Of a DNA stretch of 64,000 nt, positions 1 to 64,000 are shown piece after piece. The notes under the pieces were generated by a model. The model searched no databases. It was not told the origin of the DNA and saw only the letters and a program-made list of their open reading frames with translations. Every line of letters starts with the position of its first letter. Within the stretch, counting starts at the first letter, position 1. The position numbers were made by a program, and so were the translations under genes. Origin of the DNA: Chitinophagaceae bacterium 26-R-25 (GTDB lineage Bacteria > Bacteroidota > Bacteroidia > Chitinophagales > Chitinophagaceae); contig JARWSJ010000001.1 of NCBI GenBank assembly GCA_029906195.1, forward strand, positions 2,852,001 to 2,916,000, read 5' to 3'.

Positions 1-1784
1 ACTATGTAACTGTACGAAGCATTTTGCGGCTTCGCACCGTGATTAAACCAAAGCTTGAACACCTTGCCACTTAACAGTTCATCAGAAAATGAATTATTGA
101 TCTTGTTCCAGTTGCCGCTTTGTACAGCATTTGAAATACGCATGTCTCCACCCTGGGGAAAGTAATAGCCAATGCTATCGTGCCAAACCCATGCAGCCTC
201 TTTTGAAGAAATGGCAACTTGCTCTTTCTTCAATGTTTTTTGTTTTTTGTCACTTGTGAAAACATCTCCGCGCAACCAACACTGATTAATAGTTGTAGTG
301 ACTTGTTCATCAGCTTCGCTGCGAATACCTGCACCAAGGCAAACAATTTCGCGATCAAAAAGAAACCATGATTTTTTTAACTGCACACTGTCGTAATGCT
401 GCACATAAGCCGATGCTGTATACACGCCATCACTAACACCTCCGGCAAATGCTGTGCTGCCCTGCTCCCCCCACTGAACTGTTGTAGGGCGGTCATTCAC
501 GTAATCTCTTGAAGTAACGCCGGGAATTTTATCCCATTCCCAAACGGGCATGATGTTGTAATATTCAGATCCGCTTCTTTGTAAATTGGTAGAGCCGTCT
601 GACAAATATCTTCCTAATAAATTCTCAAGGTTACCTGCTTCACATCTTTTTGTTCTTGTGCTCACCATTCTTACATTGAAAGAATATTGAGGTCGTAAGT
701 GAAGGGTGTAGTCGCCGATCCAGAAGTGCCTGTCAAATGCTGGCACATCGAACGATGCAGATTTAACTCCCGATGTTCTTTGTGCTGCTGCGTTCCAGTC
801 TTCACTGTGTAAAGGATCAATTTGGTTCATAAGCGGAAGACGCTTCTCTTCACCATGTTTATCCAAAGCATTCTTACGGCTGATACCGCGGCCTTCAATG
901 TTAAAATCTGACCAGGCTCCGCGTATCGCCTTTAGATAAGTGTTGCGATAATAGCCTGACAACAACGCAAGCTTCTGTTCGTCCAATGCATAGATGGTGC
1001 CGTGCACATAGTACGCCATGCCCACAATGCCTGTGAGAAACACGTTACCATAACTTGATATTTGCAATTGCGGGCCATGTTGCAGGTACGAATAATCATA
1101 TTGCAAACCTTCTTTGTAATGCACGAGTGTCAGCGGTTCAAAAATCTGGCTCACGGCCAGTGAAAACAATGCAGTATCCGACGTTAGCAATGCCCTGTAG
1201 AAATAATGCAGGGCCACATCCGTTTTATTGGCACCGGTTTGCTTGAAAACATCGCCCCGTTTCATGCGCTGTAGTAGTGAGTCTTCAAGACTTTGCGGTA
1301 TTTGTTTTTTTGCATAGCGCATGCCTATCAGCAGTTCGCCAAGATCTTGCGGCGCGCCTATTTCATTGTGCCACCAGTTTGCACTTTTGGGATCCACACT
1401 ATACCAATATTCAAATGCGTGCTGAATAGCATTGTAAAGACTGTCACCATACATTGCTCCTTCTGCGACATATGCGTTTACTAAAACACGAAGGTGTTCG
1501 AGATGAGCAGCAGGTTTCCATTTCGCGATAGTGCGGTCAGTGTAATCAACATCGTTCCATTTACCATTTGGCTGAATGCTTCTGAGCAGATTGTAAACCG
1601 TTGTCGAACGAGGAACCCCTGTTTTTGTCTGCTGCCACACCCTGTTCATAATCGTATCGAAAACGGGTAAACGCTCAGCTGTTCTTTCGTAAATGCCACC
1701 GTACAGCGGCCTGCTAAAGGCCGGCTGCAGGCAGCATACCCAACAAATAAAAATGACCGTCTTTAATATCTTGATGTGCATCAT
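1..1784 (-). CDS. Polysaccharide lyase family 8 (chondroitin AC / hyaluronate lyase-like), 3' part outside window
   Basis: Secreted lyase that cleaves uronic-acid-containing polymers by beta-elimination. The first 594 codons are in the window; the C-terminal beta-sandwich part runs off the left edge. It starts with a signal peptide (MMHIKILKTV, hydrophobic to about residue 24). The alpha/alpha-toroid domain has the aromatic patch NWWHNEIG at 136-143, and Asn186, His236, Tyr245, Arg299 and Arg303. These match Asn175, His225, Tyr234, Arg288 and Arg292 of Flavobacterium heparinum chondroitinase AC (recalled numbering) with one constant offset of 11, which is strong support for an active PL8 enzyme. 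Hyaluronate and xanthan lyases share the fold, so the exact substrate is open; the sulfatase 32 bp upstream on the same strand favours a sulfated glycosaminoglycan. Two adjacent ATG codons could start it; the first is used. Confidence 0.9.
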   Translation of the reverse strand, partial: MMHIKILKTVIFICWVCCLQPAFSRPLYGGIYERTAERLPVFDTIMNRVWQQTKTGVPRSTTVYNLLRSIQPNGKWNDVDYTDRTIAKWKPAAHLEHLRVLVNAYVAEGAMYGDSLYNAIQHAFEYWYSVDPKSANWWHNEIGAPQDLGELLIGMRYAKKQIPQSLEDSLLQRMKRGDVFKQTGANKTDVALHYFYRALLTSDTALFSLAVSQIFEPLTLVHYKEGLQYDYSYLQHGPQLQISSYGNVFLTGIVGMAYYVHGTIYALDEQKLALLSGYYRNTYLKAIRGAWSDFNIEGRGISRKNALDKHGEEKRLPLMNQIDPLHSEDWNAAAQRTSGVKSASFDVPAFDRHFWIGDYTLHLRPQYSFNVRMVSTRTKRCEAGNLENLLGRYLSDGSTNLQRSGSEYYNIMPVWEWDKIPGVTSRDYVNDRPTTVQWGEQGSTAFAGGVSDGVYTASAYVQHYDSVQLKKSWFLFDREIVCLGAGIRSEADEQVTTTINQCWLRGDVFTSDKKQKTLKKEQVAISSKEAAWVWHDSIGYYFPQGGDMRISNAVQSGNWNKINNSFSDELLSGKVFKLWFNHGAKPQNASYSYI

Positions 1785-1811
1785 AGACGAAGTAGTGAGC
1801 AGTGAGTAATG

Positions 1812-1839
1812 ACTTTTTACTTTTTACTTTTTACTTTTT
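1812..1839. repeat. Four perfect tandem copies of ACTTTTT overlapping the sulfatase 3' end
   Basis: Four exact 7-nt units. Read on the minus strand, the array encodes the last residues of the sulfatase (about KVKSKK) and its TAA stop at 1817-1819, then runs on into the 32 bp before the PL8 gene. It is the same kind of heptamer array as the ATTCCTA arrays elsewhere in the window, with another word. Confidence 0.85.
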
Positions 1840-3322
1840 CCAATAGCTCCGCTAACGCTTTCACTTTCTCCGGCTGCTTTTCCGCCAGGTTATTTTTTTC
1901 TCCGATATCATTACTCAAATCATACAATTGCGCTTTGGGATTATTGCCAAGCTCGGTATTTGTCAGCTTGTTCAGTGCCGCTCCGTTGTTGGGAGCAATA
2001 TATTTCCAGTTGCCTTCGATGACCGCGAAGGTATCACTATCCAGCACCAGCCAGCTTCTTCCCTGTGTAGTTTTTCCTGTCAATGCATCAAGCATGTTTT
2101 GGCTATCTGTCGCTTCCGATGCAGCTAATGGTTGCTGTAACAATTTGGAAAACGATGCTATAAAATCAATCTGGCAAACCAATGCATCAGAAACAGAAGG
2201 CTTTACTGTGCCGGGCCAGCTCAGAAGCATAGGTATACGTGTACCCGCTTCGAAAGCACTGTATTTACCGCCTCTCAAAGGCCCCCATGGTGTGTGACCA
2301 TTTAGTTGCGTTACCGCGCCATCCACATAGCCATCGTCCAGCACGGGCCCATTGTCACTGCTAAAGATGATGATGGTATTCTTTGCAATGCCTGTAGCCT
2401 CCGCTTGCTTCATGATCTCGCCTACTGCCCAGTCAAGTTGTAGAATGGCATCACCTCTAAAACCTAAGCCCGACTTGCCTTTGAACATGGTACTCGGCAT
2501 ACGCGGCACGTGTGGTTCGGTTAAAGCATAGTATAAAAAGAATGGTTTGCTTTTATTGTTTTCAATGAAGGATTTTGCTTTTGTCAAAAATGTAAGCGGC
2601 ATTTCTTCATCCGTCCAGCGTGCTGTGTGGCCGCCACTCATATAGCCAATGCGACCAATGCCATTTACGATTGTGTTATCATGTCCCTGACCGGGCGATG
2701 ACTTCATCTTCAGCAACTCCGGATGATCTTTGCCTGTAGGATCGTTGCCTATGGACTTTTGATAATCTACCGCAATAGGGTCAGCTTTGTCCAATGCCAC
2801 CACGTTGCCGTTTTCTACAAACACCGATGGCACCCTGTCTGCCGTTGCAGGAAAAATAAATGAATAGTCAAAACCCACTTCGTTCGGACCGGGTTTTATT
2901 TCTTCGTTCCAATTTTTTGCCACTGCATCCCCCAGCCCCAAATGCCATTTGCCTACTATGCCTGTTGTATAACCTGCCTTTTGAAACAACTTCGGCAAGG
3001 TGGTGGTATTGGTTGGAACGATCAATGCAGCATCGCCGGGTAGTATGCCAGTGCCGGTTCTGCGCCACGGATATTGCCCTGTCATCAATGCATAACGGGA
3101 AGGCGTACACGTAGCAGATGTGGAGTGAGCGTTTGTAAACCGAACGCTCTGTGCAGCCAGCCTGTCGAGGTTTGGCGTATGGAGTTTTGTAGCACCATAG
3201 CAACTCAGATCGCCGTAGCCAAGATCATCTACATAGATAAAGATCACATTGGGTCGCTGTGCAAAACCTGCAAGAGACCATAAGCTAAAAAAGCAAACAA
3301 CCAGATATTTGCGCATGTTCAT
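1817..3322 (-). CDS. Secreted S1-family sulfatase (formylglycine-dependent)
   Basis: Hydrolyses sulfate esters, probably from the polymer or oligosaccharides produced by the adjacent lyase. The N-terminus is a signal peptide ending near GFAQ (about residue 22). The sulfatase signature C-T-P-S-R is at residues 72-76; Cys72 would become the formylglycine nucleophile. The metal-binding VDDLGYGD lies at 31-38, GKWHLGLG follows the signature, and a downstream SSDNGP carries further metal ligands. At about 500 aa it is normal for a single-domain S1 enzyme. The Met at 3322 or 3316 puts the signal peptide at the start; an upstream Met at 3352 would add ten residues and is less likely. It is first in a two-gene unit with the PL8 lyase. 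The sulfatase subfamily, and so the sulfate position attacked, cannot be told by eye. The C-terminal residues come from a heptamer array. Confidence 0.92.
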   Translation of the reverse strand: MNMRKYLVVCFFSLWSLAGFAQRPNVIFIYVDDLGYGDLSCYGATKLHTPNLDRLAAQSVRFTNAHSTSATCTPSRYALMTGQYPWRRTGTGILPGDAALIVPTNTTTLPKLFQKAGYTTGIVGKWHLGLGDAVAKNWNEEIKPGPNEVGFDYSFIFPATADRVPSVFVENGNVVALDKADPIAVDYQKSIGNDPTGKDHPELLKMKSSPGQGHDNTIVNGIGRIGYMSGGHTARWTDEEMPLTFLTKAKSFIENNKSKPFFLYYALTEPHVPRMPSTMFKGKSGLGFRGDAILQLDWAVGEIMKQAEATGIAKNTIIIFSSDNGPVLDDGYVDGAVTQLNGHTPWGPLRGGKYSAFEAGTRIPMLLSWPGTVKPSVSDALVCQIDFIASFSKLLQQPLAASEATDSQNMLDALTGKTTQGRSWLVLDSDTFAVIEGNWKYIAPNNGAALNKLTNTELGNNPKAQLYDLSNDIGEKNNLAEKQPEKVKALAELLEKVKSKK

Positions 3323-3458
3323 TTGTATTAGATGATCCTTCCAAAAATCCATGTGAATTTAGGGGCTATTTTTTTATGCAAAAGATAAAATGCGCTCTTT
3401 TAGAACACAATTATGTTCTATTTTATCGCCGGGTCAATTGAATCGAACGACAGTAAAG

Positions 3459-4115
3459 TCAATTAAATTCAACACTACCGAAATATTCAGGCAAATGAAA
3501 ATTAGGCGTCGCCGATTCTATATTTGACCACGCAATAAAATGAGGATCGCTCAGCAAATCACCGCATTTATAAAAATTCGCATTGCAGCTTGTGCCTTGC
3601 AAGTTGCCAATAGATGAATGAACAAAACTGCTAACCGGAATGGCGGCAGTCAGTTCCCATTGAATATCTTCAATCTCATGTCGGATAACACTGGCGAGCG
3701 TAACAATGCCCTTCATGACTTCTTTCTCCAAAAAACTTCTTTCTGTTTTCGAAGGGCCAAAGGCAGCAAGAAAATTACCCAGGCAGTTGAATTCGAAATT
3801 GTAATAACCACCGTCACCATCAAATGATACAAAAAACTCAACGCAGCTATCTTCCCAAACGGAGCCCTGCAACTGATTTGCGTGCGCCCTTATCTCTTTT
3901 TCCTTCACGAAATATTTCAAGAATATATAATCGTTTGAATAACCAACGGAGAAAGAAACATGAGGCATGTAGGCATATTCTTTCCACGGAGCGAATTTCA
4001 TCACATGCCTGCGCGTTCCGTCCATGAGGGATGATACTTTCTTTATCCCCTCCTGTTTAAAATCGAGTGATAAAAAATCTGCTTTTAGTTTTTCTTTTAC
4101 CTGGGCGATATTCAT
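3459..4115 (-). CDS. CBM9-like carbohydrate-binding family protein
   Basis: A 218-aa single-domain protein resembling the family 9-like carbohydrate-binding fold common in Bacteroidetes. The best clue is WEDSCVEFF at 87-95 followed by YYNFEFN and a conserved Gly (LGNFLAAFG), the usual core of these beta-sandwiches. It has no signal peptide or lipobox, so it may be cytoplasmic or exported by an unseen route. It lies upstream of and in the same direction as the sulfatase/lyase pair, 136 bp away. A role in sugar binding is inferred from fold and position only. Confidence 0.7.
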   Translation of the reverse strand: MNIAQVKEKLKADFLSLDFKQEGIKKVSSLMDGTRRHVMKFAPWKEYAYMPHVSFSVGYSNDYIFLKYFVKEKEIRAHANQLQGSVWEDSCVEFFVSFDGDGGYYNFEFNCLGNFLAAFGPSKTERSFLEKEVMKGIVTLASVIRHEIEDIQWELTAAIPVSSFVHSSIGNLQGTSCNANFYKCGDLLSDPHFIAWSNIESATPNFHLPEYFGSVEFN

Positions 4116-4416
4116 GATGGCAACTTTATTTTGTGAGAAAACCGAATAAGTAAGCGATGATAAATTTGCTGATCACCTGGCTAAGAAAGGGGTCAAAATT
4201 GTATTTTTTTAGGGGCAAAAAGGTATTCCCCAATTAAATATAACTTCACCCTCTTCAACCTCTTTTCCTCACTACCAGTTCCTCAGCTTTATTTGAAACC
4301 TACGAAATAGTAACCTTTCCAAACATACGGACTTCCTGAAATTAAAAATTGCGCAAACGGTTGATATGATTTACTATGAAGCTTATGGTTACTTTAGGTT
4401 AGAAAATAACGATGTA

Positions 4417-5712
4417 ATGCAAAATAAACAAACGAGCTCTGCCAATGTAATGGCGATAATGGGATTACTGTTCTTCGTGTTTGGATTTGTAACATGGCTG
4501 AACGGGCCACTCATTACCTATGTAAAATTAGCCTTTGAACTGGATTCAGATTCAAAAGCATTTATGGTCACCACTGCTTTTTATATGGCCTATTTTTTCC
4601 TGGCACTTCCCTCCTCGTGGATACTTGAAAAGACAGGCATGAAAAAAGGCATGAGCCTTGGATTGCTGGTAATGGCAATAGGCACGTTCATTTTTGGTCA
4701 ATTTGCTACGCATCGCAATTATCCAATGTCGCTGACAGGATTGTTCGTGATTGGTTCGGGACTTTCATTATTACAAACCGCATCAAATCCGTACCTCAGC
4801 ATTATTGGCCCCATTGAAAGCGCTGCACGTCGAATCAGCATTGTAGGCATTTGTAATAAAGTGGCAGGCATCATCAGTCCAATGTTGATCAGTGGCCTCA
4901 TTCTAAAAGGTGTAACAACACTTGAAGACAAAGTGAAAGCCACCACAGATGCAGCTCAACGCAGTATTATCCTGGATGACTTTTCTCAAAAAATATACAC
5001 GCCATATCTGTGCATGTCGGTATTGCTATTGATCCTCGCTGTCTGGATCTTATATTCATCTCTTCCTGAAGTGAAGTCTTCTGTACAAAACAAGCAAACT
5101 ATAGACGCCGGCACTAAAGAAAAAACCAGCCTTTTCGAATTTCCTCATTTGTGGTTGGGTGCTGTTTGCATATTTGTATATGTGGGCGTAGAAGTAATGG
5201 CTGGTGACGCGATTGGGACCTATGGCAAAGGCTTTCACATCTCAACAGAAGAAACAAAATACTTTACTTCTTATACGCTGGCCGCGATGCTGCTGGGCTA
5301 CCTGATCGGTTTGTTTACCATTCCAAAATATATTTCGCAACAAACGGCTTTGAAATATTCTGCCATTTTGGGAATATGTTTTAGTGGCGCAGCGTTTTTT
5401 ACCAGCGGATACATTTCCGTTTTCTTTGTGGCTCTGCTTGGTTTAGCCAACGCCACCATGTGGCCAGCCATTTTTCCACTTGCCATCAGTGGGCTTGGAA
5501 AGTTTACAGAGAAAGGATCGGCGATATTGATCATGGGCATTGCAGGCGGTGCTATCATACCCAAAATATTCGCAAGCCTTAAAGAGGTATATCATTTCCA
5601 GGCTGTCTTTTTTGTACTCATGGCAACGTGCTATCTGTTCATTCTTTACTATGCTGTAAAGGGACATAAGACTGGTCAAAAACAACTTACACTAGAACCT
5701 CAATACACTTAA
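4417..5712 (+). CDS. FHS-family sugar MFS permease (FucP/GluP-like)
   Basis: Inner-membrane sugar:proton symporter of the fucose-galactose-glucose-hexose type. It shows about twelve hydrophobic segments from VMAIMGLLFFVFGFVTWLNG onward, a central cytoplasmic loop around residues 205-235, and the family hallmark TASNPYLSIIG in the fifth segment region. An RRISI segment follows it, as usual in this family. At 431 aa it is full length. The ATG at 4417 is chosen because the family N-terminus begins just before the first membrane helix; an in-frame ATG at 4366 would add 17 residues. It begins a three-gene unit with the nucleotidyltransferase (7 bp gap) and mutase (11 bp gap), which suggests it imports the sugar they process, plausibly an amino sugar freed from the polymer cut by the divergent lyase/sulfatase genes. 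Confidence 0.88.
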   Translation: MQNKQTSSANVMAIMGLLFFVFGFVTWLNGPLITYVKLAFELDSDSKAFMVTTAFYMAYFFLALPSSWILEKTGMKKGMSLGLLVMAIGTFIFGQFATHRNYPMSLTGLFVIGSGLSLLQTASNPYLSIIGPIESAARRISIVGICNKVAGIISPMLISGLILKGVTTLEDKVKATTDAAQRSIILDDFSQKIYTPYLCMSVLLLILAVWILYSSLPEVKSSVQNKQTIDAGTKEKTSLFEFPHLWLGAVCIFVYVGVEVMAGDAIGTYGKGFHISTEETKYFTSYTLAAMLLGYLIGLFTIPKYISQQTALKYSAILGICFSGAAFFTSGYISVFFVALLGLANATMWPAIFPLAISGLGKFTEKGSAILIMGIAGGAIIPKIFASLKEVYHFQAVFFVLMATCYLFILYYAVKGHKTGQKQLTLEPQYT

Positions 5713-5719
5713 AAAATTA

Positions 5720-6637
5720 ATGGAAACAACATTAGTAGTTCTTGCTGCAGGCATGGCATCAAGATATGGAAGTCTTAAACAGATTGACAAATTCGGCCCG
5801 GCAGGAGAAAGCATTATTGACTATTCAATTTACGATGCTATTGAAGCAGGCTTCACCAATGTGGTGTTTGTAATTCGCCAGGAATTTGAAGCTGACTTTA
5901 AAGAAATATTTGAACCCCGTTTTGCAGATCGGATCACCATTCGTTATGCTTATCAAACGCTTGATTCCTTTACCGGAAGTCATAGCATTCCTGCAAGCCG
6001 CACCAAGCCTTGGGGAACGGGGCATGCGGTGCTATGCACCCGCGAACAGGTGAATGGCCCGTTTGCAGTAATCAATGCAGATGATTTTTATGGAAAAGAT
6101 GCTTTTAAAAAAGCATTTGCATTCTTAACAAAAGAATCATCAGACCAATTGTGGGCAAACATCTGTTACGAATTGCCCAACACGCTTTCTGACCATGGCC
6201 CTGTAAGTCGCGGCATTTGCGAAATCAACGCTGATGGAAATATTACGTCGGTAACAGAGAGAACAAAAGTGTTTCGCCAGGCAAATCAAATAGTATTTGA
6301 AGATGCAGATGGATTGTTTCCCATTAGCGAAGAAGCCAAGGCATCAATGAATTTCTGGTGCTTCTCTTCCAACGTTTTTGATTTCCTGTCATCGATGTTT
6401 GATACTTTTCTTAGCCAGCATATGAACGAGCCAAAATCGGAATTTTACATTCCTTCTGTTGCCGATGAGTTCATTAAAACCGGACAAGGTAAAATCAAAG
6501 CCGTTACTACTTCGGAGAAATGGTTTGGCGTTACCTACAAAGAGGACAAACCGATTGTGCAGGAGTGCATCAACAGCTTAGTGGAAAGCAGTTGTTATCC
6601 TGCTGCATTGTGGCCGGAAAAAATATTTCAACAATAA
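5720..6637 (+). CDS. Sugar-phosphate nucleotidyltransferase family protein
   Basis: 305-aa enzyme of the NTP_transferase superfamily, which joins a sugar 1-phosphate to an NTP to give NDP-sugar and pyrophosphate. The N-terminal signature LAAGMASRYGSLKQ (about residues 8-21) is the nucleotide-binding loop, though the usual GxGTR is changed to GMASRYG. NADDFYGKDAF near residue 115 carries the metal-binding Asp. There is no C-terminal left-handed helix, so acetyltransferase activity as in GlmU is absent. It sits between a sugar permease and a GlmM-type mutase, spaced as one operon. The specific sugar and nucleotide are not evident; a hexosamine 1-phosphate fits the neighbours. Confidence 0.78.
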   Translation: METTLVVLAAGMASRYGSLKQIDKFGPAGESIIDYSIYDAIEAGFTNVVFVIRQEFEADFKEIFEPRFADRITIRYAYQTLDSFTGSHSIPASRTKPWGTGHAVLCTREQVNGPFAVINADDFYGKDAFKKAFAFLTKESSDQLWANICYELPNTLSDHGPVSRGICEINADGNITSVTERTKVFRQANQIVFEDADGLFPISEEAKASMNFWCFSSNVFDFLSSMFDTFLSQHMNEPKSEFYIPSVADEFIKTGQGKIKAVTTSEKWFGVTYKEDKPIVQECINSLVESSCYPAALWPEKIFQQ

Positions 6638-6648
6638 AAGAAAGGATC

Positions 6649-8016
6649 ATGTCTCTTATAAAAAGTATATCAGGCATCAGAGGAACGATCGGCGGAAAGC
6701 CCGGTGAAAACTTTACGCCTGTAGACATCGTAAAATTTACTGCAGCGTACGGATCATGGTTGCTGGAAAAAGGCAAAGGAAAAAAAGTTGTCGTGGGCCG
6801 CGATGGCCGGATGAGCGGATCAATGGTGAACCAACTTGTGGTGAATACACTGCTTGGACTTGGCATAAATGTCCTGGATGCTGGCCTTAGCACTACGCCA
6901 ACGGTTGAGATGGCAGTAGTATGGGAACAAGCGGATGGAGGCATCATCATTACAGCGAGCCACAATCCAATGCAATGGAACGCTTTAAAACTCCTCAACA
7001 ATCACGGTGAATTCATCAGTGCTGAAGATGGCCTGAACATTCTTGAGAAAGCAGCAAATGAAAGATTTGAATTTGCCAACGTAAATACTTTAGGCAACTC
7101 TTCTCAAATAGATGGGCTGATTGACAAACACGTTGAGTCAATCCTTGCATTAAACTATGTAGACAAAGCGGCCATCGGGAAAAAGAAATTCAAAGTGGTT
7201 GTAGATGTTATCAATTCTACGGGAGCAATAGCCATTCCTCAATTATTAGCATCATTGGGAGTAGAAAATGCCATCATCATAAACAGTGAGATTACCGGCA
7301 ATTTTGCGCACAATCCTGAACCACTTCCGGAACATTTAACGCAGCTGTGCGAAGCGGTAAAATCAAACGACGCGGATTTTGGCATTTCCGTGGACCCAGA
7401 TGTAGACAGGCTTTGCTTTGTGTGCGAGGACGGCACTTTCTTTGGAGAAGAATATACTTTGGTGGCTGTGGCAAACTATGTGCTTCAATTTAAAAAAGGA
7501 AGTACTGTTAGCAATTTAAGCAGTTCAAGAGCATTAAGGGACGTCACTCGTGAGACAGGTTGCGATTACTACGCAGCTGCTGTTGGCGAAGTAAATGTGG
7601 TAAAAAAAATGAAGGAAGTAAACGCAGTGATTGGCGGTGAAGGCAACGGCGGCATCATTCTACCGGAGCTGCATTATGGCCGCGATGCGTTGGTGGGCGT
7701 AGCACTGTTTCTTTCTGCATTGGCAAAATTTGAAGGAACAATATCTGCGTTCCGTAAAACCTTCCCTGATTACCATATGGCAAAAAAGAAAGTGGACCTT
7801 GCAGCAGACGTTCAAATTACCGACGTGCTTGCAAAAGTTCGCTCTGCTTATGCTGATGAAAAAATCAATACAGAAGATGGTTTGAAAATAGACCTTGAAG
7901 ATGGTTGGATCCATTTAAGAGCATCCAACACCGAGCCGATCATAAGGATCTACACAGAGGCAACAACGAAGGAAACCGCGGAACAATTCGCGAACGACGT
8001 GATGAATATTTTCTAA
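6649..8016 (+). CDS. glmM: Phosphoglucosamine mutase-like phosphohexomutase
   Basis: Alpha-D-phosphohexomutase moving phosphate between C6 and C1 of a hexose phosphate. All four motifs are present in the 455-aa protein: the phosphoserine loop TASHNP (Ser104), metal loop DPDVDR (249-254), sugar-recognition loop GGEGNGG (329-335) and phosphate-binding loop RASNTEP (424-430). The GEGNGG form is nearer GlmM than classic PGM or PMM enzymes. The ATG at 6649 is chosen because the family N-terminus MSLIKSISGIRGT starts there and an AAAGGA-like site precedes it; the open frame extends upstream over the end of the previous gene. It is third in the permease-nucleotidyltransferase-mutase unit. It could be the housekeeping GlmM or a dedicated catabolic/salvage copy; the window cannot decide. 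Confidence 0.85.
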   Translation: MSLIKSISGIRGTIGGKPGENFTPVDIVKFTAAYGSWLLEKGKGKKVVVGRDGRMSGSMVNQLVVNTLLGLGINVLDAGLSTTPTVEMAVVWEQADGGIIITASHNPMQWNALKLLNNHGEFISAEDGLNILEKAANERFEFANVNTLGNSSQIDGLIDKHVESILALNYVDKAAIGKKKFKVVVDVINSTGAIAIPQLLASLGVENAIIINSEITGNFAHNPEPLPEHLTQLCEAVKSNDADFGISVDPDVDRLCFVCEDGTFFGEEYTLVAVANYVLQFKKGSTVSNLSSSRALRDVTRETGCDYYAAAVGEVNVVKKMKEVNAVIGGEGNGGIILPELHYGRDALVGVALFLSALAKFEGTISAFRKTFPDYHMAKKKVDLAADVQITDVLAKVRSAYADEKINTEDGLKIDLEDGWIHLRASNTEPIIRIYTEATTKETAEQFANDVMNIF

Positions 8017-8023
8017 GCCCAAT

Positions 8024-8170
8024 TTAACCACAGAGATAACGGAGTTTTTTTCACAGAGAAAAGGAGATTTATATAACAACTCCTTTTCTCTGCTCTTTCA
8101 TGAATAATCAACTATCTCAAAAGCGTTCCTCCTTCCCTCTGTGAAAAAAACCTCCTTTCCTCTGTGGTAA
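8024..8170. repeat. Inverted-arm intergenic element, word CACAGAG, with inner hairpin
   Basis: Fills most of the 352-bp gap after glmM. Arms at 8024-8066 and 8128-8170 are imperfect inverted copies containing CACAGAG words and a run of Ts. A nested perfect 13-bp hairpin pairs 8054-8066 with 8080-8092. The rest of the gap to 8368 shows no gene or clear signal. Confidence 0.8.
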
Positions 8171-8368
8171 AAACATTTGCACCATTTGAGTGCTTCATTA
8201 AGCCCGAGGGGTCTGGGTATCTCTCATTTCTTGTTGTTGTTACATTACAACTCAGATCCCTCGCGCTTCACAAGACAATCTCTTTTCACCGCAACATAAA
8301 CATCAAATAATTTTAAACAAACGACTTATCTTAACAGCATCGAATTACTAAAACAGTTGTCAACCAAC

Positions 8369-9628
8369 ATGATAAAAAAAATCCTTGCATCCTTTGTCCT
8401 GGCAGCCTCAACAACAAGTTTATTTGCGCTGCCTCCGGCGTTCCTCGTGCTAAAAAACAAAAGCACCCTGACCAGGGAAAATGAGCTGATCGTTGTTACA
8501 AGAAGCACACTTACATCAAAAGTGAAGAATCTTCAACCGGGTGAGTATTTGACTTTCTCAGTAAATGGCAAAACGATTCCGGCACAGTTTGATGATGTAG
8601 ATGGTGACGGCAAATGGGATGAAGCAGTGTTGGTTCTTTCTTTCGCAGCTAAAGAGAGCATTAAGTTGCAACTGCAAGCTTCCAAAAATCTGCCTGACTA
8701 TCAGCCCGTTTTTGCTCATGTAAGACAAAAACATAAAAACGCTGATCAAAGCTTTGGTCCGCTGGTGTTAAAGGACACGATGCCACTCAACAATCCTCCA
8801 ACAGATTTTTCGAAAGTTGTATTACCCCCATACCTTACGGAAGGACCTGCATGGGAGAATGATAAGGTGGCATTCCGACTATATTTTGATGCAAGAAATT
8901 GCAAGGATATTTACGGCAAACGTATTGGCGGTATGGTGATGGATACGGTTGGCGCTAATCCTAAAAACAGTTACCATAATTTTTCAAACTGGGGAATGGA
9001 TATCCTACGCGTTGGAAAGTCACTGGGCGCGGGCGCTTTGGCCATTCGCACCAAAACATCATCCAACTCCGACACGCTTATCCGGGTTGGTGGCAACATT
9101 ATAAAATCAGAAACATTTCATGTAGTAAGTGATGGCCCTTTACGTGCCATGTTCGACATGACATACTCCTGCGTCATCAACAACAAACCTTTCACCATAA
9201 CTGAACGCACCAGCATTTGGAAAGGTCAATATTTTTATCAGTCGGATCTTACCATTTCCGGACTTAGTGCTACTGATGAATTAGTAACCGGCATGGCTGA
9301 CTTTTATGAAAATAATGCCGAAGGTCTAAAAGCCAACAATCAAAACATTTATTATTCCTACGGCGCACAAAGTGAGAATAAAGACAAATTAGCGCTTGGA
9401 GTAAGCGTACCAAACAACAGCCACACCTACATGACAAATGCCAATACGTTGCAAAGTGAAATAAAGGATACATGGCTTGTTAGCCAACCTGTTAACAATG
9501 GCAAGCTGTCATTCCGGTTTTATGCGTTGTGGGAAAAAACGAATGCTGCATTTTCTTCGAAGGAAGGCGTTAGGGATTATTTCAACAAGGAGCTGGAGGC
9601 AATGGGGAGCCCTGTAGAAATTAGATAA
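8369..9628 (+). CDS. DUF4861 family secreted protein
   Basis: A 419-aa exported protein recognised as DUF4861, a family seen in Bacteroidetes polysaccharide-use loci. It starts with a signal peptide (MIKKILASFVLAASTTS, cleaved near ALP). The family-typical stretch is YHNFSNWGMDILRVGKSLG near residue 205, with DDVDGDGKWDEAV near residue 70. The ATG at 8369 is chosen over a TTG at 8357 because it places the signal peptide correctly. The enzymatic role is not clear to me; proximity to a PL8 lyase and sulfatase suggests a part in uronic-acid polymer breakdown. Its stop codon runs straight into a TTTGAAAA-type repeat. Confidence 0.75.
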   Translation: MIKKILASFVLAASTTSLFALPPAFLVLKNKSTLTRENELIVVTRSTLTSKVKNLQPGEYLTFSVNGKTIPAQFDDVDGDGKWDEAVLVLSFAAKESIKLQLQASKNLPDYQPVFAHVRQKHKNADQSFGPLVLKDTMPLNNPPTDFSKVVLPPYLTEGPAWENDKVAFRLYFDARNCKDIYGKRIGGMVMDTVGANPKNSYHNFSNWGMDILRVGKSLGAGALAIRTKTSSNSDTLIRVGGNIIKSETFHVVSDGPLRAMFDMTYSCVINNKPFTITERTSIWKGQYFYQSDLTISGLSATDELVTGMADFYENNAEGLKANNQNIYYSYGAQSENKDKLALGVSVPNNSHTYMTNANTLQSEIKDTWLVSQPVNNGKLSFRFYALWEKTNAAFSSKEGVRDYFNKELEAMGSPVEIR

Positions 9629-9645
9629 TTTGAAAATTTGAAAAT
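9627..9645. repeat. Short TTTGAAAA tandem word at the DUF4861 stop codon
   Basis: Two degenerate copies of a TTTGAAAA word start at the stop codon. The same word forms longer arms at 14396-14544 and 17333-17362. Confidence 0.6.
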
Positions 9646-9663
9646 GGAGTGTGCGGCGGCGTA

Positions 9664-9763
9664 TTTAACCGCAAAGAGCGCAAAGGTCGCGCAAAGAAAA
9701 CAAGGAGGTCTTTTGTGCATTCTTCGTTCCCTTTGCGCAACCATTGCGCTCTTTGCGGTTAAA
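9664..9763. repeat. Inverted-arm intergenic element, word GCAAAG
   Basis: Left arm 9664-9696 and right arm 9731-9763 pair over 33 nt with two mismatches. Each arm holds three GCAAAG words spaced 9-11 nt apart. The 34-nt centre contains TTTTGTGCATT. Confidence 0.85.
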
Positions 9764-9794
9764 CCCATCAGGCTGCCTGCTTAGGGTTATTGCG

Positions 9795-9802
9795 TATATT
9801 TG
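9795..9802 (+). promoter_or_regulatory. Candidate -7 box for map
   Basis: TATATTTG matches the Bacteroidetes -7 consensus TAnnTTTG and lies 55 bp before the start codon. No good -33 TTTG is seen. Confidence 0.4.
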
Positions 9803-9857
9803 ATGGTAGAGGGCGTTTCCCAGCACGCACTCAAATCGTAACGCAAACGGAAAAAAC

Positions 9858-10619
9858 ATGTCAATAACCAAGGAAGAAGAACTCACCGGAATGCAAAAAG
9901 TAAGCGAGGCAGTTGCGCACACCTTAAAGGAAATGAGCAATTATGCGCAGCCCGGCATGACGACGAAACAACTGGATGAGTATGGAGCAAAAATCCTTTC
10001 AGATTTCGGTGCAAAGTCTGCACCTTACGAAACTTATGGTTTTCCCGGTTGGACCTGCATAAGTGTAAACAATGAATTTTGCCACGGCATTCCATCGAAC
10101 AGAATACTGAAAGAAGGCGATTTGATCAACATAGATGTTTCAGCGGAACTGAATGGCTTTTGGTCAGACAATGGCAATTCGTTTGTGGTGGGTAAAGACA
10201 TTCATCAGCATCAAAAATTGGTAGACGCTTCAAAAGAGATTTTGCATAAAGCGATTTACAATATCAAAGGTGGTGTGCGTATTTCAGATGTAGGGCACTT
10301 GATAGAAACGGAAGCAAAAAAACGCGGCTTCAAAGTAATCAAAAACCTGACCGGTCACGGCATTGGCAGAAGCCTTCATGAAGCGCCAAGTGAAATAGCC
10401 AACTACAAAGACAAGTATAACCAAACAAGATTCAGAAAGAATTCCGTTGTTGCGATTGAAACATTTATTTCAACCACCTCATCTTATGCTGACACACTAA
10501 GCGACGGCTGGACAATGGTTGGAAAGAACGGTGGCTTTATGGCGCAACACGAACACACGATTGTAGTGACAGATGGCAAGCCGATTATTTTGACGGAAGG
10601 CAATGGTGTTTGGAATTGA
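9858..10619 (+). CDS. map: Type I methionine aminopeptidase
   Basis: Removes the initiator Met from new proteins in the cytoplasm. All five metal ligands are visible at the spacing of E. coli MetAP: Asp93 (NIDVSAELNG), Asp104 (FWSDNGN), His167 (LTGHGIGRSLHE), Glu201 (AIETF) and Glu232 (QHEHTIVV). The substrate-side His76 is in CHGIPS. At 253 aa it is a single pita-bread domain without zinc-finger or SH3 extensions. It is monocistronic, 65 bp before an unrelated membrane protein gene. Bacteroidetes often carry more than one MetAP, so this may not be the only copy. Confidence 0.92.
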   Translation: MSITKEEELTGMQKVSEAVAHTLKEMSNYAQPGMTTKQLDEYGAKILSDFGAKSAPYETYGFPGWTCISVNNEFCHGIPSNRILKEGDLINIDVSAELNGFWSDNGNSFVVGKDIHQHQKLVDASKEILHKAIYNIKGGVRISDVGHLIETEAKKRGFKVIKNLTGHGIGRSLHEAPSEIANYKDKYNQTRFRKNSVVAIETFISTTSSYADTLSDGWTMVGKNGGFMAQHEHTIVVTDGKPIILTEGNGVWN

Positions 10620-10684
10620 TTAATACGGCAACAGTCTAAACCCACACTTATAATCTATAACTTCATAATCCCAGTCCCTTAAAC

Positions 10685-11431
10685 ATGATTTACACTAACG
10701 ACGAAACAGACAAATCGATAAGACAAAAAAACTTCTTGTTATCTGTTTATGCGTTGCCCATTGCTGTGTCAGCTTCCCTTTGCGGTCTGATCTATCTGGC
10801 AACTTCTGCAAATTATCTTCCAAAGGAAGATGCGTTCTTTGGCTACATGACTTCACTATTTCCCGGCATCTTACTGTTTTCCCGTAACAGTAGAAACTGG
10901 TTGAAAATGCCCGATGGAACTTTTCATAACATTAAAGACATTGTACCAACAACCAAGATAAATATGACCGAACCGAGCCTGTATGAAGAAGAATATTTCT
11001 ATTCAAGAAAAGAAAAAATAACTTCAACACTTATGGGAGCCGGCCTTACTGTTGCCTCCGTGTGGTTAGCAACTAAAGGTTCAAAGAGTGTGTTGATCCC
11101 AGTTAGCATGGCTGCGGGGGGTATATTTATAGGCTATACAGGAATAAAAGGGCTGCTCGATAAATCAGCAACGCTAAAGCTTGCAACAACTGGGTTATGG
11201 ACAAAAAAATTAGGATTTGTTGATTACAACGATCTCGTAAAAGCGCAGGTTGTTCAAGACACAAGCGGAAAAACGCCGCAAACCATTTTAGAAATTTATT
11301 TGAAAGGAACGGTATTTGCTGAAGCGAACCAGCCAGATGAACGACTTAATTTAACTAATGTAGACGGTAAAGAGTACGTTGAAATGGTGTTGGTAAATTT
11401 AATGAACAAAAGACATGAAGTCCCCGCATAA
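10685..11431 (+). CDS. Hypothetical membrane protein
   Basis: Not recognised. The 248-aa protein has four likely membrane segments: about residues 17-38 and 48-65 at the N-terminus, and two more between about 115 and 157 (LMGAGLTVASVWLA and VSMAAGGIFIGYTG). A soluble loop of about 50 residues separates the pairs. The C-terminal 90 residues look like a small cytoplasmic domain with beta-strand character and the conserved-looking NLTNVDGKEYVEMVLVNL. It follows map in the same direction and ends at a strong terminator. Confidence 0.65.
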   Translation: MIYTNDETDKSIRQKNFLLSVYALPIAVSASLCGLIYLATSANYLPKEDAFFGYMTSLFPGILLFSRNSRNWLKMPDGTFHNIKDIVPTTKINMTEPSLYEEEYFYSRKEKITSTLMGAGLTVASVWLATKGSKSVLIPVSMAAGGIFIGYTGIKGLLDKSATLKLATTGLWTKKLGFVDYNDLVKAQVVQDTSGKTPQTILEIYLKGTVFAEANQPDERLNLTNVDGKEYVEMVLVNLMNKRHEVPA

Positions 11432-11433
11432 CG

Positions 11434-11465
11434 AAGCCGGCAGTCTATTTGCCGGCTTTTGTTTT
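11434..11465 (+). terminator. Rho-independent terminator
   Basis: Perfect 9-bp stem AAGCCGGCA/TGCCGGCTT (11434-11442 with 11450-11458), 7-nt loop, then TTGTTTTAT. It ends the transcript of the 10685-11431 gene. Confidence 0.85.
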
Positions 11466-11502
11466 ATTTGAATGTTTGCTTACAGTTTAAAAACCAAACT
11501 CC

Positions 11503-13230
11503 CTACAAACTCGATGAGGACTGTATCTGCACATCAGCATACTTCCACGCCTTATCAAACCTCGCTTTCACACGTTGTGCCTCTGCAGTTTTTCCCTGCT
11601 TTTGAAGTGCCTGGTAAAGACCGATAAGGGCCCAGCCATTTTCTTTGTATCCATTCAAATCTTCGAGGTATATTTTTTCTGCTTCGCTATATTTTCCTGC
11701 TTCGAGTAATGCAGCACCAAGGTGATGACGAATGGAGAAAAACCAGTCAGGAGGTTCGTTGTAGTTCAAATTGTCTTCAATGGCAATAGCCTGCCTGAAT
11801 GCGGCAAACGATTGGTCGTATTCTTTTTTTCTTCGGTGTACTTCTGCCGTAAGCGTGTTCAATGCTATGTGCACAATGTCTTCTGCGCTGTTAATGTTCC
11901 AGATTGAAATTTGCTTTAGCGAAGAATCTTTCGCCAGCTCCTTCAATTGCAAAAGTTCGTTTTCTGCTTTTGCCATGTCTTTCTTTCCGAGATACGCCAT
12001 ACCTCTTGCATACAATAGAATTGCACGAGGATAAACGAGATCCTTGTCCAATGGCTTTATGTTGAGAATGGTGTCCCACATGCTAAACTTGACTGCAATG
12101 AAATAGGGAATGCTATAGTAGTGTTGCAACGTTCCCCACATTGGTTGCTTCATAATGCTGGTGGCAGTATTTTCCTGCAGCTTTTGTGCAGCAGTCCAAG
12201 CCAGCTTTGAGTTTCCTTCGTAGGTTGCCGTAGCCGCCAGGTAATGCCAGTTGTGCGGATAATAGCCAAGCGGATAAGCCCCTTGCGCATGACAGGTTGT
12301 TAAATAATTGCTATCTACTTTTACGGCCTCGATATTCGCAAGGGAACCCAGATGATAATCACCCGTCCAAATGTAAATGTGGGATGGCATATGAACCAGG
12401 TGGCCCGAGCCAGGCACCAATGTCATCAACAGGTTGGCACTTGCAAGCCCTCTCTCCGGATGTTTCGAGGCCTCCACTGCATGAATATAAAAATGCGGCG
12501 CACCGGGATGTTTTGGATATAACTTGATCAGCTTTTCAAGTACAGTAACTATTTCCGGAGTCCATGGCTTCGGCTCTCTTGTTTTTTTATCATACATATC
12601 CCATGGATGCATATCCATTAACGATTCAGCATACAATGCGCTGATATCAGGATCGGTAGAGTATCTATCATACACTTTTTTCATAGCGGCCGAATAGGCA
12701 CTATCAAGGTGGCTGCGATCTTTAGGCGGCTCGGCAGCGTAGCGATATGTTAACGCCTGAATAAGTGCTTTTTCTTTTTCGGTACTGTTGTTGGAAAGCG
12801 AAACGGCCTTCTGGCAAGCTTTGTAGGCCCGCTGATAATTATCATCCTCCATGCCTGCATTGTAATTGGGTCCAAGCACCAAAGCAAAGCCCCAGTAGGC
12901 CATGGCGCAGTTGGAGTCGAGGCGCGATGCTTCAAAAAACGACCTGGCGGCTTCTGCATGGTTGAAGCCATAAGACAACATCATGCCCTGGTTAAAGTAT
13001 TCCTGCGCTTCTTTGTTGCTCGTGGAAATTTTAAAATCAATTCCTTCAAGGCCCTTTAGTTTGGGAGCTTTCGTACCCGAAGTGTACCAGGCTTTGTCGG
13101 TTGTTTGCGGAACGGCACAACCAACTGGGTTTTGTTTTGCAGACACCGTTTTGTCGTCTGTTTTTTTTGCTGGTTCATTACAGGCAGTGGCAAGCAGAAC
13201 CAAAGCAAAACAGTAATAGCGTTTTCTCAT
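11503..13230 (-). CDS. TPR-repeat lipoprotein
   Basis: A 575-aa predicted lipoprotein with a signal sequence and lipobox LLATAC (Cys17). The mature part is mostly helical with tetratricopeptide-like repeats: EYFNQGMMLSYGFNHAEAARSFFEASRLDSNCAMAYWGFAL-type units (first about residues 75-120) and again near the C-terminus (AAFRQAIAIEDN, GAALLEAGKYSEAEKIYLED). A middle region with HPGAPHFYIHAVE and HMPSHIYIW is characteristic of a bacterial TPR family of unknown role. The start at 13230 gives the lipobox; 13263 would bury it. It probably acts in the periplasm or at a membrane face as a scaffold. No operon partner. Confidence 0.75.
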   Translation of the reverse strand: MRKRYYCFALVLLATACNEPAKKTDDKTVSAKQNPVGCAVPQTTDKAWYTSGTKAPKLKGLEGIDFKISTSNKEAQEYFNQGMMLSYGFNHAEAARSFFEASRLDSNCAMAYWGFALVLGPNYNAGMEDDNYQRAYKACQKAVSLSNNSTEKEKALIQALTYRYAAEPPKDRSHLDSAYSAAMKKVYDRYSTDPDISALYAESLMDMHPWDMYDKKTREPKPWTPEIVTVLEKLIKLYPKHPGAPHFYIHAVEASKHPERGLASANLLMTLVPGSGHLVHMPSHIYIWTGDYHLGSLANIEAVKVDSNYLTTCHAQGAYPLGYYPHNWHYLAATATYEGNSKLAWTAAQKLQENTATSIMKQPMWGTLQHYYSIPYFIAVKFSMWDTILNIKPLDKDLVYPRAILLYARGMAYLGKKDMAKAENELLQLKELAKDSSLKQISIWNINSAEDIVHIALNTLTAEVHRRKKEYDQSFAAFRQAIAIEDNLNYNEPPDWFFSIRHHLGAALLEAGKYSEAEKIYLEDLNGYKENGWALIGLYQALQKQGKTAEAQRVKARFDKAWKYADVQIQSSSSL

Positions 13231-13296
13231 GCTGATAGTTTTAGCATACTGGCTAATGTACAAAAGCTAATTAATAAAACGAAACGGGTGAGAAAG

Positions 13297-13337
13297 CACA
13301 CTGATAACGCTGATTTGACTGATTTGCACTGATTTTT
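13297..13337. repeat. Single-arm repeat, word CTGATTTG
   Basis: Degenerate tandem CTGATTTG-type words, also found at 17368-17407 and 54625-54759. No inverted partner is seen nearby. Confidence 0.65.
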
Positions 13338-13424
13338 TCCCACAGTTCAACTGCATTTCTAATTTATCGAAGCTACGTTCGAAAGAAACAAAGGCTGCGA
13401 CATATTGTTAACTAAGCGACCATG

Positions 13425-13473
13425 ATTCCTAATTCCTAATTCCTAATTCCTAATTCCTAATTTCCAATTCCTC
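13425..13473. repeat. ATTCCTA heptamer array
   Basis: About six 7-nt units in a row, the most regular array before the SDR gene. Together with the 13297-13337 repeat it is the only visible content of the 346-bp gap between the TPR lipoprotein and the SDR gene, apart from presumed promoters. Confidence 0.8.
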
Positions 13474-13576
13474 TGAATTATACCAATTAAACCTTGCGCG
13501 GTACAAATTTTAGAACAATGACTTCGTGAATTTTGTAATCTCTGAATGGATTTTGAAATAATTAAAAACATAAGAA

Positions 13577-14368
13577 ATGGATCTACAACTGACAAACAAA
13601 AAAGCATTGGTAACAGGTTCTACTGCGGGCATTGGTTTCGCTATTGCAAAACAGCTTGCGGCAGAAGGAGTTATTGTGACGATCAACGGACGCACGCAAA
13701 AAAGAATTGATGATGCAATCGCAACTATTAAAAAAGAAATTCCTTCTGCGAAAGTGTCGGGTGTTGTTGCAGATTTTCAAAAGCCAGAACACATCACTAA
13801 CCTAACAAAACAATTACCCGAAGTGGATATTCTGGTCAACAACGTTGCAGTTTTCAATCCGCAGGATTTTGTTGATATCCCTGATGAAGAATGGCAACGC
13901 TTTTTTGACATCAACATCATGAGTGGTGTGCGCTTGTCTCGTTTTTATTTGCCTAAAATGTTGTCAAAAAACTGGGGGCGGATCATTTTCATTTCGAGCG
14001 AATCTGCATTAAACATACCAGAAGAAATGGTTCACTATGGCATGACGAAAACGGCGCAACTGGCCATCAGCCGTGGCATTGCTGAAACTACCAGGGGAAC
14101 AAACGTTACTGTTAACTCCATTTTGCCGGGACCAACAAGTTCTGAGGGTGTAAGTGATTTTGTTGATCAACTTGCGCAATCAAAAAACATGACGAAGGCT
14201 GACATGGAAAAAGAATTCTTCAAGTCCGCCAGGCCAAGTTCAATTTTGCAGCGCTTTACTACGCCGGATGAAATAGCGAATCTTGTTGTGTATGTTGCGA
14301 GTCCTCTTTCAAGTGCCACAAATGGCGCAGCCCTGAGAGCGGATGGTGGAGTGTATAAAAGCATATGA
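13577..14368 (+). CDS. SDR family oxidoreductase
   Basis: Classical short-chain dehydrogenase/reductase, NAD(P)-dependent. The dinucleotide-binding motif TGSTAGIG lies at residues 13-20, NNVA near 88-91, the Ser cluster ISSES at 139-143, and the catalytic YGMTK (Tyr154, Lys158). The 263-aa length is normal. The basic GRTQKR after the second strand suggests NADP preference. It resembles uncharacterised 3-oxoacyl-ACP reductase-like SDRs, but the substrate cannot be inferred. Monocistronic, between repeat elements. Confidence 0.85.
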   Translation: MDLQLTNKKALVTGSTAGIGFAIAKQLAAEGVIVTINGRTQKRIDDAIATIKKEIPSAKVSGVVADFQKPEHITNLTKQLPEVDILVNNVAVFNPQDFVDIPDEEWQRFFDINIMSGVRLSRFYLPKMLSKNWGRIIFISSESALNIPEEMVHYGMTKTAQLAISRGIAETTRGTNVTVNSILPGPTSSEGVSDFVDQLAQSKNMTKADMEKEFFKSARPSSILQRFTTPDEIANLVVYVASPLSSATNGAALRADGGVYKSI

Positions 14369-14395
14369 CTAAATGGTACGCAAGGGACAACAGGT

Positions 14396-14544
14396 GAATT
14401 TGAAAATTTGAAGATTTGAAAATTCTTTGTGCGTGGCATTCCTAATGCAAATTAAACAGCCCGCTGTGCAAAAATAAATGAACTCTACGTTGCGATCAGC
14501 ACGGGATCATTTTCAAATCTTCAAATCTTCAAATTTTCAAATTG
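14396..14544. repeat. Inverted-arm intergenic element, word TTTGAAAA/TTTGAAGA
   Basis: Left arm 14396-14424 and right arm 14511-14544 are inverted copies of degenerate 7-8 nt TTTGAAnA words. The centre begins with CTTTGTGCGTGGCATT (14425-14440), also present almost unchanged in elements at 15031 and 25993 whose arms use a different word. Confidence 0.8.
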
Positions 14545-14546
14545 AC

Positions 14547-14554
14547 TACATTTG
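14547..14554 (+). promoter_or_regulatory. Candidate -7 box for the VOC gene
   Basis: TACATTTG fits TAnnTTTG, 24 bp before the ATG at 14579 and just outside the right arm of the repeat element. Confidence 0.4.
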
Positions 14555-14578
14555 ACACCAAACAAAAACCATTTAAAC

Positions 14579-14995
14579 ATGAAAGCATTTGATCCATATT
14601 TAGCATTCAACGGCAATTGCCGTGAGGCGATGGAGTTTTACCAAAAAGCATTTGGTGGTGAGTTGAAAATTATTACTTACGGAGAAGCTCCCGGTGGCAA
14701 TCAATCAGGAGATGATAAAGACCTTATAATGCACGCCCAGTTGGTGAAAGACGGTGTTACATTAATGGCTTCTGATGGCATGGGAGATAACAAAGTAACA
14801 TTCGGTTCATCTGTTTCTGTTTCGCTTCAGTGCAGCAGCAAAGAAGAAACAGATACCTTCTTTAAAGGCCTTACTGATGGCGCTAAAATAACAATGCCTT
14901 TACAAGATACTTTCTGGGGCGCTTACTTTGGTATGCTGACGGATAAGTTTGGAATACATTGGTTGTTGAATTATGATAAACCTGCTGCGCAGTAG
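14579..14995 (+). CDS. VOC family protein (PhnB-like)
   Basis: 138-aa vicinal-oxygen-chelate fold protein with two beta-alpha-beta-beta-beta modules. The N-terminal DPYLAFNGNCREAMEFYQKAFGGEL and C-terminal WGAYFGMLTDKFGIHWLLNY blocks are typical of the PhnB/glyoxalase-like family often labelled 3-demethylubiquinone methyltransferase-like. Function in this subgroup is generally unknown. The ATG at 14579 is preferred to an upstream TTG at 14552 because the latter overlaps the candidate promoter. Confidence 0.85.
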   Translation: MKAFDPYLAFNGNCREAMEFYQKAFGGELKIITYGEAPGGNQSGDDKDLIMHAQLVKDGVTLMASDGMGDNKVTFGSSVSVSLQCSSKEETDTFFKGLTDGAKITMPLQDTFWGAYFGMLTDKFGIHWLLNYDKPAAQ

Positions 14996-15000
14996 CGCAA

Positions 15001-15144
15001 TTGAGAATTAGGAATTAGGAATTAAGAATTCTTTCTGTGCGTCATTGTACACTGTTCAATACGCCGCATTGAACAGTGTACAATAGAAAAGTGATGCAGC
15101 ACATGAACAATTCTTAATTCCTAATTCCTAATTCTTAATTCCTC
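15001..15144. repeat. Inverted-arm ATTCCTA element with perfect central hairpin
   Basis: Outer arms of AATTAGG-type heptamers (15003-15030) and ATTCCTA-type heptamers (15107-15144) face each other. In the centre a perfect 17-bp inverted repeat pairs 15044-15060 with 15068-15084 around ACGCCGC. The core word CTTTCTGTGCGTCATT is at 15031-15046. The element fills the gap between two convergent genes. Confidence 0.85.
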
Positions 15145-15145
15145 T

Positions 15146-16150
15146 CTAATGATTCACCAATTTCATCCCACCATCACTATACCTCTGGCCCACATCGGGA
15201 TATTTGTTTAGTAATTCATTAATGGCCTGCAAGTCTGCCGCCGATAATTTTATATCTACTGCACCGGCATTTTCCTGCAAATATTTTCTCTTCTTCGTTC
15301 CCGGAATCGGGATGATATCATCGCCTTGTGCCAGCACCCAAGCCAATGCTAATTGGGCCGGTGTCCAGTTTTTACTTTTCGCAAAGTCTGCGAATGCATT
15401 TGCAAGCTGAACGTTGTTGTCTGCGTGTTCATCACTAAAACGTGGAAGCGTTCTGCGAAAATCCGTTTCATCCAGTTTGGAGAAATCATTGACTGTTGCA
15501 GTTACCAAACCTCTTGCCAGCGGACTATAAGGAACGAATGTGATGCCCAATTCGCGGCAGGTGGGCAATATTTCATTTTCCACATCGCGGGTAAGCAAAG
15601 AGTATTCGCTCTGTAATGCAGCTATGGGATGCACTGCATGTGCCTTGCGCAATGAAGCTGCAGATGCTTCGGAAAGACCGAGGTATTTTACTTTACCTTC
15701 TTTTACCAAATCTGCCATCGCTCCCACCATGTCTTCTACCGGCACATTCGGATCAATGCGGTGTGCATAGTACAAATCAATGGTGTCTATCTTTAAACGT
15801 TTCAAACTGGCTTCAACAGCTGTTTTGAGATAAGCAGGTGACCCATCGAAATAAGCACCGCCAGTTCCCGGATATTTTGCAGCATCTTCCCTTAAGCGGA
15901 AGCCGAATTTTGTGGCAATGAAAACTTTATCACGATTTGGCACCAATACTTTTGATATAAGCTCTTCATTTTTCCCCTGGGCATACATGTCTGCTGTATC
16001 CCAAAAATTAATTCCCAGTTCAAGTGCTTTGTGTAACGTAGCAATTGATTCTTCGTCATCCACGGGACCATAGGCAAAGCTCATTCCCATGCAACCCAAA
16101 CCTATCGCCGATAATTTCTCTGATGTTTTTCCAAGATTCCTGTATTGCAT
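15146..16150 (-). CDS. Aldo/keto reductase
   Basis: NADPH-dependent carbonyl reductase of the AKR superfamily, (beta/alpha)8 barrel. The catalytic tetrad is visible: Asp51 and Tyr56 ([11 protein letters not shown]), Lys81 (ATKFGF) and His130 (DLYYAHR). The cofactor end shows [15 protein letters not shown] near residue 285. The overall pattern ([13 protein letters not shown]) is that of the AKR13-like pyridoxal/quinone-reductase type. 334 aa is normal. An AraC regulator lies upstream on the same strand, 260 bp away across a repeat element, and may control it. Confidence 0.88.
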
Positions 16151-16245
16151 AAATATAAATTTTACGAGAACAAATGTATTCTACAGGAGCGGGTGGGTGT
16201 TAATAGATTTCAAACAGAAAATTATAAAATTCAAACAAGAGAAGG

Positions 16246-16406
16246 GACGCAGATTATCATGATTGTCATGATTAGTCATGATACATGTTTTGAATAAAAT
16301 AATTTACCTCTTAAATGTCGTCCCTGATAAATTTACAAAACATTGCACTACTATCTTTATTAATAAAATCTTATCAAATCATGATAATCATGATAATCTG
16401 TGTTCC
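16246..16406. repeat. Inverted-arm intergenic element, word TCATGATTG
   Basis: Left arm 16246-16273 and right arm 16377-16406 are inverted near-copies with 9-nt TCATGATTn words preceded by CAGATTA. The right arm ends four bases from the AraC stop codon. Confidence 0.8.
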
Positions 16407-16409
16407 TAT

Positions 16410-17303
16410 TCATCTGAATGCCTTCGGCACTTCACTTGTCTGTTTTTTGAAGAAGTTGTTAAAATACGCGGGGTATTCGAAGCCGAGCGAGTAGGCTATT
16501 TCGGAAATGTTCCAGTCAGTGTGTTTTAGCAGGGCCTTTGCTTCGCGGACGATGCGGTCGGCTATGTGTTCGGTGGTGGTTTTGCCGGTTAGTTTTTTTA
16601 CCGTGCGGTTCAAGTGATTGACATGCACGGACAACCTGGTTGCGTAATCGGCAGCCGTTTTGAGTTGCAAAATATGATCGGGCGAATCGATGGGAAATTG
16701 CCGCTCGAGCAGTTCCATGAATAACGACACAATGCGCTCAGCGGCGTTGCTGTGCCTGAAATAAGAATCTGCGGGTTGCAGCTTCAATGCTTCGTGAATA
16801 AGCAGATTGATGTAGTTGCGCAGCAGATCGTATTTATAAATATATTCGGATTCTATTTCGCAAAGCATTTTTTCGAAAATAGCGCTTACTTCTTCTACCT
16901 GCTTGCTGCTCAAAAAATAGACAGGATCACCTCCTATTCTGAAAAACGGTGAATCGTGTATCCGCTGCGGTGTATCTATAAAACTGTCTGTAAAAAGACA
17001 AAAATAACCAAACTGATCTGGCGACAATGCTTCCCATGCATAGGGAACATTCGGGTTTGAAAACACCAATGCATCGCTGTTTATTTCAATTCCTTTGTTG
17101 GCATAGTACAAAGTACCTTTACCAATGATGAGTGAGATTTTATAAAAATCCCTCCTGTTGTATGGCGTATATGATTTGCACAAATAATCATTTCTGCGGT
17201 AAACGTTGAAGCGTCCGGCATCCTTGTTTACAATCGACCGTTCAGTGGCTTTCTCATCCCCTATCCTTTTATAAAATTCCTGAACCGTTTCTGATTTACT
17301 CAT
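16410..17303 (-). CDS. AraC family transcriptional regulator
   Basis: 297-aa DNA-binding regulator. The N-terminal two thirds is a cupin-like sensing domain (GKGTLYYANKGIEINSDALVF near 80). The C-terminal domain has two helix-turn-helix units, the second shown by LLKHTDWNISEIAYSLGFEYPAYFNNFFKKQTSEVPKAFR-type sequence at about 255-297, ending right at the second HTH. The effector is unknown. It could act on the aldo/keto reductase gene downstream on the same strand. Confidence 0.88.
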   Translation of the reverse strand: MSKSETVQEFYKRIGDEKATERSIVNKDAGRFNVYRRNDYLCKSYTPYNRRDFYKISLIIGKGTLYYANKGIEINSDALVFSNPNVPYAWEALSPDQFGYFCLFTDSFIDTPQRIHDSPFFRIGGDPVYFLSSKQVEEVSAIFEKMLCEIESEYIYKYDLLRNYINLLIHEALKLQPADSYFRHSNAAERIVSLFMELLERQFPIDSPDHILQLKTAADYATRLSVHVNHLNRTVKKLTGKTTTEHIADRIVREAKALLKHTDWNISEIAYSLGFEYPAYFNNFFKKQTSEVPKAFR

Positions 17304-17332
17304 TGTGTAAATTTATAAAAATCAAACAAGGA

Positions 17333-17407
17333 CAATTTGAAAATTTGAAGATTTGAAAATTAGAGAGCACGCAGATGACACTGATTTGACTGATTTGCAC
17401 TGATCTT
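17333..17407. repeat. Adjacent TTTGAAnA and CTGATTTG tandem arrays
   Basis: 17333-17362 repeats the TTTGAAnA word of 14396-14544; 17368-17407 repeats the CTGATTTG word of 13297-13337. Two different word families sit side by side upstream of the AraC gene. Confidence 0.7.
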
Positions 17408-17456
17408 TTGTAAAACAGAAGAGTGTTTATCAGCAATCCAAACATTACACAGAATG

Positions 17457-17495
17457 CCTTCCTAATTCCTAATTCCTGATTCCTAATTCCTAATT
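17457..17495. repeat. ATTCCTA heptamer array
   Basis: Five to six ATTCCTA-type units directly next to the terminator of the SusCD operon. Confidence 0.75.
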
Positions 17496-17525
17496 GAAAA
17501 AGGCCTGCATTGCTGCAAGCCCTTC
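17496..17525 (-). terminator. Terminator of the SusC/SusD operon
   Basis: On the minus strand, GGCTTGCA pairs with TGCAGGCC (one G-U pair) around a GCAA tetraloop and is followed by TTTTTC. It lies 36 bp after the susD stop. Confidence 0.8.
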
Positions 17526-17561
17526 CTTTTTTATCCTGTTTGTTGTGAGTTATGTTTACTA

Positions 17562-19088
17562 TTATGGATAGTTAGGATTTTGTTTCAGGTTAGCGGTTTT
17601 AACGTCAGACGCTGGAATTGGCATCAGTTCGTGTTTGCCTTTTACAAAACCCAATGGTCCAAGCACCTGGTCAGCCATGCCCCATCTTACAAGGTCAATG
17701 TAGCGGACGCCTTCAAATGCAAGCTCTACACGTCTGGTTTTAACAATGTCCTGGAACAACGCATCGCCGGTTGTAGCAAGATCAGCCATGTTCCTTACTT
17801 TGCGGATTTGGTTGATAGCTTTTAAAGCTGCTGCATCGTTACCTGCTTTGTTATAAGCTTCGGCATCCATCAGCACTACGTCTTCGTAGCGGATATAGCG
17901 CCAGTTGGTGCCGTAGTTTAATTCAGCAATACCAGATGCAACTGTTTGAGAGGCGTAAGTACCATATTTTCTCTGGAAGTATCCTTCATAACCATATGCA
18001 GTTGGATTTGTCCATTTACCGCCTTCTGCAGTTAATTCACCTTCAGACATAACAGCAGATTGCCTTACAGCAGCGTTGCCATAAGCAACCATGGCATCAT
18101 ACAATCCTTTTTTAGGAGAGTTGAAACCCCATCCGCCAAGCAATGAATCAACAGGTGCTTTAGTGTAAAAGTCACTACGAGGTCCCATCAGCTGAACGTG
18201 AATGTTTGCCTGTGGAACGTTACCCCATGGGAAGTTACCCCAATCATAGTTTTTCAAACTGCTGAAAGAAACTTCGAAAATTGATTCAGAGCCAAACTCA
18301 CCAGCTTTAGAAAATACGTGGGAGATTGATGGGTCCAAACTGTAGTCACCGCTGTTCATTACTGCATCAAACTGAGTGGCAGCTTCAGCATATTTCTTTT
18401 GGTACAACAACGCTTTACCCAAAATTGATTGTGCTGTTCCTTTAGATACACGGAATTTATTTGCTGCACTCAATGCACTTTTTGCAGGAAGATCCACCAT
18501 TGCTTCTGTCAGGTCCTTCTGAATTTGCGTATATACATCAGCTGCCGGAGTCCTGGTAACTTTTTGTATATCGCTAAGCCCAAGATCCTGCAACACTAAA
18601 GGAACATCTCCCCAAAGTGACACCAGGTCAAGATAGCAATACCCCCTGATGGTCTTTGCTTCCGCAATACACTGTTTGCGCAGTGCATTGTCCGGTTTTA
18701 CAAAATTGATGATCTTGTTTGCGCGGAAAATTGTGTAGTAACAAGTTCTCCATCCTGCCAGCACACCGGAGTTGTTTGCATCCAGGGTAAATTTATCGAT
18801 CTGCTGATATTGCGGTTGGTCAGATTCGCCGCTACCTGCTGCATTGCTTTCATCAGAAGGCAATGTTTTCAAGAAATACATACTTGTCCACGCAGTGTAA
18901 TATTCGTACTGTAAGCTATTGTAAATAGCAGTGGTACCTTTTAAGGCATCATCGTCTGTCTGATAAAAATCTGCTTCGGAAGCTTTACCGTTGATCGGCT
19001 GGTCCAGGAAACTTTTGGAACAACCTGCAGCTATAAGTGCGGTAGTACCGGCTATTAAAGTATATTTTAAAAATGTTTTTTTCATCAC
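17562..19088 (-). CDS. SusD/RagB family outer-membrane nutrient-binding lipoprotein
   Basis: Surface lipoprotein that caps the SusC channel and binds the glycan or other nutrient. It has a signal peptide with lipobox ALIAAGC (Cys23), then the SusD start CSKSFLDQPINGK. TPR-like helices follow (AKTIRGYCYLDLVSLWGDVPLV near 150, with the conserved R-x-x-x-Y/LWGDVP block). Near the C-terminus are EDVVLMDAEAYNKAG, IRKVRN, RRVELAFEGVRYIDLVRWG and LMPIPASDV, all family hallmarks. 508 aa is normal. It lies 23 bp after the SusC gene, and the operon ends here. No enzyme gene flanks it, so the substrate is unknown. Confidence 0.95.
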   Translation of the reverse strand: MMKKTFLKYTLIAGTTALIAAGCSKSFLDQPINGKASEADFYQTDDDALKGTTAIYNSLQYEYYTAWTSMYFLKTLPSDESNAAGSGESDQPQYQQIDKFTLDANNSGVLAGWRTCYYTIFRANKIINFVKPDNALRKQCIAEAKTIRGYCYLDLVSLWGDVPLVLQDLGLSDIQKVTRTPAADVYTQIQKDLTEAMVDLPAKSALSAANKFRVSKGTAQSILGKALLYQKKYAEAATQFDAVMNSGDYSLDPSISHVFSKAGEFGSESIFEVSFSSLKNYDWGNFPWGNVPQANIHVQLMGPRSDFYTKAPVDSLLGGWGFNSPKKGLYDAMVAYGNAAVRQSAVMSEGELTAEGGKWTNPTAYGYEGYFQRKYGTYASQTVASGIAELNYGTNWRYIRYEDVVLMDAEAYNKAGNDAAALKAINQIRKVRNMADLATTGDALFQDIVKTRRVELAFEGVRYIDLVRWGMADQVLGPLGFVKGKHELMPIPASDVKTANLKQNPNYP

Positions 19089-19111
19089 TTGAATTTTTGG
19101 TAGGTTAATAA

Positions 19112-22100
19112 TTAGAACGTGAAGGATAAACCGCCAAGAATCTTTCTTGGTATTGGATAAACACCCCTGTCGATACCAAGACTATTATTATTGTTACTAC
19201 CGGCTTCAGGATCTAATCCCGGATATTTGGTAAATGTGAAGAAATCATCCAGTGATACATATATCCTTAAAGTTTTGAAATGCATTTTGCTCAGCACATC
19301 TGCAGGCAAAGTGTAACCTAACTGCAACTGGCGAATACGTGCATATGAACCATTGAAGATCATCTTGTCACTGTTGTAAACATAAGCACTGGTTGTGTTT
19401 GGAGCGAACCATGAGTTCGTGCTACCATCTTTTGTCCAGCGGTCAGTGTAGAAGAATGCAGGTTTATTTGCAGTAGGACGGTCAGAACGATTGAAGCCCA
19501 TCAGGATGTCGTTTCCGCTTTGCCCTTGTATAAAGCCGATGAAATCAAATCCTTTGTAGTTAAGCGTAATGCGGCCACCGTACATAAAGTTAGGGTGTGG
19601 AGTACCGATATAAGTCTGATCTGCAGTGTTAATTTGTTTATCGTTATTAACATCCACAACAATCGGATCACCAGGTTTTGGAGTATATCCCTTGATACCT
19701 GTTTTTGTCATATACGCATCAATCTGTCCCTGGTTCTGGAAGATACCGTCAGTTTTGTAACCGCTGAAGTACCATACCGGTTTGCCTTTTTCAAACATTG
19801 TAGCGGTCCAACCTGTACCTACGCTGGTACCAAGAATCTGTGTGAAGTTAGGATTCACTTCTATCACCTCATTATGAAGTGTGGAGACATTACCGCTTAC
19901 TTCCCATTTCAAAGCCTGGTCGTTTCTGCTTCTATATGACGCATCAAATTCCCAACCCTTGTTCTGTATCTTACCACTATTAACGAACTGAACCTGGGCC
20001 CCCAGGAATACCGGCACAGCGCCAGCACCTGACATGATCAGATTTTTTGTTTTCTTGTTATAATAATCTACGCTAAAGTTCAAACGACTTTGAACAAGTG
20101 CGAGATCCAACCCAATATCTGTTTGCTCGCTTTCTTCCCATGTCAGCTGTTTGTTGGAAATAGTAGTTGGAGCCGCACCGATCAGGAAGTTTCCTGAAGC
20201 GTCCGGATACTGAATAGCGGCACCGGTAACATCGGTAGTTGAAATCGCACCAAGCCATTGACCAGGTTTAATGTTTGAAAGACTACCGTTAATACCCCAG
20301 CTTCCGCGCAATTTCACGTAATCGAAAATATTTGAAAGTTTTCCTTTAAAGAAATCTTCGTTTGACAATACCCAACCAGCAGACACAGCAGGATAATTTC
20401 TCCACTGTTGACCTGGCGGAAGTCGTGAAGACCCATCACGACGATAGCTTGCATTAATAAGATATTTACCTCTAAAGTCGTAAGAAATTCTGCCGTAGTA
20501 AGAGGATAAAGTACTAACCTCATTGTTGCTATTAACTTTGTCCTGTGTATCAGGCTCGTAATCGGCCCAGCTGAATTGGTCATTTTCTCTGAACATGCCA
20601 GATGCTGTACCGTTAAGGAAATAATAGTTGTTTTTTAATGCTGAAGTACCGGCAAGCAACGAGAAATTATGATCACCTATTTTTCTCGTATAAGAAGCAT
20701 AGTTTTCCCACTGCCAATTGAACCACTGGTCAGCATGGTCATAGGTTGTAGGCGTTTCGTTCAATCTTTCTGATGAATACCAGAAGGTTGGATACCAGCT
20801 GTGGATTTTTTGGAACGCTCCGTCGATACCAAAGCGTGAAGTCACTTTCAAACCGGTAATTGGCTCGATATCAATATAGGCACTACCCACCACTTTGTTT
20901 TGTGTAGTTTGAGTGTGGGTGATGTCCATTTGTGCCAATGGATTACCAATTTCACCGCGTATATACGGAGAAATGCCATAGTACTTACCGTTAGGGTCTT
21001 TTCTCAGCAAGCTGGAAATAGGTGTTCCTGAAGGCGTTGTGCCGGCATAAGAATCTTTGAAGTATTGAGTGTAATCAGTTTCGCTGTTGTACACTACAGG
21101 TGTAGTAGGATCAAGCATGATCCCATTGTCTATCACCGATCCGAATTCAGAGTCTTCTGTTACACCTTTTTTGGTGAAGTTTGAGTAAGATAAACGTTCA
21201 CCGATATTCAACCATTTTTTAATTCTGCTATCGGTATTTATTCTGAAAGTATAGCGGTCGAAGCTGGCTTTGTCACCCCCAACGATACCTTGTTGATTGA
21301 AGTATGTACCGCCGATCCAGTAAGTTGTTTTTTCCGTACCGCCGCTAAGATTCAGGCCATAGCGCTGTAAAGGAGCTGTTTGGAAGACTTCGTCCAGCCA
21401 GTCAGTCGATTTGCTTGTGTTTGTTGGCAATGGAACAGGCGTTCCGGTTTTTGAAGTATTCAGGTAATCAACATATTGGGCAGAGTTCATCATATCCATT
21501 TTCTTGCCCAATGATTGCTGGCCGTACTGCATAGCGAAGCTGACTTCAGGAGGACCGCTTCTTTTACCAGTTTTAGTGGTAACGAGAATTACACCGTTCG
21601 CACCTTCCGCACCATAAATTGCAGCAGAAGCCGCATCTTTCAATACATCCACAGAGGCAATTTCTGTAGGATCAAGATATTCGATACCGCCGGCTCTCAT
21701 ACCATCAACGATGAACAGAGGATCTGCAGCAAGGTTGGAACCTGTACCGCGGATACGCACTTTCATGTTATTACCAGGGGAACCAGATGCAGGCAGTACG
21801 TTTACGCCTGGCGTTCTACCTTGCAAGGCTTGTTCAATACGGGTAGATGAAACAGTAGCGATCTGCTCACTTTTAACCTGTGAAATAGCGCCGGTTACAA
21901 GGCCCTTTCTTTGTTGGCCATAACCTACTACCACTACTTCATCGATGGTTTTTGTGCTTTGTTTCAGTGCGACACTTAATCCGCTACCAGCAGCCGCTTC
22001 GTAGGGCTCCATGCCCGCATAGCTAAAACGCAAAACTGCATTTTTCTGCGGAACATGCAGGGAGAAAGCACCAGTCGCATTTGTCATGGTTGCGATGTTA

Positions 22101-22594
22101 GTGCCTTTCACCGAAACTGTAACACCTTGTAAGGGAGTGCCGCTGGCGTCTATTACAGTACCGGTAGCGTGAATGGAAGTGTCAATAACTGGTTTATTTT
22201 CAACAATGTACTTTACATTGCCGCCTACAGTCACTACTTTACTAAGTACGATGTAGCTGTTTTGCATTTTTTGGAGTTCGTACTTTACGTCCAAAGGGTT
22301 GAGGAGTTCCTGTAGCACCAGGTCCAGCTTTTTGCCGTTGGCGTCTACATTTACTTTCCTGGAAGAACCGATAATTTCGGGGCTGTAAACAAATTTTACA
22401 TCCGAAATCTTCTCCAGTTCTGAAAGCACATTCTTGATTTTTTCATTTTTCAGGTGCAAAGACACCTTTTTATCAAGAACATTCTGCCCTTCTGAAGTCT
22501 TAGCGTAACTACAAAATACGCCGACCACCAAAAAAAACTGAATAAGGGAGATTCTCATAATGGCTAAAGCAATTGGATGAGTCAATTTTTTCAT
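19112..22594 (-). CDS. SusC/RagA TonB-dependent outer-membrane transporter with STN signalling domain
   Basis: Imports the nutrient bound by SusD through a TonB-powered beta-barrel. Domain order in about 1160 aa: signal peptide (ending near SYAKT), STN domain at about 45-115 (KKVSLHLKNEKIKNVLSEL), carboxypeptidase-regulatory-like domain at about 145-220 (GTVIDASGTPLQGVTVSVKG), TonB box-like TIDEVVVVGYG, plug with RIRGTG and DPLFIVDGM, then the barrel. The N-terminal STN domain marks a transducer that signals to an anti-sigma factor, and the FecR and ECF genes directly upstream are its likely partners. The ATG at 22594 is chosen as the signal-peptide start; 22603 would add three residues. Confidence 0.95.
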   Translation of the reverse strand: MKKLTHPIALAIMRISLIQFFLVVGVFCSYAKTSEGQNVLDKKVSLHLKNEKIKNVLSELEKISDVKFVYSPEIIGSSRKVNVDANGKKLDLVLQELLNPLDVKYELQKMQNSYIVLSKVVTVGGNVKYIVENKPVIDTSIHATGTVIDASGTPLQGVTVSVKGTNIATMTNATGAFSLHVPQKNAVLRFSYAGMEPYEAAAGSGLSVALKQSTKTIDEVVVVGYGQQRKGLVTGAISQVKSEQIATVSSTRIEQALQGRTPGVNVLPASGSPGNNMKVRIRGTGSNLAADPLFIVDGMRAGGIEYLDPTEIASVDVLKDAASAAIYGAEGANGVILVTTKTGKRSGPPEVSFAMQYGQQSLGKKMDMMNSAQYVDYLNTSKTGTPVPLPTNTSKSTDWLDEVFQTAPLQRYGLNLSGGTEKTTYWIGGTYFNQQGIVGGDKASFDRYTFRINTDSRIKKWLNIGERLSYSNFTKKGVTEDSEFGSVIDNGIMLDPTTPVVYNSETDYTQYFKDSYAGTTPSGTPISSLLRKDPNGKYYGISPYIRGEIGNPLAQMDITHTQTTQNKVVGSAYIDIEPITGLKVTSRFGIDGAFQKIHSWYPTFWYSSERLNETPTTYDHADQWFNWQWENYASYTRKIGDHNFSLLAGTSALKNNYYFLNGTASGMFRENDQFSWADYEPDTQDKVNSNNEVSTLSSYYGRISYDFRGKYLINASYRRDGSSRLPPGQQWRNYPAVSAGWVLSNEDFFKGKLSNIFDYVKLRGSWGINGSLSNIKPGQWLGAISTTDVTGAAIQYPDASGNFLIGAAPTTISNKQLTWEESEQTDIGLDLALVQSRLNFSVDYYNKKTKNLIMSGAGAVPVFLGAQVQFVNSGKIQNKGWEFDASYRSRNDQALKWEVSGNVSTLHNEVIEVNPNFTQILGTSVGTGWTATMFEKGKPVWYFSGYKTDGIFQNQGQIDAYMTKTGIKGYTPKPGDPIVVDVNNDKQINTADQTYIGTPHPNFMYGGRITLNYKGFDFIGFIQGQSGNDILMGFNRSDRPTANKPAFFYTDRWTKDGSTNSWFAPNTTSAYVYNSDKMIFNGSYARIRQLQLGYTLPADVLSKMHFKTLRIYVSLDDFFTFTKYPGLDPEAGSNNNNSLGIDRGVYPIPRKILGGLSFTF

Positions 22595-22678
22595 AAATTG
22601 CAACCGTTTAACTGTTATTTAATAGGTAAACATCCCTTTAAAGTCTGCTTAAAAACCTTTCAAGGGAATTATTTTGAC

Positions 22679-22719
22679 AAAGCTGGTAGTGCTCGCAACA
22701 TTACCGGCTTTTGTTTTTC
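22679..22719 (+). terminator. Plus-strand terminator-like hairpin in the susC leader (possible antisense RNA end)
   Basis: AAAGCTGGTA pairs with TACCGGCTTT (one wobble; 22679-22688 with 22702-22711) around a 13-nt loop, followed by TGTTTTTC on the plus strand. No plus-strand gene lies upstream; the flanking genes are all on the minus strand. It may end an RNA antisense to the susC start, or just be a leader hairpin. Nothing else was recognised in the 304-bp gap 22595-22898. Confidence 0.5.
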
Positions 22720-22898
22720 ATATGACTTTTTACTAAAAATGTTCTGCTTCTAACCCTGGCCTGTGTAAGTATTTAATCCTTTCTGTTCCTTAATCTATTA
22801 GTGTTCCAAACTAAAAAGGTGTAACGATTTATCTGGTTTATTGATTTTAGCCTTGCTTCTAATCTGAGCCTTAATTTAAAATTTATAGATGCTTTCTT

Positions 22899-24038
22899 TT
22901 ATTCCTTTTTAGGACAACCTCTTGTGCTCATAACTACACTACCATCGATGATTTCGTAGCTTGCGTTAATGGCTTTGCAAATGACATCCAGTTTCTGATA
23001 AAATGTTTCATTGCCCATAGGTGCATTAATGGTACAGTTGGCAAACGCCTCTTCATCAAACACGATGTTGATTCCATAAGCTTCCTGCATGATGGCGAAC
23101 ACCTTTTTTATTGGGGCTGAATCGAAGTTGAAATTGAAACTTTTGGGAGCAGGTAGAACATCTGGTTTATCTGTAATCTTTTTACGCAAAACTTTTTCTT
23201 CGTCGAGTATTACCATTTGGTTCGGTGTAACCACTAAACCACCAAGTTCATAAGGCGTTGCGTTATGCTTTTCAGAAAATACATTTTTCTTGTACACAGA
23301 CACCTTCCCTGTCTTTACTGAAACAAGCGTGAACTTTTTATCGGCATAGGCTTTAACCCAAAAGGTCGTTCCCAATACTTTTGTCACCAGGTCGTTTGTG
23401 TAAACTATAAAAGGCTTTGAGGGGTTTTTAGCTACATCAAAAACGGCTTCACCTTCCAGATAAATTTCTCTTTTTTCAGTGGCATTGCCGGAATAAACAA
23501 ATTTGCTTCTGGGTGAAAGCATCACTGTTGATCCATCTGACAGTTTAATCTTTTGAATAGAACCTGTAGTGTTTACAAATTCGTCAGCCGTTTTCTTAAC
23601 TGCAATGGTGAAAGTTTCATAGCTGCTTTCTTTAACTGTAGCCCCCTTGTGTGATGCAGTTAAAGCCCATGCACCAACAACTGCAACAACCGCTGCTGCA
23701 GCCACTTTCCACCAATTTCGCTTGAAAAAAGCAACGGTCCCGTTTGGACTGATTGAGGTTTGGTTGTCGGCTAAAGAAGGGTCCTCCCTGATGGCAGAAA
23801 GTATCTTTTCAATTTCAATCTCTATCTCTTCGTCAGAAATACTTTTTCCACTCGTTTTAAGAATGTACAACAGCTCTTTGGCATTTTCCATCAAATCCTG
23901 TTTTGTAGGATTCATATGCGCCCAGTTGTGCCAGAAAACTTCCGCTGCCGGATCTGTATGCAATATCCAATCTCTGAAAGATGTATCAGCTATAAAATCT
24001 CCTATTGTCTTGTAAGGGTTGTTTCGCATTGCAGCCAT
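22899..24038 (-). CDS. FecR family anti-sigma factor
   Basis: Inner-membrane regulator linking the SusC STN domain to the ECF sigma factor. An N-terminal cytoplasmic helical segment (about 1-95) is followed by a transmembrane helix (WWKVAAAAVVAVVGAWALTA, about 107-127). The periplasmic FecR domain has LSDGSTVMLSPRSKFVYSG, REIYLEGEAVFDVAKNPSKPF and VLGTTFWVKAY. The C-terminal DUF4974 has FNFDSAPIKKVFAIMQEAYGI. Start at 24038 (MAAMRNN) or 24029; the longer frame from 24086 has no family support. It lies between its sigma gene and susC. Confidence 0.92.
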   Translation of the reverse strand: MAAMRNNPYKTIGDFIADTSFRDWILHTDPAAEVFWHNWAHMNPTKQDLMENAKELLYILKTSGKSISDEEIEIEIEKILSAIREDPSLADNQTSISPNGTVAFFKRNWWKVAAAAVVAVVGAWALTASHKGATVKESSYETFTIAVKKTADEFVNTTGSIQKIKLSDGSTVMLSPRSKFVYSGNATEKREIYLEGEAVFDVAKNPSKPFIVYTNDLVTKVLGTTFWVKAYADKKFTLVSVKTGKVSVYKKNVFSEKHNATPYELGGLVVTPNQMVILDEEKVLRKKITDKPDVLPAPKSFNFNFDSAPIKKVFAIMQEAYGINIVFDEEAFANCTINAPMGNETFYQKLDVICKAINASYEIIDGSVVMSTRGCPKKE

Positions 24039-24134
24039 TGTGTGTTTACATTCATTTGCACACTTAGATAAAGCGACGCAGGTCAATTTTCTACTGAACT
24101 TTTGGAAATAATTTTAAAAAAAAGTTAAAGCCAT

Positions 24135-24764
24135 TTATAATCCACTGATTGTCAACAATAACATCAGGCAAATAATAAACTTTTCTGAAACGGTTTTTAG
24201 TTTTTTCAATGCATCGTGCAGAAGGTTGTACACAGACTGATGGTTGATTTCCATAATTTCTGCGATCTTGTCTGCATCGGCATTCATGTAAAAGCGCAGG
24301 TAGATGATTTCCTGTTGCCTTCTGGAGAGAGACTTTAAAGTTTCCTTTATTTTTTTGGCGAGCTCAACTGATTTTTCGCGGTCAACCAAACGGTTTTCTG
24401 CGTTAAGGCCAAGATCAAAAAAGCTTTCGGAAGAAAAATTATCGTAGGAAATTTCTGTTTTGCCTTTCTTCAACTCTTTCGCAATGTCGCGACGAAGGCA
24501 AGTGAGCAGATAAAATTTTACGTGTTCTGTTTCACCTATTGTAGCATGATTTTTCCAGAGAGAAAGAAAAACGTTTTGAATGCAATCCTTTACCAAATGC
24601 TCGTCCTGCGTAAACTTGCATCCATATCTGAATAGATCTTTATAGTACCATTTGATAATAGAACTGAAGGCAGTGGAACTACCATTACGGAAGTCGTTCC
24701 AAAGGGCTACAAGTGTATCGTTGGAATAATTAAGCAAGCAGTTATTGTTTCGTTCTGTTAACAA
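24135..24764 (-). CDS. ECF RNA polymerase sigma factor (FecI-like), TTG start
   Basis: 209-aa sigma-70 family member that likely drives the susC/susD operon when released by FecR. Region 2 is at about 38-75 (DLFRYGCKFTQDEHLVKDCIQNVFLSLWKN). Region 4 is at about 140-190 (LSRRQQEIIYLRFYMNADADKIAEIMEINHQSVYNLLHDALKKLK). The frame has no ATG before region 2; TTG at 24764 is the best start. The C-terminus ends in an unusual hydrophobic tail (FIICLMLLLTISGL) after region 4, which might touch the membrane. First gene of the sigma-FecR-SusC-SusD run. Confidence 0.9.
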   Translation of the reverse strand: MLTERNNNCLLNYSNDTLVALWNDFRNGSSTAFSSIIKWYYKDLFRYGCKFTQDEHLVKDCIQNVFLSLWKNHATIGETEHVKFYLLTCLRRDIAKELKKGKTEISYDNFSSESFFDLGLNAENRLVDREKSVELAKKIKETLKSLSRRQQEIIYLRFYMNADADKIAEIMEINHQSVYNLLHDALKKLKTVSEKFIICLMLLLTISGL

Positions 24765-24803
24765 ACTTATAAAAAAGAAAATGAATTTGCCAAATCTAAT
24801 TTT

Positions 24804-25907
24804 CTAGTTTTTATCCTGCTCCTCAATTTTTTTTCTTTTCCGTGGTTCATGTAAAGCCGCGAAATCGTCTCCCAGCAACATTCCCCACGGTTTCAGCTCG
24901 TCTACGCGATCAAAAATTGTTTTACAAATGGCGATAAAAGGAATACTCAGGAACATTCCACCTATGCCCGCAAGCGATCCGGCAACGATCACACCCACTA
25001 TGCAAACGAGTGCATTGAGTTTTACTTTCGATCCGATGATTCGCGGATAAATGAAATTGTTATCGATAAACTGAACGACTAAGAATATCACGATCGCCCA
25101 AATGAGTTTAGAAACTTCACCTGTGTTTGTGTACGTTATGAATGAAATAAGGAACACTGCAATCAATCCTCCGATGTATGGAATCAAATTTAAAATAGCT
25201 CCAATAATGGAAAGCAATAACGCATAAGGAGCGCCGATAATAAATAAACCGATCGCGTTCAAAACCGCTACACACGAGTTCTCCAGCAATAATCCTGCAA
25301 TGTAATGTTGAATAATAAAACGCACTTCGCTGATCACTTCAACCACTTTATCGTTATGCTTTTTGTGAAACAATCTTACCACAAATGTTCGCAACAATTC
25401 TCTGTAATACATGAAGAGGAAAGTATAAATTGGTATGAGCGTGATGTTACTCAACGATGAACCAATAATGCTCAAAGCCCCGCCGGCTACGGTTCCTATC
25501 TCTCCTGTTGCTTTCTCTTTTGCCTGTGCTACCACCTGTTGTTGCTGATGTTGTGACACATGCAACTGTTGACGTATCCATTGCTGCACCTTGCTTACAA
25601 GCGTGTTGATATTTTTCTTAATTGTAGGAAGATCCTGTATAAAATTTTGCACTTGTGATGAAATAAAAAACATCACACCACCCAACACTATGACCGCAAT
25701 CAATATGCTCAGGAGTATTGCAGGCACTCTTGGAATTTTCCATTTTATCAAACGCGCCTCCAGGGGCCGCAATAAAATGGCGATCAGTACAGCAAAACCC
25801 AGCGGCAGCAACAAATACTGGCCGACAAACAATCCGTATAACCATAGCGCGAGCAATAGGGAAACAAGACTTAGTTTAACATACAACGGGAGCTTTATTT
25901 GGTCCAT
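24804..25907 (-). CDS. AI-2E family transporter (YdiK/PerM-type membrane protein)
   Basis: 367-aa inner-membrane protein with the AI-2E_transport layout: two or three N-terminal helices (LSLVSLLLALWLYGLFVGQYLLLPLGFAVLIAILL), a soluble region at about 85-145 with a Gln-rich patch (SQHQQQQVVAQAKEK), then clustered helices with the conserved GAILNLIPYIGGLIA and FIDNNFIYPRIIGSKVKLNALVCI blocks. Members include export proteins and antiporters; autoinducer transport is shown for few, so the substrate stays open. It lies 39 bp upstream of the sigma gene on the same strand and may be co-transcribed with it, though unrelated in function. Confidence 0.88.
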   Translation of the reverse strand: MDQIKLPLYVKLSLVSLLLALWLYGLFVGQYLLLPLGFAVLIAILLRPLEARLIKWKIPRVPAILLSILIAVIVLGGVMFFISSQVQNFIQDLPTIKKNINTLVSKVQQWIRQQLHVSQHQQQQVVAQAKEKATGEIGTVAGGALSIIGSSLSNITLIPIYTFLFMYYRELLRTFVVRLFHKKHNDKVVEVISEVRFIIQHYIAGLLLENSCVAVLNAIGLFIIGAPYALLLSIIGAILNLIPYIGGLIAVFLISFITYTNTGEVSKLIWAIVIFLVVQFIDNNFIYPRIIGSKVKLNALVCIVGVIVAGSLAGIGGMFLSIPFIAICKTIFDRVDELKPWGMLLGDDFAALHEPRKRKKIEEQDKN

Positions 25908-25956
25908 GGTGGGGAATTTAGGAGGCGGATGAAAAAATCGTTCCGCGGAGCGGAAG

Positions 25957-26135
25957 TAGGAATTAGAAATTAGAAGCTAGGAATTAGAGATGCTTTGTGC
26001 GTAGCATTACAATTCCTGGCGGTCACCGTTCATATGCATCATTTGCTTCTGTGCTTATGCTTAAACCGAGTATAAAAAAAGGTTGTGATAATTGTCCTAC
26101 GATTCCTAATTCCTAACTCCTAATTCCTAATTCCT
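25957..26135. repeat. Inverted-arm ATTCCTA element
   Basis: Left arm 25957-25989 (AATTAGG-type words) and right arm 26101-26135 (ATTCCTA-type words). The core CTTTGTGCGTAGCATT at 25993-26008 matches the 14425 core with one change. It fills the gap between divergent genes. Confidence 0.8.
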
Positions 26136-26177
26136 CCTCATGGTACAACATTTGCACCCATATCCAAAACCTCACAC

Positions 26178-26525
26178 ATGGAAGCACCAAACGAAATGAT
26201 CACACTCAGCTATATATTGGAGAAATTGAGATTGAAAAAGTGGGATAATGAGTTCCGCTGGAGCCCGGAAGGTTTTCATTCCGGAAAGGGGAAAAATTAT
26301 CAACCGGATGAATTACAGATTATTAAGACTTACCGTTTTGAGGGTTCAACAGATCCTGCCGACTCGTCTATTCTATACATTATCGAAGCGAAAGATGGAT
26401 TGATAGGTTACAGTCTCGATGCCTATGGCGTGTATAGCAGTCACGACGATGAAGAAGGTTATGATAATTTTATTAGAGCAATACCAGAAAAGAACAGGGA
26501 GGAGCAATTAACGTTTGAGCTGTAG
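26178..26525 (+). CDS. Small conserved Bacteroidetes protein of unknown function
   Basis: 115-aa acidic cytoplasmic protein. The centre, DELQIIKTYRFEGSTDPADSSILYIIEAKDGLIGYSLDAYGVYS, is the signature of a small family I know from Bacteroidetes. It is sometimes labelled phosphoribosylpyrophosphate synthetase, but no PRPP-binding motif is present, so that name should not be transferred. Its last 53 bp overlap the end of the convergent gene at 26473-26925. Confidence 0.75.
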   Translation: MEAPNEMITLSYILEKLRLKKWDNEFRWSPEGFHSGKGKNYQPDELQIIKTYRFEGSTDPADSSILYIIEAKDGLIGYSLDAYGVYSSHDDEEGYDNFIRAIPEKNREEQLTFEL

Positions 26526-26925
26526 CAATAACTGAATTCTCACTCACCACCTCGGTCAGCTGCTTCTGCAGATCTTCCGTATTCACATAAACAATGTTAA
26601 AATCACTCATTCCGGAAATGGTTGTTGAATGATCTGCATCGTGATGCCTGATATAGATCACTGGTTTATTTTTTGCTTTTGCATATCCCACCTCAACACC
26701 CACTCCTATTGCTTTTGTGGAGGCTTCGGCAATAAGAATATCAGCGTTATCAATGTCTGCCATTGCCTGCGCCATCATATCTTTCTCCTGGGATAAATCG
26801 AACTTGTATTTATCAACAAATATCAAAGGCTCTATGCCAAACATTGTCAGCGTTTCACTAATTGCAGACAACTGATTTTTAAGAAGACTTCTTTTATGCA
26901 GACTTACTGAAATATATGCCACCAT
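26473..26925 (-). CDS. Nucleoside 2-deoxyribosyltransferase-like protein
   Basis: 150-aa protein with the NDT fold: an N-terminal YISVSL strand, DNADILIAEASTKAIGVGVEVGYAKAKNKPVIYI at about 58-92, in which the Glu of GVEVGYA would be the nucleophile, and MSDFNIVYVNT afterward. The family swaps bases on deoxyribosides or hydrolyses nucleotides (DNPH1-like). The first motif is weaker than in true NDTs, so the substrate is uncertain. Its 3' end overlaps the convergent upstream gene by 53 bp. Confidence 0.75.
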   Translation of the reverse strand: MVAYISVSLHKRSLLKNQLSAISETLTMFGIEPLIFVDKYKFDLSQEKDMMAQAMADIDNADILIAEASTKAIGVGVEVGYAKAKNKPVIYIRHHDADHSTTISGMSDFNIVYVNTEDLQKQLTEVVSENSVIATAQTLIAPPCSFLVLL

Positions 26926-26976
26926 AGGAAAGGTTTAAATAATAATTGAATAATTGACGGACATGGAAAGCTGAAC

Positions 26977-27043
26977 GCTGAAAGCTTAACGCCGAACGCT
27001 TAGCAAGGCCCCTGCGTTAAGCATTCGGCGTTAAGCTTTCAGC
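26977..27043. repeat. Inverted-arm element, word GCTTAACGC; possible terminator-like hairpin
   Basis: Left arm 26977-27005 and right arm 27013-27043 pair almost completely around a 7-nt loop (AGGCCCC-like), with tandem AGCTTAACGCCGAACGC-type words. It sits 8 bp after the stop of the XRE-S24 gene but lacks a T-run. Confidence 0.8.
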
Positions 27044-27050
27044 ACCGTAC

Positions 27051-27800
27051 TTAATTTATTTTCTTCTTCAACGTACTCACCTGCTCCTGCAGGTTGTTCA
27101 CTAAAGATGCCAGTTGATTCACATCCCAACGCTGTTGTGTGTTGGCTTTGGAGATGATCATTTGCGCCTGCCATACTTCAAGGATATCTTCTGCGTTTAC
27201 GTTGTATGGTTGGTAAGTTGGATTGTCGCTGATCAACGTCATTTTGCTTTTGTTGCGGTTGCTGCGCATGATCCTTTTATAGACCACTCCTTCCTGACGC
27301 GAAATAACGATGTAAGTGTTGCTGTTTTTTACGTCTTCAAGATCTTCAATCTTCTCTCCCACAATCACTGAACCACTTGGCGTTGGCAACATAGAATCGC
27401 CCACAATTTCAAAAGCCCTGTACTTACCGGGCGCAAGCATCGGCAACGTAAATGTATTTAACTCGTCGATAAACTCAGGATCGCCGTAGCCCGCAAGGTA
27501 ACCGGCAACCGCTTTAACAGGCACAAACGCAATATCCTGCGTAGGCATTGAAAGCTTTTGCGCACGGCGCTTGGCGATATAACTTCCTTTTGTATCACCA
27601 AGATCTTTTAGCAACAATTCATCAAGCGATGTCTTGAAAATATTACTAACGAGTTCAAGCACTTCTATACGTGGCTCTGCACGTTCCTCCTCGTATGCAC
27701 CGAGCAAAGACCTTTTGATCTTAAGTTTTAAAGCGAACTCCTCCTGTGTCCAGCCCCGTAGCTTACGTAGGTACTTTAAATTTTTTCCCGCAAACGACAT
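27051..27800 (-). CDS. XRE-family regulator with S24 LexA-like peptidase domain
   Basis: 249-aa repressor of the LexA/CI kind. The HTH is at about 7-62 (LKYLRKLRGWTQEEFALKLKIKRSLLGAYEEERAEP). The S24 domain has the Ser136 nucleophile in GDSMLPT and the Lys175 general base in GVVYKRI, spaced like LexA. A candidate self-cleavage site Ala99-Gly100 lies in VKAVAGY, 37 residues before the Ser, as in LexA. A C-terminal coiled-coil (LVNNLQEQVSTLKKKIN) is an addition. It probably responds to DNA damage or another stress by self-cleavage; the target genes are not visible. No phage genes surround it. Confidence 0.88.
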   Translation of the reverse strand: MSFAGKNLKYLRKLRGWTQEEFALKLKIKRSLLGAYEEERAEPRIEVLELVSNIFKTSLDELLLKDLGDTKGSYIAKRRAQKLSMPTQDIAFVPVKAVAGYLAGYGDPEFIDELNTFTLPMLAPGKYRAFEIVGDSMLPTPSGSVIVGEKIEDLEDVKNSNTYIVISRQEGVVYKRIMRSNRNKSKMTLISDNPTYQPYNVNAEDILEVWQAQMIISKANTQQRWDVNQLASLVNNLQEQVSTLKKKIN

Positions 27801-27876
27801 GACTAATAATTTTAGCAGCTAAAATACTAAACTTTTTAACAAAATGAAATTTTATAATAGGATTTTTTGGAGGTTT

Positions 27877-28010
27877 CCACTAAGGCACTAAGTACACAAG
27901 GCCCACTAAGAAAGACTGTAATAAAAAATTGATTTATAAAAATCATCAGAATTCTTGCTAAAGTATTTCGTACCCTTAGTGAACCTATGTGTACTTAGTG
28001 CCTTAGTGGT
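27877..28010. repeat. Inverted-arm element, word CACTAAG (copy 1)
   Basis: Perfect 22-bp inverted pairs at 27877-27898 and 27988-28009, with further CACTAAG/CTTAGTG words inward. Similar elements are at 35782-35894 and 46224-46384. This is the main content of the 353-bp gap between the divergent XRE and SurE genes. Confidence 0.85.
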
Positions 28011-28153
28011 AATCTTTTACTCTATACAACATCTAAATTTTGCTAACGTTATAATATTCGTGATTTTTACAATACACAATTGCCGAAAGAAATTCCGGGC
28101 ATCTGAAAATCGCTTGTCTTCATGCTTATTCCTGAATTTCTTTCGCCTAAACA

Positions 28154-28972
28154 ATGAATCATTTCAGTATGGCTAAAGCAGTTAAAACAGCTAAGAAAAA
28201 AGACAAACCTATCATACTTATCACGAATGATGATGGAGTTACAGCGCCGGGTATCAGAAATCTTATAGAAGCAGTTAAAGATCTTGGACATATCGTAGTG
28301 GTGGCGCCAGACAAAGCACAGAGTGGAATGGGACACGCCATTACAATTGGTCACCCACTTCGGTTAAGCGCAGTTAATATCTTCGAAGGAATAGAGGCTT
28401 ACCAGTGTACGGGCACACCGGTTGATTGCGTAAAACTGGCAGTAGACAAAATCCTGCATCGCAAGCCGGACCTTTGTTTGAGCGGCATCAACCACGGAGC
28501 CAACCACTCTATCAATGTGATTTACTCCGGCACCATGAGTGCGGCCATGGAAGCGGCCATCGAAAGCATCCCCTCTGCAGGGTTTTCCTTGCTGGATTAT
28601 AGCATCGAAGCAGATTTTACGGGCGCAAGAAAATATGTCCGGGTCATTACGGAGTTGATGCTAAAAAAGAAGCTGGACAAACATTCTCTTTTGAACGTAA
28701 ACATCCCCGCCGTTCCGGAGTCACTGATCAAGGGCATGAAAATTTGCCGCCAGGCTTACGCGAAATACGAAGAAAGCTTTCTCGAAAGAATGGACCCTCA
28801 TTCCAAAAAGTATTATTGGCTCACCGGTGAGTTCCAAAACTTCGACAAAGGTCGCGATACAGATGTGTGGGCACTCGAAAATAATTATGTAAGCGTGGTT
28901 CCTGTACAATTTGATCTGACCAATTACGTTCTAAAGAGCAAACTTGAAAAATCGTGGAAACAAAAACAATAA
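28154..28972 (+). CDS. surE: 5'/3'-nucleotidase SurE
   Basis: Cytoplasmic metal-dependent phosphatase acting on nucleoside 5'- and 3'-monophosphates. The signature ILITNDDGVTAPGI sits at about 21-34, with the double Asp as metal ligands; APDKAQSGMGHAIT follows. TGTPVDCVKLAVD and LSGINHGANHSINVIYSGTMSAAMEA complete the SurE pattern. 272 aa is typical of the Bacteroidetes form. The start could be the internal Met at 28169 (MAKAVKTAKKK), since SurE usually has a short Lys-rich lead here. Its TAA stop overlaps the ATG of the next gene (TAATG). Confidence 0.92.
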   Translation: MNHFSMAKAVKTAKKKDKPIILITNDDGVTAPGIRNLIEAVKDLGHIVVVAPDKAQSGMGHAITIGHPLRLSAVNIFEGIEAYQCTGTPVDCVKLAVDKILHRKPDLCLSGINHGANHSINVIYSGTMSAAMEAAIESIPSAGFSLLDYSIEADFTGARKYVRVITELMLKKKLDKHSLLNVNIPAVPESLIKGMKICRQAYAKYEESFLERMDPHSKKYYWLTGEFQNFDKGRDTDVWALENNYVSVVPVQFDLTNYVLKSKLEKSWKQKQ

Positions 28973-29268
28973 TGTTTAGAAAAGACAATATAAAACTCGG
29001 CCTTATCCTTGGGGCCATCGCTCCTCTTGCAGCGATGTACATCTATTACGCCATTATGCTTTCAAAGCAAATTAACCTTTCGGAATATTTCTATTACTTA
29101 AAAACAAACAAATCCCTTTTAACGGGAGTAAGCAGCATCAGCCTCATCGCAAACGCTGTTTTCTTTACGGTTTATGTAAATACACAAAAAGACAAAACCG
29201 CCAAAGGCATTTTTATCAGCACATTGATTTATGGAATTGCCGTGTTGTTGATAAAGCTGGTGAGATAA
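28972..29268 (+). CDS. Small hypothetical membrane protein, translationally coupled to surE
   Basis: 98-aa protein with three predicted membrane helices (about 8-27, 46-65 and 75-95) and short charged loops. The ATG overlaps the surE stop in TAATG, so translation is probably coupled. No family recognised. Position next to SurE is the only functional hint. Confidence 0.7.
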   Translation: MFRKDNIKLGLILGAIAPLAAMYIYYAIMLSKQINLSEYFYYLKTNKSLLTGVSSISLIANAVFFTVYVNTQKDKTAKGIFISTLIYGIAVLLIKLVR

Positions 29269-29289
29269 GAAGTTGTTAGTTATTAGGAG

Positions 29290-29420
29290 TAGCCGGTTGC
29301 CAGTGGCCTGTAGCCGGTACTTATGTGCATCTTTATTCAAAACAATCAAGCCGCAGAATTTTCAAAAAGAAAATTTATCGTTCAACTTACCGGCAACTGG
29401 CTACCGGCCATCGGCAACAA
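29290..29420. repeat. Inverted-arm element, word GTAGCCGGTTGCC
   Basis: Left arm about 29290-29320 and right arm about 29388-29418 carry degenerate AGCCGGT/GTTGCC words in opposite orientation. It is more GC-rich than the other elements. Confidence 0.65.
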
Positions 29421-29431
29421 AACATACCCAA

Positions 29432-29463
29432 TAAAAAAAGCCGCACAATGTGCGGCCTTTTTG
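29432..29463. terminator. Bidirectional terminator
   Basis: Stem GCCGCAC/GTGCGGC (29440-29446 with 29450-29456), flanked by AAAAAAA on the left and TTTTT on the right. It serves the surE unit on plus and the 29483-29908 gene on minus. Confidence 0.85.
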
Positions 29464-29482
29464 CATCTGCTAAATGTAATAA

Positions 29483-29908
29483 TTACAATTTTGCAGTTTC
29501 TGTTACATTGATCGCGTAAGCTACGTCGATGTCAAAGTATTTTTTTACAGTTTCATTTTTTGAAGCCAATACAAACTGTAATTTGCTCACTTCATCTTTG
29601 TAGATCTTCACTTTTTTGTTGTAAGTGCCTGCATTTACTGCATCAGTGTAAAGATCAACACCGTAACCGTCTTTGATATAAATAGTGGCTTTTTGCAAAT
29701 CGGGCTGAGATACTTCGATGTCAAAATACAGATAATCGTCTTTTGTACCCAGGTAAGTAACTTTTACATCCGCCGATTGTTTTTTCTCTTTTTCAGATTT
29801 TACAACCGGTTTTTCATTGGCAGCAAACAATTGTGCTGGAGTTACAACGCTAACAGTTAAAAATGCGCCTAACAACAGTGTTCCGAATGTGATTTTGTTT
29901 GCTTTCAT
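29483..29908 (-). CDS. Hypothetical secreted protein
   Basis: 141-aa protein with a clear signal peptide (MKANKITFGTLLLGAFLTVSV, cleaved near LFAANE). The mature part looks all-beta, with KVTYLGTKDDYLYFDIEVSQPD and AINVTETAKL, like a small Ig-like or beta-sandwich domain. I do not recognise a named family. Likely periplasmic. Monocistronic. Confidence 0.7.
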   Translation of the reverse strand: MKANKITFGTLLLGAFLTVSVVTPAQLFAANEKPVVKSEKEKKQSADVKVTYLGTKDDYLYFDIEVSQPDLQKATIYIKDGYGVDLYTDAVNAGTYNKKVKIYKDEVSKLQFVLASKNETVKKYFDIDVAYAINVTETAKL

Positions 29909-30231
29909 AATTGTAATATTTATAATGAATAAAAAAAACTACGTTGATTCCATAGGCAAGCAAACAAAAAAAGTATAACAAGCTGAATTTTAATGTGCAG
30001 GCAATAGCGTTAAAGAAAAGCAAACAACCGTGATGGCAAAGGAAAAAATCGAAAGAGGACAGTGTGTGTAAAGCTTAGCGTTTTGTATTTGCTATGTAAA
30101 TTGCTTTACTATTATGACACAAAGATATGATCGCAAATCGAAAATCCAAATTTTTTTCTAATGAAGTTTGTGTTAAGACACTAACGGGTGTTAGGTTTTG
30201 TGCGATATAACTATTATGCTCATGCGACAAT

Positions 30232-30495
30232 TAAGAATTAGGAATTAAGATTTAAGAATGCTTTGTGGCTTAGCTTCCATCATATTACTTTACATCAAAA
30301 TGATCGACGTTTTCAAAGCTTTTTTTATAAAAATATCTTCAATAAAAAAAGAAAGCTTTAACAACTCAAGCTTGATAGTGTAAGCAAAATGTCGGACTCA
30401 ACTTGCCGAAGCCTCTCAAACAGGGAGTATGTTACTTAGATAATTCATCAGCAGCACCGACAATTCTTAATTCTTAATTCCTAATTCCTAATTGT
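30232..30495. repeat. Inverted-arm ATTCCTA element with long centre
   Basis: Left arm 30232-30257 (GAATTAAG/AATTAGG-type words) and right arm 30464-30495 (ATTCTTA/ATTCCTA words) around about 200 nt. The centre contains CTTTGTGGCTTAGCTT (30261-30276), a weaker match to the core word, and TCTCAAACAGG (30414-30424), also found at 34376. 29909-30231 shows only presumed promoter sequence. Confidence 0.75.
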
Positions 30496-30551
30496 TTTTA
30501 GACCAAATTCAATAATTTTATAGAAATCGAATAAAAAACCCAAAACTAACG

Positions 30552-30582
30552 CTTGTTATTTCAGATTTGTAAATTACCTTAG
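30552..30582 (+). promoter_or_regulatory. Candidate promoter of the threonine operon
   Basis: CTTG (30552-30555), a 19-nt spacer and TACCTTAG (30575-30582) match the Bacteroidetes TTTG-N19-TAnnTTTG promoter with one mismatch in each box. The predicted start falls just before the leader peptide ATG at 30597. Confidence 0.55.
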
Positions 30583-30596
30583 CGATCTCATTGAAA

Positions 30597-30683
30597 ATGG
30601 CACAATTAAATCTACATATTACATCTTCTGCGCTGACTGCAACTGCAGCGGCCACTACTATTGCCATTATTGCAACCCGTTAA
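30597..30683 (+). CDS. Putative Thr/Ile-rich leader peptide of the threonine operon
   Basis: 28-codon open frame with six Thr and four Ile codons, ending ATTIAIIATR. It lies 104 bp before the fused aspartokinase/homoserine dehydrogenase gene. Thr and Ile are the end products that attenuate thrABC in enterobacteria through the thrL leader, which this resembles in length, composition and position. A hairpin (30671-30691, eight pairs with one G-U, loop GTTAA) overlaps its last codons and stop. No T-run follows, so a classic terminator is not evident and any attenuation mechanism is inferred. Confidence 0.6.
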   Translation: MAQLNLHITSSALTATAAATTIAIIATR

Positions 30684-30691
30684 GGGTTGTA
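30671..30691 (+). promoter_or_regulatory. Hairpin at the end of the leader peptide
   Basis: CAACCC/GGGTTG with outer T-A and G-U pairs; the loop holds the leader stop codon. A ribosome that stalled on the Thr/Ile codons or stopped normally would change whether it forms. Confidence 0.5.
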
Positions 30692-30787
30692 CATATTCAT
30701 ATTATCCAATGGGCACATGCTGTATCTCGCTGAAAAGCTCAATCATTCTGTTCTAATCTATTTTCCCAAAATATCATTACTAAACTT

Positions 30788-33229
30788 ATGCAGGTTTTAA
30801 AATTCGGTGGCTCCTCCGTAGCAAATGCCGTTAACATACAAAAGGTTATATCAATCGTACTACAGGCCGGTAAACAAGATTCAACAATTGTGGTCGTTTC
30901 AGCTTTGGGTGGTATTACGGACACATTGCTGGATTGCGGCGCGAAAGCGGCCAACGGCGACGAAGGCTACAAAGAAGTGTTGCAAAAAATTGAAACACGT
31001 CACCTCGAAACAGTTAAATCACTGATTCCAGTTACACAACAAAGCAGCATTCTGAGCCTTGTTAAAAAAACCTGCAACGAGCTGGAAGATGTTTGCACAG
31101 GCGTTTTCCTGCTTGGCGAATTGTCTTCACGCACTAAGGATAAGATAGTAAGCTTTGGAGAATTACTTTCTTCACAGATCATTGCTCACGCTTTTCAGCA
31201 ACATACTTTCTGCACATGGAAAGACAGCCGCGAACTGATCGTTACAGACGACAACTTCGGTTCTGCAAAAGTTGACTTCGAAGAAACAAATAACCGCGTG
31301 CACAAATTTTTCAACAGCAAAGACAATCTTGCTAAATTATTTGTAACACCAGGTTTCATCTCTTCTAATAAACACGGCGCCGGCACTACACTTGGTCGTG
31401 GCGGTTCCGACTACACTGCGGCAATATTTGCTGCGGCACTAAGCGCGGATGCTTTACAAATATGGACAGACGTTAGCGGCATGATGACTGCCGACCCCCG
31501 TCTTGTTGCCAATGCGAAAAACATCCCACACATCTCCTACCAGGAAGCAATGGAACTTTCCCATTTTGGAGCAAAAGTTATTTACCCGCCAACCATACAG
31601 CCGGTAATGACTAAGCAAATTCCAACATGGGTGAAAAACACTTTCGCCCCTGAAGATTTCGGAACATTGATAGAAACTGCTCCACTGGAAAATGGAAGCC
31701 TGATACGTGGAATCTCCAGCATGAACAACATTGCATTGCTAAGCCTCGAAGGCAGCGGAATGATAGGCATACCGGGCTTTTCAAAACGTTTGTTCGAAGC
31801 GTTGTCAAATGAAAAGATCAACGTTATCCTGATCACTCAAAGTTCATCTGAACATTCAATAAGCGTTGCACTCAATACTTTTGATGCTGACAAAGCAAAA
31901 GAAGCTGTTGACAGACAATTTGATTATGAAATAAAATTGAGAGTGCTCGAGCCGGTTACCGTCGAAAAAGATTTGGCGATCGTTGCAGTTGTTGGCGACC
32001 ACATGCGCAGCCACCCGGGTATCAGCGGGAAAATGTTCGGAACACTTGGACGTAACGGTGTGAGCGTGAGAGCAATCGCACAAGGCTCTTCTGAAAGAAA
32101 TATTTCAGCTGTAATCGCAGCGAAAGACGTTCGCAAAGCGATCAACGTATTGCACGAAGATTTCTTCGAAACCACTTACAAACAAATCAACTTATTCATA
32201 GCAGGCACAGGAAATGTTGGAGGTAAATTGCTCGCACAATTACAACAGCAAGCTGCTTTCTTGCAAGAACATTTACGTGTTCAACTAAAAGTAGCAGGTT
32301 TGGCTACCAGCAAAAAGATGCTTGTTCGTTCAGAAGGCATTGATCTTGGCAACTGGCAGGAACTTCTAAGCGAAGGTGAAAAAATTAATCTGCAGCAATT
32401 TGTTGACCAGATAAAAAACAACAACCTCCGCAACTCGATATTCGTTGACATCACTGCCAATGAGACTGTGGCAACCGTTTACGATCAGTTGTTGCAAAGC
32501 AGCGTATCTGTTGTAGCCTGCAACAAAATAGCTTGTTCATCACGCTACCAGAACTATAAAAAATTAAAGGACCTTGCAAGGGAATACAACGTTTCTTTCT
32601 TGTTTGAAACCAACGTTGGCGCTGGTCTTCCGGTAATTGGCACACTAAATGATCTAAGAAGAAGTGGCGATACCATCAAAAAAATAGAAGCGGTATTGAG
32701 CGGTACTTTGAACTTTGTATTTAACAACTACGATGGTTCACGTCCGTTTGCAGAAGTGGTAAAACAGGCGCAGGACGAAGGCTACACAGAACCAGATCCA
32801 CGCCTTGACTTGAGCGGTACCGATGTAATGCGCAAGATCATGATCCTTGCCCGTGAATCTGGTGAGAAAATAGAAATGGAAGACATCAGCAACGATGTGT
32901 TCCTCCCAGCATCCTGCATGGAAGGCGACGTTCCTGCATTCTATGAAGAGTTGAAAAAACATGAAGCGCATTTCAAAAAATTGTACGACGAAGCAGCTGC
33001 ACAAAAATGCAAATTGAAATTCGTTGCGAAGTTGGAAAATGGCAAAGCTTCTGTTGGTCTGCAACACATAAACGAACAACACGATCTCTATCATTTATAT
33101 GGCAAAGACAACATCGTATTATTTTACACCAACCGCTACCCTTCCCAACCACTGGTTGTAAAAGGCGCCGGCGCAGGTGCGGAAGTAACGGCGTCTGGTG
33201 TGTTTGCGGATATCTTGAGAGCAGTGTAA
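30788..33229 (+). CDS. thrA: Bifunctional aspartate kinase / homoserine dehydrogenase I
   Basis: Catalyses the first and third steps from aspartate to homoserine. The aspartokinase domain starts with VLKFGGSSVAN (3-13) and has GRGGSDYTA near 205. Two ACT regulatory domains lie at about 315-455 (GSGMIGIPGF, VVGDHMRSHPGISGKMFG). The dehydrogenase domain begins at about 468 with FIAGTGNVGGK, then ETNVGAGLPVIGTLNDL and SGTLNFVFN with the catalytic Lys region near 660-690. At 813 aa it matches E. coli ThrA. It heads thrA-thrB-thrC, preceded by the Thr/Ile-rich leader; the ACT domains also imply feedback by threonine. Confidence 0.96.
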   Translation: MQVLKFGGSSVANAVNIQKVISIVLQAGKQDSTIVVVSALGGITDTLLDCGAKAANGDEGYKEVLQKIETRHLETVKSLIPVTQQSSILSLVKKTCNELEDVCTGVFLLGELSSRTKDKIVSFGELLSSQIIAHAFQQHTFCTWKDSRELIVTDDNFGSAKVDFEETNNRVHKFFNSKDNLAKLFVTPGFISSNKHGAGTTLGRGGSDYTAAIFAAALSADALQIWTDVSGMMTADPRLVANAKNIPHISYQEAMELSHFGAKVIYPPTIQPVMTKQIPTWVKNTFAPEDFGTLIETAPLENGSLIRGISSMNNIALLSLEGSGMIGIPGFSKRLFEALSNEKINVILITQSSSEHSISVALNTFDADKAKEAVDRQFDYEIKLRVLEPVTVEKDLAIVAVVGDHMRSHPGISGKMFGTLGRNGVSVRAIAQGSSERNISAVIAAKDVRKAINVLHEDFFETTYKQINLFIAGTGNVGGKLLAQLQQQAAFLQEHLRVQLKVAGLATSKKMLVRSEGIDLGNWQELLSEGEKINLQQFVDQIKNNNLRNSIFVDITANETVATVYDQLLQSSVSVVACNKIACSSRYQNYKKLKDLAREYNVSFLFETNVGAGLPVIGTLNDLRRSGDTIKKIEAVLSGTLNFVFNNYDGSRPFAEVVKQAQDEGYTEPDPRLDLSGTDVMRKIMILARESGEKIEMEDISNDVFLPASCMEGDVPAFYEELKKHEAHFKKLYDEAAAQKCKLKFVAKLENGKASVGLQHINEQHDLYHLYGKDNIVLFYTNRYPSQPLVVKGAGAGAEVTASGVFADILRAV

Positions 33230-33237
33230 ACTCAATG

Positions 33238-33316
33238 TACGATTTTGGATGTACGAAAATCATCACGGTGTTACACTCTAACGAATATCGTACACCGCAC
33301 TTCGTACCTCGTACAC
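33238..33316. repeat. Inverted-arm element, word GTACGA
   Basis: GTACGA/TGTACGA words at 33238-33257 face TCGTAC words at 33288-33315, in the gap between thrA and thrB. Degenerate but with the same layout as the other elements. Confidence 0.6.
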
Positions 33317-33369
33317 AATGACGATAAAGAAAGATTCAATTTTAAACGACACATAAACGATCAACATAC

Positions 33370-34341
33370 ATGTCCACTAACAACGAAACAAAACAAGCAA
33401 CAGCGAAACCCGGCGACAGTATTAAAGTGCACGCACCGGGCACTGTAGCCAACCTTGTTTGCGGCTTCGATATTCTTGGTCTTGCGCTGAATGAACCTTG
33501 TGATGAAATGGAAATAAAGATCATTGAAGAACCCAAAGTGATCATTCATCACAGAGACAATTACAACCTGCCACTTGAACCCGAAAAGAATGTTTGCGGC
33601 GTAGCACTTCTTGCTATGATGGACAAACTGGATAACAAATTCGGCTTCGAACTGACAGTTACAAAACACATAAAACCCGGCAGCGGCATAGGTTCCAGCG
33701 CCGCAAGCGCAGCGGGCCCTGTAGTCGCAGCAAATAAACTGCTTGGCAACTATTTCAGCAATGAAGATCTTGTGCAGATGGCTATGTTTGGTGAAAAGTT
33801 AGCATCTGGCGTAAAGCACGCGGACAACATTGCACCTTGCATTTACGGCGGCATTACGTTGATCCGCGCCATTCATCCGCTGGATATTATTTCCATCCCT
33901 GCACCGCCGATGTTTGTAACATTGGTGCATCCCCAGATCGAAGTAAAAACTTCCGATGCCAGACAAATTTTGAAGAAACAGGTTCTTCTTAAAGATGCCA
34001 TTAAGCAGTGGGGAAACATAGCGGGATTGGTCGCAGGCTTCATTAAAAGCGATTATGAACTGATCGGCCGTTCATTGGAAGATGTAATCATCGAACCTGT
34101 GCGCAGCATTCTCATTCCAGGCTTTGATGATGTAAAGGCACAAAGCAAAGAAGCAGGCGCCTTAGGTGGTGGCATCTCCGGCTCCGGCCCTTCTATCTTC
34201 ATGCTCAGCAAAAACGAAGCAGAAGCCAAAGCCGTTGAAGTCGTAATGAAAGACATTTATGAAAAAATCGGCATTGAGTATTATACGTATGTGACGACGA
34301 TAAATAACGAGGGAGTGAAGCAATTAGGAATTAAGAATTAG
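33370..34341 (+). CDS. thrB: Homoserine kinase
   Basis: GHMP-family kinase making O-phosphohomoserine. The N-terminal strand KVHAPGTVANLVCGFDILGLAL carries the substrate-binding residues. The ATP phosphate loop PGSGIGSSAASAAG is at about 103-116, and the C-terminal motif GGGISGSGPSIFML at about 260-273. 323 aa. The last residues (QLGIKN) and the stop are encoded by an ATTAGGA-type heptamer array, an odd tail that a close relative without the repeat should lack. Confidence 0.94.
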   Translation: MSTNNETKQATAKPGDSIKVHAPGTVANLVCGFDILGLALNEPCDEMEIKIIEEPKVIIHHRDNYNLPLEPEKNVCGVALLAMMDKLDNKFGFELTVTKHIKPGSGIGSSAASAAGPVVAANKLLGNYFSNEDLVQMAMFGEKLASGVKHADNIAPCIYGGITLIRAIHPLDIISIPAPPMFVTLVHPQIEVKTSDARQILKKQVLLKDAIKQWGNIAGLVAGFIKSDYELIGRSLEDVIIEPVRSILIPGFDDVKAQSKEAGALGGGISGSGPSIFMLSKNEAEAKAVEVVMKDIYEKIGIEYYTYVTTINNEGVKQLGIKN

Positions 34342-34480
34342 GAATTAGGAATTAATAGGTGCTACATCAAAAGATTCTCAAACAGGCTTTAAGTGTCACT
34401 CTATTAATCCTTAATTATTAATTATTAATTCGACAATCGCGTTCTCCAATTCTTAATTCTTAATTCCTAATTCTTAATTG
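34322..34480. repeat. Inverted-arm AATTAGG/ATTCCTA element overlapping the thrB end
   Basis: Left arm 34322-34356 begins inside thrB and includes its stop. Right arm 34443-34480 is ATTCTTA/ATTCCTA words, and TTAATTA heptamers lie at 34401-34430. The centre has TCTCAAACAGG (34376-34386). It fills the 141-bp thrB-thrC gap. Confidence 0.8.
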
Positions 34481-34482
34481 AA

Positions 34483-35769
34483 ATGAACTATTTTTCTCTC
34501 AATAAAAAAGCTCCAAACGTAGACTTTAAAACCGCTACGATACTTGGGCAAGCACCAGATAAAGGATTGTATTTTCCAGAAAGAATTCCTGTGCTGGATG
34601 CAGATTTCTTCAACAATATCGAGAACATAAGCAATGAAGAAATTGCTTACAAAGTAATCGCACCTTATGTGGGCGATACCATTCCGGAAAATGAACTGAG
34701 AAGAATTGTAAAGGAAACAATTGATTTTCCTTTGCCGTTGGTAAATATCAACGACAACATTTCTTCATTGGAATTATTCCACGGCCCTACACTTGCATTC
34801 AAAGATATTGGCGCAAGATTCATGAGTCGCTGTCTTGGATATTTTTCCAAAGAACGTTCTGAAAAAGTAACAGTTCTCGTTGCAACATCAGGCGATACCG
34901 GCGGTGCGGTGGCCAATGGCTTCTATGATGTTCCGGGCGTTGAAGTAGTGATCCTGTACCCTTCCGGAAAAGTTAGTGAGGTGCAGGAAAAACAAATGAC
35001 CACGCTTGGTAAAAACATCCATGCATTAGAGATCAGCGGAAACTTTGACGATTGCCAGGCTTTGGTTAAACAAGCTTTTGCAGATGATGATCTTACTAAA
35101 AAATTGTTTTTAACTTCTGCAAACTCAATCAACGTTGCGAGATGGCTTCCACAACAGTTCTATTATTTCTTTGCATGGAAACAATGGGCAGACAAAAAAA
35201 ATCCGCCGGTAATTAGCGTTCCAAGCGGAAACTTTGGCAACATTTGTGCAGGTTTGCTCGCACATAAATCAGGTTTGCCAGTGAAACACTTTATTGCAGC
35301 GTGTAATGCCAATGACGTGGTGACAAGATACCTGCAAACAGAAAAATATGAACCGCGCCAGGCCGTTGCAACTTTATCAAATGCAATGGATGTGGGAAGT
35401 CCAAGTAACTTTGTAAGAATATTGGAATTGTTCCAGCATAAGTTCACTGACCTGAAAGACAAGATCAGCAGCACCAGCATCAGCGATGATGATACAGTGG
35501 CAACGATTAAAAAAGTGTATGCAACAGACAAATACTTACTTGATCCGCATGGTGCCGTTGGCTATATATCGTTAGAGCAATATTTGCAACAACATTCGTC
35601 TGATAAAGGATTTATTCTTGAAACCGCTCACCCTGTTAAATTCAGTGACAGCGTAGAAAAAATAACCGGCGAAAAAATCAACATGAATGTTCCTGCAAGC
35701 GGACCAAAGAAAACAGTGAAGATGAAACCGGACCATAAAGAGCTGGTGGAGTTTCTTGAAAAAAAATAG
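34483..35769 (+). CDS. thrC: Threonine synthase
   Basis: PLP enzyme converting O-phosphohomoserine to threonine. The PLP lysine is Lys107 in GPTLAFKDIGARF; the phosphate-binding ATSGDTGGAVANGF follows near 135, and SVPSGNFGNICAG near 245. At 428 aa it is the E. coli/yeast-like class rather than the shorter SAM-regulated plant class. Third gene of thrABC; the next gene is an aminotransferase that may supply aspartate. Confidence 0.95.
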   Translation: MNYFSLNKKAPNVDFKTATILGQAPDKGLYFPERIPVLDADFFNNIENISNEEIAYKVIAPYVGDTIPENELRRIVKETIDFPLPLVNINDNISSLELFHGPTLAFKDIGARFMSRCLGYFSKERSEKVTVLVATSGDTGGAVANGFYDVPGVEVVILYPSGKVSEVQEKQMTTLGKNIHALEISGNFDDCQALVKQAFADDDLTKKLFLTSANSINVARWLPQQFYYFFAWKQWADKKNPPVISVPSGNFGNICAGLLAHKSGLPVKHFIAACNANDVVTRYLQTEKYEPRQAVATLSNAMDVGSPSNFVRILELFQHKFTDLKDKISSTSISDDDTVATIKKVYATDKYLLDPHGAVGYISLEQYLQQHSSDKGFILETAHPVKFSDSVEKITGEKINMNVPASGPKKTVKMKPDHKELVEFLEKK

Positions 35770-35781
35770 AAAGCTGAGATT

Positions 35782-35894
35782 ACCACTAAGTCACTAAGTG
35801 AACTAAGTAACACTAAGCTTTTTTATAAGAACAATCACAAGACATCAATAACGCTCTTCTTAGTGAAGCTTAGTGTTCTTAGTGTCTTAGTGGT
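35782..35894. repeat. Inverted-arm element, word CACTAAG (copy 2)
   Basis: Left arm 35782-35820 and right arm 35856-35894 hold four to five CACTAAG/CTTAGTG words each in opposite orientation, starting 13 bp after the thrC stop. Confidence 0.85.
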
Positions 35895-35961
35895 GAAAAA
35901 CAATAACCAAATGTTACAAAAATTCCTTTCTGAAGAGCAAGGGCACATAACAATAAACAAT

Positions 35962-37164
35962 ATGCTTACAATTAGCGATCGCGGCCAGAACATGCCTGCT
36001 TCCCCCATACGCAAACTTGTACCGTATGCAGAAGCTGCAAAAGCAAAAGGCACACACATCTACCACCTCAACATCGGCCAACCGGACATCGAAACACCTC
36101 CGGTAATGATGGAAGCCATACGCAATGCGCATTTCAAGGTGTTGGAATACAGCCACAGTGCAGGCAATGAAAGCTATCGCAAAAAAATGGCGGAGTATTA
36201 TAAGCGTGTAAATATTGACATCGACTACAACCAGATCATCATTACAACCGGTGCATCTGAAGCGATATTCTTTGGCATCATGTGCTGCCTGGATGCGGGC
36301 GACGAGATCATCATGCCGGAGCCATTCTATGCAAACTATTACGGATTTGCCATCGCTGCAAACGTAGTGGTAAAGCCAATTACATCGCATATTGAAAACA
36401 GCTTCGCACTGCCATCCATGGAAGCTTTTGAAAAAGCAATTACCCCAAAAACAAAGGCTATCCTTATTTGCAACCCCAATAACCCAACAGGCTATTTGTA
36501 CAGCAAAGAAGAAATGGAAACATTAAAATCCATTTGCCTTAAACACAACTTGTTCCTGTTCTCTGATGAGGCATATCGCGAGTTCTGTTACTCCGGCAAA
36601 CACTTCAGCGCCATGAATCTTACCGGCATGGAAGAGCACGTTATCCTGCTGGACTCTATCAGCAAACGATACAGTGCTTGCGGCGCAAGATTGGGAGCAT
36701 TCATCACCCGCAACCAGCAAGTATTGGATGCAGCCATGAAGTTTGCCCAGGCAAGACTTAGCCCTCCGGGTTTCGGACAAATTGGTGGGGAAGCTTTGAT
36801 GGATCTTCCCGAAAATTATTTCGATGCCACAAAAAACGAGTACCAGAAAAGAAGAGACGCTTTGGTGAGCCGCCTGAATAAAATGCCGGGTGTGGTTTGC
36901 CCAAATCCCGGTGGCGCATTTTATGCCATGGCAAAACTGCCGATTGATAATGCCGATAAATTTTGTCAGTGGTTATTAGAATCATTTTCCTATAACAATA
37001 AAACCTTGATGCTCGCTCCCGGTTCCGGATTTTATGAAACACCAGGTTTGGGTCGACAGGAAGTTCGCTTAGCCTATGTTTTGAACGTGGATGACATTAA
37101 CGCGGCGATGGATTGCTTAGAAAAAGCACTTGAAGAATATTCAAAACAGGTAACGTTAAATTAA
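35962..37164 (+). CDS. Class I/II pyridoxal-phosphate aminotransferase (aspartate aminotransferase-like)
   Basis: Fold-type I aminotransferase. It shows HLNIGQPDIETP near the N-terminus, the PLP-contact TTGASEAI, CNPNNPTGYLYS (about 170-181), SDEAYREFCY, and the Schiff-base Lys235 in SISKRYSACGARLG. The conserved Arg for the alpha-carboxylate is in RQEVRLAYVL near the C-terminus. The start at 35962 (MLTISDRGQNMPASP) fits the family; 35911 is an alternative and anything further upstream lies in the repeat. Close to thrC, it may supply aspartate, but the amino donor is not proven. In Bacteroidetes such genes are annotated variably as AspB-like. Confidence 0.88.
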   Translation: MLTISDRGQNMPASPIRKLVPYAEAAKAKGTHIYHLNIGQPDIETPPVMMEAIRNAHFKVLEYSHSAGNESYRKKMAEYYKRVNIDIDYNQIIITTGASEAIFFGIMCCLDAGDEIIMPEPFYANYYGFAIAANVVVKPITSHIENSFALPSMEAFEKAITPKTKAILICNPNNPTGYLYSKEEMETLKSICLKHNLFLFSDEAYREFCYSGKHFSAMNLTGMEEHVILLDSISKRYSACGARLGAFITRNQQVLDAAMKFAQARLSPPGFGQIGGEALMDLPENYFDATKNEYQKRRDALVSRLNKMPGVVCPNPGGAFYAMAKLPIDNADKFCQWLLESFSYNNKTLMLAPGSGFYETPGLGRQEVRLAYVLNVDDINAAMDCLEKALEEYSKQVTLN

Positions 37165-37362
37165 CATTTAAATTAAAATATTGAAAATCAGCTATTTAAT
37201 ATTTTTAAGAATTTAATACTTGACATTAAAATAAATAATATACGTTATTCTAAACACTTTTCACTTAAATTGCATCAAGAATTAAGAAATAACTATAGAT
37301 ACATTATTTATTTAATACAACTTGTTTCACAACCAAAACTAACGAGCTTACAATTTTTTCAT

Positions 37363-37412
37363 ATGGCAAGCAATCGTTGAAGGCCCTCTGTTTCTACAGA
37401 GGGTATTTTTTT
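37363..37412 (+). ncRNA. Orphan terminator with 5-codon frame; possible small RNA 3' end
   Basis: A strong hairpin CCCTCTGT/ACAGAGGG (37384-37391 with 37396-37403), TTCT loop and T-run ends 220 bp after the aminotransferase, too far to be its usual terminator. A five-codon frame (MASNR, 37363-37380) sits just before the stem. It may end a small RNA or leader in the AT-rich 37165-37380 gap, where no other gene is seen. Only the hairpin itself is secure. Confidence 0.45.
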
Positions 37413-37455
37413 AAAAAATCTTTTAAAATAGTTTTTCTGTTTAGTTTCGTTTCTC

Positions 37456-37463
37456 TATTTTTG
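37456..37463 (+). promoter_or_regulatory. -7 box of the tRNA gene
   Basis: TATTTTTG, an exact TAnnTTTG, followed by CCGCC; it lies 10 bp before the tRNA 5' end. Confidence 0.6.
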
Positions 37464-37473
37464 CCGCCCACTT

Positions 37474-37547
37474 GGCGAGGTAGCTCAGCTGGTTAGAGCA
37501 TCGGATTCATAACCCGAAGGTCGGCGGTTCAAGTCCGCTCCTCGCTA
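37474..37547 (+). tRNA. tRNA-Met (anticodon CAT)
   Basis: 74-nt cloverleaf: acceptor GGCGAGG/CCTCGCT (G1-U72 wobble), D-arm with AGCTCAGCTGGTTAGAGC, anticodon loop TTCATAA, T-arm GGCGG TTCAAGT CCGCT-like. The 3' CCA is not encoded. The anticodon stem lacks the three G-C pairs of initiator tRNA, so elongator Met is favoured; tRNA-Ile2, in which CAT is modified to read AUA, cannot be ruled out. Confidence 0.92.
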
Positions 37548-37549
37548 CA

Positions 37550-37592
37550 AAGCCTGAAATTTGATCTAGGATTAAGTTTCAGGCTTTTTTTA
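37550..37592 (+). terminator. tRNA terminator, copy 1 of a duplicated sequence
   Basis: Perfect stem AAGCCTGAAA/TTTCAGGCTT (37550-37559 with 37577-37586) and T-run. An almost identical hairpin recurs at 38281-38321. Confidence 0.85.
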
Positions 37593-37716
37593 TTGCCTGA
37601 GTCGGAGAATTAGGAATTGGTCAAAATATTTTATCTTCGACTACACATCAGCGATAAATTTCCCTCAACTATTGAACGCGATGTGACTTATTCAAAGTAA
37701 CCCTAAAAATGACCAT

Positions 37717-38244
37717 ATGAAAAAACTAACCCTCGCAGCACTTGCCCTAATCTCATTTTGCTGCACCAACGCTCAATCTCCAATAAAATTTTATGCTACT
37801 GTCAACCCTCAGGTCATGAAGTTTGACAATATCGATATGAACACCGGTATACTTGGTTCATTTGGTGGCAAATTTAAAAACGGCGCCGGCATTGGGGTTG
37901 GCACAGGATACTTTAAACCGGTTTCTTACGGATCTGGCAACATGCCGGTATTTCTCGAGCTTTGTTACATTGAGACAAAAAATAAAGTCAATGCCTATGT
38001 CTCCGGCAAAATAGGGACAAATGCCTATGTCGGTAATTCCGAGGTGCCAACGGGTCACAAATCCGGCGCTTTCCTGGATTTATCACTTGGCGCAATGTTT
38101 AGGCTAGGCAATTCTAAAGGACTTTTTGTTCATGCCTCTTGCCTGCAATACAATTCAAATATTGCCTATCAAAATAAAGGAGACAATGACCCCAGGCCAT
38201 ATACAAATTTTGGATATGCTTTGGGCGTCGGTGTGAAACTTTAG
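37717..38244 (+). CDS. Hypothetical secreted protein, possible outer-membrane beta-barrel
   Basis: 175 aa with a signal peptide (MKKLTLAALALISFCCTNAQ). The mature part has alternating polar/hydrophobic Gly-rich strands (GAGIGVGTGYFKP, FLDLSLGAMFRLG) and ends in GYALGVGVKL, as in small outer-membrane barrels. No named family. It lies between two copies of the same terminator, a layout suggesting it was gained as a cassette or that the terminator was duplicated. Confidence 0.65.
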   Translation: MKKLTLAALALISFCCTNAQSPIKFYATVNPQVMKFDNIDMNTGILGSFGGKFKNGAGIGVGTGYFKPVSYGSGNMPVFLELCYIETKNKVNAYVSGKIGTNAYVGNSEVPTGHKSGAFLDLSLGAMFRLGNSKGLFVHASCLQYNSNIAYQNKGDNDPRPYTNFGYALGVGVKL

Positions 38245-38280
38245 TTTCTTTGGCTTCGGTGTGAAGCTGTAAACTTCTGC

Positions 38281-38321
38281 AAGCCTGAAATTTGATCGAG
38301 TATTAAGTTTCAGGCTTTTTT
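38281..38321 (+). terminator. Terminator, copy 2 of the duplicated sequence
   Basis: Same stem AAGCCTGAAA/TTTCAGGCTT, similar loop and T-run as 37550-37592, including part of the flanks (TTTTTATTGnCTGA). Confidence 0.85.
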
Positions 38322-38471
38322 TATTGTCTGAACCGCATCGTCAACAATTCAGAAAAATCTTCTATCTTGAAGACCCAATCCAAGAGATTCTTTAGTTCCT
38401 GTTAAGAACCTGAAACCTCCTTATCTGAAAAATTCCGAGTATTTCTATTTTACTACCCCAACCCATGTAAA

Positions 38472-39275
38472 ATGATGAGGTTTTTATTTTTTATAGGCAT
38501 TGCCGGTATTATCACTTTTTCATCTTGCCAGAAAGAGCTTTTCTTCGACAAAATTCCGATCGTCGATAGCACACGGTTACTTCCTTCATCAATCGTTGAC
38601 AACTCAGTATCAAACGACTCCATAAAGATTGAATATGATAACCTAAATAGAATTATTTCATGCAAGAAATTCTACAAAGATTACCTCGGCGTGACCCACG
38701 GAGACACAATCACATACACCTACGATGACAACAACAGGCTAATAAAAGCATCCTCCCCATTTGGCGGCGAAAGCTACGAATCGGTGTACAGCTATAACGA
38801 TCGCACCATTACCAGGACAACCACATGGCTAATGCACACCCCTGCCAACAAGTCCATAGCCACGCTTACGTTGAACAGCAACAAGCACTTAGTTAAAACC
38901 GAAGATACAGACGGGGAAACCGAATACACCTACGATAATTATGGAAATCAAATCAGCTCTTCCTTCGTAAACAGTTCCTTTAGTCAATCGATAACGACCC
39001 ATTCGACTTATACAATGGATAGTGCAATGCTCAGGTGTGTCAACGCCCCGTTGTGGTTCCTGGAATCAAAGCCTATGTTTGTTTCCTATATCATTAAAAA
39101 TGTTTCGGGGTTTAACAGGGAAACAGTTTCCGAAGAAAGCGGCCGCAAAGAAACCTACATAGAATCCGCTAGCGTTACCTATGACATGAATCAAAACGGT
39201 TTTCCAGTTTTAATCCACACCACAATTAATGGGCAGGAGACTTCCCAAAAAATAACTTACGTCATTGCAAAATAA
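38472..39275 (+). CDS. Hypothetical lipoprotein with YD-like repeats
   Basis: 267-aa predicted lipoprotein: MMRFLFFIGIAGIITFSSC with lipobox Cys19. The mature part has three or more degenerate tyrosine-aspartate repeats (IKIEYDNLNRII, ITYTYDDNNRLI, TEYTYDNYGNQI) resembling the RHS/YD-type wraps also seen in DUF4595-like Bacteroidetes lipoproteins. Likely outer-membrane anchored; role unknown. Confidence 0.7.
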   Translation: MMRFLFFIGIAGIITFSSCQKELFFDKIPIVDSTRLLPSSIVDNSVSNDSIKIEYDNLNRIISCKKFYKDYLGVTHGDTITYTYDDNNRLIKASSPFGGESYESVYSYNDRTITRTTTWLMHTPANKSIATLTLNSNKHLVKTEDTDGETEYTYDNYGNQISSSFVNSSFSQSITTHSTYTMDSAMLRCVNAPLWFLESKPMFVSYIIKNVSGFNRETVSEESGRKETYIESASVTYDMNQNGFPVLIHTTINGQETSQKITYVIAK

Positions 39276-39362
39276 AGGCACTGATTCTTAACAACGTATT
39301 TCATTTCTACCTCAACTATTTACGTTGGCACGTGTTTTATAGCCTTAAATAAAACAAATGCA

Positions 39363-39596
39363 ATGAACGTAGAATTTCGTTTTCCCAATAGCCAGGTCGT
39401 AAAAGCGCTGCTAAACATCATTCCTGCACAAGGCGACCGCGTATCTTTTAAAGGGATCAAAAACCTTGAGGACCGGTTACATGATGATGTCCGCACCAAG
39501 GAATGGTCTGTAAGTTCTGTTCTATGGAATGTGGAAGATGGCGGAATAACCTCCGTCGTAATTTCCGTTTCTGAAATTGGCGGCATTAGCAACTGA
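39363..39596 (+). CDS. Small hypothetical protein
   Basis: 77-aa soluble protein (MNVEFRFPNSQVV...), no signal peptide. A terminator-like hairpin (AAGACC/GGTCTT with a long loop, near 39634-39669) follows. It is not recognised; the distinct start and terminator support it as a gene. Confidence 0.5.
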   Translation: MNVEFRFPNSQVVKALLNIIPAQGDRVSFKGIKNLEDRLHDDVRTKEWSVSSVLWNVEDGGITSVVISVSEIGGISN

Positions 39597-39756
39597 TGGA
39601 ATAATATAACTAAGCATAAAAACAGCATTGCAAAGACCTGATTGGTTCATTCGGACCTCTCGGGTCTTTTTTATTTAAACTCCCACGGCCAAAAAATTTC
39701 CCTGATTTCCTGTAACAAATACTTCTTGTCCTCTACTTACTTATAAAACACGGAAC

Positions 39757-40032
39757 ATGGGGCACTTTGTAATTAGTTTACCAAATAACAGTGAGGCTGA
39801 TGTTCATTTCGGAACAGTAAGAAAAAAGCAGTTTCTTAGCTTTCGGAAAATATTATCGGGAAAATGGTGGCACACAGAAAGTTGGAAAGGTTATGCCGTA
39901 ATTATTGACCAGAAAAAATATTTATTGCTTAAAACCATGGAGGGTGCATGGATAAACGAAAATAACGACCAGGAATGCACTTATCTGCAAGAGAAGATTG
40001 ATGAATTTGAAGCCAGCCATCGCGAACGTTAA
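39757..40032 (+). CDS. Small hypothetical protein
   Basis: 91-aa soluble protein rich in charged and aromatic residues (SGKWWHTESWKGYAVIIDQKKYLLL) with an acidic C-terminal helix. No family recognised. It lies 29 bp before the sigma factor gene and may be co-transcribed with it. Confidence 0.5.
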   Translation: MGHFVISLPNNSEADVHFGTVRKKQFLSFRKILSGKWWHTESWKGYAVIIDQKKYLLLKTMEGAWINENNDQECTYLQEKIDEFEASHRER

Positions 40033-40061
40033 CCATTTTCTTTAACCTTTCAACACTTTAA

Positions 40062-40574
40062 TTGAATACCCCCAACGATAAACAGACCTGCTTTCTTCAA
40101 CAGATAGAAACACACAAAGGCATTCTCTATAAGATATGCCGCATCTATCAGGATAAAAAAGAGGACCAGCAGGATCTGCTTCAGGAAATGATTTTACAAT
40201 TGTGGCGATCGTACGATTCATTTCGCGGCGAGAGTCAGTTCAGTTCATGGATGTACCGCGTAGCGTTCAATACAGCTATCAGTTATTTTAGAAAAGAAAA
40301 ACAACGTTTCACTTCAAGCCTTGACCCCTATCACGATCTTCCGGATGAGCTGCACACCGTTAAAGAAAAAGAAGAGCAACTTGCGATTTTTTACAAGGCA
40401 GTTCAACAATTGAATAAAGTAGAGAAGGCGCTTATTTTCCTTTACATGCAAGGGCAGTCAGGTGAAGAGATTGCAGACATATTGGGCATTTCATCGGTAA
40501 ACGTTCGCGTGCGCCTCAACCGCACCAAAGAAAAAATTAAATACATCATTAAAACATTGGGTTATGAATTTTGA
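40062..40574 (+). CDS. ECF RNA polymerase sigma factor, TTG start
   Basis: 170-aa sigma-70 family protein. Region 2 (KICRIYQDKKEDQQDLLQEMILQLWRSYDSF with FRGESQFSSWMYRVAFNTAISYFRK) lies at about 22-85. Region 4 (LNKVEKALIFLYMQGQSGEEIADILGISSVNVRVRLNRTKEKIKYII) lies at about 115-165. A TAA stop is directly before the TTG start at 40062, and no ATG occurs before region 2, so TTG is needed. It overlaps the next gene by 11 bp, the usual sigma/anti-sigma layout. Confidence 0.9.
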   Translation: MNTPNDKQTCFLQQIETHKGILYKICRIYQDKKEDQQDLLQEMILQLWRSYDSFRGESQFSSWMYRVAFNTAISYFRKEKQRFTSSLDPYHDLPDELHTVKEKEEQLAIFYKAVQQLNKVEKALIFLYMQGQSGEEIADILGISSVNVRVRLNRTKEKIKYIIKTLGYEF

Positions 40575-41193
40575 TGACTTAAAAAATGAATGGGCGGACG
40601 ACATTTCAAAGGATGTTCCGCTTGAGATAAAGAAGGTACCGCTTGATAAAACAAAGTCTACCATCGACAGGCTGAAAATAAATATGAGAAGAGAATTTTT
40701 CGGTCTCGCACTGTCTTTTCTTTTTATCTTTCTCGTCTTCTTCATTTTGTCCAAGCCTTATTTATCTTTCTTAATTGGAGGAGCAGCTTGTTTTATTTTG
40801 TTAATGCAATCCATTTATTTCTGTTACCACTGCTATATTTTTTACAAACAGTTAGAAAGATATGATTTGAGTTTGCGTAAAAACATCCGCAAAATTGCCT
40901 ATGATCTGGAGCTCAACATTGAGCGATATAAAACATATTCTTTTTGTTCAATGCCCATCGGCATCCTGACTTGTGTGGCATATTTAAATACAGACAAAAT
41001 CGGCGAATTACTCAAACAAACATTCTTTGCCGGATCAATTGTGCAAATAAAACCATTGCTCATTACAGGCATCATAATAATCTTCGCGCAGTTGCTCAGT
41101 TACTACCTTTCCAAACTGCATATTGACCACCAGTATGGACGATATTTGAAAGAGTTGAAACAAGTGATGAATGATTTGGAGGAAGAAAATTAA
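40564..41193 (+). CDS. Membrane protein, likely partner (anti-sigma) of the upstream ECF factor
   Basis: 209 aa with an N-terminal cytoplasmic part of about 45 residues (MNFDDLKNEWADDISKD), which could bind sigma, then two hydrophobic pairs (about 47-88 and 130-178). The start overlaps the sigma gene by 11 bp. It does not carry a recognised zinc anti-sigma (ZAS) His-Cys motif, so the anti-sigma role rests on context. Confidence 0.65.
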   Translation: MNFDDLKNEWADDISKDVPLEIKKVPLDKTKSTIDRLKINMRREFFGLALSFLFIFLVFFILSKPYLSFLIGGAACFILLMQSIYFCYHCYIFYKQLERYDLSLRKNIRKIAYDLELNIERYKTYSFCSMPIGILTCVAYLNTDKIGELLKQTFFAGSIVQIKPLLITGIIIIFAQLLSYYLSKLHIDHQYGRYLKELKQVMNDLEEEN

Positions 41194-41324
41194 TAATTAA
41201 TAATTAGTAATTAACAAGGCCACATTCGTTAGCGAATGTGGCCTTGTAGTATGTTAAGAATAAAGCGACGTATCAGTTATTTTGCAGCTTCACCTATTAA
41301 TTATTAATTGTTAATTATTAATTA
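41189..41324. repeat. Inverted-arm AATTATT element with perfect central hairpin
   Basis: TAATAAT-type heptamers (41189-41214) begin at the stop codon of the previous gene; the opposite arm is 41294-41324. The inner perfect 14-bp hairpin (41215-41228 with 41233-41246, loop TTAG) is GC-rich. Confidence 0.8.
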
Positions 41325-41339
41325 CACCAATCAGCTCTC

Positions 41340-41394
41340 TAACTCCTAACTCCTAATTCCTAATTCCTAATTCCTAATTCCTAATTCCTAATTA
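41340..41394. repeat. ATTCCTA heptamer array at the LtaS-like gene end
   Basis: About seven heptamers in a row, the longest regular array in the window. The minus-strand stop codon of the following gene lies at its edge. Confidence 0.85.
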
Positions 41395-43344
41395 CTTCTC
41401 CCTCATTCCCCCATTCTTATACAACTGATAGGCAGATTGATAGTTAGCAATCGCTTCATGCAAGAGATGTTCGTTCATCGGCACTTGCTTTTGTTCATCG
41501 GATTGTTTTTTATACAAGTAACAATCTGCTTTTTGCTGAGGCCCTAAAACGATCAGTGTGTCATTTTTCAGATAGCCCAGTTTCTGATAAGTGCCCACCA
41601 AAGCTCTTGGCTGATATTTCGCCGCGTTAATATTCTCGCCAAACAAATTTGACTGGTAACTCCAGTTCAAATAATTATACAATGTAGGATACAAATCAAT
41701 CTGCGAGCAAACCGGGGAAAGCTCAACAGGCTTAGCATTTGGTAAATTATATACGAGACATGGAATGTGATATTTAGAAACATTGATCTCATTTTTACCG
41801 GCACTGCTTGCACAGTGGTCAGCCACAAATATGAAAACTGTATTGGCAAACCACGGCTTTGTTTTGGCCTCTTCCAGCAATTTACCAATTGCAAAATCTG
41901 TATAGCGAACCGCTCCTTCCCTGCTGCCTTGTGGAATACTTATTTTGTTGGCAGGATATGTATAAGGCCTGTGGTTTGAAGTAGTCATCACAAAATTGAA
42001 GAACTTCTTTCCTTCTTTATAATCGGCATCCGCATCGCGAATCACCGCTTTATAAATGTCCTCATCGCAAATGCCCCAGGCATTTTCGAACTGCACATCC
42101 TTGTCAGCAATAAACGTTCTGTTTGTTGCCAGCTTGTCCCTTACCATTAATTTCCTTCCACGATCCACAATGTCAAAACCATTACCGCTGAAGAATTGGT
42201 TCATGTTGTCAAAATATCCATCACCTCCGTAAAAGAAAGTGCGTTTGTAACCGGCATTCTTAAAAATAGAACCAACGGTAAATAAGTTTGCGTTATCATC
42301 TCTGCGAACAATACTGCTTCCCGGTGTAGGCGGAACAGCGAGTGTAAGCGCCTCCATGCCACGCACAGTACGCGTGCCCGTCGCATACATGTTAGTAAAC
42401 AAAACACTTTGCTTCGAAAGAGAATCAAGCACCGGAGTCAGGCCCTGTGTATTGCCAAAACGCGTCATAAAATCTGCACTGAAACTCTCGATCGTGATCA
42501 TTATTACGTTCGGGCGGGCAACAACCGTATCATTGCTGGTTATTTGCCGATAAATCTCATTTGCATTACCGGTAAACTTTGTGCTGGAATCAGCCAGCAA
42601 ATTGCGCATGCGAGTAAAAACTTCCACATCCGTGTCCTTTTTGTAAAACTCACTATAGCTAAGCTCATTGTTCTTGAAAGCAGAAAAGAAAGAGTAAATG
42701 CCAGCTTTTGACAATTCAGCCCTGTAGCGATTATCAGTTTTTTCCGCCCAGTTATTCTTTACATTGAATATATAAAACACCGGGATCAACAGCAAAATAG
42801 CCGTAGCAATCGAACGCTGCCTGAACGACATAGTGGAATTAAAACTTGCAGCAAAAATTCCTTTTTTATAAAACCACCAGGTGATTAAGGAAGTAACCAG
42901 CACCATTCCACCGATCAAATATGGAAGCGGGTAAGATTGGTTGATATTATTTACCACTTCAAAAGTGTAGACAAGGTAGTCAACGGCTATGAAATTGAAG
43001 CGGCTTTCAAACTCGCCCCAGAAAGTAAATTCCGCGAAAAACGAGAACATTACGATCAATACAGTCAAAAAGAAACCAACGTACGTAACCGTTTTATTAA
43101 TCCTTGACTGATTCCACTTTTGAGGAGTAAGCAGTAAATAAATAGCATACAGAACCGTACAAAATGAAGCGACGCCAAGGTCAAACACAAATCCCTTAAA
43201 GAAGATAGAAAACAATGCACCTATGGAAATCACAGCGTTTTTCCATGATATAATAAGGAGCACTGTTCGCACCAAAAAAGATAGTGCTATAAACAGCTTC
43301 CAAAAGCCTAATAGAATAGAGTAACGATTTGGGGCACGTAACAT
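41392..43344 (-). CDS. LTA synthase-family sulfatase-like membrane transferase
   Basis: 650-aa enzyme with five N-terminal membrane helices (to about residue 195) and an extracytoplasmic alkaline-phosphatase-fold domain. The catalytic elements include PNVIMITIES (Glu286, metal), the Thr nucleophile in TGTRTVRG (Thr324/326) and FVADHC near 523 (Asp/His). Gram-positive LtaS polymerises glycerol phosphate; Gram-negative members such as MdoB/OpgB add phosphoglycerol to periplasmic glucans or other acceptors. With no teichoic acid in Bacteroidetes, modification of a surface lipid or glycan is more likely. Confidence 0.88.
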   Translation of the reverse strand: MLRAPNRYSILLGFWKLFIALSFLVRTVLLIISWKNAVISIGALFSIFFKGFVFDLGVASFCTVLYAIYLLLTPQKWNQSRINKTVTYVGFFLTVLIVMFSFFAEFTFWGEFESRFNFIAVDYLVYTFEVVNNINQSYPLPYLIGGMVLVTSLITWWFYKKGIFAASFNSTMSFRQRSIATAILLLIPVFYIFNVKNNWAEKTDNRYRAELSKAGIYSFFSAFKNNELSYSEFYKKDTDVEVFTRMRNLLADSSTKFTGNANEIYRQITSNDTVVARPNVIMITIESFSADFMTRFGNTQGLTPVLDSLSKQSVLFTNMYATGTRTVRGMEALTLAVPPTPGSSIVRRDDNANLFTVGSIFKNAGYKRTFFYGGDGYFDNMNQFFSGNGFDIVDRGRKLMVRDKLATNRTFIADKDVQFENAWGICDEDIYKAVIRDADADYKEGKKFFNFVMTTSNHRPYTYPANKISIPQGSREGAVRYTDFAIGKLLEEAKTKPWFANTVFIFVADHCASSAGKNEINVSKYHIPCLVYNLPNAKPVELSPVCSQIDLYPTLYNYLNWSYQSNLFGENINAAKYQPRALVGTYQKLGYLKNDTLIVLGPQQKADCYLYKKQSDEQKQVPMNEHLLHEAIANYQSAYQLYKNGGMREK

Positions 43345-43626
43345 AAACTTAACGAAAATTTAAAGTGTGCAAAGCTATTCAATTATGTTAGATAAAATGC
43401 AAATACATAGAGGCAGGTATTCTTTAAAAAATCTGTATAGAGGTATTTGAACAAATGTTTGTTGCCACTGTTGTAGACTTTTGATTCGGGCTAGCGGTGA
43501 GGTATGTTTTTTGTGGATGAGCTGTTCAAAATCATTTCCCAAAGTCAAATTAAACCGATGATTAATAAGTTTTTACAAAAAAACCAAATATTTCTTGCAT
43601 ATTCCACAAAATTTACATTAATTCAT

Positions 43627-43634
43627 TACCTTTG
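43627..43634 (+). promoter_or_regulatory. -7 box of the queA transcript
   Basis: TACCTTTG, an exact match, followed by CCCAC. The preceding 43345-43620 is AT-rich with no gene seen. Confidence 0.55.
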
Positions 43635-43658
43635 CCCACTTTAAAATCATGCCGTAAC

Positions 43659-43775
43659 ATGATACAACCTGGTACCGTAAGATCGGGTTTGATACGAAAG
43701 ATTCAATTCTCTTCCCTTTCGCAACCGGTTTATATCATGTGGCAATTGCAATTAAAAAATATTTATTGCCCATGA
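43659..43775 (+). CDS. Putative short upstream ORF overlapping the queA start
   Basis: 38-codon ATG frame whose TGA overlaps the queA ATG (ATGA), the pattern of translational coupling. It lies just after the -7 box, so it would be the first frame on the mRNA. The sequence ([15 protein letters not shown]...) has no known match. The same DNA can fold into a long hairpin (CGAAAG/CTTTCG extended by GGTT/AACC, about 43686-43726), so it may be a structured leader instead. Confidence 0.4.
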
Positions 43776-44821
43776 AGTTATCTCAGTTTAAGTTTGATCT
43801 GCCTCTAAACCTTATCGCTCAGCACCCTTCGAAAAAGAGAGAAGACAGTCGCATGATGGTGGTGCATCGCAAAACCGGACAAATGGAAAACAAACACTTC
43901 CGTGATGTTCTGGATTATTTTGACGACAAAGATGTTTTCATCGTAAATAATACAAAGGTTTTCCCAGCTCGTATGTATGGCCGTAAAGAAAAAACCGGAG
44001 CTAAAATTGAGGTTTTTCTTCTACGCGAACTCAACAAACCAAATCGCCTTTGGGATGTGATCGTTGACCCTGCACGTAAAATCCGTGTCGGCAACAAATT
44101 ATATTTCGGCGAATCTGACGAACTGGTAGCTGAAGTTATTGATAACACTACATCCCGTGGTCGTACGATCCGCTTTTTGTGGGATGGTACAGACGATGAG
44201 TTCCGCCAAATGCTTGAGCATCTGGGTGAAACTCCACTTCCAAAATACATCAAGCGCAAACCGGAAGAAGAAGATAAAGAGCGTTTCCAAACTGTTTATG
44301 CAAAACACGAAGGCGCCGTTGCTGCTCCAACAGCTGGTTTGCACTTCAGTAAAGAACTGATCAAACGTCTTGAAATTAAAGGTATCCGTTTCGCAGAAGT
44401 TACTTTACACACAGGGTTGGGAACTTTCCGCCCCATCGAGGTAGAAGATCTTAGCAAACATAAAATGGATGCTGAGTATTATCAGATTGATGAAACAGCG
44501 TGCAAAATTGTAAACAAAGCAAAAACTGACGGCAAAAGAATCTGCTCAGTTGGTACCACTACCATGAGGGCCATCGAGTCATCTTTTACTGCAGAAAAAT
44601 TGCTGAAACCATCTGAAGGTTGGACAAACCATTTTATCCACCCTCCTTATGAGTTCTCTATTGCAGACTCTTTGATCACCAACTTCCATTTGCCAAAAAC
44701 AAGCTTGTTGATCATGACTTGCGCATTCGCCGGTTATGAATTGGCAACTGAAGCTTATAAAAAAGCGATCAAAGACAAATACCGCTTCTTCAGTTACGGA
44801 GACGCAATGCTGGTTCTGTAA
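43772..44821 (+). CDS. queA: S-adenosylmethionine:tRNA ribosyltransferase-isomerase
   Basis: Transfers and isomerises the ribosyl part of SAM onto preQ1-tRNA to give epoxyqueuosine. Family markers: [19 protein letters not shown] at the start, [35 protein letters not shown] near 60, [21 protein letters not shown] near 195, and [16 protein letters not shown] near 310. The start at 43772 is set by the family N-terminus; an upstream GTG at 43739 is rejected. 349 aa, normal. Monocistronic with its own terminator. Confidence 0.95.
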
Positions 44822-44843
44822 TTAATGATATTATTATTTTTTC

Positions 44844-44876
44844 AAAATCACTACATATTTCTGTAGTGATTTTTTA
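44844..44876 (+). terminator. queA terminator
   Basis: Perfect 12-bp stem AAAATCACTACA/TGTAGTGATTTT (44844-44855 with 44862-44873) and T-run. Confidence 0.88.
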
Positions 44877-45046
44877 TTTTGTGGCAGTTGAAAAGAAACA
44901 AGGGATGCGTTACAGGATTAGAAGCTTTTTTTGGGCCTAGCCATTTTTTGGTAACCAACATTTGAATCCTAATTGAGCTTTGGTTGTGTCACTCACTTCA
45001 ACAGAAGGAATTCTATTGAACAAAAACCTCTTCGTTTCTATACTTC

Positions 45047-45080
45047 ATTCTCAATTTTCAACTTTCAATTTTCAATTGCA
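45047..45080. repeat. CTTTCAATTTTCAA tandem words before the glycosyltransferase start
   Basis: Three to four degenerate 7-9 nt TTTTCAA words just upstream of the GTG start; reverse complement of the TTTGAAAA family. No other signal was recognised in 44877-45046. Confidence 0.6.
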
Positions 45081-45086
45081 ACACCT

Positions 45087-46208
45087 GTGACCAAAAAATA
45101 CCGCATTCTCGAGACCATTCGCCAGGGACAGATCGGCGGCGGTGAGAGCCATTTATTGAGCCTCGTTGAAAACCTTGACAAATCTATATTTGAACCAGTT
45201 GTCCTCTCCTTCACCCCCGGCCCCATGATAGACAAGCTAAAGGAAATGGGCATTCAAACCCACGTCATCTATACCGAAAAGCCGTTTGACATGAGCAAAT
45301 GGAAACAGGTAAAGACCTTTGTAGAAGGTGAAAACATCCAACTCGTGCATGCACACGGCACAAGGGCAAATTCTAACGTTTACTGGGCCGCAAAAAAATT
45401 AAATCTTCCACTTGTTTATACAATCCACGGCTGGAGTTTCCATGATGATCAGAATCCTATTGTAAAGAAAATAAGAGTACTGGGAGAAAAAGTGCTCACA
45501 AAAAAATCAGACGTCAACATTTCTGTTGCCGCCTCTAACCAGGCAACAGGAAAGCAATATTTTAAAGACTTTGAATCTGTTGTGATCAATAACGGAATTA
45601 ATCAGCAAAAATTCAATCCGGATCGAGCATTGAAAAACGTTCGGGAAGAGCTGCATATTCCGGCCGGAGATCCGTTGGTTGTTTTTGTTGCCCGTTTCAT
45701 TCATCAAAAACAACCGCTTGCATTGATCAAAGCTTTTGCGAAAGCCGCCGAAAAATTGCCTTCCTTAAAGCTTTTACTGGTTGGCGACGGCGATCAAAAA
45801 GAAGAAGCATTACAGCTTGTAAAAACATTAGGTATCGAAGAAAAGGTGGTATTCCAACAGTTCCGCCAGGACGTACCGGAGGTTTTAGCCGCGGGAGACA
45901 TTTACGTACTGCCGTCTCTTTGGGAAGGCCTTCCAATCGCATTGCTCGAAGCCATGGCAATGGGCAAAGCAATCATCGCAACTGCTGCCGATGGCACCCG
46001 TGAAGTGATCCAACACAACAACAATGGCATTCTGTTACCAATGGAAAATGTTGAAGATAATTTAGCTGCCGCAATTGTTGATCTGGCAAACGACCCCGCT
46101 AAAAGAAAAAAGCTCGGAGACGCTGCGCGAGCAACCATCAGCGAACGTTTCAGCGCAGATAAAATGACGAGAGAGATTGAGAAGATTTATTTGAAATTGC
46201 TAAAATAG
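45087..46208 (+). CDS. Glycosyltransferase family 4 protein
   Basis: GT-B fold glycosyltransferase of 373 aa. The N-terminal domain has GQIGGGESHLLSLVENL (nucleotide-sugar side) and VHAHGTRANSNVYWAAKKLNLP. The GT1/GT4 C-terminal domain has VFVARFIHQKQPLALIKAF, LLLVGDGDQKEEALQLV and the E-x7-E motif in PSLWEGLPIALLEAMAMGKAII. The GTG at 45087 is chosen because upstream sequence is a repeat; in-frame codons extend to 44973. Probably acts on cell-envelope polysaccharide or LPS; acceptor unknown. Confidence 0.88.
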   Translation: MTKKYRILETIRQGQIGGGESHLLSLVENLDKSIFEPVVLSFTPGPMIDKLKEMGIQTHVIYTEKPFDMSKWKQVKTFVEGENIQLVHAHGTRANSNVYWAAKKLNLPLVYTIHGWSFHDDQNPIVKKIRVLGEKVLTKKSDVNISVAASNQATGKQYFKDFESVVINNGINQQKFNPDRALKNVREELHIPAGDPLVVFVARFIHQKQPLALIKAFAKAAEKLPSLKLLLVGDGDQKEEALQLVKTLGIEEKVVFQQFRQDVPEVLAAGDIYVLPSLWEGLPIALLEAMAMGKAIIATAADGTREVIQHNNNGILLPMENVEDNLAAAIVDLANDPAKRKKLGDAARATISERFSADKMTREIEKIYLKLLK

Positions 46209-46223
46209 TAAAGATCAAAAATT

Positions 46224-46384
46224 ACCACTAAGGCACTAAGTACACTAAGTTCCACTTAGACTGCCACTTATCTGGCACTCTAACTTTACCTTTAATTTCA
46301 AAGAGCCAATACAAAAATGTATTGGCTCTTAATATTCTGATAAAACACCTTAGTGAAACTTAGTGTCCTTAGTGCCTCAGTGGT
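46224..46384. repeat. Inverted-arm element, word CACTAAG (copy 3), with terminator-like centre
   Basis: Left arm 46224-46260 and right arm 46348-46384. The centre holds a perfect 13-bp hairpin AAGAGCCAATACA/TGTATTGGCTCTT (46301-46313 with 46318-46330). It fills the gap between the convergent glycosyltransferase and aspartokinase genes and may act as their terminator. Confidence 0.85.
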
Positions 46385-46394
46385 AAAAAAACTC

Positions 46395-47717
46395 TTATTC
46401 CAAACCAAACAGCCCACTATTCAGCAGCTGCAAAGTCTGTATCTTATATTGATCAGTAACAAGTAAAGAAATGTTGTGAGGGCTACCACCGTAGCTAACC
46501 ATGCTAACAGGTACAGGTTTTAATGTATCAAACAATTTGCTCAACACATCAGCAGAGCTGCCGATTTTGTTACCAACAATGGAAACGATGGTTTGATTTT
46601 TATCTACCTCAATTGTTCCGAATGGCTCCAATTCTTTCACGATCGCAGCAAGATTAACATCTGTGTCAATCGTAACAGAAACTGCCACTTCAGAAGTAGT
46701 GATCATATCAATTGGCGTGCGGTATTTTTCAAACACTTCGAAGATCTTTCTCAGAAAACCATAAGCCAGCAACATACGGCTGCTCTTGATTTTGATTGCG
46801 ATGATGCCATCTTTCGCAGCGATTGCTTTTACACCTTCGCTACCTGCTTCATCGCGGATCACAGTACCGGCAGCATCAGGCTGCATAGTGTTCAGTAACT
46901 TAACAGGTACATTTTCATGCTGTGCGGGCCAAATACAAGTTGGGTGCAAAATCTTTGCACCAAAGTATGCCAACTCAGCGGCCTCATCAAAGCTCAATTG
47001 CTCGATGGCAACCGTTTTCTTAACAATACGGGGATCGTTGTTGTGCATACCATCGATATCGGTCCAAATTTCACACACAGTAGCTTTAATTGCCGCAGCG
47101 ATCAAAGATGCAGTGTAATCGCTTCCACCTCTTTTCAGGTTATCTACCTCTCCTTTCGAGTTGCGGCAGATATACCCTTGCGTGATGAACATTTTCTTAT
47201 CGCTATGATTTTTCAACAGCTGGGACAGCTTTGTTTTAATCGCGGAAAGTTGTGGCTCATCATTTGCGTCAATGCTCATGAAATCAAGCGCAGGCAACAG
47301 ATAGTGGTCAATTCCTTTTTCTTCAAGATAAGTGCTGAACAATTTTGTGCTCAACAATTCACCTTGGGCAAGGATATCTTTATTCAACGCTTCGTTGAAA
47401 GAAATTTTAGTGATGATATTCAAAAACTCAAAATGCTCGCCAACAATCGCTTTTGCTTTTGCAAGCGCCGCAGGAGTTTTCACCAGTTCAGCAATGAAAG
47501 AATGATAGTGAGCTTCCAGTTTGTCGATCTGCGTCTTGGCATCTTCCTTATTGTTCTTGGCCAAAGCATCACCAATACCAACCAAAGCGTTGGTAGTTCC
47601 GCTCAAAGCACTTAATACAACAATTTTAGATTCATTGTCACGGGTGATCAGATCCGCAACCTGGTACATGCGCTCGGGCTTTCCAACACTGGTGCCCCCG
47701 AATTTCATTACTTTCAT
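46395..47717 (-). CDS. lysC: Aspartate kinase (monofunctional)
   Basis: First step to lysine, threonine and methionine. MKVMKFGGTSVGKPERM (1-17), SALSGTTNALVGIGDAL, GRGG-like LKRGGSDYTASLIAAA near 200 with the catalytic residues, then two ACT domains (DGIIAIKIKSSRMLLAYGF near 310, and IVSIVGNKIGSSADVLSKLFDTL near 385). The 440-aa length and layout fit aspartokinase III type, usually inhibited by lysine. It is separate from the thrA fusion, so the two steps may be regulated by different end products. Gene symbol by analogy. Confidence 0.9.
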   Translation of the reverse strand: MKVMKFGGTSVGKPERMYQVADLITRDNESKIVVLSALSGTTNALVGIGDALAKNNKEDAKTQIDKLEAHYHSFIAELVKTPAALAKAKAIVGEHFEFLNIITKISFNEALNKDILAQGELLSTKLFSTYLEEKGIDHYLLPALDFMSIDANDEPQLSAIKTKLSQLLKNHSDKKMFITQGYICRNSKGEVDNLKRGGSDYTASLIAAAIKATVCEIWTDIDGMHNNDPRIVKKTVAIEQLSFDEAAELAYFGAKILHPTCIWPAQHENVPVKLLNTMQPDAAGTVIRDEAGSEGVKAIAAKDGIIAIKIKSSRMLLAYGFLRKIFEVFEKYRTPIDMITTSEVAVSVTIDTDVNLAAIVKELEPFGTIEVDKNQTIVSIVGNKIGSSADVLSKLFDTLKPVPVSMVSYGGSPHNISLLVTDQYKIQTLQLLNSGLFGLE

Positions 47718-47812
47718 TTTCTTAGTAACAAGCTAAAAGCTAAGTTTAGCCATTTTTTAGTGAAAAATATTGTTGAAATAATTTGTTTTGCTTTCTCTCA
47801 GGTTGCTAATGA

Positions 47813-47895
47813 AGTCAAAAGTCAAAATTAAAAAGTCAAAAAGTGGCCGCTTTGTCGGAACCCATTTTGAATTTTTACTTTTTAATTTTTACTTT
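47813..47895. repeat. Inverted-arm element, word AGTCAAAA / ACTTTTT
   Basis: Left arm 47813-47844 and right arm 47863-47895. The right arm resembles the ACTTTTT array at 1812-1839. It lies between the aspartokinase and the Ldh-family gene. Confidence 0.75.
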
Positions 47896-47911
47896 CTTCC
47901 GGTTTGCGAAG

Positions 47912-48988
47912 TTAAAGCTCCACGCCCAATTTTTTACCCAAATTTTGCAAATCCTCCACAACAACCTGTAGCAATGGAATTCCGGTTTCCAAACGCTCTT
48001 TTTCCATCTCTCTTTCTGGATCGCCGGGTATCAAAACGCTTTGTTCGCCAGCCACCGTTTTGGCGCTTCTAAAGCGCTGTATCCAGTTATCCATATGCTC
48101 TTTAAACTCGTCAGCCTTGCGGAAAGCGTCGATGCGCATAGCTCCCAAAAAGTGCCCGATTCCTTTGCCCGGCATATTTTCCGGCATAGGAACATAAGCG
48201 GGGAAAGGTGGTACCCACGGGCCGTAGTTGGCACCACTTAGTATGGCGGAGAAAATATCAACCACCGCACCAAGCGCATACCCTTTATGACTGCCGTGCT
48301 CGCGATCACCGCCCAGTGGCAACAAGGCGCCTCCGTTCTTCAAGGCGTGAGCATCGGTAGAAATGTTGCCTTCCTTATCCTGGATCCAACCGGGGGGTGC
48401 ATCCAGGTTTTTTCTTTGTAAGATTTCCAGTTTACCGTTGGCGGCAGTAGTCGTCGCCAGATCCGCCACAAATGCAGGTTCTTTGCCGGCAGGAATCGCT
48501 ACGCAGATAGGGTTTGTACCCAACATGCGCTCCGTTGAAAAAGTCGGCGCTACCAAGGCACTCGCGTTCGTCATCGCAATGCCAATCATATCATTTTCCA
48601 GTGCCATCATCGCATGAAATCCGGCAATACCAAAGTGATTGGAGTTTTGCACGCTCACCCAGCCCGTTCCCACATTCTTCGCTTTTTCAATAGCCACTTT
48701 CATTGCGTAAGGAGCCACCACAAGTCCCAAACCGCTATCACCATCAACAACAGCAGTAGAAGGCGTTTCATGAATCACTTTCATTGCCGGTGTCGCATTC
48801 ACTCTCTTGGCCTCCCACAAACGCACATAGCCTGTCAAACGTGCCACACCATGTGAATCAACGCCACGTAAATCCGCACTTAGTAAAGTTTTTGCTGCAA
48901 TAGTTGCGTCGTCGGGACTGCAACCAATCTGCCTGAATATTGATTCTGTAAAATTCAACAAATGAGTATAGGAAAAAATCTTTTCCAT
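47912..48988 (-). CDS. Ldh family oxidoreductase (malate/L-lactate dehydrogenase type 2)
   Basis: 358-aa NAD(P)-dependent 2-hydroxyacid dehydrogenase of the non-Rossmann type shared by ureidoglycolate and sulfolactate dehydrogenases. Family blocks: LLSADLRGVDSHGVARL (about 33-49, catalytic His in SHG), VQNSNHFGIAGFHAMMA near 112-128, MTNASALVAPTFSTERMLGTNPICVAIP, and GDREHGSHKGYALGAVVDI near 228. The substrate is not told by sequence alone. Confidence 0.88.
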   Translation of the reverse strand: MEKIFSYTHLLNFTESIFRQIGCSPDDATIAAKTLLSADLRGVDSHGVARLTGYVRLWEAKRVNATPAMKVIHETPSTAVVDGDSGLGLVVAPYAMKVAIEKAKNVGTGWVSVQNSNHFGIAGFHAMMALENDMIGIAMTNASALVAPTFSTERMLGTNPICVAIPAGKEPAFVADLATTTAANGKLEILQRKNLDAPPGWIQDKEGNISTDAHALKNGGALLPLGGDREHGSHKGYALGAVVDIFSAILSGANYGPWVPPFPAYVPMPENMPGKGIGHFLGAMRIDAFRKADEFKEHMDNWIQRFRSAKTVAGEQSVLIPGDPEREMEKERLETGIPLLQVVVEDLQNLGKKLGVEL

Positions 48989-49023
48989 AAAAGAGAATTA
49001 GTGAGTCGCAAAGATAAAAGAAT

Positions 49024-49078
49024 AGTCGTTGGTTGTTAGTTGATAGTTGTTAGTGATCATCAGTTATTCAGTTATTCA
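49024..49078. repeat. GTTGTTAGTTG / AGTTATTC tandem words
   Basis: Two neighbouring tandem-word arrays (TTAGTTG-type and CAGTTATT-type). No clear inverted partner. Confidence 0.5.
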
Positions 49079-49082
49079 GGCG

Positions 49083-49112
49083 CAAAAAAAATCCCCGCAT
49101 AATTGCAGGGAC
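49083..49112 (-). terminator. Terminator of the DPP-IV gene
   Basis: Minus strand TCCCTGCA/TGCGGGGA (one G-U pair), 4-nt loop, then a run of Ts; 18 bp after the stop. Confidence 0.85.
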
Positions 49113-49129
49113 TTAAAGAATTTGATCTC

Positions 49130-51316
49130 CTATCTCCCTCCCGGAGGGCAATTTGTTCTTAAATAATTTGTATACAATGTACTTAAGTGAAGATTGGTTC
49201 CTTCTCCTTCAGATATGCTGTGCGTACGGTTTGGATAAGGCATAAACTGAAACTGCTTATTGTATTTGATCAATTCATTCAGCAACATCTCAGCATTATC
49301 GTAGTGTACGTTGTCATCACCTGTTCCGTGTATGTACAATAAATTTCCTTTCAGATTTTTAGCATATGTAACAGGTGAACCTTTCACGAAATCTTCGCGA
49401 TTTTCTTGTGGTAGTCCCATGTAGCGTTCCTGATAAATGTTGTCATACGTAAGCTGATTGCCTACTGCCGCGATGGCTATTCCGGTTTTGTAAATTTCAG
49501 GATGCTGGAACATCAGGTTCAGCGTTGCGGAGCCACCACCACTCCAACCCCAAACAGCTATACGGTCCTTATCAACAAATGGCCATTTCAAAATTTCTTT
49601 TGCAGCCATCGCCTGGTCATTAATGTTGATCTGTCCAATTTGTCTGTAAACGCATTTTCGCCATTCTCTTCCTTTTGGACAAGGGGTACCTCTATTGTCA
49701 ATTGTAATGTAGATGTAGCCGTCCTTTGCCATATTGCCGCGATACAAAAAGTTGTACCCGGTGCCAAATTCATCCTTCACCAGTTGCCCCCATGGCTCTG
49801 TGTACACCTGGAACACCACGGGATATTTTTTTGTACTGTCGAAGTTTTCGGGCTTCAACATCCACGCATCCATTTCAACATTATCCGCTGTTTTTATTTT
49901 GAAGAACTGCAACGGAAACCGGCTCTTATCAGCTGCAGCAACAGCATTATTTACCTCGCCGCCACCATTCACACCTGCATGGGCCGGCAAAGTGATCCAT
50001 TCGGATGTGGGCCTTGTGTAATAGTTAGAGAAACTATGCATAGCAAATTTCGCATCGGGAGACAAGTTGTAGTCATGCGTTCCCTGTTGATTAGAGGGAG
50101 ACACTCTTTCCGCTTTGCCCTTTCCATCCAGCTTAGTTCTATATAAATATTTTTGCGTTGCATTGTCAGGTGAAGCCATGAAATAAACGTAGCCTCCTTT
50201 TTCATCGATGCGCACAATATCCATCACATCATAATTACCGTTGGTGATCAGCGTTTCCTTTTTGCCATCGCGGCTAATGCGATACAAGTGGCGCCAGCCG
50301 TCTTTTTCAGTGGCCCACACAAATTCTTTTCCGCCGTTGATCCAATCCCAGCCACCATAGGCATAATCATCATCCCACAACGGCAAAATATCTATCCACG
50401 CTTTGTCTGTTTCTTCATAGATCATGCTTGATTTTCCTGTTGTCGCATTGCATATAAACAACTTACAGTCGTTCTGTTTTCTGTTCAAATGTTGAATGAT
50501 CAATTCATTACTGTTGGCGGCCCATTCCATTCTTGGAACATAAGTTTGCAAAACAGTGTCGGTGGGAATCTCCATCCATTTGGTTTGTGCATTCTCAACA
50601 TTCACAACGCCAATCTTGTAAGGAGATGGCGGAGTGCCAGCTACCGGATATTCTACAGGAACTATTTTTGGATAAATAGAATCCGTGTTGTTGATCATGT
50701 AATAATCAGAAGTTGTCTTTGCATTAATTTGCCAGAAAGCAATTTGCTTGCTGTCCGCTGCCCAGCGAAAACCATCTCTGCAGAAAAACTCTTCTTCATA
50801 GGCCCAGTCAAAGGTTCCGTTGATCAGTTTACGGCTACCGTCTAGTGTCAACTGCTTTACTTTGCTTGTTGCCGCGTCTTCCACGTACAAATTGTAATTG
50901 CTTACATAAGCAACTTTGCTCCCGTCAGGAGAAAACTTAGCAAACATCAGAGATGACTCATGCAAACCTGGCCCCAATTGTTTTAAAGAACCAGTTGTAA
51001 GATCATACAACCAGTAATCTCCTCTTGTATCTTGTCTCCAAACTTTTTTCGTATTCGTATAAATCAATACTTTCTTTTCATCTGTCGAAAAAATGAAACT
51101 GCGTATATGCAATGCCGTTGTTTTTCCGGATGGAATTAATTTTTTCTTATCAACGACAACTGTAGATAATCCCGCCGGCAACGTATATTTCGCAATGCTA
51201 TTATCTTCATTTACATAATAGCTGTTGCCTTCTTTGGACCATGTAATTTTTTCCTGCGCAGAAACGCTAAGCGTAATAATAAAGCACAAAAATAATAACA
51301 GTAAACGCTTGGGCAT
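49130..51316 (-). CDS. Secreted dipeptidyl peptidase IV (S9B prolyl oligopeptidase)
   Basis: Removes X-Pro or X-Ala dipeptides from peptide N-termini. It has a signal peptide (MPKRLLLLFLCFIITLSVSAQ). The beta-propeller has the Glu pair of the active-site gate in FDWAYEEEFF, and the C-terminal alpha/beta-hydrolase has Ser592 (GWSGGGS), Asp667 (IHGTGDDNVHYD) and His699 (NRTHSI). Spacing matches human DPP4 (Ser630, Asp708, His740) within three residues. The start at 51316 is used because it begins the signal peptide; 51367 would add 17 residues. 728 aa, normal. Periplasmic or surface location. Confidence 0.94.
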   Translation of the reverse strand: MPKRLLLLFLCFIITLSVSAQEKITWSKEGNSYYVNEDNSIAKYTLPAGLSTVVVDKKKLIPSGKTTALHIRSFIFSTDEKKVLIYTNTKKVWRQDTRGDYWLYDLTTGSLKQLGPGLHESSLMFAKFSPDGSKVAYVSNYNLYVEDAATSKVKQLTLDGSRKLINGTFDWAYEEEFFCRDGFRWAADSKQIAFWQINAKTTSDYYMINNTDSIYPKIVPVEYPVAGTPPSPYKIGVVNVENAQTKWMEIPTDTVLQTYVPRMEWAANSNELIIQHLNRKQNDCKLFICNATTGKSSMIYEETDKAWIDILPLWDDDYAYGGWDWINGGKEFVWATEKDGWRHLYRISRDGKKETLITNGNYDVMDIVRIDEKGGYVYFMASPDNATQKYLYRTKLDGKGKAERVSPSNQQGTHDYNLSPDAKFAMHSFSNYYTRPTSEWITLPAHAGVNGGGEVNNAVAAADKSRFPLQFFKIKTADNVEMDAWMLKPENFDSTKKYPVVFQVYTEPWGQLVKDEFGTGYNFLYRGNMAKDGYIYITIDNRGTPCPKGREWRKCVYRQIGQININDQAMAAKEILKWPFVDKDRIAVWGWSGGGSATLNLMFQHPEIYKTGIAIAAVGNQLTYDNIYQERYMGLPQENREDFVKGSPVTYAKNLKGNLLYIHGTGDDNVHYDNAEMLLNELIKYNKQFQFMPYPNRTHSISEGEGTNLHLSTLYTNYLRTNCPPGGR

Positions 51317-51427
51317 AGTGTAAAAAATTTGATGGAAGATAACGCATGTTAGCAAAATATTATGCAATTACCAGGTTGATTAATTGAGCGTTCTTAAAGC
51401 ATGATCAGCGGTTAAAATAACACGCAC

Positions 51428-51463
51428 TAAAAAAAAAGCCGCTCCGGAATTCCGGAACGGCTC
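51428..51463 (-). terminator. fusA terminator
   Basis: Minus strand AGCCGTTCCGG/CCGGAGCGGCT (one wobble) around AATT, then an A/T-run (51428-51436). It lies 21 bp after the stop. Confidence 0.88.
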
Positions 51464-51483
51464 TATATAAGTAAGAAGCTAAA

Positions 51484-53628
51484 TTATGCGTTTACTTTAC
51501 CTTTCACTTTTGCGATAACCTCATCTGCGATGTTGGTAGGCGCTGGTGAGTAGTGTGAGAACTCCATTGTAGAAGACGCACGACCAGAAGACAATGAACG
51601 CAATTGAGTTACGTAACCGAACATTTCGCTCAAAGGAACTTTAGCTTTAATAACCTGTGCGTTATTACGGCTATCCATACCTTCCAACATACCACGACGA
51701 CGGTTCAAGTCACCTGTAACATCACCCATGTATTGGTCAGGAGTTACAACCTCAACTCTCATGATTGGCTCAAGCAAAGTTGGTTTTGCTTTTCTTGCTG
51801 ATTCACGGAAACCTTGTTTAGCACAAAGCTCGAATGACATAGCATCAGAGTCAACCTGGTGGAAGCTACCATCAAATACGCGGATCTTCATGTCCACAAC
51901 AGGATAGTTAGCCAATACACCATTAGTCATTGCTGATTCGAAACCTTTTTGAATAGCTGGTACAAACTCACGAGGAATAGATCCACCAAAGATATCGTTT
52001 ACGAATTGGTAAGATTTTCCTGGGTTTTCTTTTAACCACTCTTCGTCAGCAGGTCCGATAGCAAACACGATGTCAGCGAATTTACCACGACCACCGGTTT
52101 GTTTTTTCAATGTTTCACGGTGCTCAATAGTTGCTTTGAACGCCTCTTTATAAGCTACCTGAGGGTTACCTTGGTTTACTTCTACTTTGAACTCACGACG
52201 CATACGGTCGATGATGATCTCAAGGTGAAGCTCACCCATACCACTCAAGATTGTTTGACCAGTCTCTTCGTCTGTTCTTACACGTAATGTAGGATCTTCT
52301 TCTACCAATTTAGCGATAGCCATACCCATTTTATCAACGTCAGCCTGAGTTTTAGGCTCGATAGCTACGGAGATAACTGGTTCTGGAATGAACATGTTTT
52401 CAAGAACGATTGGGTTGTCTTCATCACAAAGTGTATCACCAGTTTTGATCTCTTTGAAACCAACTGCCGCTCCGATATCACCAGCTTCGATAAAATCGAT
52501 TGGATTTTGCTTGTTAGCAAACATTTTCATGATACGGCTGATACGTTCTTTCTTACCGCTACGCACGTTCAATACGTAAGAACCCGCATCAAGGTGACCA
52601 CTATATGCACGGAAGAATGCAAGACGACCTACGAATGGGTCAGTCATGATTTTGAATGCCAATGCAGCAAATGGTTCTTTTGCATCTGGTCTACGAACAA
52701 TAGCTTCGCCAGTGTCAGGGTTAGTACCTTCTACAGCGTCGATATCAAGCGGGCTTGGCAGGTAACGGCAAACCGCATCCAATGCAGTTTGTACACCTTT
52801 ATTTTTGAATGAAGAGCCGCACATCATAGGAACGATACTAAGATCGATCGTTGCTTTGCGGATAGCTTCATGCAATTCTGCTTCAGAAATTGAGTTTGGA
52901 TCTTCGAAGAATTTCTCCATCAAAGTATCATCGTATTCAGCAACTGCTTCAACAAGCGCAGCTCTGTATTCGTTAGCTTCGTCAACCATGTCAGCAGGTA
53001 CAGGAATTTCGTCGAAAGTCATACCTTCTGTTTCCATGTGCCAAACCACACCTTTCATTGTAATCAAATCCACAACGCCTGTGAAATTATCTTCAGCGCC
53101 GATTGGTAGCTGTAATGGAACAGCTTTAGCACCCAACATTTCTTTAACTTGTTTTACCACGTTAAGGAAGTCAGCACCAGAACGATCCATTTTATTTACG
53201 AAACCGATACGGGGAACTTTGTAACGGTTAGCCTGGCGCCAAACAGTTTCAGATTGAGGTTCTACACCATCAACCGCACTGAACAACGCGATCAAACCAT
53301 CCAATACACGCATGGAACGCTCAACTTCTATAGTAAAGTCCACGTGACCCGGAGTATCGATAATGTTGAAGTAGTATTTTTTAGTGTTAGCGTCAGCTTT
53401 ACCTTTATCAGTTGGGAAATTCCACTGGCAGCTTACTGCAGCAGAGGTAATTGTGATACCTCTTTCTTTTTCTTGCTCCATCCAGTCGGTAGTAGCACCA
53501 CCGTCGTGAACTTCACCAATTTTGTGGATCATCCCTGTGTAGCGTAAGATACGCTCTGTAGTAGTGGTCTTTCCGGCATCAATGTGAGCCGCAATACCAA
53601 AGTTTCTTTGAAATCTTAAGTCTGCCAT
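51484..53628 (-). CDS. fusA: Elongation factor G
   Basis: Translocation GTPase. The G domain has [15 protein letters not shown] (P-loop, 15-29), the RGITI switch, DTPGHVDF and NKMDRSG. Domains II-V follow, ending [15 protein letters not shown]. 714 aa, normal. In most bacteria it follows rpsL-rpsG in the str operon. Here a plus-strand histone-like gene and 300 bp separate it from rpsG, and it has its own -7 box and terminator, so it is probably transcribed alone. Confidence 0.97.
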
Positions 53629-53708
53629 TTTTGTATGTTAAAAAGTTTGAGTCTTTTTATTGATTTACCGTCACTTTCAAATAAGAACAATAAACCGAAT
53701 TTGAGGCG

Positions 53709-53716
53709 CAAAGGTA
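53709..53716 (-). promoter_or_regulatory. -7 box of fusA
   Basis: TACCTTTG on the minus strand, exact match, followed by CGCC; 80 bp before the ATG. No good -33 TTTG is seen. Confidence 0.55.
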
Positions 53717-53923
53717 AAGCTTTAGACGTAAAAAAATGCAGCTCCTCACAAGTTATATATACAATTCACATGAATTTATTGGCACAGAGTTTTAAGATGT
53801 GGATTAATTAGGGATATTTTTTTTATAAATTCCTGAAAATGTTGAAGATATTTATTTGTTATTAGTAAAGGGTAGTGTAAATTTATTTTGTCAATCAAAA
53901 TCACCTAAAAATCACGAACAAAT

Positions 53924-54541
53924 ATGGCCACTAAAAAAAAGGTAGCAAAAAAAGCTCCGGCAAAAAAAGCAGTTGCTAAAAAAGCAGTTGCTAAAAAGGC
54001 CGCTCCAAAAAAGGCCGCGCCTAAAAAAGCAGCAAAAAAAGTTGTTAAGAAAGCCGCACCTAAAAAAGCTGTAAAAAAAGCTGCAAAGAAAGTAGTAAAA
54101 AAGGCAGCTCCTAAGAAAGCGATCAAAAAAGTAGTTAAAAAGGCTGCTACGAAGAAAGCGGCTCCTAAAAAGGCAGCAAAAAAAGCAGCTCCCAAGAAAG
54201 TTGTGAAAAAAGCAGCTCCTGCGAAGAAAGCGGCTCCTAAAAAAGCAGCTCCTGCACCCAAAAAAGCAGCGAAAAAAGCGCCATTGAAAAAAGCACCTGT
54301 AAAAAAAGCAGCTCCAGCTAAAAAAGCAGCTCCTAAAAAAGCAGCAAAGAAAGCCGTTAAAAAAGTAGCTCCAGCTAAAGTTCAACCTTCTCCGGCACCA
54401 ATGGAAGAACCAATTGAAATGCCTGCACCAATGGAGGAACCAACTACTGAGCCTATCTCCCATGATAGCGACGAAAGCGGTCCGGATTCATTTGACGTTC
54501 CTGAAATGCCAAATGATGACAACGATGAAGACGAGGCTTAA
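53924..54541 (+). CDS. Histone H1-like Lys/Ala/Pro-rich protein with acidic tail
   Basis: 205-aa low-complexity protein. Residues 1-150 are almost only Lys, Ala, Pro and Val in KKAAPKK-type repeats, like the C-terminal domain of eukaryotic histone H1 and bacterial Hc1/AlgP-like proteins. Such tails bind DNA or RNA non-specifically. Residues about 152-205 are a distinct tail: Pro/Glu/Met-rich (PAPMEEPIEMPAPMEEP) then strongly acidic (DNDEDEA), which could shield or tune the basic part. It lies on the strand opposite to fusA and rpsG, inside the usual str cluster, with its own terminator. The frame is supported by amino-acid bias and terminator; long antisense frames here are artefacts of the bias. 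Confidence 0.85.
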   Translation: MATKKKVAKKAPAKKAVAKKAVAKKAAPKKAAPKKAAKKVVKKAAPKKAVKKAAKKVVKKAAPKKAIKKVVKKAATKKAAPKKAAKKAAPKKVVKKAAPAKKAAPKKAAPAPKKAAKKAPLKKAPVKKAAPAKKAAPKKAAKKAVKKVAPAKVQPSPAPMEEPIEMPAPMEEPTTEPISHDSDESGPDSFDVPEMPNDDNDEDEA

Positions 54542-54573
54542 TCTCTTCTAAACATATTTTGTAGACGATACAC

Positions 54574-54617
54574 AAAGCGCCAAGACATTTATAAATGCGA
54601 TGGCGCTTTTTTGTTTT
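54574..54617 (+). terminator. Terminator of the histone-like gene
   Basis: Stem AAAGCGCCA/TGGCGCTTT (54574-54582 with 54601-54609) with a palindromic CATTTATAAATG inside the loop, then TTGTTTTT. Confidence 0.8.
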
Positions 54618-54624
54618 TGGGCCC

Positions 54625-54759
54625 ACTGATGACACAGATTGGACCGATTTACACTGATTTTCGCGTGAATCATTGAATAATTGAATATCAGGAAAACAAC
54701 GTGCTGTCACTTCCTTGAAAAAAATCAGCGTAAATCAATCCAATCCGTGTCACCTGTGT
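54625..54759. repeat. Inverted-arm element, word CTGATTTG-type
   Basis: Left arm 54625-54661 and right arm 54721-54759 are inverted near-copies carrying ACTGAT/CGATTT words. It fills the 302-bp gap between the histone-like gene and rpsG together with the terminators. Confidence 0.8.
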
Positions 54760-54782
54760 GCCAAAACCTTGATCGAAGGCAA

Positions 54783-54817
54783 ACAAAAAAACCATCGCTT
54801 ATTTCTAAGCGATGGTC
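54783..54817 (-). terminator. Terminator of the rpsL-rpsG operon
   Basis: Minus strand ACCATCGCTTA/TAAGCGATGGT (perfect 11 bp), GAAA loop, then TTTTTTTG. It shows that the operon ends at rpsG instead of continuing into fusA. Confidence 0.9.
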
Positions 54818-54843
54818 CAATATATAAAGGCTTTGTATACAAC

Positions 54844-55311
54844 TTATACCTTGAAGTGAGAAAAAGCTTTGTTAGCTTCAGCCATACGGTGAGTATCTTC
54901 TTTCTTTTTGAAAGCTCCACCTTCACCTTTTGCTGCTGCTACGATTTCGTTAGCCAATTTGTCTGCCATGCTACGACCGTTTCTTTCACGGCTAAAGCGT
55001 ACCAGCCATTTGATGCTTAAAGAAATCTTTCTGTCAGGACGAACCTCAGAAGGAATTTGGAAAGTAGCACCACCGATACGACGGCTTCTTACTTCTACTC
55101 CAGGAGTTACGTTTGACAACGCTTTTTTCCAAATTTCGTAGCCATCTTCGTTAGTGATTTTAGCTACTTTATCAAGTGCATCATAAAAAATTTCAAATGC
55201 TACACTTTTTTTACCTTGCCACATGATGTTGTTAACAAAACGTGTAACTAGTTTGTCATTATACTTAGCATCAGGGGCTAAAGGTAATTTTTTGGCTTGC
55301 GCTTTCCTCAT
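54844..55311 (-). CDS. rpsG: 30S ribosomal protein S7
   Basis: 155 aa; [22 protein letters not shown] start, [45 protein letters not shown] and the C-terminal NKAFSHFKV are conserved. It nucleates the 3' domain of 16S rRNA and binds its own str mRNA in E. coli. 33 bp after rpsL, same operon. Confidence 0.96.
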
Positions 55312-55344
55312 TGGAAAATCTATTTAAACAGCTTGATTAATTAA

Positions 55345-55725
55345 TTATTTTTTCGCTTTTTCTTTCTTAGTACCGTATTTAGAACGGCTCTTCTTCCTGT
55401 CTTTCACACCTGCAGTATCCAAGCTACCACGAACGATGTGGTAACGAACACCTGGCAAATCTTTAACACGACCACCGCGGATTAATACGATTGAGTGCTC
55501 TTGCAGGTTGTGTCCTTCACCTGGAATGTATGCGATAACTTCTACTTTATTCGTCAAACGCACTTTAGCTACTTTACGTAAAGCTGAGTTTGGCTTCTTA
55601 GGCGTAGTAGTGTACACACGTGTACAAACACCACGACGTTGAGGACATGCATCCAGTGCTCTGGACTTGCTCTTTGCTTTAATAATTTCTCTACCTTTTC
55701 TAACTAATTGTTGTATCGTAGGCAT
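55345..55725 (-). CDS. rpsL: 30S ribosomal protein S12
   Basis: 126 aa. [34 protein letters not shown] start; [20 protein letters not shown] (with the Lys43-equivalent region) and [29 protein letters not shown] are diagnostic. The start at 55725 follows the family; in-frame upstream codons from 55752 overlap the promoter zone. First gene of a two-gene str operon. Confidence 0.96.
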
Positions 55726-55749
55726 TATAACCTTTTTTATTTGGGACGG

Positions 55750-55781
55750 CAAAGGTAACAGTGATTACCTTAAATACCAAA
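55750..55781 (-). promoter_or_regulatory. Promoter of rpsL-rpsG
   Basis: On the minus strand, TTTG (55778-55781), 20-nt spacer, TACCTTTG (55750-55757): both boxes match the Bacteroidetes consensus exactly. The predicted 5' UTR is about 20 nt. Confidence 0.75.
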
Positions 55782-55836
55782 TTTAAAAATGTTGTTTTCT
55801 AAAAATATTTTTCTCAATGTTGAAAACATGTGGAAA

Positions 55837-56907
55837 TTAAACAGTTAGCAACCAGTTGTATCGGTCTTCAGCCTGGCCGCTTCTGATAGCATCCAGTCTT
55901 TTCTTCACTTCTGGAGTAACCGTCCATTTTTCTGTGTCAAACGTCATCACTTTGTCCTTATATCTCAATTCCTTAATTGGAGAAATAGTGGCAGCAGTGC
56001 CCGTCCCAAACACGTCCTTCACGTTGCCCGCATCGTATTCTTTTATCAATTCGTCTATGCTGATCGGTCTTTCTTCTACCTTCAGGCCAATTTCTTTCAA
56101 AATAGTGATTACACTGTCACGCGTAACGCCGGCCAAAATGGTACCCTCTTCGAGAGAAGGAGTTACGGCTGTGTCACCAATTACAAAAAACACGTTCATT
56201 GTTCCTACTTCCTGCAGCCATTTGTGTTCAAACGCGTCTGTCCAAAGGACCTGATCATACCCTTTATCCTTCGCTACTTTAGCCGGATAGAGGCTACCAG
56301 CATAATTTCCGGCATTTTTTGAGAATCCTACCCCACCAGGCGCAGCTCTTGTATATTTTTCTTCCACATAAATTTTCATTGGTTTGCCATAATAAGGACC
56401 TGTAGGGCTTAAAATGATCATGAATTTATATGTTTCCGAAGCTTTTACACCTAAGGATTCGTCGGTACTGAACATAAACGGACGAATATAAAGAGAGTGA
56501 TTTTCCATTGCTGGAATCCAGCCTTTTTCAAGATCGATCAACTGACGCATCCCATCAATGAAAATCTCTTCGGGCACGGCAGGCATACAAAGGCGCTCAG
56601 CGGAAAGGTTAAAACGTCTGAAATTATCGTATGGACGGAATATGAAAACTTCGCCATTATCGCTTTTGTAAGCTTTAATACCCTCAAAAATTGCCTGTCC
56701 ATAATGCAAAGCCATGTTCGCAGGGCCAATCAGCAATGGTTGATATGGTTTAATTTCCACATTTTTCCATTCGCCATCGACGTAATCAGCTTCCAACATA
56801 TAATCCGTGGAATACTTACCAAATGGAACATTTTCAAGCTTTACACCAGGTAATTTACTCGCGTCAACTTTTGTAACCGGTATTGTATGTGCGGCAATCA
56901 TATTCAT
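55837..56907 (-). CDS. ilvE: Branched-chain amino acid aminotransferase
   Basis: Fold-type IV PLP enzyme for the last step of Val, Leu and Ile synthesis or the first of their breakdown. It resembles the eukaryote-like BCAT group: HYGQAIFEGIKAYK near 68-81, RPYDNFRRFNLSAERLCMP, the PLP Lys197 in GVGFSKNAGNYAGS, FEHKWLQEVGTMNVFFVI, and GTILAGVTRDSVITI. 356 aa, normal. Divergent from the 56961 gene with a 53-bp shared upstream region. Confidence 0.93.
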   Translation of the reverse strand: MNMIAAHTIPVTKVDASKLPGVKLENVPFGKYSTDYMLEADYVDGEWKNVEIKPYQPLLIGPANMALHYGQAIFEGIKAYKSDNGEVFIFRPYDNFRRFNLSAERLCMPAVPEEIFIDGMRQLIDLEKGWIPAMENHSLYIRPFMFSTDESLGVKASETYKFMIILSPTGPYYGKPMKIYVEEKYTRAAPGGVGFSKNAGNYAGSLYPAKVAKDKGYDQVLWTDAFEHKWLQEVGTMNVFFVIGDTAVTPSLEEGTILAGVTRDSVITILKEIGLKVEERPISIDELIKEYDAGNVKDVFGTGTAATISPIKELRYKDKVMTFDTEKWTVTPEVKKRLDAIRSGQAEDRYNWLLTV

Positions 56908-56908
56908 T

Positions 56909-56916
56909 TACATTTG
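56909..56916 (+). promoter_or_regulatory. Candidate -7 box for the 56961 gene
   Basis: TACATTTG, 44 bp before the ATG in the short divergent region. Confidence 0.4.
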
Positions 56917-56960
56917 TGCAAAGAAACGAACAAAGTTTGGGGTTGCCAAAATACAAGACA

Positions 56961-57485
56961 ATGAGTTTTAACAACGTACAATTACCGGGATTTGTAGTCG
57001 CAGACCTTTACAGAAGGCATTTGGTGGAAGATTCTTCGGCCATTCCTAAAATCACCCAGCCATCCGAACCGGCTCCAATAATTGACAAACCCATTCAATT
57101 TTTAGGCAAAAATCTCAAGCAATTTGTGATACTGGCTTGCTATGCGAACGAGGTCTACTTACCGGAGACGCAACTTGAATTTCTTGGAAACATTTTGAAG
57201 GCCTGCCAGTTAAATCTAGGTGATGTTGCCATCGTAAACTGCAATTCACAGGAAGTTAATTTCAATAATATCGGGCAGCTTCAGCCGAAGCACATTATTA
57301 CTTTTGGCGAAGAGCCTCAAATTCGCAATGATTTCAAAACTTCTGCTTTTTTTGAAATAAGCAACAAAAATGGCATAAATGTGATCAATGCGCCAAAACT
57401 TGAATTCCTGAATCAAAATACTCCCGACGGAAAGGTGCTCAAAGGTCAACTTTGGAACAGCCTGAAACAACTCTTAAATATATAA
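56961..57485 (+). CDS. Hypothetical protein upstream of rdgB
   Basis: 174-aa soluble protein. The N-terminus is Pro-rich (residues 25-45); the C-terminal two thirds looks like an alpha/beta fold with strands VILACYAN, DVAIVNCNS and HIITFGE, ending in GQLWNSLKQLLNI. That pattern loosely recalls the DNA polymerase III psi / uracil-DNA-glycosylase-like fold, but I see no catalytic motif and would not name it. The ATG at 56961 is used; an earlier start would overlap ilvE. 12 bp before rdgB, likely one operon. Confidence 0.65.
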   Translation: MSFNNVQLPGFVVADLYRRHLVEDSSAIPKITQPSEPAPIIDKPIQFLGKNLKQFVILACYANEVYLPETQLEFLGNILKACQLNLGDVAIVNCNSQEVNFNNIGQLQPKHIITFGEEPQIRNDFKTSAFFEISNKNGINVINAPKLEFLNQNTPDGKVLKGQLWNSLKQLLNI

Positions 57486-57497
57486 TCCAGTTTTGAC

Positions 57498-58082
57498 ATG
57501 AAGCTTATTTTTGCCACAAACAATCAGCACAAAGTTGATGAAATTCAACATATTATAGGCAACAAGTTCGATGTCATTTCGCTTAAGCAAGCAGGCATTG
57601 ACATAGATATCCCCGAACCACATGACACGTTAGAGGAAAATGCCGTTGAAAAATCTTCCACGATTTACAAATTGACTGATACAGACTGTTTTAGTGAAGA
57701 TACAGGTCTCGAAGTAGAAGCATTGAACGGCGAACCCGGAGTGAAGAGTGCAAGATATGCGGGTGACGTGAAAGATTTTAATAAGAATATAGAAAAGCTT
57801 CTTTTCAAACTTGGTAATGATAATAACAGAAAAGCCCGTTTCAGAACTGTTATCTCCTTAATAATCAATAAAGAACAACATCTTTTTGAAGGGATATGCG
57901 AGGGTGAGATTATTTCTTCGCCAGCGGGTAGCAACGGATTTGGTTATGATTCTGTGTTTGTGCCAGCTGGCGCCACCCGAACTTTTGCAGAAATGACAAT
58001 GGAAGAAAAAAATACCTTCAGCCATCGCAAAAAAGCGACAGAAAAATTAGTTTTATTTTTAAACAAACTGAATATTAGATAG
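57498..58082 (+). CDS. rdgB: Non-canonical purine NTP pyrophosphatase (ITPase)
   Basis: House-cleaning enzyme hydrolysing XTP, ITP and dITP. The N-terminal FATNNQHKVDEI, SEDTGLEVEALNGEPGVKSARYAG at about 67-90, NGFGYDSVFVP near 146 and SHRKKA near 174 cover substrate and metal sites. 194 aa, normal. Follows a hypothetical gene by 12 bp. Confidence 0.94.
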   Translation: MKLIFATNNQHKVDEIQHIIGNKFDVISLKQAGIDIDIPEPHDTLEENAVEKSSTIYKLTDTDCFSEDTGLEVEALNGEPGVKSARYAGDVKDFNKNIEKLLFKLGNDNNRKARFRTVISLIINKEQHLFEGICEGEIISSPAGSNGFGYDSVFVPAGATRTFAEMTMEEKNTFSHRKKATEKLVLFLNKLNIR

Positions 58083-58138
58083 TTTTACTACTGAATCACA
58101 AATAATTACAAATTTTTATCCTGGAAAATAAAAAAGGT

Positions 58139-58702
58139 TTGTCGGAAAGCAACCAAAATATATCAGAATACGACTTAATTCAGGGGTGCCTTGTAGATAA
58201 CAGGCGTTCGCAGGAGGCTTTGTACCAAAAGTTCTCTCCAAAGATGTACGCCATTTGTCTCCGGTACGCCTCAAATTCCGACGACGCAGCTGATCTTTTG
58301 CAGGAAGGATTTATTAAAGTATTTAAGAATTTACAGAAATTCAGAGGAGAAGGGTCGTTTGAGGGATGGATGCGAAGGGTTTTTGTAAACACATGCATTG
58401 AACATTTCCGAAAAAAGGTATATCTAAACAGTATTACCGAAAATGAGGAAAGAACAATAGAGGATTATTCTGCAAATGCATTGGATAATTTGGCCGAAAA
58501 AGATATTGTTCAGCTTATTCAAGAATTATCACCAGGTTACCGCACTGTTTTTAACCTATATGTGGTTGAAGGATTTTCTCACAAGGAAATTGGTGATCTG
58601 TTACAAATTAGTGAGGGTACGAGTAAATCTCAGTTGGCAAGAGCAAAAATGCTTTTACAAAAGAGAGTAAAGGGCCTGATGGAAGAAAAAAAGCTTGATT
58701 AA
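58139..58702 (+). CDS. ECF RNA polymerase sigma factor, TTG start
   Basis: 187-aa sigma-70 family protein. Region 2 is FSPKMYAICLRYASNSDDAADLLQEGFIKVFKNLQKFRGEGSFEGWMRRVFVNTCIEHFRK (about 30-90); region 4 is LSPGYRTVFNLYVVEGFSHKEIGDLLQISEGTSKSQLARAKMLLQKRV (about 128-175). No ATG before region 2; TTG at 58139 just after an AAAAAAGG stretch is the best start. 3 bp before the membrane-protein partner gene. Confidence 0.9.
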   Translation: MSESNQNISEYDLIQGCLVDNRRSQEALYQKFSPKMYAICLRYASNSDDAADLLQEGFIKVFKNLQKFRGEGSFEGWMRRVFVNTCIEHFRKKVYLNSITENEERTIEDYSANALDNLAEKDIVQLIQELSPGYRTVFNLYVVEGFSHKEIGDLLQISEGTSKSQLARAKMLLQKRVKGLMEEKKLD

Positions 58703-58705
58703 AAC

Positions 58706-59563
58706 ATGTCTGATCTACTAAGAAATAAAATGCAGCAATTTGAAGCCACTCCCCCAAAAGGATTGTGGGACAGGATCGCTGCGGATCTTGACGAATCCAC
58801 ATCTTATAAAAACACGTCGGAAAAATTGTCCGGTTACGAGGTCACCCCTCCGCCTGGCATTTTCAACAAGATAGTTGCAGATCTTGAAAGAGACCTTCCA
58901 CAAAAAGGAGCTCCTGTTAGAAAAATTAATACAACATTCAGATGGTCGGCAGCAGCAGCTATTCTGATCGCACTATCTACACTGGGCATTCTTTTCTTTA
59001 ATAGTAGCAAAAAAGAAACAAGCCTGGCTACTGCTACCAAAAGCAATAATCTTCCTGCTGTTCCTCATCAGCGATTAACAAATAATCCTCCAATTGTCGA
59101 GGCGGATGATAGCGCAGATGATGACAATGATAAATCAGTTAAGCATCTTGCATTGAATAAACTCTTACGGTCCGCGCACACCTCAAACATTCGGAACAAA
59201 AACACAGAGACGGCTGACGTTGACTTTGTGGCTTCAAAACCTACGGTGCAAATAACATCCTCAAACATTAAGAGCTCATTATCTGAACTGGCTTCTAAAT
59301 TTGTTTTGAATGGCAACTATATTACTGTGTTGGGACCAAATGGCGAATTGAGAAAAATGTCTTTGAAAATTTTCAATGCAATGCATAGTCATAATTATGC
59401 ATTAGCGTCAAATTCCGATGGTCAAAATACGGTTATTGAGAACACGGTGATGGAAAAGAAGTTTAGTGAATGGAGAACCAAAATTGTTCAGGCAGGTTAT
59501 GCACCCAATGCATTTAACGGGATGGATATTTTAAATCTTAAGGACCTGATAAAAGAAAATTAA
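58706..59563 (+). CDS. Putative membrane-anchored partner of the upstream ECF factor
   Basis: 285 aa. The N-terminal 75 residues contain two copies of a short motif, FEATPPKGLWDRIAADLDE and YEVTPPPGIFNKIVADLER, an internal duplication that could be the sigma-binding part. A single membrane helix (AAAAILIALSTLGILFF, about 78-95) is followed by a Ser/Asn/Asp-rich linker and a C-terminal periplasmic region. Topology and the 3-bp gap fit an anti-sigma-like regulator, but no named domain is seen. Confidence 0.65.
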   Translation: MSDLLRNKMQQFEATPPKGLWDRIAADLDESTSYKNTSEKLSGYEVTPPPGIFNKIVADLERDLPQKGAPVRKINTTFRWSAAAAILIALSTLGILFFNSSKKETSLATATKSNNLPAVPHQRLTNNPPIVEADDSADDDNDKSVKHLALNKLLRSAHTSNIRNKNTETADVDFVASKPTVQITSSNIKSSLSELASKFVLNGNYITVLGPNGELRKMSLKIFNAMHSHNYALASNSDGQNTVIENTVMEKKFSEWRTKIVQAGYAPNAFNGMDILNLKDLIKEN

Positions 59564-59577
59564 AAAACGCTATTTCC

Positions 59578-59585
59578 TACCTTTG
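59578..59585 (+). promoter_or_regulatory. -7 box directly before the thioesterase start
   Basis: TACCTTTG ends five bases before the ATG at 59591. If used, the mRNA would have almost no leader. Confidence 0.45.
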
Positions 59586-59590
59586 AATCT

Positions 59591-60034
59591 ATGGCGCGAA
59601 TTAAAATTGATTTACCAAAGGCATTTACTTTTTCCACGTCTATAGACATACGTATTTCAGATCTCAATTATGGTGGCCATGTTGGCAACGACACTATACT
59701 TTCATTACTGCACGAGGCCAGGGTTCGCTTCTTACAACACTACGGATATTCCGAACTTAATCTTGAAGGAATTGGCATCATCATGGGCGACGTGGCGATT
59801 GAGTACAAGGCCGAGGGCTTCTACGGGGACAGGTTAAATATCCAGGTTTGTGCCGATGAATTCACAAGAGTTTCATTCGATATCTTTTATAAAATTGAAA
59901 AAGAACACGACGGTAGAAACGTTGTGGTGGCTATTGCTAAAACAGGTATCGTAGGCTATGACTACAACTTGAAAAAAGTGACTGCAATACCAGAAAAAGC
60001 AAAACTAATATTAACGGAAACTAGTAGCCATTAA
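59591..60034 (+). CDS. Hotdog-fold acyl-CoA thioesterase (YbgC/4HBT-like)
   Basis: 147-aa single hotdog domain. The central helix has DLNYGGHVGNDTILSLLHEARVRFLQHYGYSE, in which the Asp-x-N-x-GGHVGND block replaces the usual D-x-x-G-H-V-N-N. VAIEYKAEGFYGDRLNIQ follows. Acyl-CoA substrates are typical; chain length unknown. Confidence 0.85.
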   Translation: MARIKIDLPKAFTFSTSIDIRISDLNYGGHVGNDTILSLLHEARVRFLQHYGYSELNLEGIGIIMGDVAIEYKAEGFYGDRLNIQVCADEFTRVSFDIFYKIEKEHDGRNVVVAIAKTGIVGYDYNLKKVTAIPEKAKLILTETSSH

Positions 60035-60043
60035 GCTTTACCG

Positions 60044-60232
60044 CTATTCGTGATTTAAGCGATAAGCCACGTGTTGATTTATTTGTACGGAGGAAGAAGG
60101 ATTCTCGCTTTGCTCGAAAATCATGGTAGAACGATCTTTATTATTTTGCTGATTATGTTTTACGACGTGCATCACAGTAATCAGAACTAATTCACCCAAT
60201 AGAAGTAAGGCCGGTAAGTTTCTTTTTTGCAT
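60044..60232 (-). CDS. Small single-helix membrane protein (hypothetical)
   Basis: 62-aa frame starting MQKRNLPALLLLGELVLITVMHVV, one likely membrane helix, followed by a polar tail. It converges on the thioesterase gene with a 9-bp gap. No homologue recognised. Supported only by a plausible start and topology. Confidence 0.4.
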   Translation of the reverse strand: MQKRNLPALLLLGELVLITVMHVVKHNQQNNKDRSTMIFEQSENPSSSVQINQHVAYRLNHE

Positions 60233-60413
60233 ACAAAGGGAATTTATTATTCTACAATCGGCCAGCAAATCGTTTTAGACAGGACAAGGATTCCCTATCA
60301 CACTAAAATATTCATTAATATCCTAAAATCAAAATTATCGCTGCATTTTAAATAAAAAGCAGCTTTCCTTTATAACATTTTGCATATCAACACTTTCTCG
60401 TATTAATTCTTCG

Positions 60414-61211
60414 TTAACTATTCAATATCTTATTATAACTGGTAACGATGCCCCTAATGAGCGATGAACTGAATCCCTGGTGCTCCATTTCATTTAACCC
60501 TGCTATTGTACATCCTTTTGGAGTGGTCACCTTATCGATTTCCTGTTCAGGATGCGCTCCTTTTAAAAGAAGAAGATCTGCCGCTCCTTTTACAGTTTGT
60601 GCTGCAATAAGACTAGCGGTTGCTGCACTAAAACCGATTTCTATGCCTCCCTGGATATTGGCGCGAATATATCTCATTGCAAAAGCAGTACCACAGGCAC
60701 CCAGCACCGTAGCCGCATCCATTAGCTTTTCGTCGATCATTGCAACTTTGCCCAATTTCTCAAAAAGGTTCTTTATAAAGTCAACCTGGGTACTATTTGC
60801 CCCTTTATGACTTATGCACGTCATGCTCTCCTGGATCGCGATCGCGGTATTCGGCATTGCCCGGAATAAAGGAACATTTTTCTGAACGGCATTCTGCATA
60901 TCTTCTATGAAAATTCCGGTTATAACGGAGACCAGTATATGTTTTTGAGGATCCAATTCTGCTTTAAAGCCATCCAGCACATCTTTTATTTGAAAAGGTT
61001 TTACAGCAAGTATTACAACATCGCTGTTTTTTACGGCTTCAATGTTATCTGAAGTGACGTTTACACCTCTATTTTTTAGCGCCTCAAGTTCTGCGAGATT
61101 TCTGCGTGTGATGGTAATGTCGGCTGGTTTGGAGAATTCGCTTTTCAATAACCCTTCTGCTATAGCTGTGCCAAGGTTTCCGCCGCCTATTATTGCTATC
61201 TTATTGTACAT
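60414..61211 (-). CDS. proC: Pyrroline-5-carboxylate reductase
   Basis: Last step of proline synthesis. NAD(P)-binding IIGGGNLGTAIAEGLLKS at 6-23, VVILAVKPFQI near 70, FRAMPNTAIAIQESMT near 115, and the C-terminal dimer signature TTPKGCTIAGLNEMEHQGF near 230-248. 265 aa, normal. Separated from hldD by a hairpin terminator. Confidence 0.94.
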   Translation of the reverse strand: MYNKIAIIGGGNLGTAIAEGLLKSEFSKPADITITRRNLAELEALKNRGVNVTSDNIEAVKNSDVVILAVKPFQIKDVLDGFKAELDPQKHILVSVITGIFIEDMQNAVQKNVPLFRAMPNTAIAIQESMTCISHKGANSTQVDFIKNLFEKLGKVAMIDEKLMDAATVLGACGTAFAMRYIRANIQGGIEIGFSAATASLIAAQTVKGAADLLLLKGAHPEQEIDKVTTPKGCTIAGLNEMEHQGFSSSLIRGIVTSYNKILNS

Positions 61212-61230
61212 GGTGTCGGTTTTATATAAT

Positions 61231-61269
61231 AGAAAAAGCCATCACTAAAATAGTGAAATGGCTTTTTCT
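61231..61269. terminator. Bidirectional hairpin terminator
   Basis: AGAAAAAGCCAT and ATGGCTTTTTCT arms pair (61231-61242 with 61258-61269) with an inner CACTA/TAGTG stem. It serves hldD on the minus strand. Confidence 0.85.
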
Positions 61270-61292
61270 ATGTTTTAATTCTGATTGCGAAT

Positions 61293-62270
61293 TTAGTAAA
61301 ACTTTGCCTGCGATAAATAATTTCTCACATAATCCTGCACTCCTTCTTCTAATGAATAAAATTTATCGGTGTACCCTGCATCGAAAAGCTTTTGCATATT
61401 CGCTTCTGTGAAATATTGGTATTTGTCGCGAATATCTTCGGGCATGTCGATGAACTGAATATTCAGTGTTGTGTCTATACCTGCAAATGTTGCTTTTACC
61501 AAATCTTCGAACGCTCTTGCTTTGCCGGTACCAAGGTTATATATCCCTGATGCAGGTTTGTTTTGCATGAGCCAATAACAAACTTTGATAACATCTTTAA
61601 CGTACACAAAGTCTCGAAGCTGTTGACCATCTTTAAAGTCGGGCCTGTGTGACCTGAACAGCTTTACCAGTCCATCTTTCTTTATTTGATTGAAGGAATG
61701 GAATATTACGCTAGCCATTCTCGCTTTGTGATATTCGTTTGGTCCATAAACGTTGAAAAATTTTAGTCCCGCCCAAAATGGAGGTTGTGCCGATTGCTGA
61801 ATCGCCCATTTGTCAAACTCATTTTTGGATATACCATAAGGATTCAGTGGCTTAAGTTTGAAAGGCAATTCGTGGTTGTCATCGTAGCCAAATTCACCTC
61901 CTCCGTATGTTGCAGCGGAAGAAGCATACACCAACGGAACATTTTTGCCAACGCAATAATTCCATATTTTTTGGGAATACTCAACGTTGAGATGCTCGTG
62001 TATAGCGTAGTTAAATTCGGTGGTATCTGTTCTGGCCCCGATGTGAAATATGAAATCAATCGCAGGATCATTCTTCTGCAACCAATCGAAGAAGGATTCT
62101 CTTTCTATTTTCTGAAGGTATGTTTTACCCTGAAGATTGGGTTCTTTGTCGGCTCTTGAAAATTCATCAACAAGTAACAAATTCGTATACCCCTGACTGT
62201 TAAGAAAACCCACCAGGCAGCTTCCGATAAAGCCAGCGGCGCCGGTTACAACTATTGTGGATTCGTTCAT
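61293..62270 (-). CDS. hldD: ADP-L-glycero-D-manno-heptose 6-epimerase
   Basis: Extended SDR epimerase making the heptose of LPS inner core. VVTGAAGFIGSCLVGFLNSQG (NAD-binding, 7-27), FHIGARTDTTEF, the catalytic YGISKNEFDKW near 148 (Tyr and Lys), and FFNVYGPNEYHKARMASVIFH near 172 are typical of HldD. 325 aa. Supports a Gram-negative envelope. Confidence 0.92.
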   Translation of the reverse strand: MNESTIVVTGAAGFIGSCLVGFLNSQGYTNLLLVDEFSRADKEPNLQGKTYLQKIERESFFDWLQKNDPAIDFIFHIGARTDTTEFNYAIHEHLNVEYSQKIWNYCVGKNVPLVYASSAATYGGGEFGYDDNHELPFKLKPLNPYGISKNEFDKWAIQQSAQPPFWAGLKFFNVYGPNEYHKARMASVIFHSFNQIKKDGLVKLFRSHRPDFKDGQQLRDFVYVKDVIKVCYWLMQNKPASGIYNLGTGKARAFEDLVKATFAGIDTTLNIQFIDMPEDIRDKYQYFTEANMQKLFDAGYTDKFYSLEEGVQDYVRNYLSQAKFY

Positions 62271-62290
62271 AATTCCAATTATTCTTGAAT

Positions 62291-62400
62291 AATTGGTAAT
62301 TAATAATTAATAATTAATAATTAATATCGAAGTCTCTGCAAGGAAGCTTAGTTGCATTAAAGCAGGGTGACTGTCTATTAATTATTAATTATTAATTACA
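62291..62400. repeat. Inverted-arm AATTATT element
   Basis: TAATAAT-type heptamers at 62291-62325 face TTAATTA heptamers at 62376-62400, around about 50 nt. Ends two bases before the purL stop. Confidence 0.8.
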
Positions 62401-62402
62401 CT

Positions 62403-64000
62403 TTATAGAGCGCTCAACGCGTGTTCGCTGTCATGTCCAGCCAACAGGTTGCCAATTGCGTTATCGTATTTTTCTTTCCAGGAAATTGCATTGCCCCAGT
62501 TTTCACCATCGATACTTACTGAGCCATTTGTAACAGTTCCCAGTTTTGCGAATGTTGCGCCGCTTAATGTTTTTTCAAAAGCAGCAACCTGGTCTTTTTT
62601 CACAGTTACCACTACTCTGCTTTGCGCTTCGCCGAACCAGTAAGCATCTTTGCGGATGCCTCCATCGGTTGATGCTACTTCGAAGCCAAGGTTTCTGTTG
62701 AAAGAAGATTCGATCAAAGTGATGAACAAACCGCCTTCGCTCACGTCGTGTGCAGACGCGATCACTTTTTCTTTGATCGCTTTTGTTATCTGTTGTTGCA
62801 GAGCAAATTCTTCTTCAATGTCAAAGTGCGGAGCTGGTGAAAACTCAACGCCTTTTATTTTTTGTAAATATTCAGAACTGTTGATGTCAGCGTAGCTTTT
62901 ACCCACCAGGTAAATAACATCGCCTTCTTCTTTAAAGTCCAATGTCATTTTATCTTGCACGCTGTCCAGCAATCCTACCATACCGATTGTTGGTGTCGGA
63001 TAAACCGGACCATCGGGGTTTTGGTTGTAAAAACTTACGTTACCACCCGTAACCGGAGTATTGAATTTGCGACAAGCGTCGCCCATGCCTTTGATTGCAT
63101 GAACAAACTGATAATATACTTGCGGATCGTAAGGGTTACCAAAATTTAAGCAGTTGGTTACACCTAAAGGTTCGCCACCGCTGCACACGATATTTCTCGC
63201 TGCTTCTGCAACCGCAATCATTGCTCCTTTGTAAGGATCAGCATATACGTAACGGCTGTTACAATCTGTAGTAACTGCCAATGCTTTATCACTTGGTTTT
63301 GCTAAAACTACTGCTGCATCTGAAGGCTGGTTGGTAGAGGTGTTACCTGTACCTACCATGCTATCGTATTGAACATACACCCAACGTTTAGAGGCGATGT
63401 TCGGAATTTGAATCAATTTTTCCGCAACAGCTTTTAAGTCTTTTGGCACTTCGATTGAAGCCGCGTCAAAAGCTTTTGTTTTTGCGAGATATGTTGGCTC
63501 GGTGTAAGCACGGTCATATTGAGGAGCGCCGCCGCCCAGTACCAGTTCTTCCGCAGGAAGTTGAGCTTCCAACTCTCCGTGCATGAAAAAGCTTAACAGG
63601 CCATCTTCCGTTACTTCTCCGATTACGGAGCAAGGAAGATCCCATTTATCGAATATTTTTTGTACAACGCCTTCCTTACCTTTTTCAACGACCATCAACA
63701 TACGCTCCTGGCTTTCGCTGAGCAAAAGTTCCCAGGCTTTCATATTCTGCTGACGTGTAGGCACTTTATCCAGATCGATGCGCATACCCACTCCGCCTTT
63801 TGCACTCATTTCTGCTGTTGAGCAAATGATTCCGGCAGCACCCATGTCCTGCATACCCACTACTACACCTGTTGGAATCACTTCGAGACAAGCTTCAAGC
63901 AATTTCTTTTCCTGGAAAGGGTCACCGACCTGAACCGCAGGCAATTCTTCTGTGCTTTCTGCAGTGATATCCGCAGACGCAAAAGAAGCACCTCCGATAC
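62403..64000 (-). CDS. purL: Phosphoribosylformylglycinamidine synthase subunit PurL, 5' part outside window
   Basis: Purine synthesis step 4. The C-terminal 531 codons are in the window. It enters at IGGASFASADI, after the GRDG loop, then DPFQEKKLLEACLEVI, MQDMGAAGIICSTAEMSAKGG, VTGGNVSFYNQ, and DVSEGGLFITLIESSF near the end. There is no glutaminase domain after the last motif, so it is the small standalone PurL that works with PurQ and PurS. The frame is open to the right edge. Confidence 0.93.
   Translation of the reverse strand, partial: IGGASFASADITAESTEELPAVQVGDPFQEKKLLEACLEVIPTGVVVGMQDMGAAGIICSTAEMSAKGGVGMRIDLDKVPTRQQNMKAWELLLSESQERMLMVVEKGKEGVVQKIFDKWDLPCSVIGEVTEDGLLSFFMHGELEAQLPAEELVLGGGAPQYDRAYTEPTYLAKTKAFDAASIEVPKDLKAVAEKLIQIPNIASKRWVYVQYDSMVGTGNTSTNQPSDAAVVLAKPSDKALAVTTDCNSRYVYADPYKGAMIAVAEAARNIVCSGGEPLGVTNCLNFGNPYDPQVYYQFVHAIKGMGDACRKFNTPVTGGNVSFYNQNPDGPVYPTPTIGMVGLLDSVQDKMTLDFKEEGDVIYLVGKSYADINSSEYLQKIKGVEFSPAPHFDIEEEFALQQQITKAIKEKVIASAHDVSEGGLFITLIESSFNRNLGFEVASTDGGIRKDAYWFGEAQSRVVVTVKKDQVAAFEKTLSGATFAKLGTVTNGSVSIDGENWGNAISWKEKYDNAIGNLLAGHDSEHALSAL

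Follow-up and report, generated by a model that had tools for sequence, protein, structure and literature searches.

Intergenic gaps across a 64,000-nucleotide stretch of the Chitinophagaceae bacterium 26-R-25 genome (hereafter the window) repeatedly carry two facing arms of short tandem words, which raises the question of what these elements are and how so many different words come to share one layout. The first-pass annotation counted at least twenty gaps with one architecture and proposed a process such as template switching that generates inverted tandem words, followed by spread of the arms. Scanned strictly (exact seed 9, score at least 17), the window yields 14 inverted pairs, nine of which have strong tandem words on either side, whereas five block-wise dinucleotide shuffles yield 0. 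Five pairs, marked in Table 1, were missed or scored low because their words are degenerate or unevenly spaced. With these added, facing tandem-word arms are found in 18 window gaps, and solo or mismatched arms lie at five further spots (beginning at 1812, 9618, 13299, 17334, and 49033), making the earlier count a fair one. A chance origin of the arrays is ruled out by the shuffles, which are almost free of elements (0 in the five window shuffles and 1/370 in the occupancy test applied to related species). RNA folding of eight chosen window elements gives z-scores of −3.7 to −14.8 that are equalled by 0/200 shuffles each; together with their position behind stop codons, this bears out the predicted long RNA hairpins at gene 3′ ends.

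Table 1 Tandem-word features of the window and their counterparts in congeners
Feature	Position	Strand	Remarks
Solo ACTTTTT array	1812..1839	.	
CACAGAG element, arms 8023-8066 / 8129-8172	8023..8172	.	Added to strict scan; both congeners: CACTAAG element in same gap
GCAAAG element	9664..9763	.	Solo AATTTGAA left arm at 9618-9645
Mismatched arms: CTGATTTG left, ATTCCTA right	13299..13472	.	
AATTTGAA element	14394..14546	.	Loop inverted relative to G001
AATTAGG element	14994..15145	.	Both congeners: AATTAAT element
CATGATTGT element	16243..16407	.	Both congeners: AATTTGAA element
Mismatched arms: AATTTGAA + ACTGATTTG left, TTCCTAA right	17334..17495	.	
AATTAGG element	25955..26138	.	
GCTTAACGC element	26966..27043	.	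G002: AATAACTGA
CACTAAG element	27871..28015	.	Both congeners: GTACGA
GTAGCCGGT element	29289..29418	.	Added to strict scan; both congeners: AGTTGTTAG
AATTAAG/AATTAGG element, 203-nt loop	30227..30495	.	
GTACGA element, degenerate	33235..33316	.	Added to strict scan
AATTAAG element	34322..34479	.	AATTAAT right arm nested inside, 34402-34430
CACTAAG element	35782..35894	.	Added to strict scan; G002: GTACGA
AATTAAT element	41188..41323	.	Then solo CTAATTC array, 41339-41393
CACTAAG element	46222..46386	.	Loop with short stem resembling intrinsic terminator
AAAGTCAAAA element	47812..47895	.	
Mismatched arms: TTGTTAG left, TCAGTTAT right	49033..49079	.	
CACTGATT/CACGGATT-type element, degenerate	54622..54762	.	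Added to strict scan
AATTAAT element	62289..62398	.	G001: AATTAGG

Comparison of the word arrays across a genome sample of 1.264 Mb (19% of the genome), as the annotation had suggested, recovers many elements: 252 tandem-word pairs, 14 of them single. Because the other 238 fall in 14 recurring clusters of two or more, the words represent dispersed families rather than one-offs. One design is indeed common to all elements, but the claim that only the design is shared does not hold, since the copies of each word make up a dispersed family whose arms have a conserved consensus, and in some cases the loops are related too. The supposed uniform length is also loose: among the named families, loops measure anywhere from 0 to 257 nt, with medians per family of 16 to 111, rather than 7-230 nt. 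Compared across the sample, in part with the window left out, the loops are mostly unrelated between copies. With the window left out, the loops of three AATTTGAA copies are related (scores 26-31 vs a shuffle maximum of 12), and two AATTARG copies have diverged loops in common. These loop-similarity comparisons agree with the proposed spread of the arms, which are common to more copies than the loops are.

The polarity of the arms is close to absolute. Where a gap contains a left arm and a right arm, the order is left-right in 181 gaps and right-left in 0, regardless of whether the two arms belong to the same family (166 gaps) or to different families (15 gaps). A solo arm is present in 107 gaps, two arms of one direction in seven, and one pair (L060:8909) has its word in reverse. 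An element's own arms are on average more similar to each other than to other arms, in a set that was selected for matching arms. We set aside the idea that the arms mirror each other beyond the family consensus, as in most families few arms have their own counterpart as the single best match (4/36 and 1/30, for example, and 8/13 in GCTTAACGC). Short length, terminal inverted repeats, a lack of coding capacity, and many copies recall MITEs. Target-site duplication was not found, however, with direct repeats of at least 3 nt at the borders of 41/252 pairs versus 60 expected from shuffled flanks, and a shared interior is doubtful, the loops being mostly unrelated but related in a minority. A simple MITE is disfavoured on both grounds.

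For placement relative to genes, 31 of the 252 elements were set aside because they overlap a called ORF or the edge of a stretch. The median distance from the upstream stop codon to the start of the element is 6 nt, and the start falls within −10 to +10 of that codon in 80/128 co-directional cases. The common location described in the first-pass annotation is therefore sharper than stated, except that 36 of the 221 placed elements sit between divergent genes and so have no adjacent stop codon. Where an element lies no more than 20 nt from the gene end, terminator-like hairpins occur in 15/189 cases, compared with 119/465 gene ends that lack an element (p = 1e-7). We infer that the elements replace intrinsic terminators at gene ends, their own terminator function being predicted. 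Wobble pairs in the arms number 95 G.U vs 71 A.C in co-directional gaps and show the reverse, 33 vs 37, in convergent gaps; because the bias is this weak, RNA-level selection on the arms lacks support.

A gap often contains a different word in sister species, and the word pairs found at one gap can be unrelated (e.g., CATGATT vs AATTTGAA, or CACTAAG vs GTACGA). Comparison with the congeners, made by eye and with an automatic occupancy test that misses degenerate elements visible by eye (gaps 4, 22, and 37 in some species, for example), indicates that a gap tends to keep its state, occupied or empty, even as the word at an occupied gap changes. The gaps are thus not simply conserved sequence. 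Change at identical flanks, which had been anticipated, does occur, but mostly not as presence or absence, since the word changes instead. Inversion of the loop between its arms is also seen between species.

Outside the window, two orphan protein families are encoded between tandem-word arms: a four-helix-bundle family (“23S rRNA IVP”, TIGR02436), whose genes match Pfam 23S_rRNA_IVP, and a GxxExxY PD-(D/E)XK family (TIGR04256), whose genes are PDDEXK_3. All nine genes of the two families in this genome sit between arms, although the right-hand arm of two of them (L029 and L031) belongs to a further complete pair; alone, this is weak evidence, because 75/319 size-matched ORFs of this arm-rich genome also pass the loose flank test. 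Arms likewise accompany 11/12 congeneric four-helix genes. Among named four-helix loci from many phyla, 60/77 have significant tandem-word arms, compared with 2/54 other ORFs of the same loci; a first version of the flank test scored 68/80 as positive. The versions differ in their shuffles and minimum flank and hence a little in outcome, giving 23/30 or 24/30 positive GxxExxY loci and only 15/30 or 19/30 positive four-helix loci at the phylum level, where the controls are tiny (0/5 positive, and 2/5 for the GxxExxY set). A few ordinary genes also lie between arms, among them an apparent imidazolonepropionase-like gene and an apparent glycerol-kinase-like gene, in comparisons based partly on a 1.200-Mb sample without the window; we read these as chance or rearrangement.

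Word class follows protein class. Words of the form C[AG]CN[AG]AG point inward on both sides of 22/30 GxxExxY loci, as opposed to 0/30 and 1/80 four-helix loci. Similarity among the four-helix proteins tracks similarity among their words (r = 0.47, 0/300 permutations), with part of the correlation explained by base composition (r = 0.35 for reversed words). The corresponding GxxExxY correlation is weak (r = 0.22, 14/300 permutations). Both genes are patchy and multi-copy in the phylum, GxxExxY being present in 74/148 genomes (up to 12 copies) and the four-helix gene in 114/148 (up to 16 copies). In nine genomes that carry 5-15 four-helix genes, 40 kb of sequence contains 0-1 word elements, and over 20 genomes the density of non-coding elements does not correlate with gene number (Spearman 0.25, p = 0.29). 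Because element number does not track gene number, the non-coding bloom in this genome needs a further cause. In the four families tested, the loops of coding and non-coding members are not clearly related, and homology at the inner edge is weak or absent.

Building on what is directly observed (arms, families, polarity, position, terminator avoidance, word exchange, genes between arms, and the match of word to protein), we consider it probable that small intergenic elements of one mobile class end in these tandem-word arms, with protein families that each have their own word. In coding members, a single short gene would lie between the arms, encoding either a four-helix-bundle (23S rRNA IVP) or a GxxExxY PD-(D/E)XK-fold protein. 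Because each protein family has its own word type, the array is most likely the protein's multimeric recognition site, in DNA or in transcribed RNA, and the four-helix and GxxExxY proteins would bind the words. Against this reading, no catalytic activity is known for the four-helix protein. Non-coding members would consist of arms around a mostly private loop and would most likely be moved in trans by such proteins and host repair, as has been proposed for REPs and RAYTs. New elements would settle directly behind stop codons, where the hairpin would take the place of an intrinsic terminator. A newcomer would usually displace the resident element, leaving the site in use but with a new word, and such displacement would be the route of word exchange.

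Two known systems offer close parallels. REP/RAYT elements and TIRtrons are described as many short palindromic intergenic elements, with few gene copies between the same repeats, that are thought to be moved in trans (PMC3733652). The dispersed palindromic repeats studied here, some of which flank a partner gene, are alike in this, and by analogy they may be REP/RAYT-like mobile hairpins that are mobilised in trans by new partner proteins. They differ in that the partner is a four-helix bundle or PD-(D/E)XK protein and not a Y1 (HUH) tyrosine transposase, and in that the ends are tandem words whose type follows the protein family. Intervening sequences of 23S rRNA with an S23/IVP ORF place a four-helix protein between stem-forming inverted arms (PMC4990558). 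Coding members with a four-helix gene similarly encode an S23/IVP protein between inverted arms. Whereas the known intervening sequences sit in rRNA and are excised by RNase III, these elements are intergenic, with arms made up of tandem words.

The elements could instead be immobile, host-owned gene-end hairpins, that is, paired regulator sites or terminators under selection whose words drift by slippage, the orphan genes having inserted later into suitable gaps. This would fit the position behind stop codons, the scarcity of intrinsic terminators there, and the persistence of occupied gaps in congeners. It also has a precedent in Geobacter metallireducens, where 7-8-nt words form arrays that are paired on opposite strands, at varying spacing, and are proposed as global regulator-binding sites (PMC2700814); the intergenic TAACTGA heptamer repeats of Beggiatoaceae are read as regulator-binding sites as well (PMC4679880). 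The elements here resemble both in their intergenic 7-8-nt words, and the Geobacter arrays in their opposite-strand pairs. They differ in bracketing genes, as the excerpted accounts of those two systems (PMC2700814 and PMC4679880) make no link to a protein between arms. We regard host-owned hairpins as unlikely, given that unrelated words at one gap in sister species are not the product of drift and that word class matches protein class even in genomes where arrays are rare.

The template-switching proposal or a variant of it, in which palindromic sites break, word arrays are copied or added inward at both ends, and arms spread without a transposon, would account for shared arms with mostly private loops, the lack of target duplication, inward polarity even where the arms are mismatched, and exchange at fixed sites. 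It nevertheless leaves both the protein genes between arms and the word/protein match unexplained, and the diverged loops common to several AATTTGAA and AATTARG copies speak against it, making it quite improbable. Template switching at single sites likewise fails to explain word ends that bracket two specific protein families across phyla. Movement of an ordinary REP or MITE by Y1 or DDE transposases that this genome encodes, with the orphan genes as passengers, is very unlikely: one intact Y1 gene does lie between inverted arms, of a family with seven dispersed sites in the sample, but these arms are not tandem words, a genome-wide look for intact Y1 genes turned up no second one, and target duplication is again missing. 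Least credible is RNA-level spread, in which a reverse transcriptase (RT) with an Avd-like four-helix helper copies transcript hairpin ends; one congener's protein matches Pfam bAvd below the cut-off and the genome has four RT domain matches, but word arms flank 0/4 RT loci (the L321 row, a UvrC-like gene at a locus edge, being excluded from this check of RT and Y1 loci), none of the nine own gene places lies near the four RT places, as would befit the Avd of diversity-generating retroelements, and the G.U bias is weak.

The mobile-element reading permits a tentative extension to a protein-word code, in which oligomeric four-helix and, separately, PD-(D/E)XK proteins read the end words, the ends of resident hairpins behind genes are rewritable from one word to another, and the 23S rRNA intervening sequences are rRNA-inserted members of a far larger intergenic class. 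If true, this would give a context and a role to two common families of small orphan proteins, carry the REP/RAYT idea over to further protein folds, and offer an origin for rRNA intervening sequences. Arrays of 7-10-nt words would open protein binding, to DNA or RNA, to in vitro tests, and the fast-changing gene-end hairpins of related bacteria would be partly explained.

The word elements, two facing arms of short tandem words around a loop between genes, are a real and abundant feature of this 6.51-Mb, six-contig genome, in which the window covers positions 2852001-2916000 of contig C1. The first-pass annotation had described inverted tandem-word arms in the window as a large family, and that observation holds. 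A strict scan of the window yields 14 inverted pairs versus none in five shuffles, and a 1.264-Mb sample of the genome contains 338 inverted pairs, 252 of them with tandem words. Across the window and 20 further 20-kb stretches, tandem words occur in 95 of 112 pairs, and two shuffles of every stretch give zero pairs. If the remainder resembles the sample, extrapolation yields ~1,300 tandem-word pairs genome-wide. Fourteen clusters take in 238 of the 252: AATTARG with AATTAAT, AATTGAAAGTTGAA, AATAACTGA, AATTTGAA, CATGATTGT, AAGTCAAAA, CACTAAG, GCTTAACGC, AGTTGTTAG, GTACGA, GAGTTTTGAG, GCAAAG, CACGGATT, plus a single small cluster that lacks words. Not counted here are the CACAGAG elements, as their word spacing is too wide for the tandem score. 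Sampled stretches hold 19.7 elements per 100 kb in the source genome (window left out), and 13.5 and 11.5 in its congeners G001 and G002.

No arm is present in 405 of 742 gaps. Words read inward from each border: all 181 gaps having one left and one right arm are arranged left-right (166 same family, 15 different families) and none right-left. One reversed word pair was seen, and element borders carry no target-site duplication. Placement at 3′ gene ends, as the annotation anticipated, is borne out. In co-directional gaps (128 cases), the median distance is 6 nt from the upstream stop codon to the element and 46 nt from the element to the next start codon. The median distance to stop codons in convergent gaps is 7 nt (114 distances). 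These gaps are the densest in elements, at 2.1 per kb, and divergent gaps the sparsest, at 0.9. Where an element lies within 20 nt of the gene, 15 of 189 gene ends have a terminator-like hairpin, versus 119 of 465 ends lacking an element, a contrast that may partly reflect room, the element filling the gap.

Flanking genes located all 52 window gaps in G001 and 46 of them in G002. Among gaps of at least 60 nt, an automatic test scores G001 as occupied at 10 of 14 gaps where the window has an element and 3 of 20 where it does not (p = 0.0014); for G002 it gives 10 of 13 versus 3 of 16 (p = 0.003). Read by eye (29909-30787 via the automatic comparison), G001 has an element at 17 of 18 paired gaps, one degenerate. 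The word differs from the window at seven of ten gaps scored in both for G001 and at four to five for G002. Six of the seven G001 changes are swaps between the similar AATTARG and AATTAAT; the seventh, at gap 16151-16409, is CATGATT versus AATTTGAA. The automatic test overlooks some gaps where unrelated words are read by eye. At identical flanks the sister species differ in their words; occupancy itself, for which the earlier annotation expected presence/absence differences, is mostly kept. Neither plain conservation nor random-site insertion fits these histories well; resident elements seem to be displaced by newcomers, the word changing while the gap stays occupied.

Features located in the window and in other stretches or gene loci of the source genome (L-numbers)
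Location	Feature	Word or arms	Congener counterpart
Window 8017-8356	gap	CACAGAG	CACTAAG
Window 26926-27050	gap	GCTTAACGC	AATAACTGA (G002)
Window 27801-28153	gap	CACTAAG	GTACGA
Window 29269-29482	gap	GTAGCCGGT	AGTTGTTAG
Window 35770-35862	gap	CACTAAG	GTACGA (G002)
Window 46209-46394	gap		no element by eye (G001)
Window 17304-17561	gap		long palindrome, GATTTG and ATTATTGG stretches, outside named word families (G001)
Window 53946-54370	lysine/alanine-rich coding repeat, unrelated to word elements	AAAAAAGCAGCTCCT units
L320:1246-1875	solo GIY-YIG gene	TTGTCATCCCGA...GGGATCTG / TTGTCATCCCGA..GAGGGATCTG
L013:13844, L019:14915, L060:434, others	arms of GIY-YIG type
L311:1177-1866	intact Y1 (RAYT-like) gene	GCTCTGCAAGGCTTGTAG-type
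L318:1349-1863	solo DUF559 gene	GCACATCCCCTCCTGGGAGGGGCAGGGG
L027:1869-3239	ordinary gene	outward-facing, 35-47 bp
L019:18513-19838	ordinary gene	outward-facing, 35-47 bp
L013:5891-6549	ordinary gene	outward-facing, 35-47 bp

Among loops of at least 40 nt, 130 of 172 lack similarity elsewhere in the sample; the other 42 match a same-family element (13), an other-family element (13, many being nested words) or something else (16). A sensitive all-against-all comparison links only a minority of pairs above its 1% threshold (AATTARG 5/496, AATTTGAA 18/276, CATGATT 11/253). Among copies chosen by whole-genome similarity, three AATTTGAA copies share a diverged loop, as do two AATTARG copies. Compared with its G001 counterpart, the loop at 14394-14546 is inverted, scoring 36 in reverse and 9 forward (shuffle maximum 12), an outcome that recombination between the arms would produce. 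Twice (L291, L295), CACTAAG elements hold nested CACAGAG elements, possibly a step in word exchange.

Two protein families lie between such arms. The source genome encodes six four-helix proteins (23S rRNA IVP, TIGR02436) and three GxxExxY proteins (TIGR04256), all outside the window. Inverted arms of nine different words flank all nine genes, significantly at 6/6 and 3/3; another complete pair supplies the right-hand arm at L029 and L031. Congeners have arms at 11 of 12 four-helix genes. Arms are so abundant in the source genome that 75 of 319 size-matched ORFs satisfy a loose flank test, and arm-poor genomes therefore provide the deciding evidence. Flanks are inverted beyond 40 shuffles at 68 of 80 four-helix loci, the best 80 of at least 584 confirmed relatives. 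When 150-nt flanks were required, 64 of 77 were inverted, 60 with tandem words, versus 5 and 2 of 54 neighbouring ORFs. By title, these loci span Chitinophagaceae (the nearest named relatives among the matches listed) and other Bacteroidota, Ignavibacteria, Planctomycetota, Bacillota, Campylobacterales, Propionigenium, Myxococcales, Victivallales, Endomicrobia, and Candidatus Shapirobacteria. In a phylum sample, two versions of the test find arms at 15 and 19 of 30 four-helix genes and at 23 and 24 of 30 GxxExxY genes; of five control ORFs each, zero and two are positive, respectively.

Word class follows protein class. Two or more inward-reading C[AG]CN[AG]AG words (CACAGAG, CGCAAAG, CACTAAG, and similar) flank the gene on each side at 22 of 30 GxxExxY loci; among four-helix loci the counts are 0 of 30 and 1 of 80. 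By eye, four-helix words are mostly 7-8 nt, mostly AAT(T/G)NNN at loci from the A3 query and AGCTNTT-like or AGTATCAAG-like in other subfamilies. Protein and word similarity correlate across 99 four-helix loci with significant arms (r = 0.47, 0/300 permutations), a signal to which base composition contributes (r = 0.35 with words reversed). Across 25 GxxExxY loci the correlation is weak (r = 0.22, 14/300).

All three GxxExxY proteins match Pfam PDDEXK_3 above cut-off. Asp67, Glu77, and Lys79, invariant in their alignment, presumably form the PD-(D/E)XK motif. The best predicted structure (pLDDT 87; 43-59 for the other four) has SSO0001, a Cas4 protein, and lambda-type exonucleases as nearest PDB folds, none below E = 0.001. 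We know of no chemistry for the four-helix protein; the five tested all match 23S_rRNA_IVP above cut-off. Relatives with solved structures are 2rld and 2gsc. The latter, XCC0516, is described as a toroidal homopentamer (PMC4990558).

Of the genome's two solo DUF559 genes, one is likewise enclosed by inverted arms, as are its only intact Y1 gene and its only solo GIY-YIG gene. The Y1 arm family occupies seven sites in the sample; placement of a Y1 gene between repeats of this kind is already published (PMC3733652). The GIY-YIG arms are dispersed palindromes without tandem words (30 arms in the sample, one its own), and a pattern search of the sample finds no further copy of the DUF559 arms. Ordinary genes between outward-facing arms probably mark two adjacent elements with near-identical arms, not one element.

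A literature search by family name, with subscription journals and preprints outside its scope, ties neither family to word arms. The array architecture is known from Geobacter metallireducens, where it is described as regulator sites (PMC2700814). REP/RAYT systems are nearest in way of working; these, rRNA IVSs, and MITEs each have at least one defining feature that the word elements lack, so the elements are assigned to none of them. Nine genomes with 5-15 four-helix genes carry just 0-1 word elements per 40 kb; the non-coding bloom is therefore special to the source lineage and needs a further cause. IVP genes are reported inside cas loci (PMC3936711), positions that free-standing insertion of these genes would explain. 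The word elements are best read as putative mobile REP-like hairpins whose partner proteins are matched to the word.
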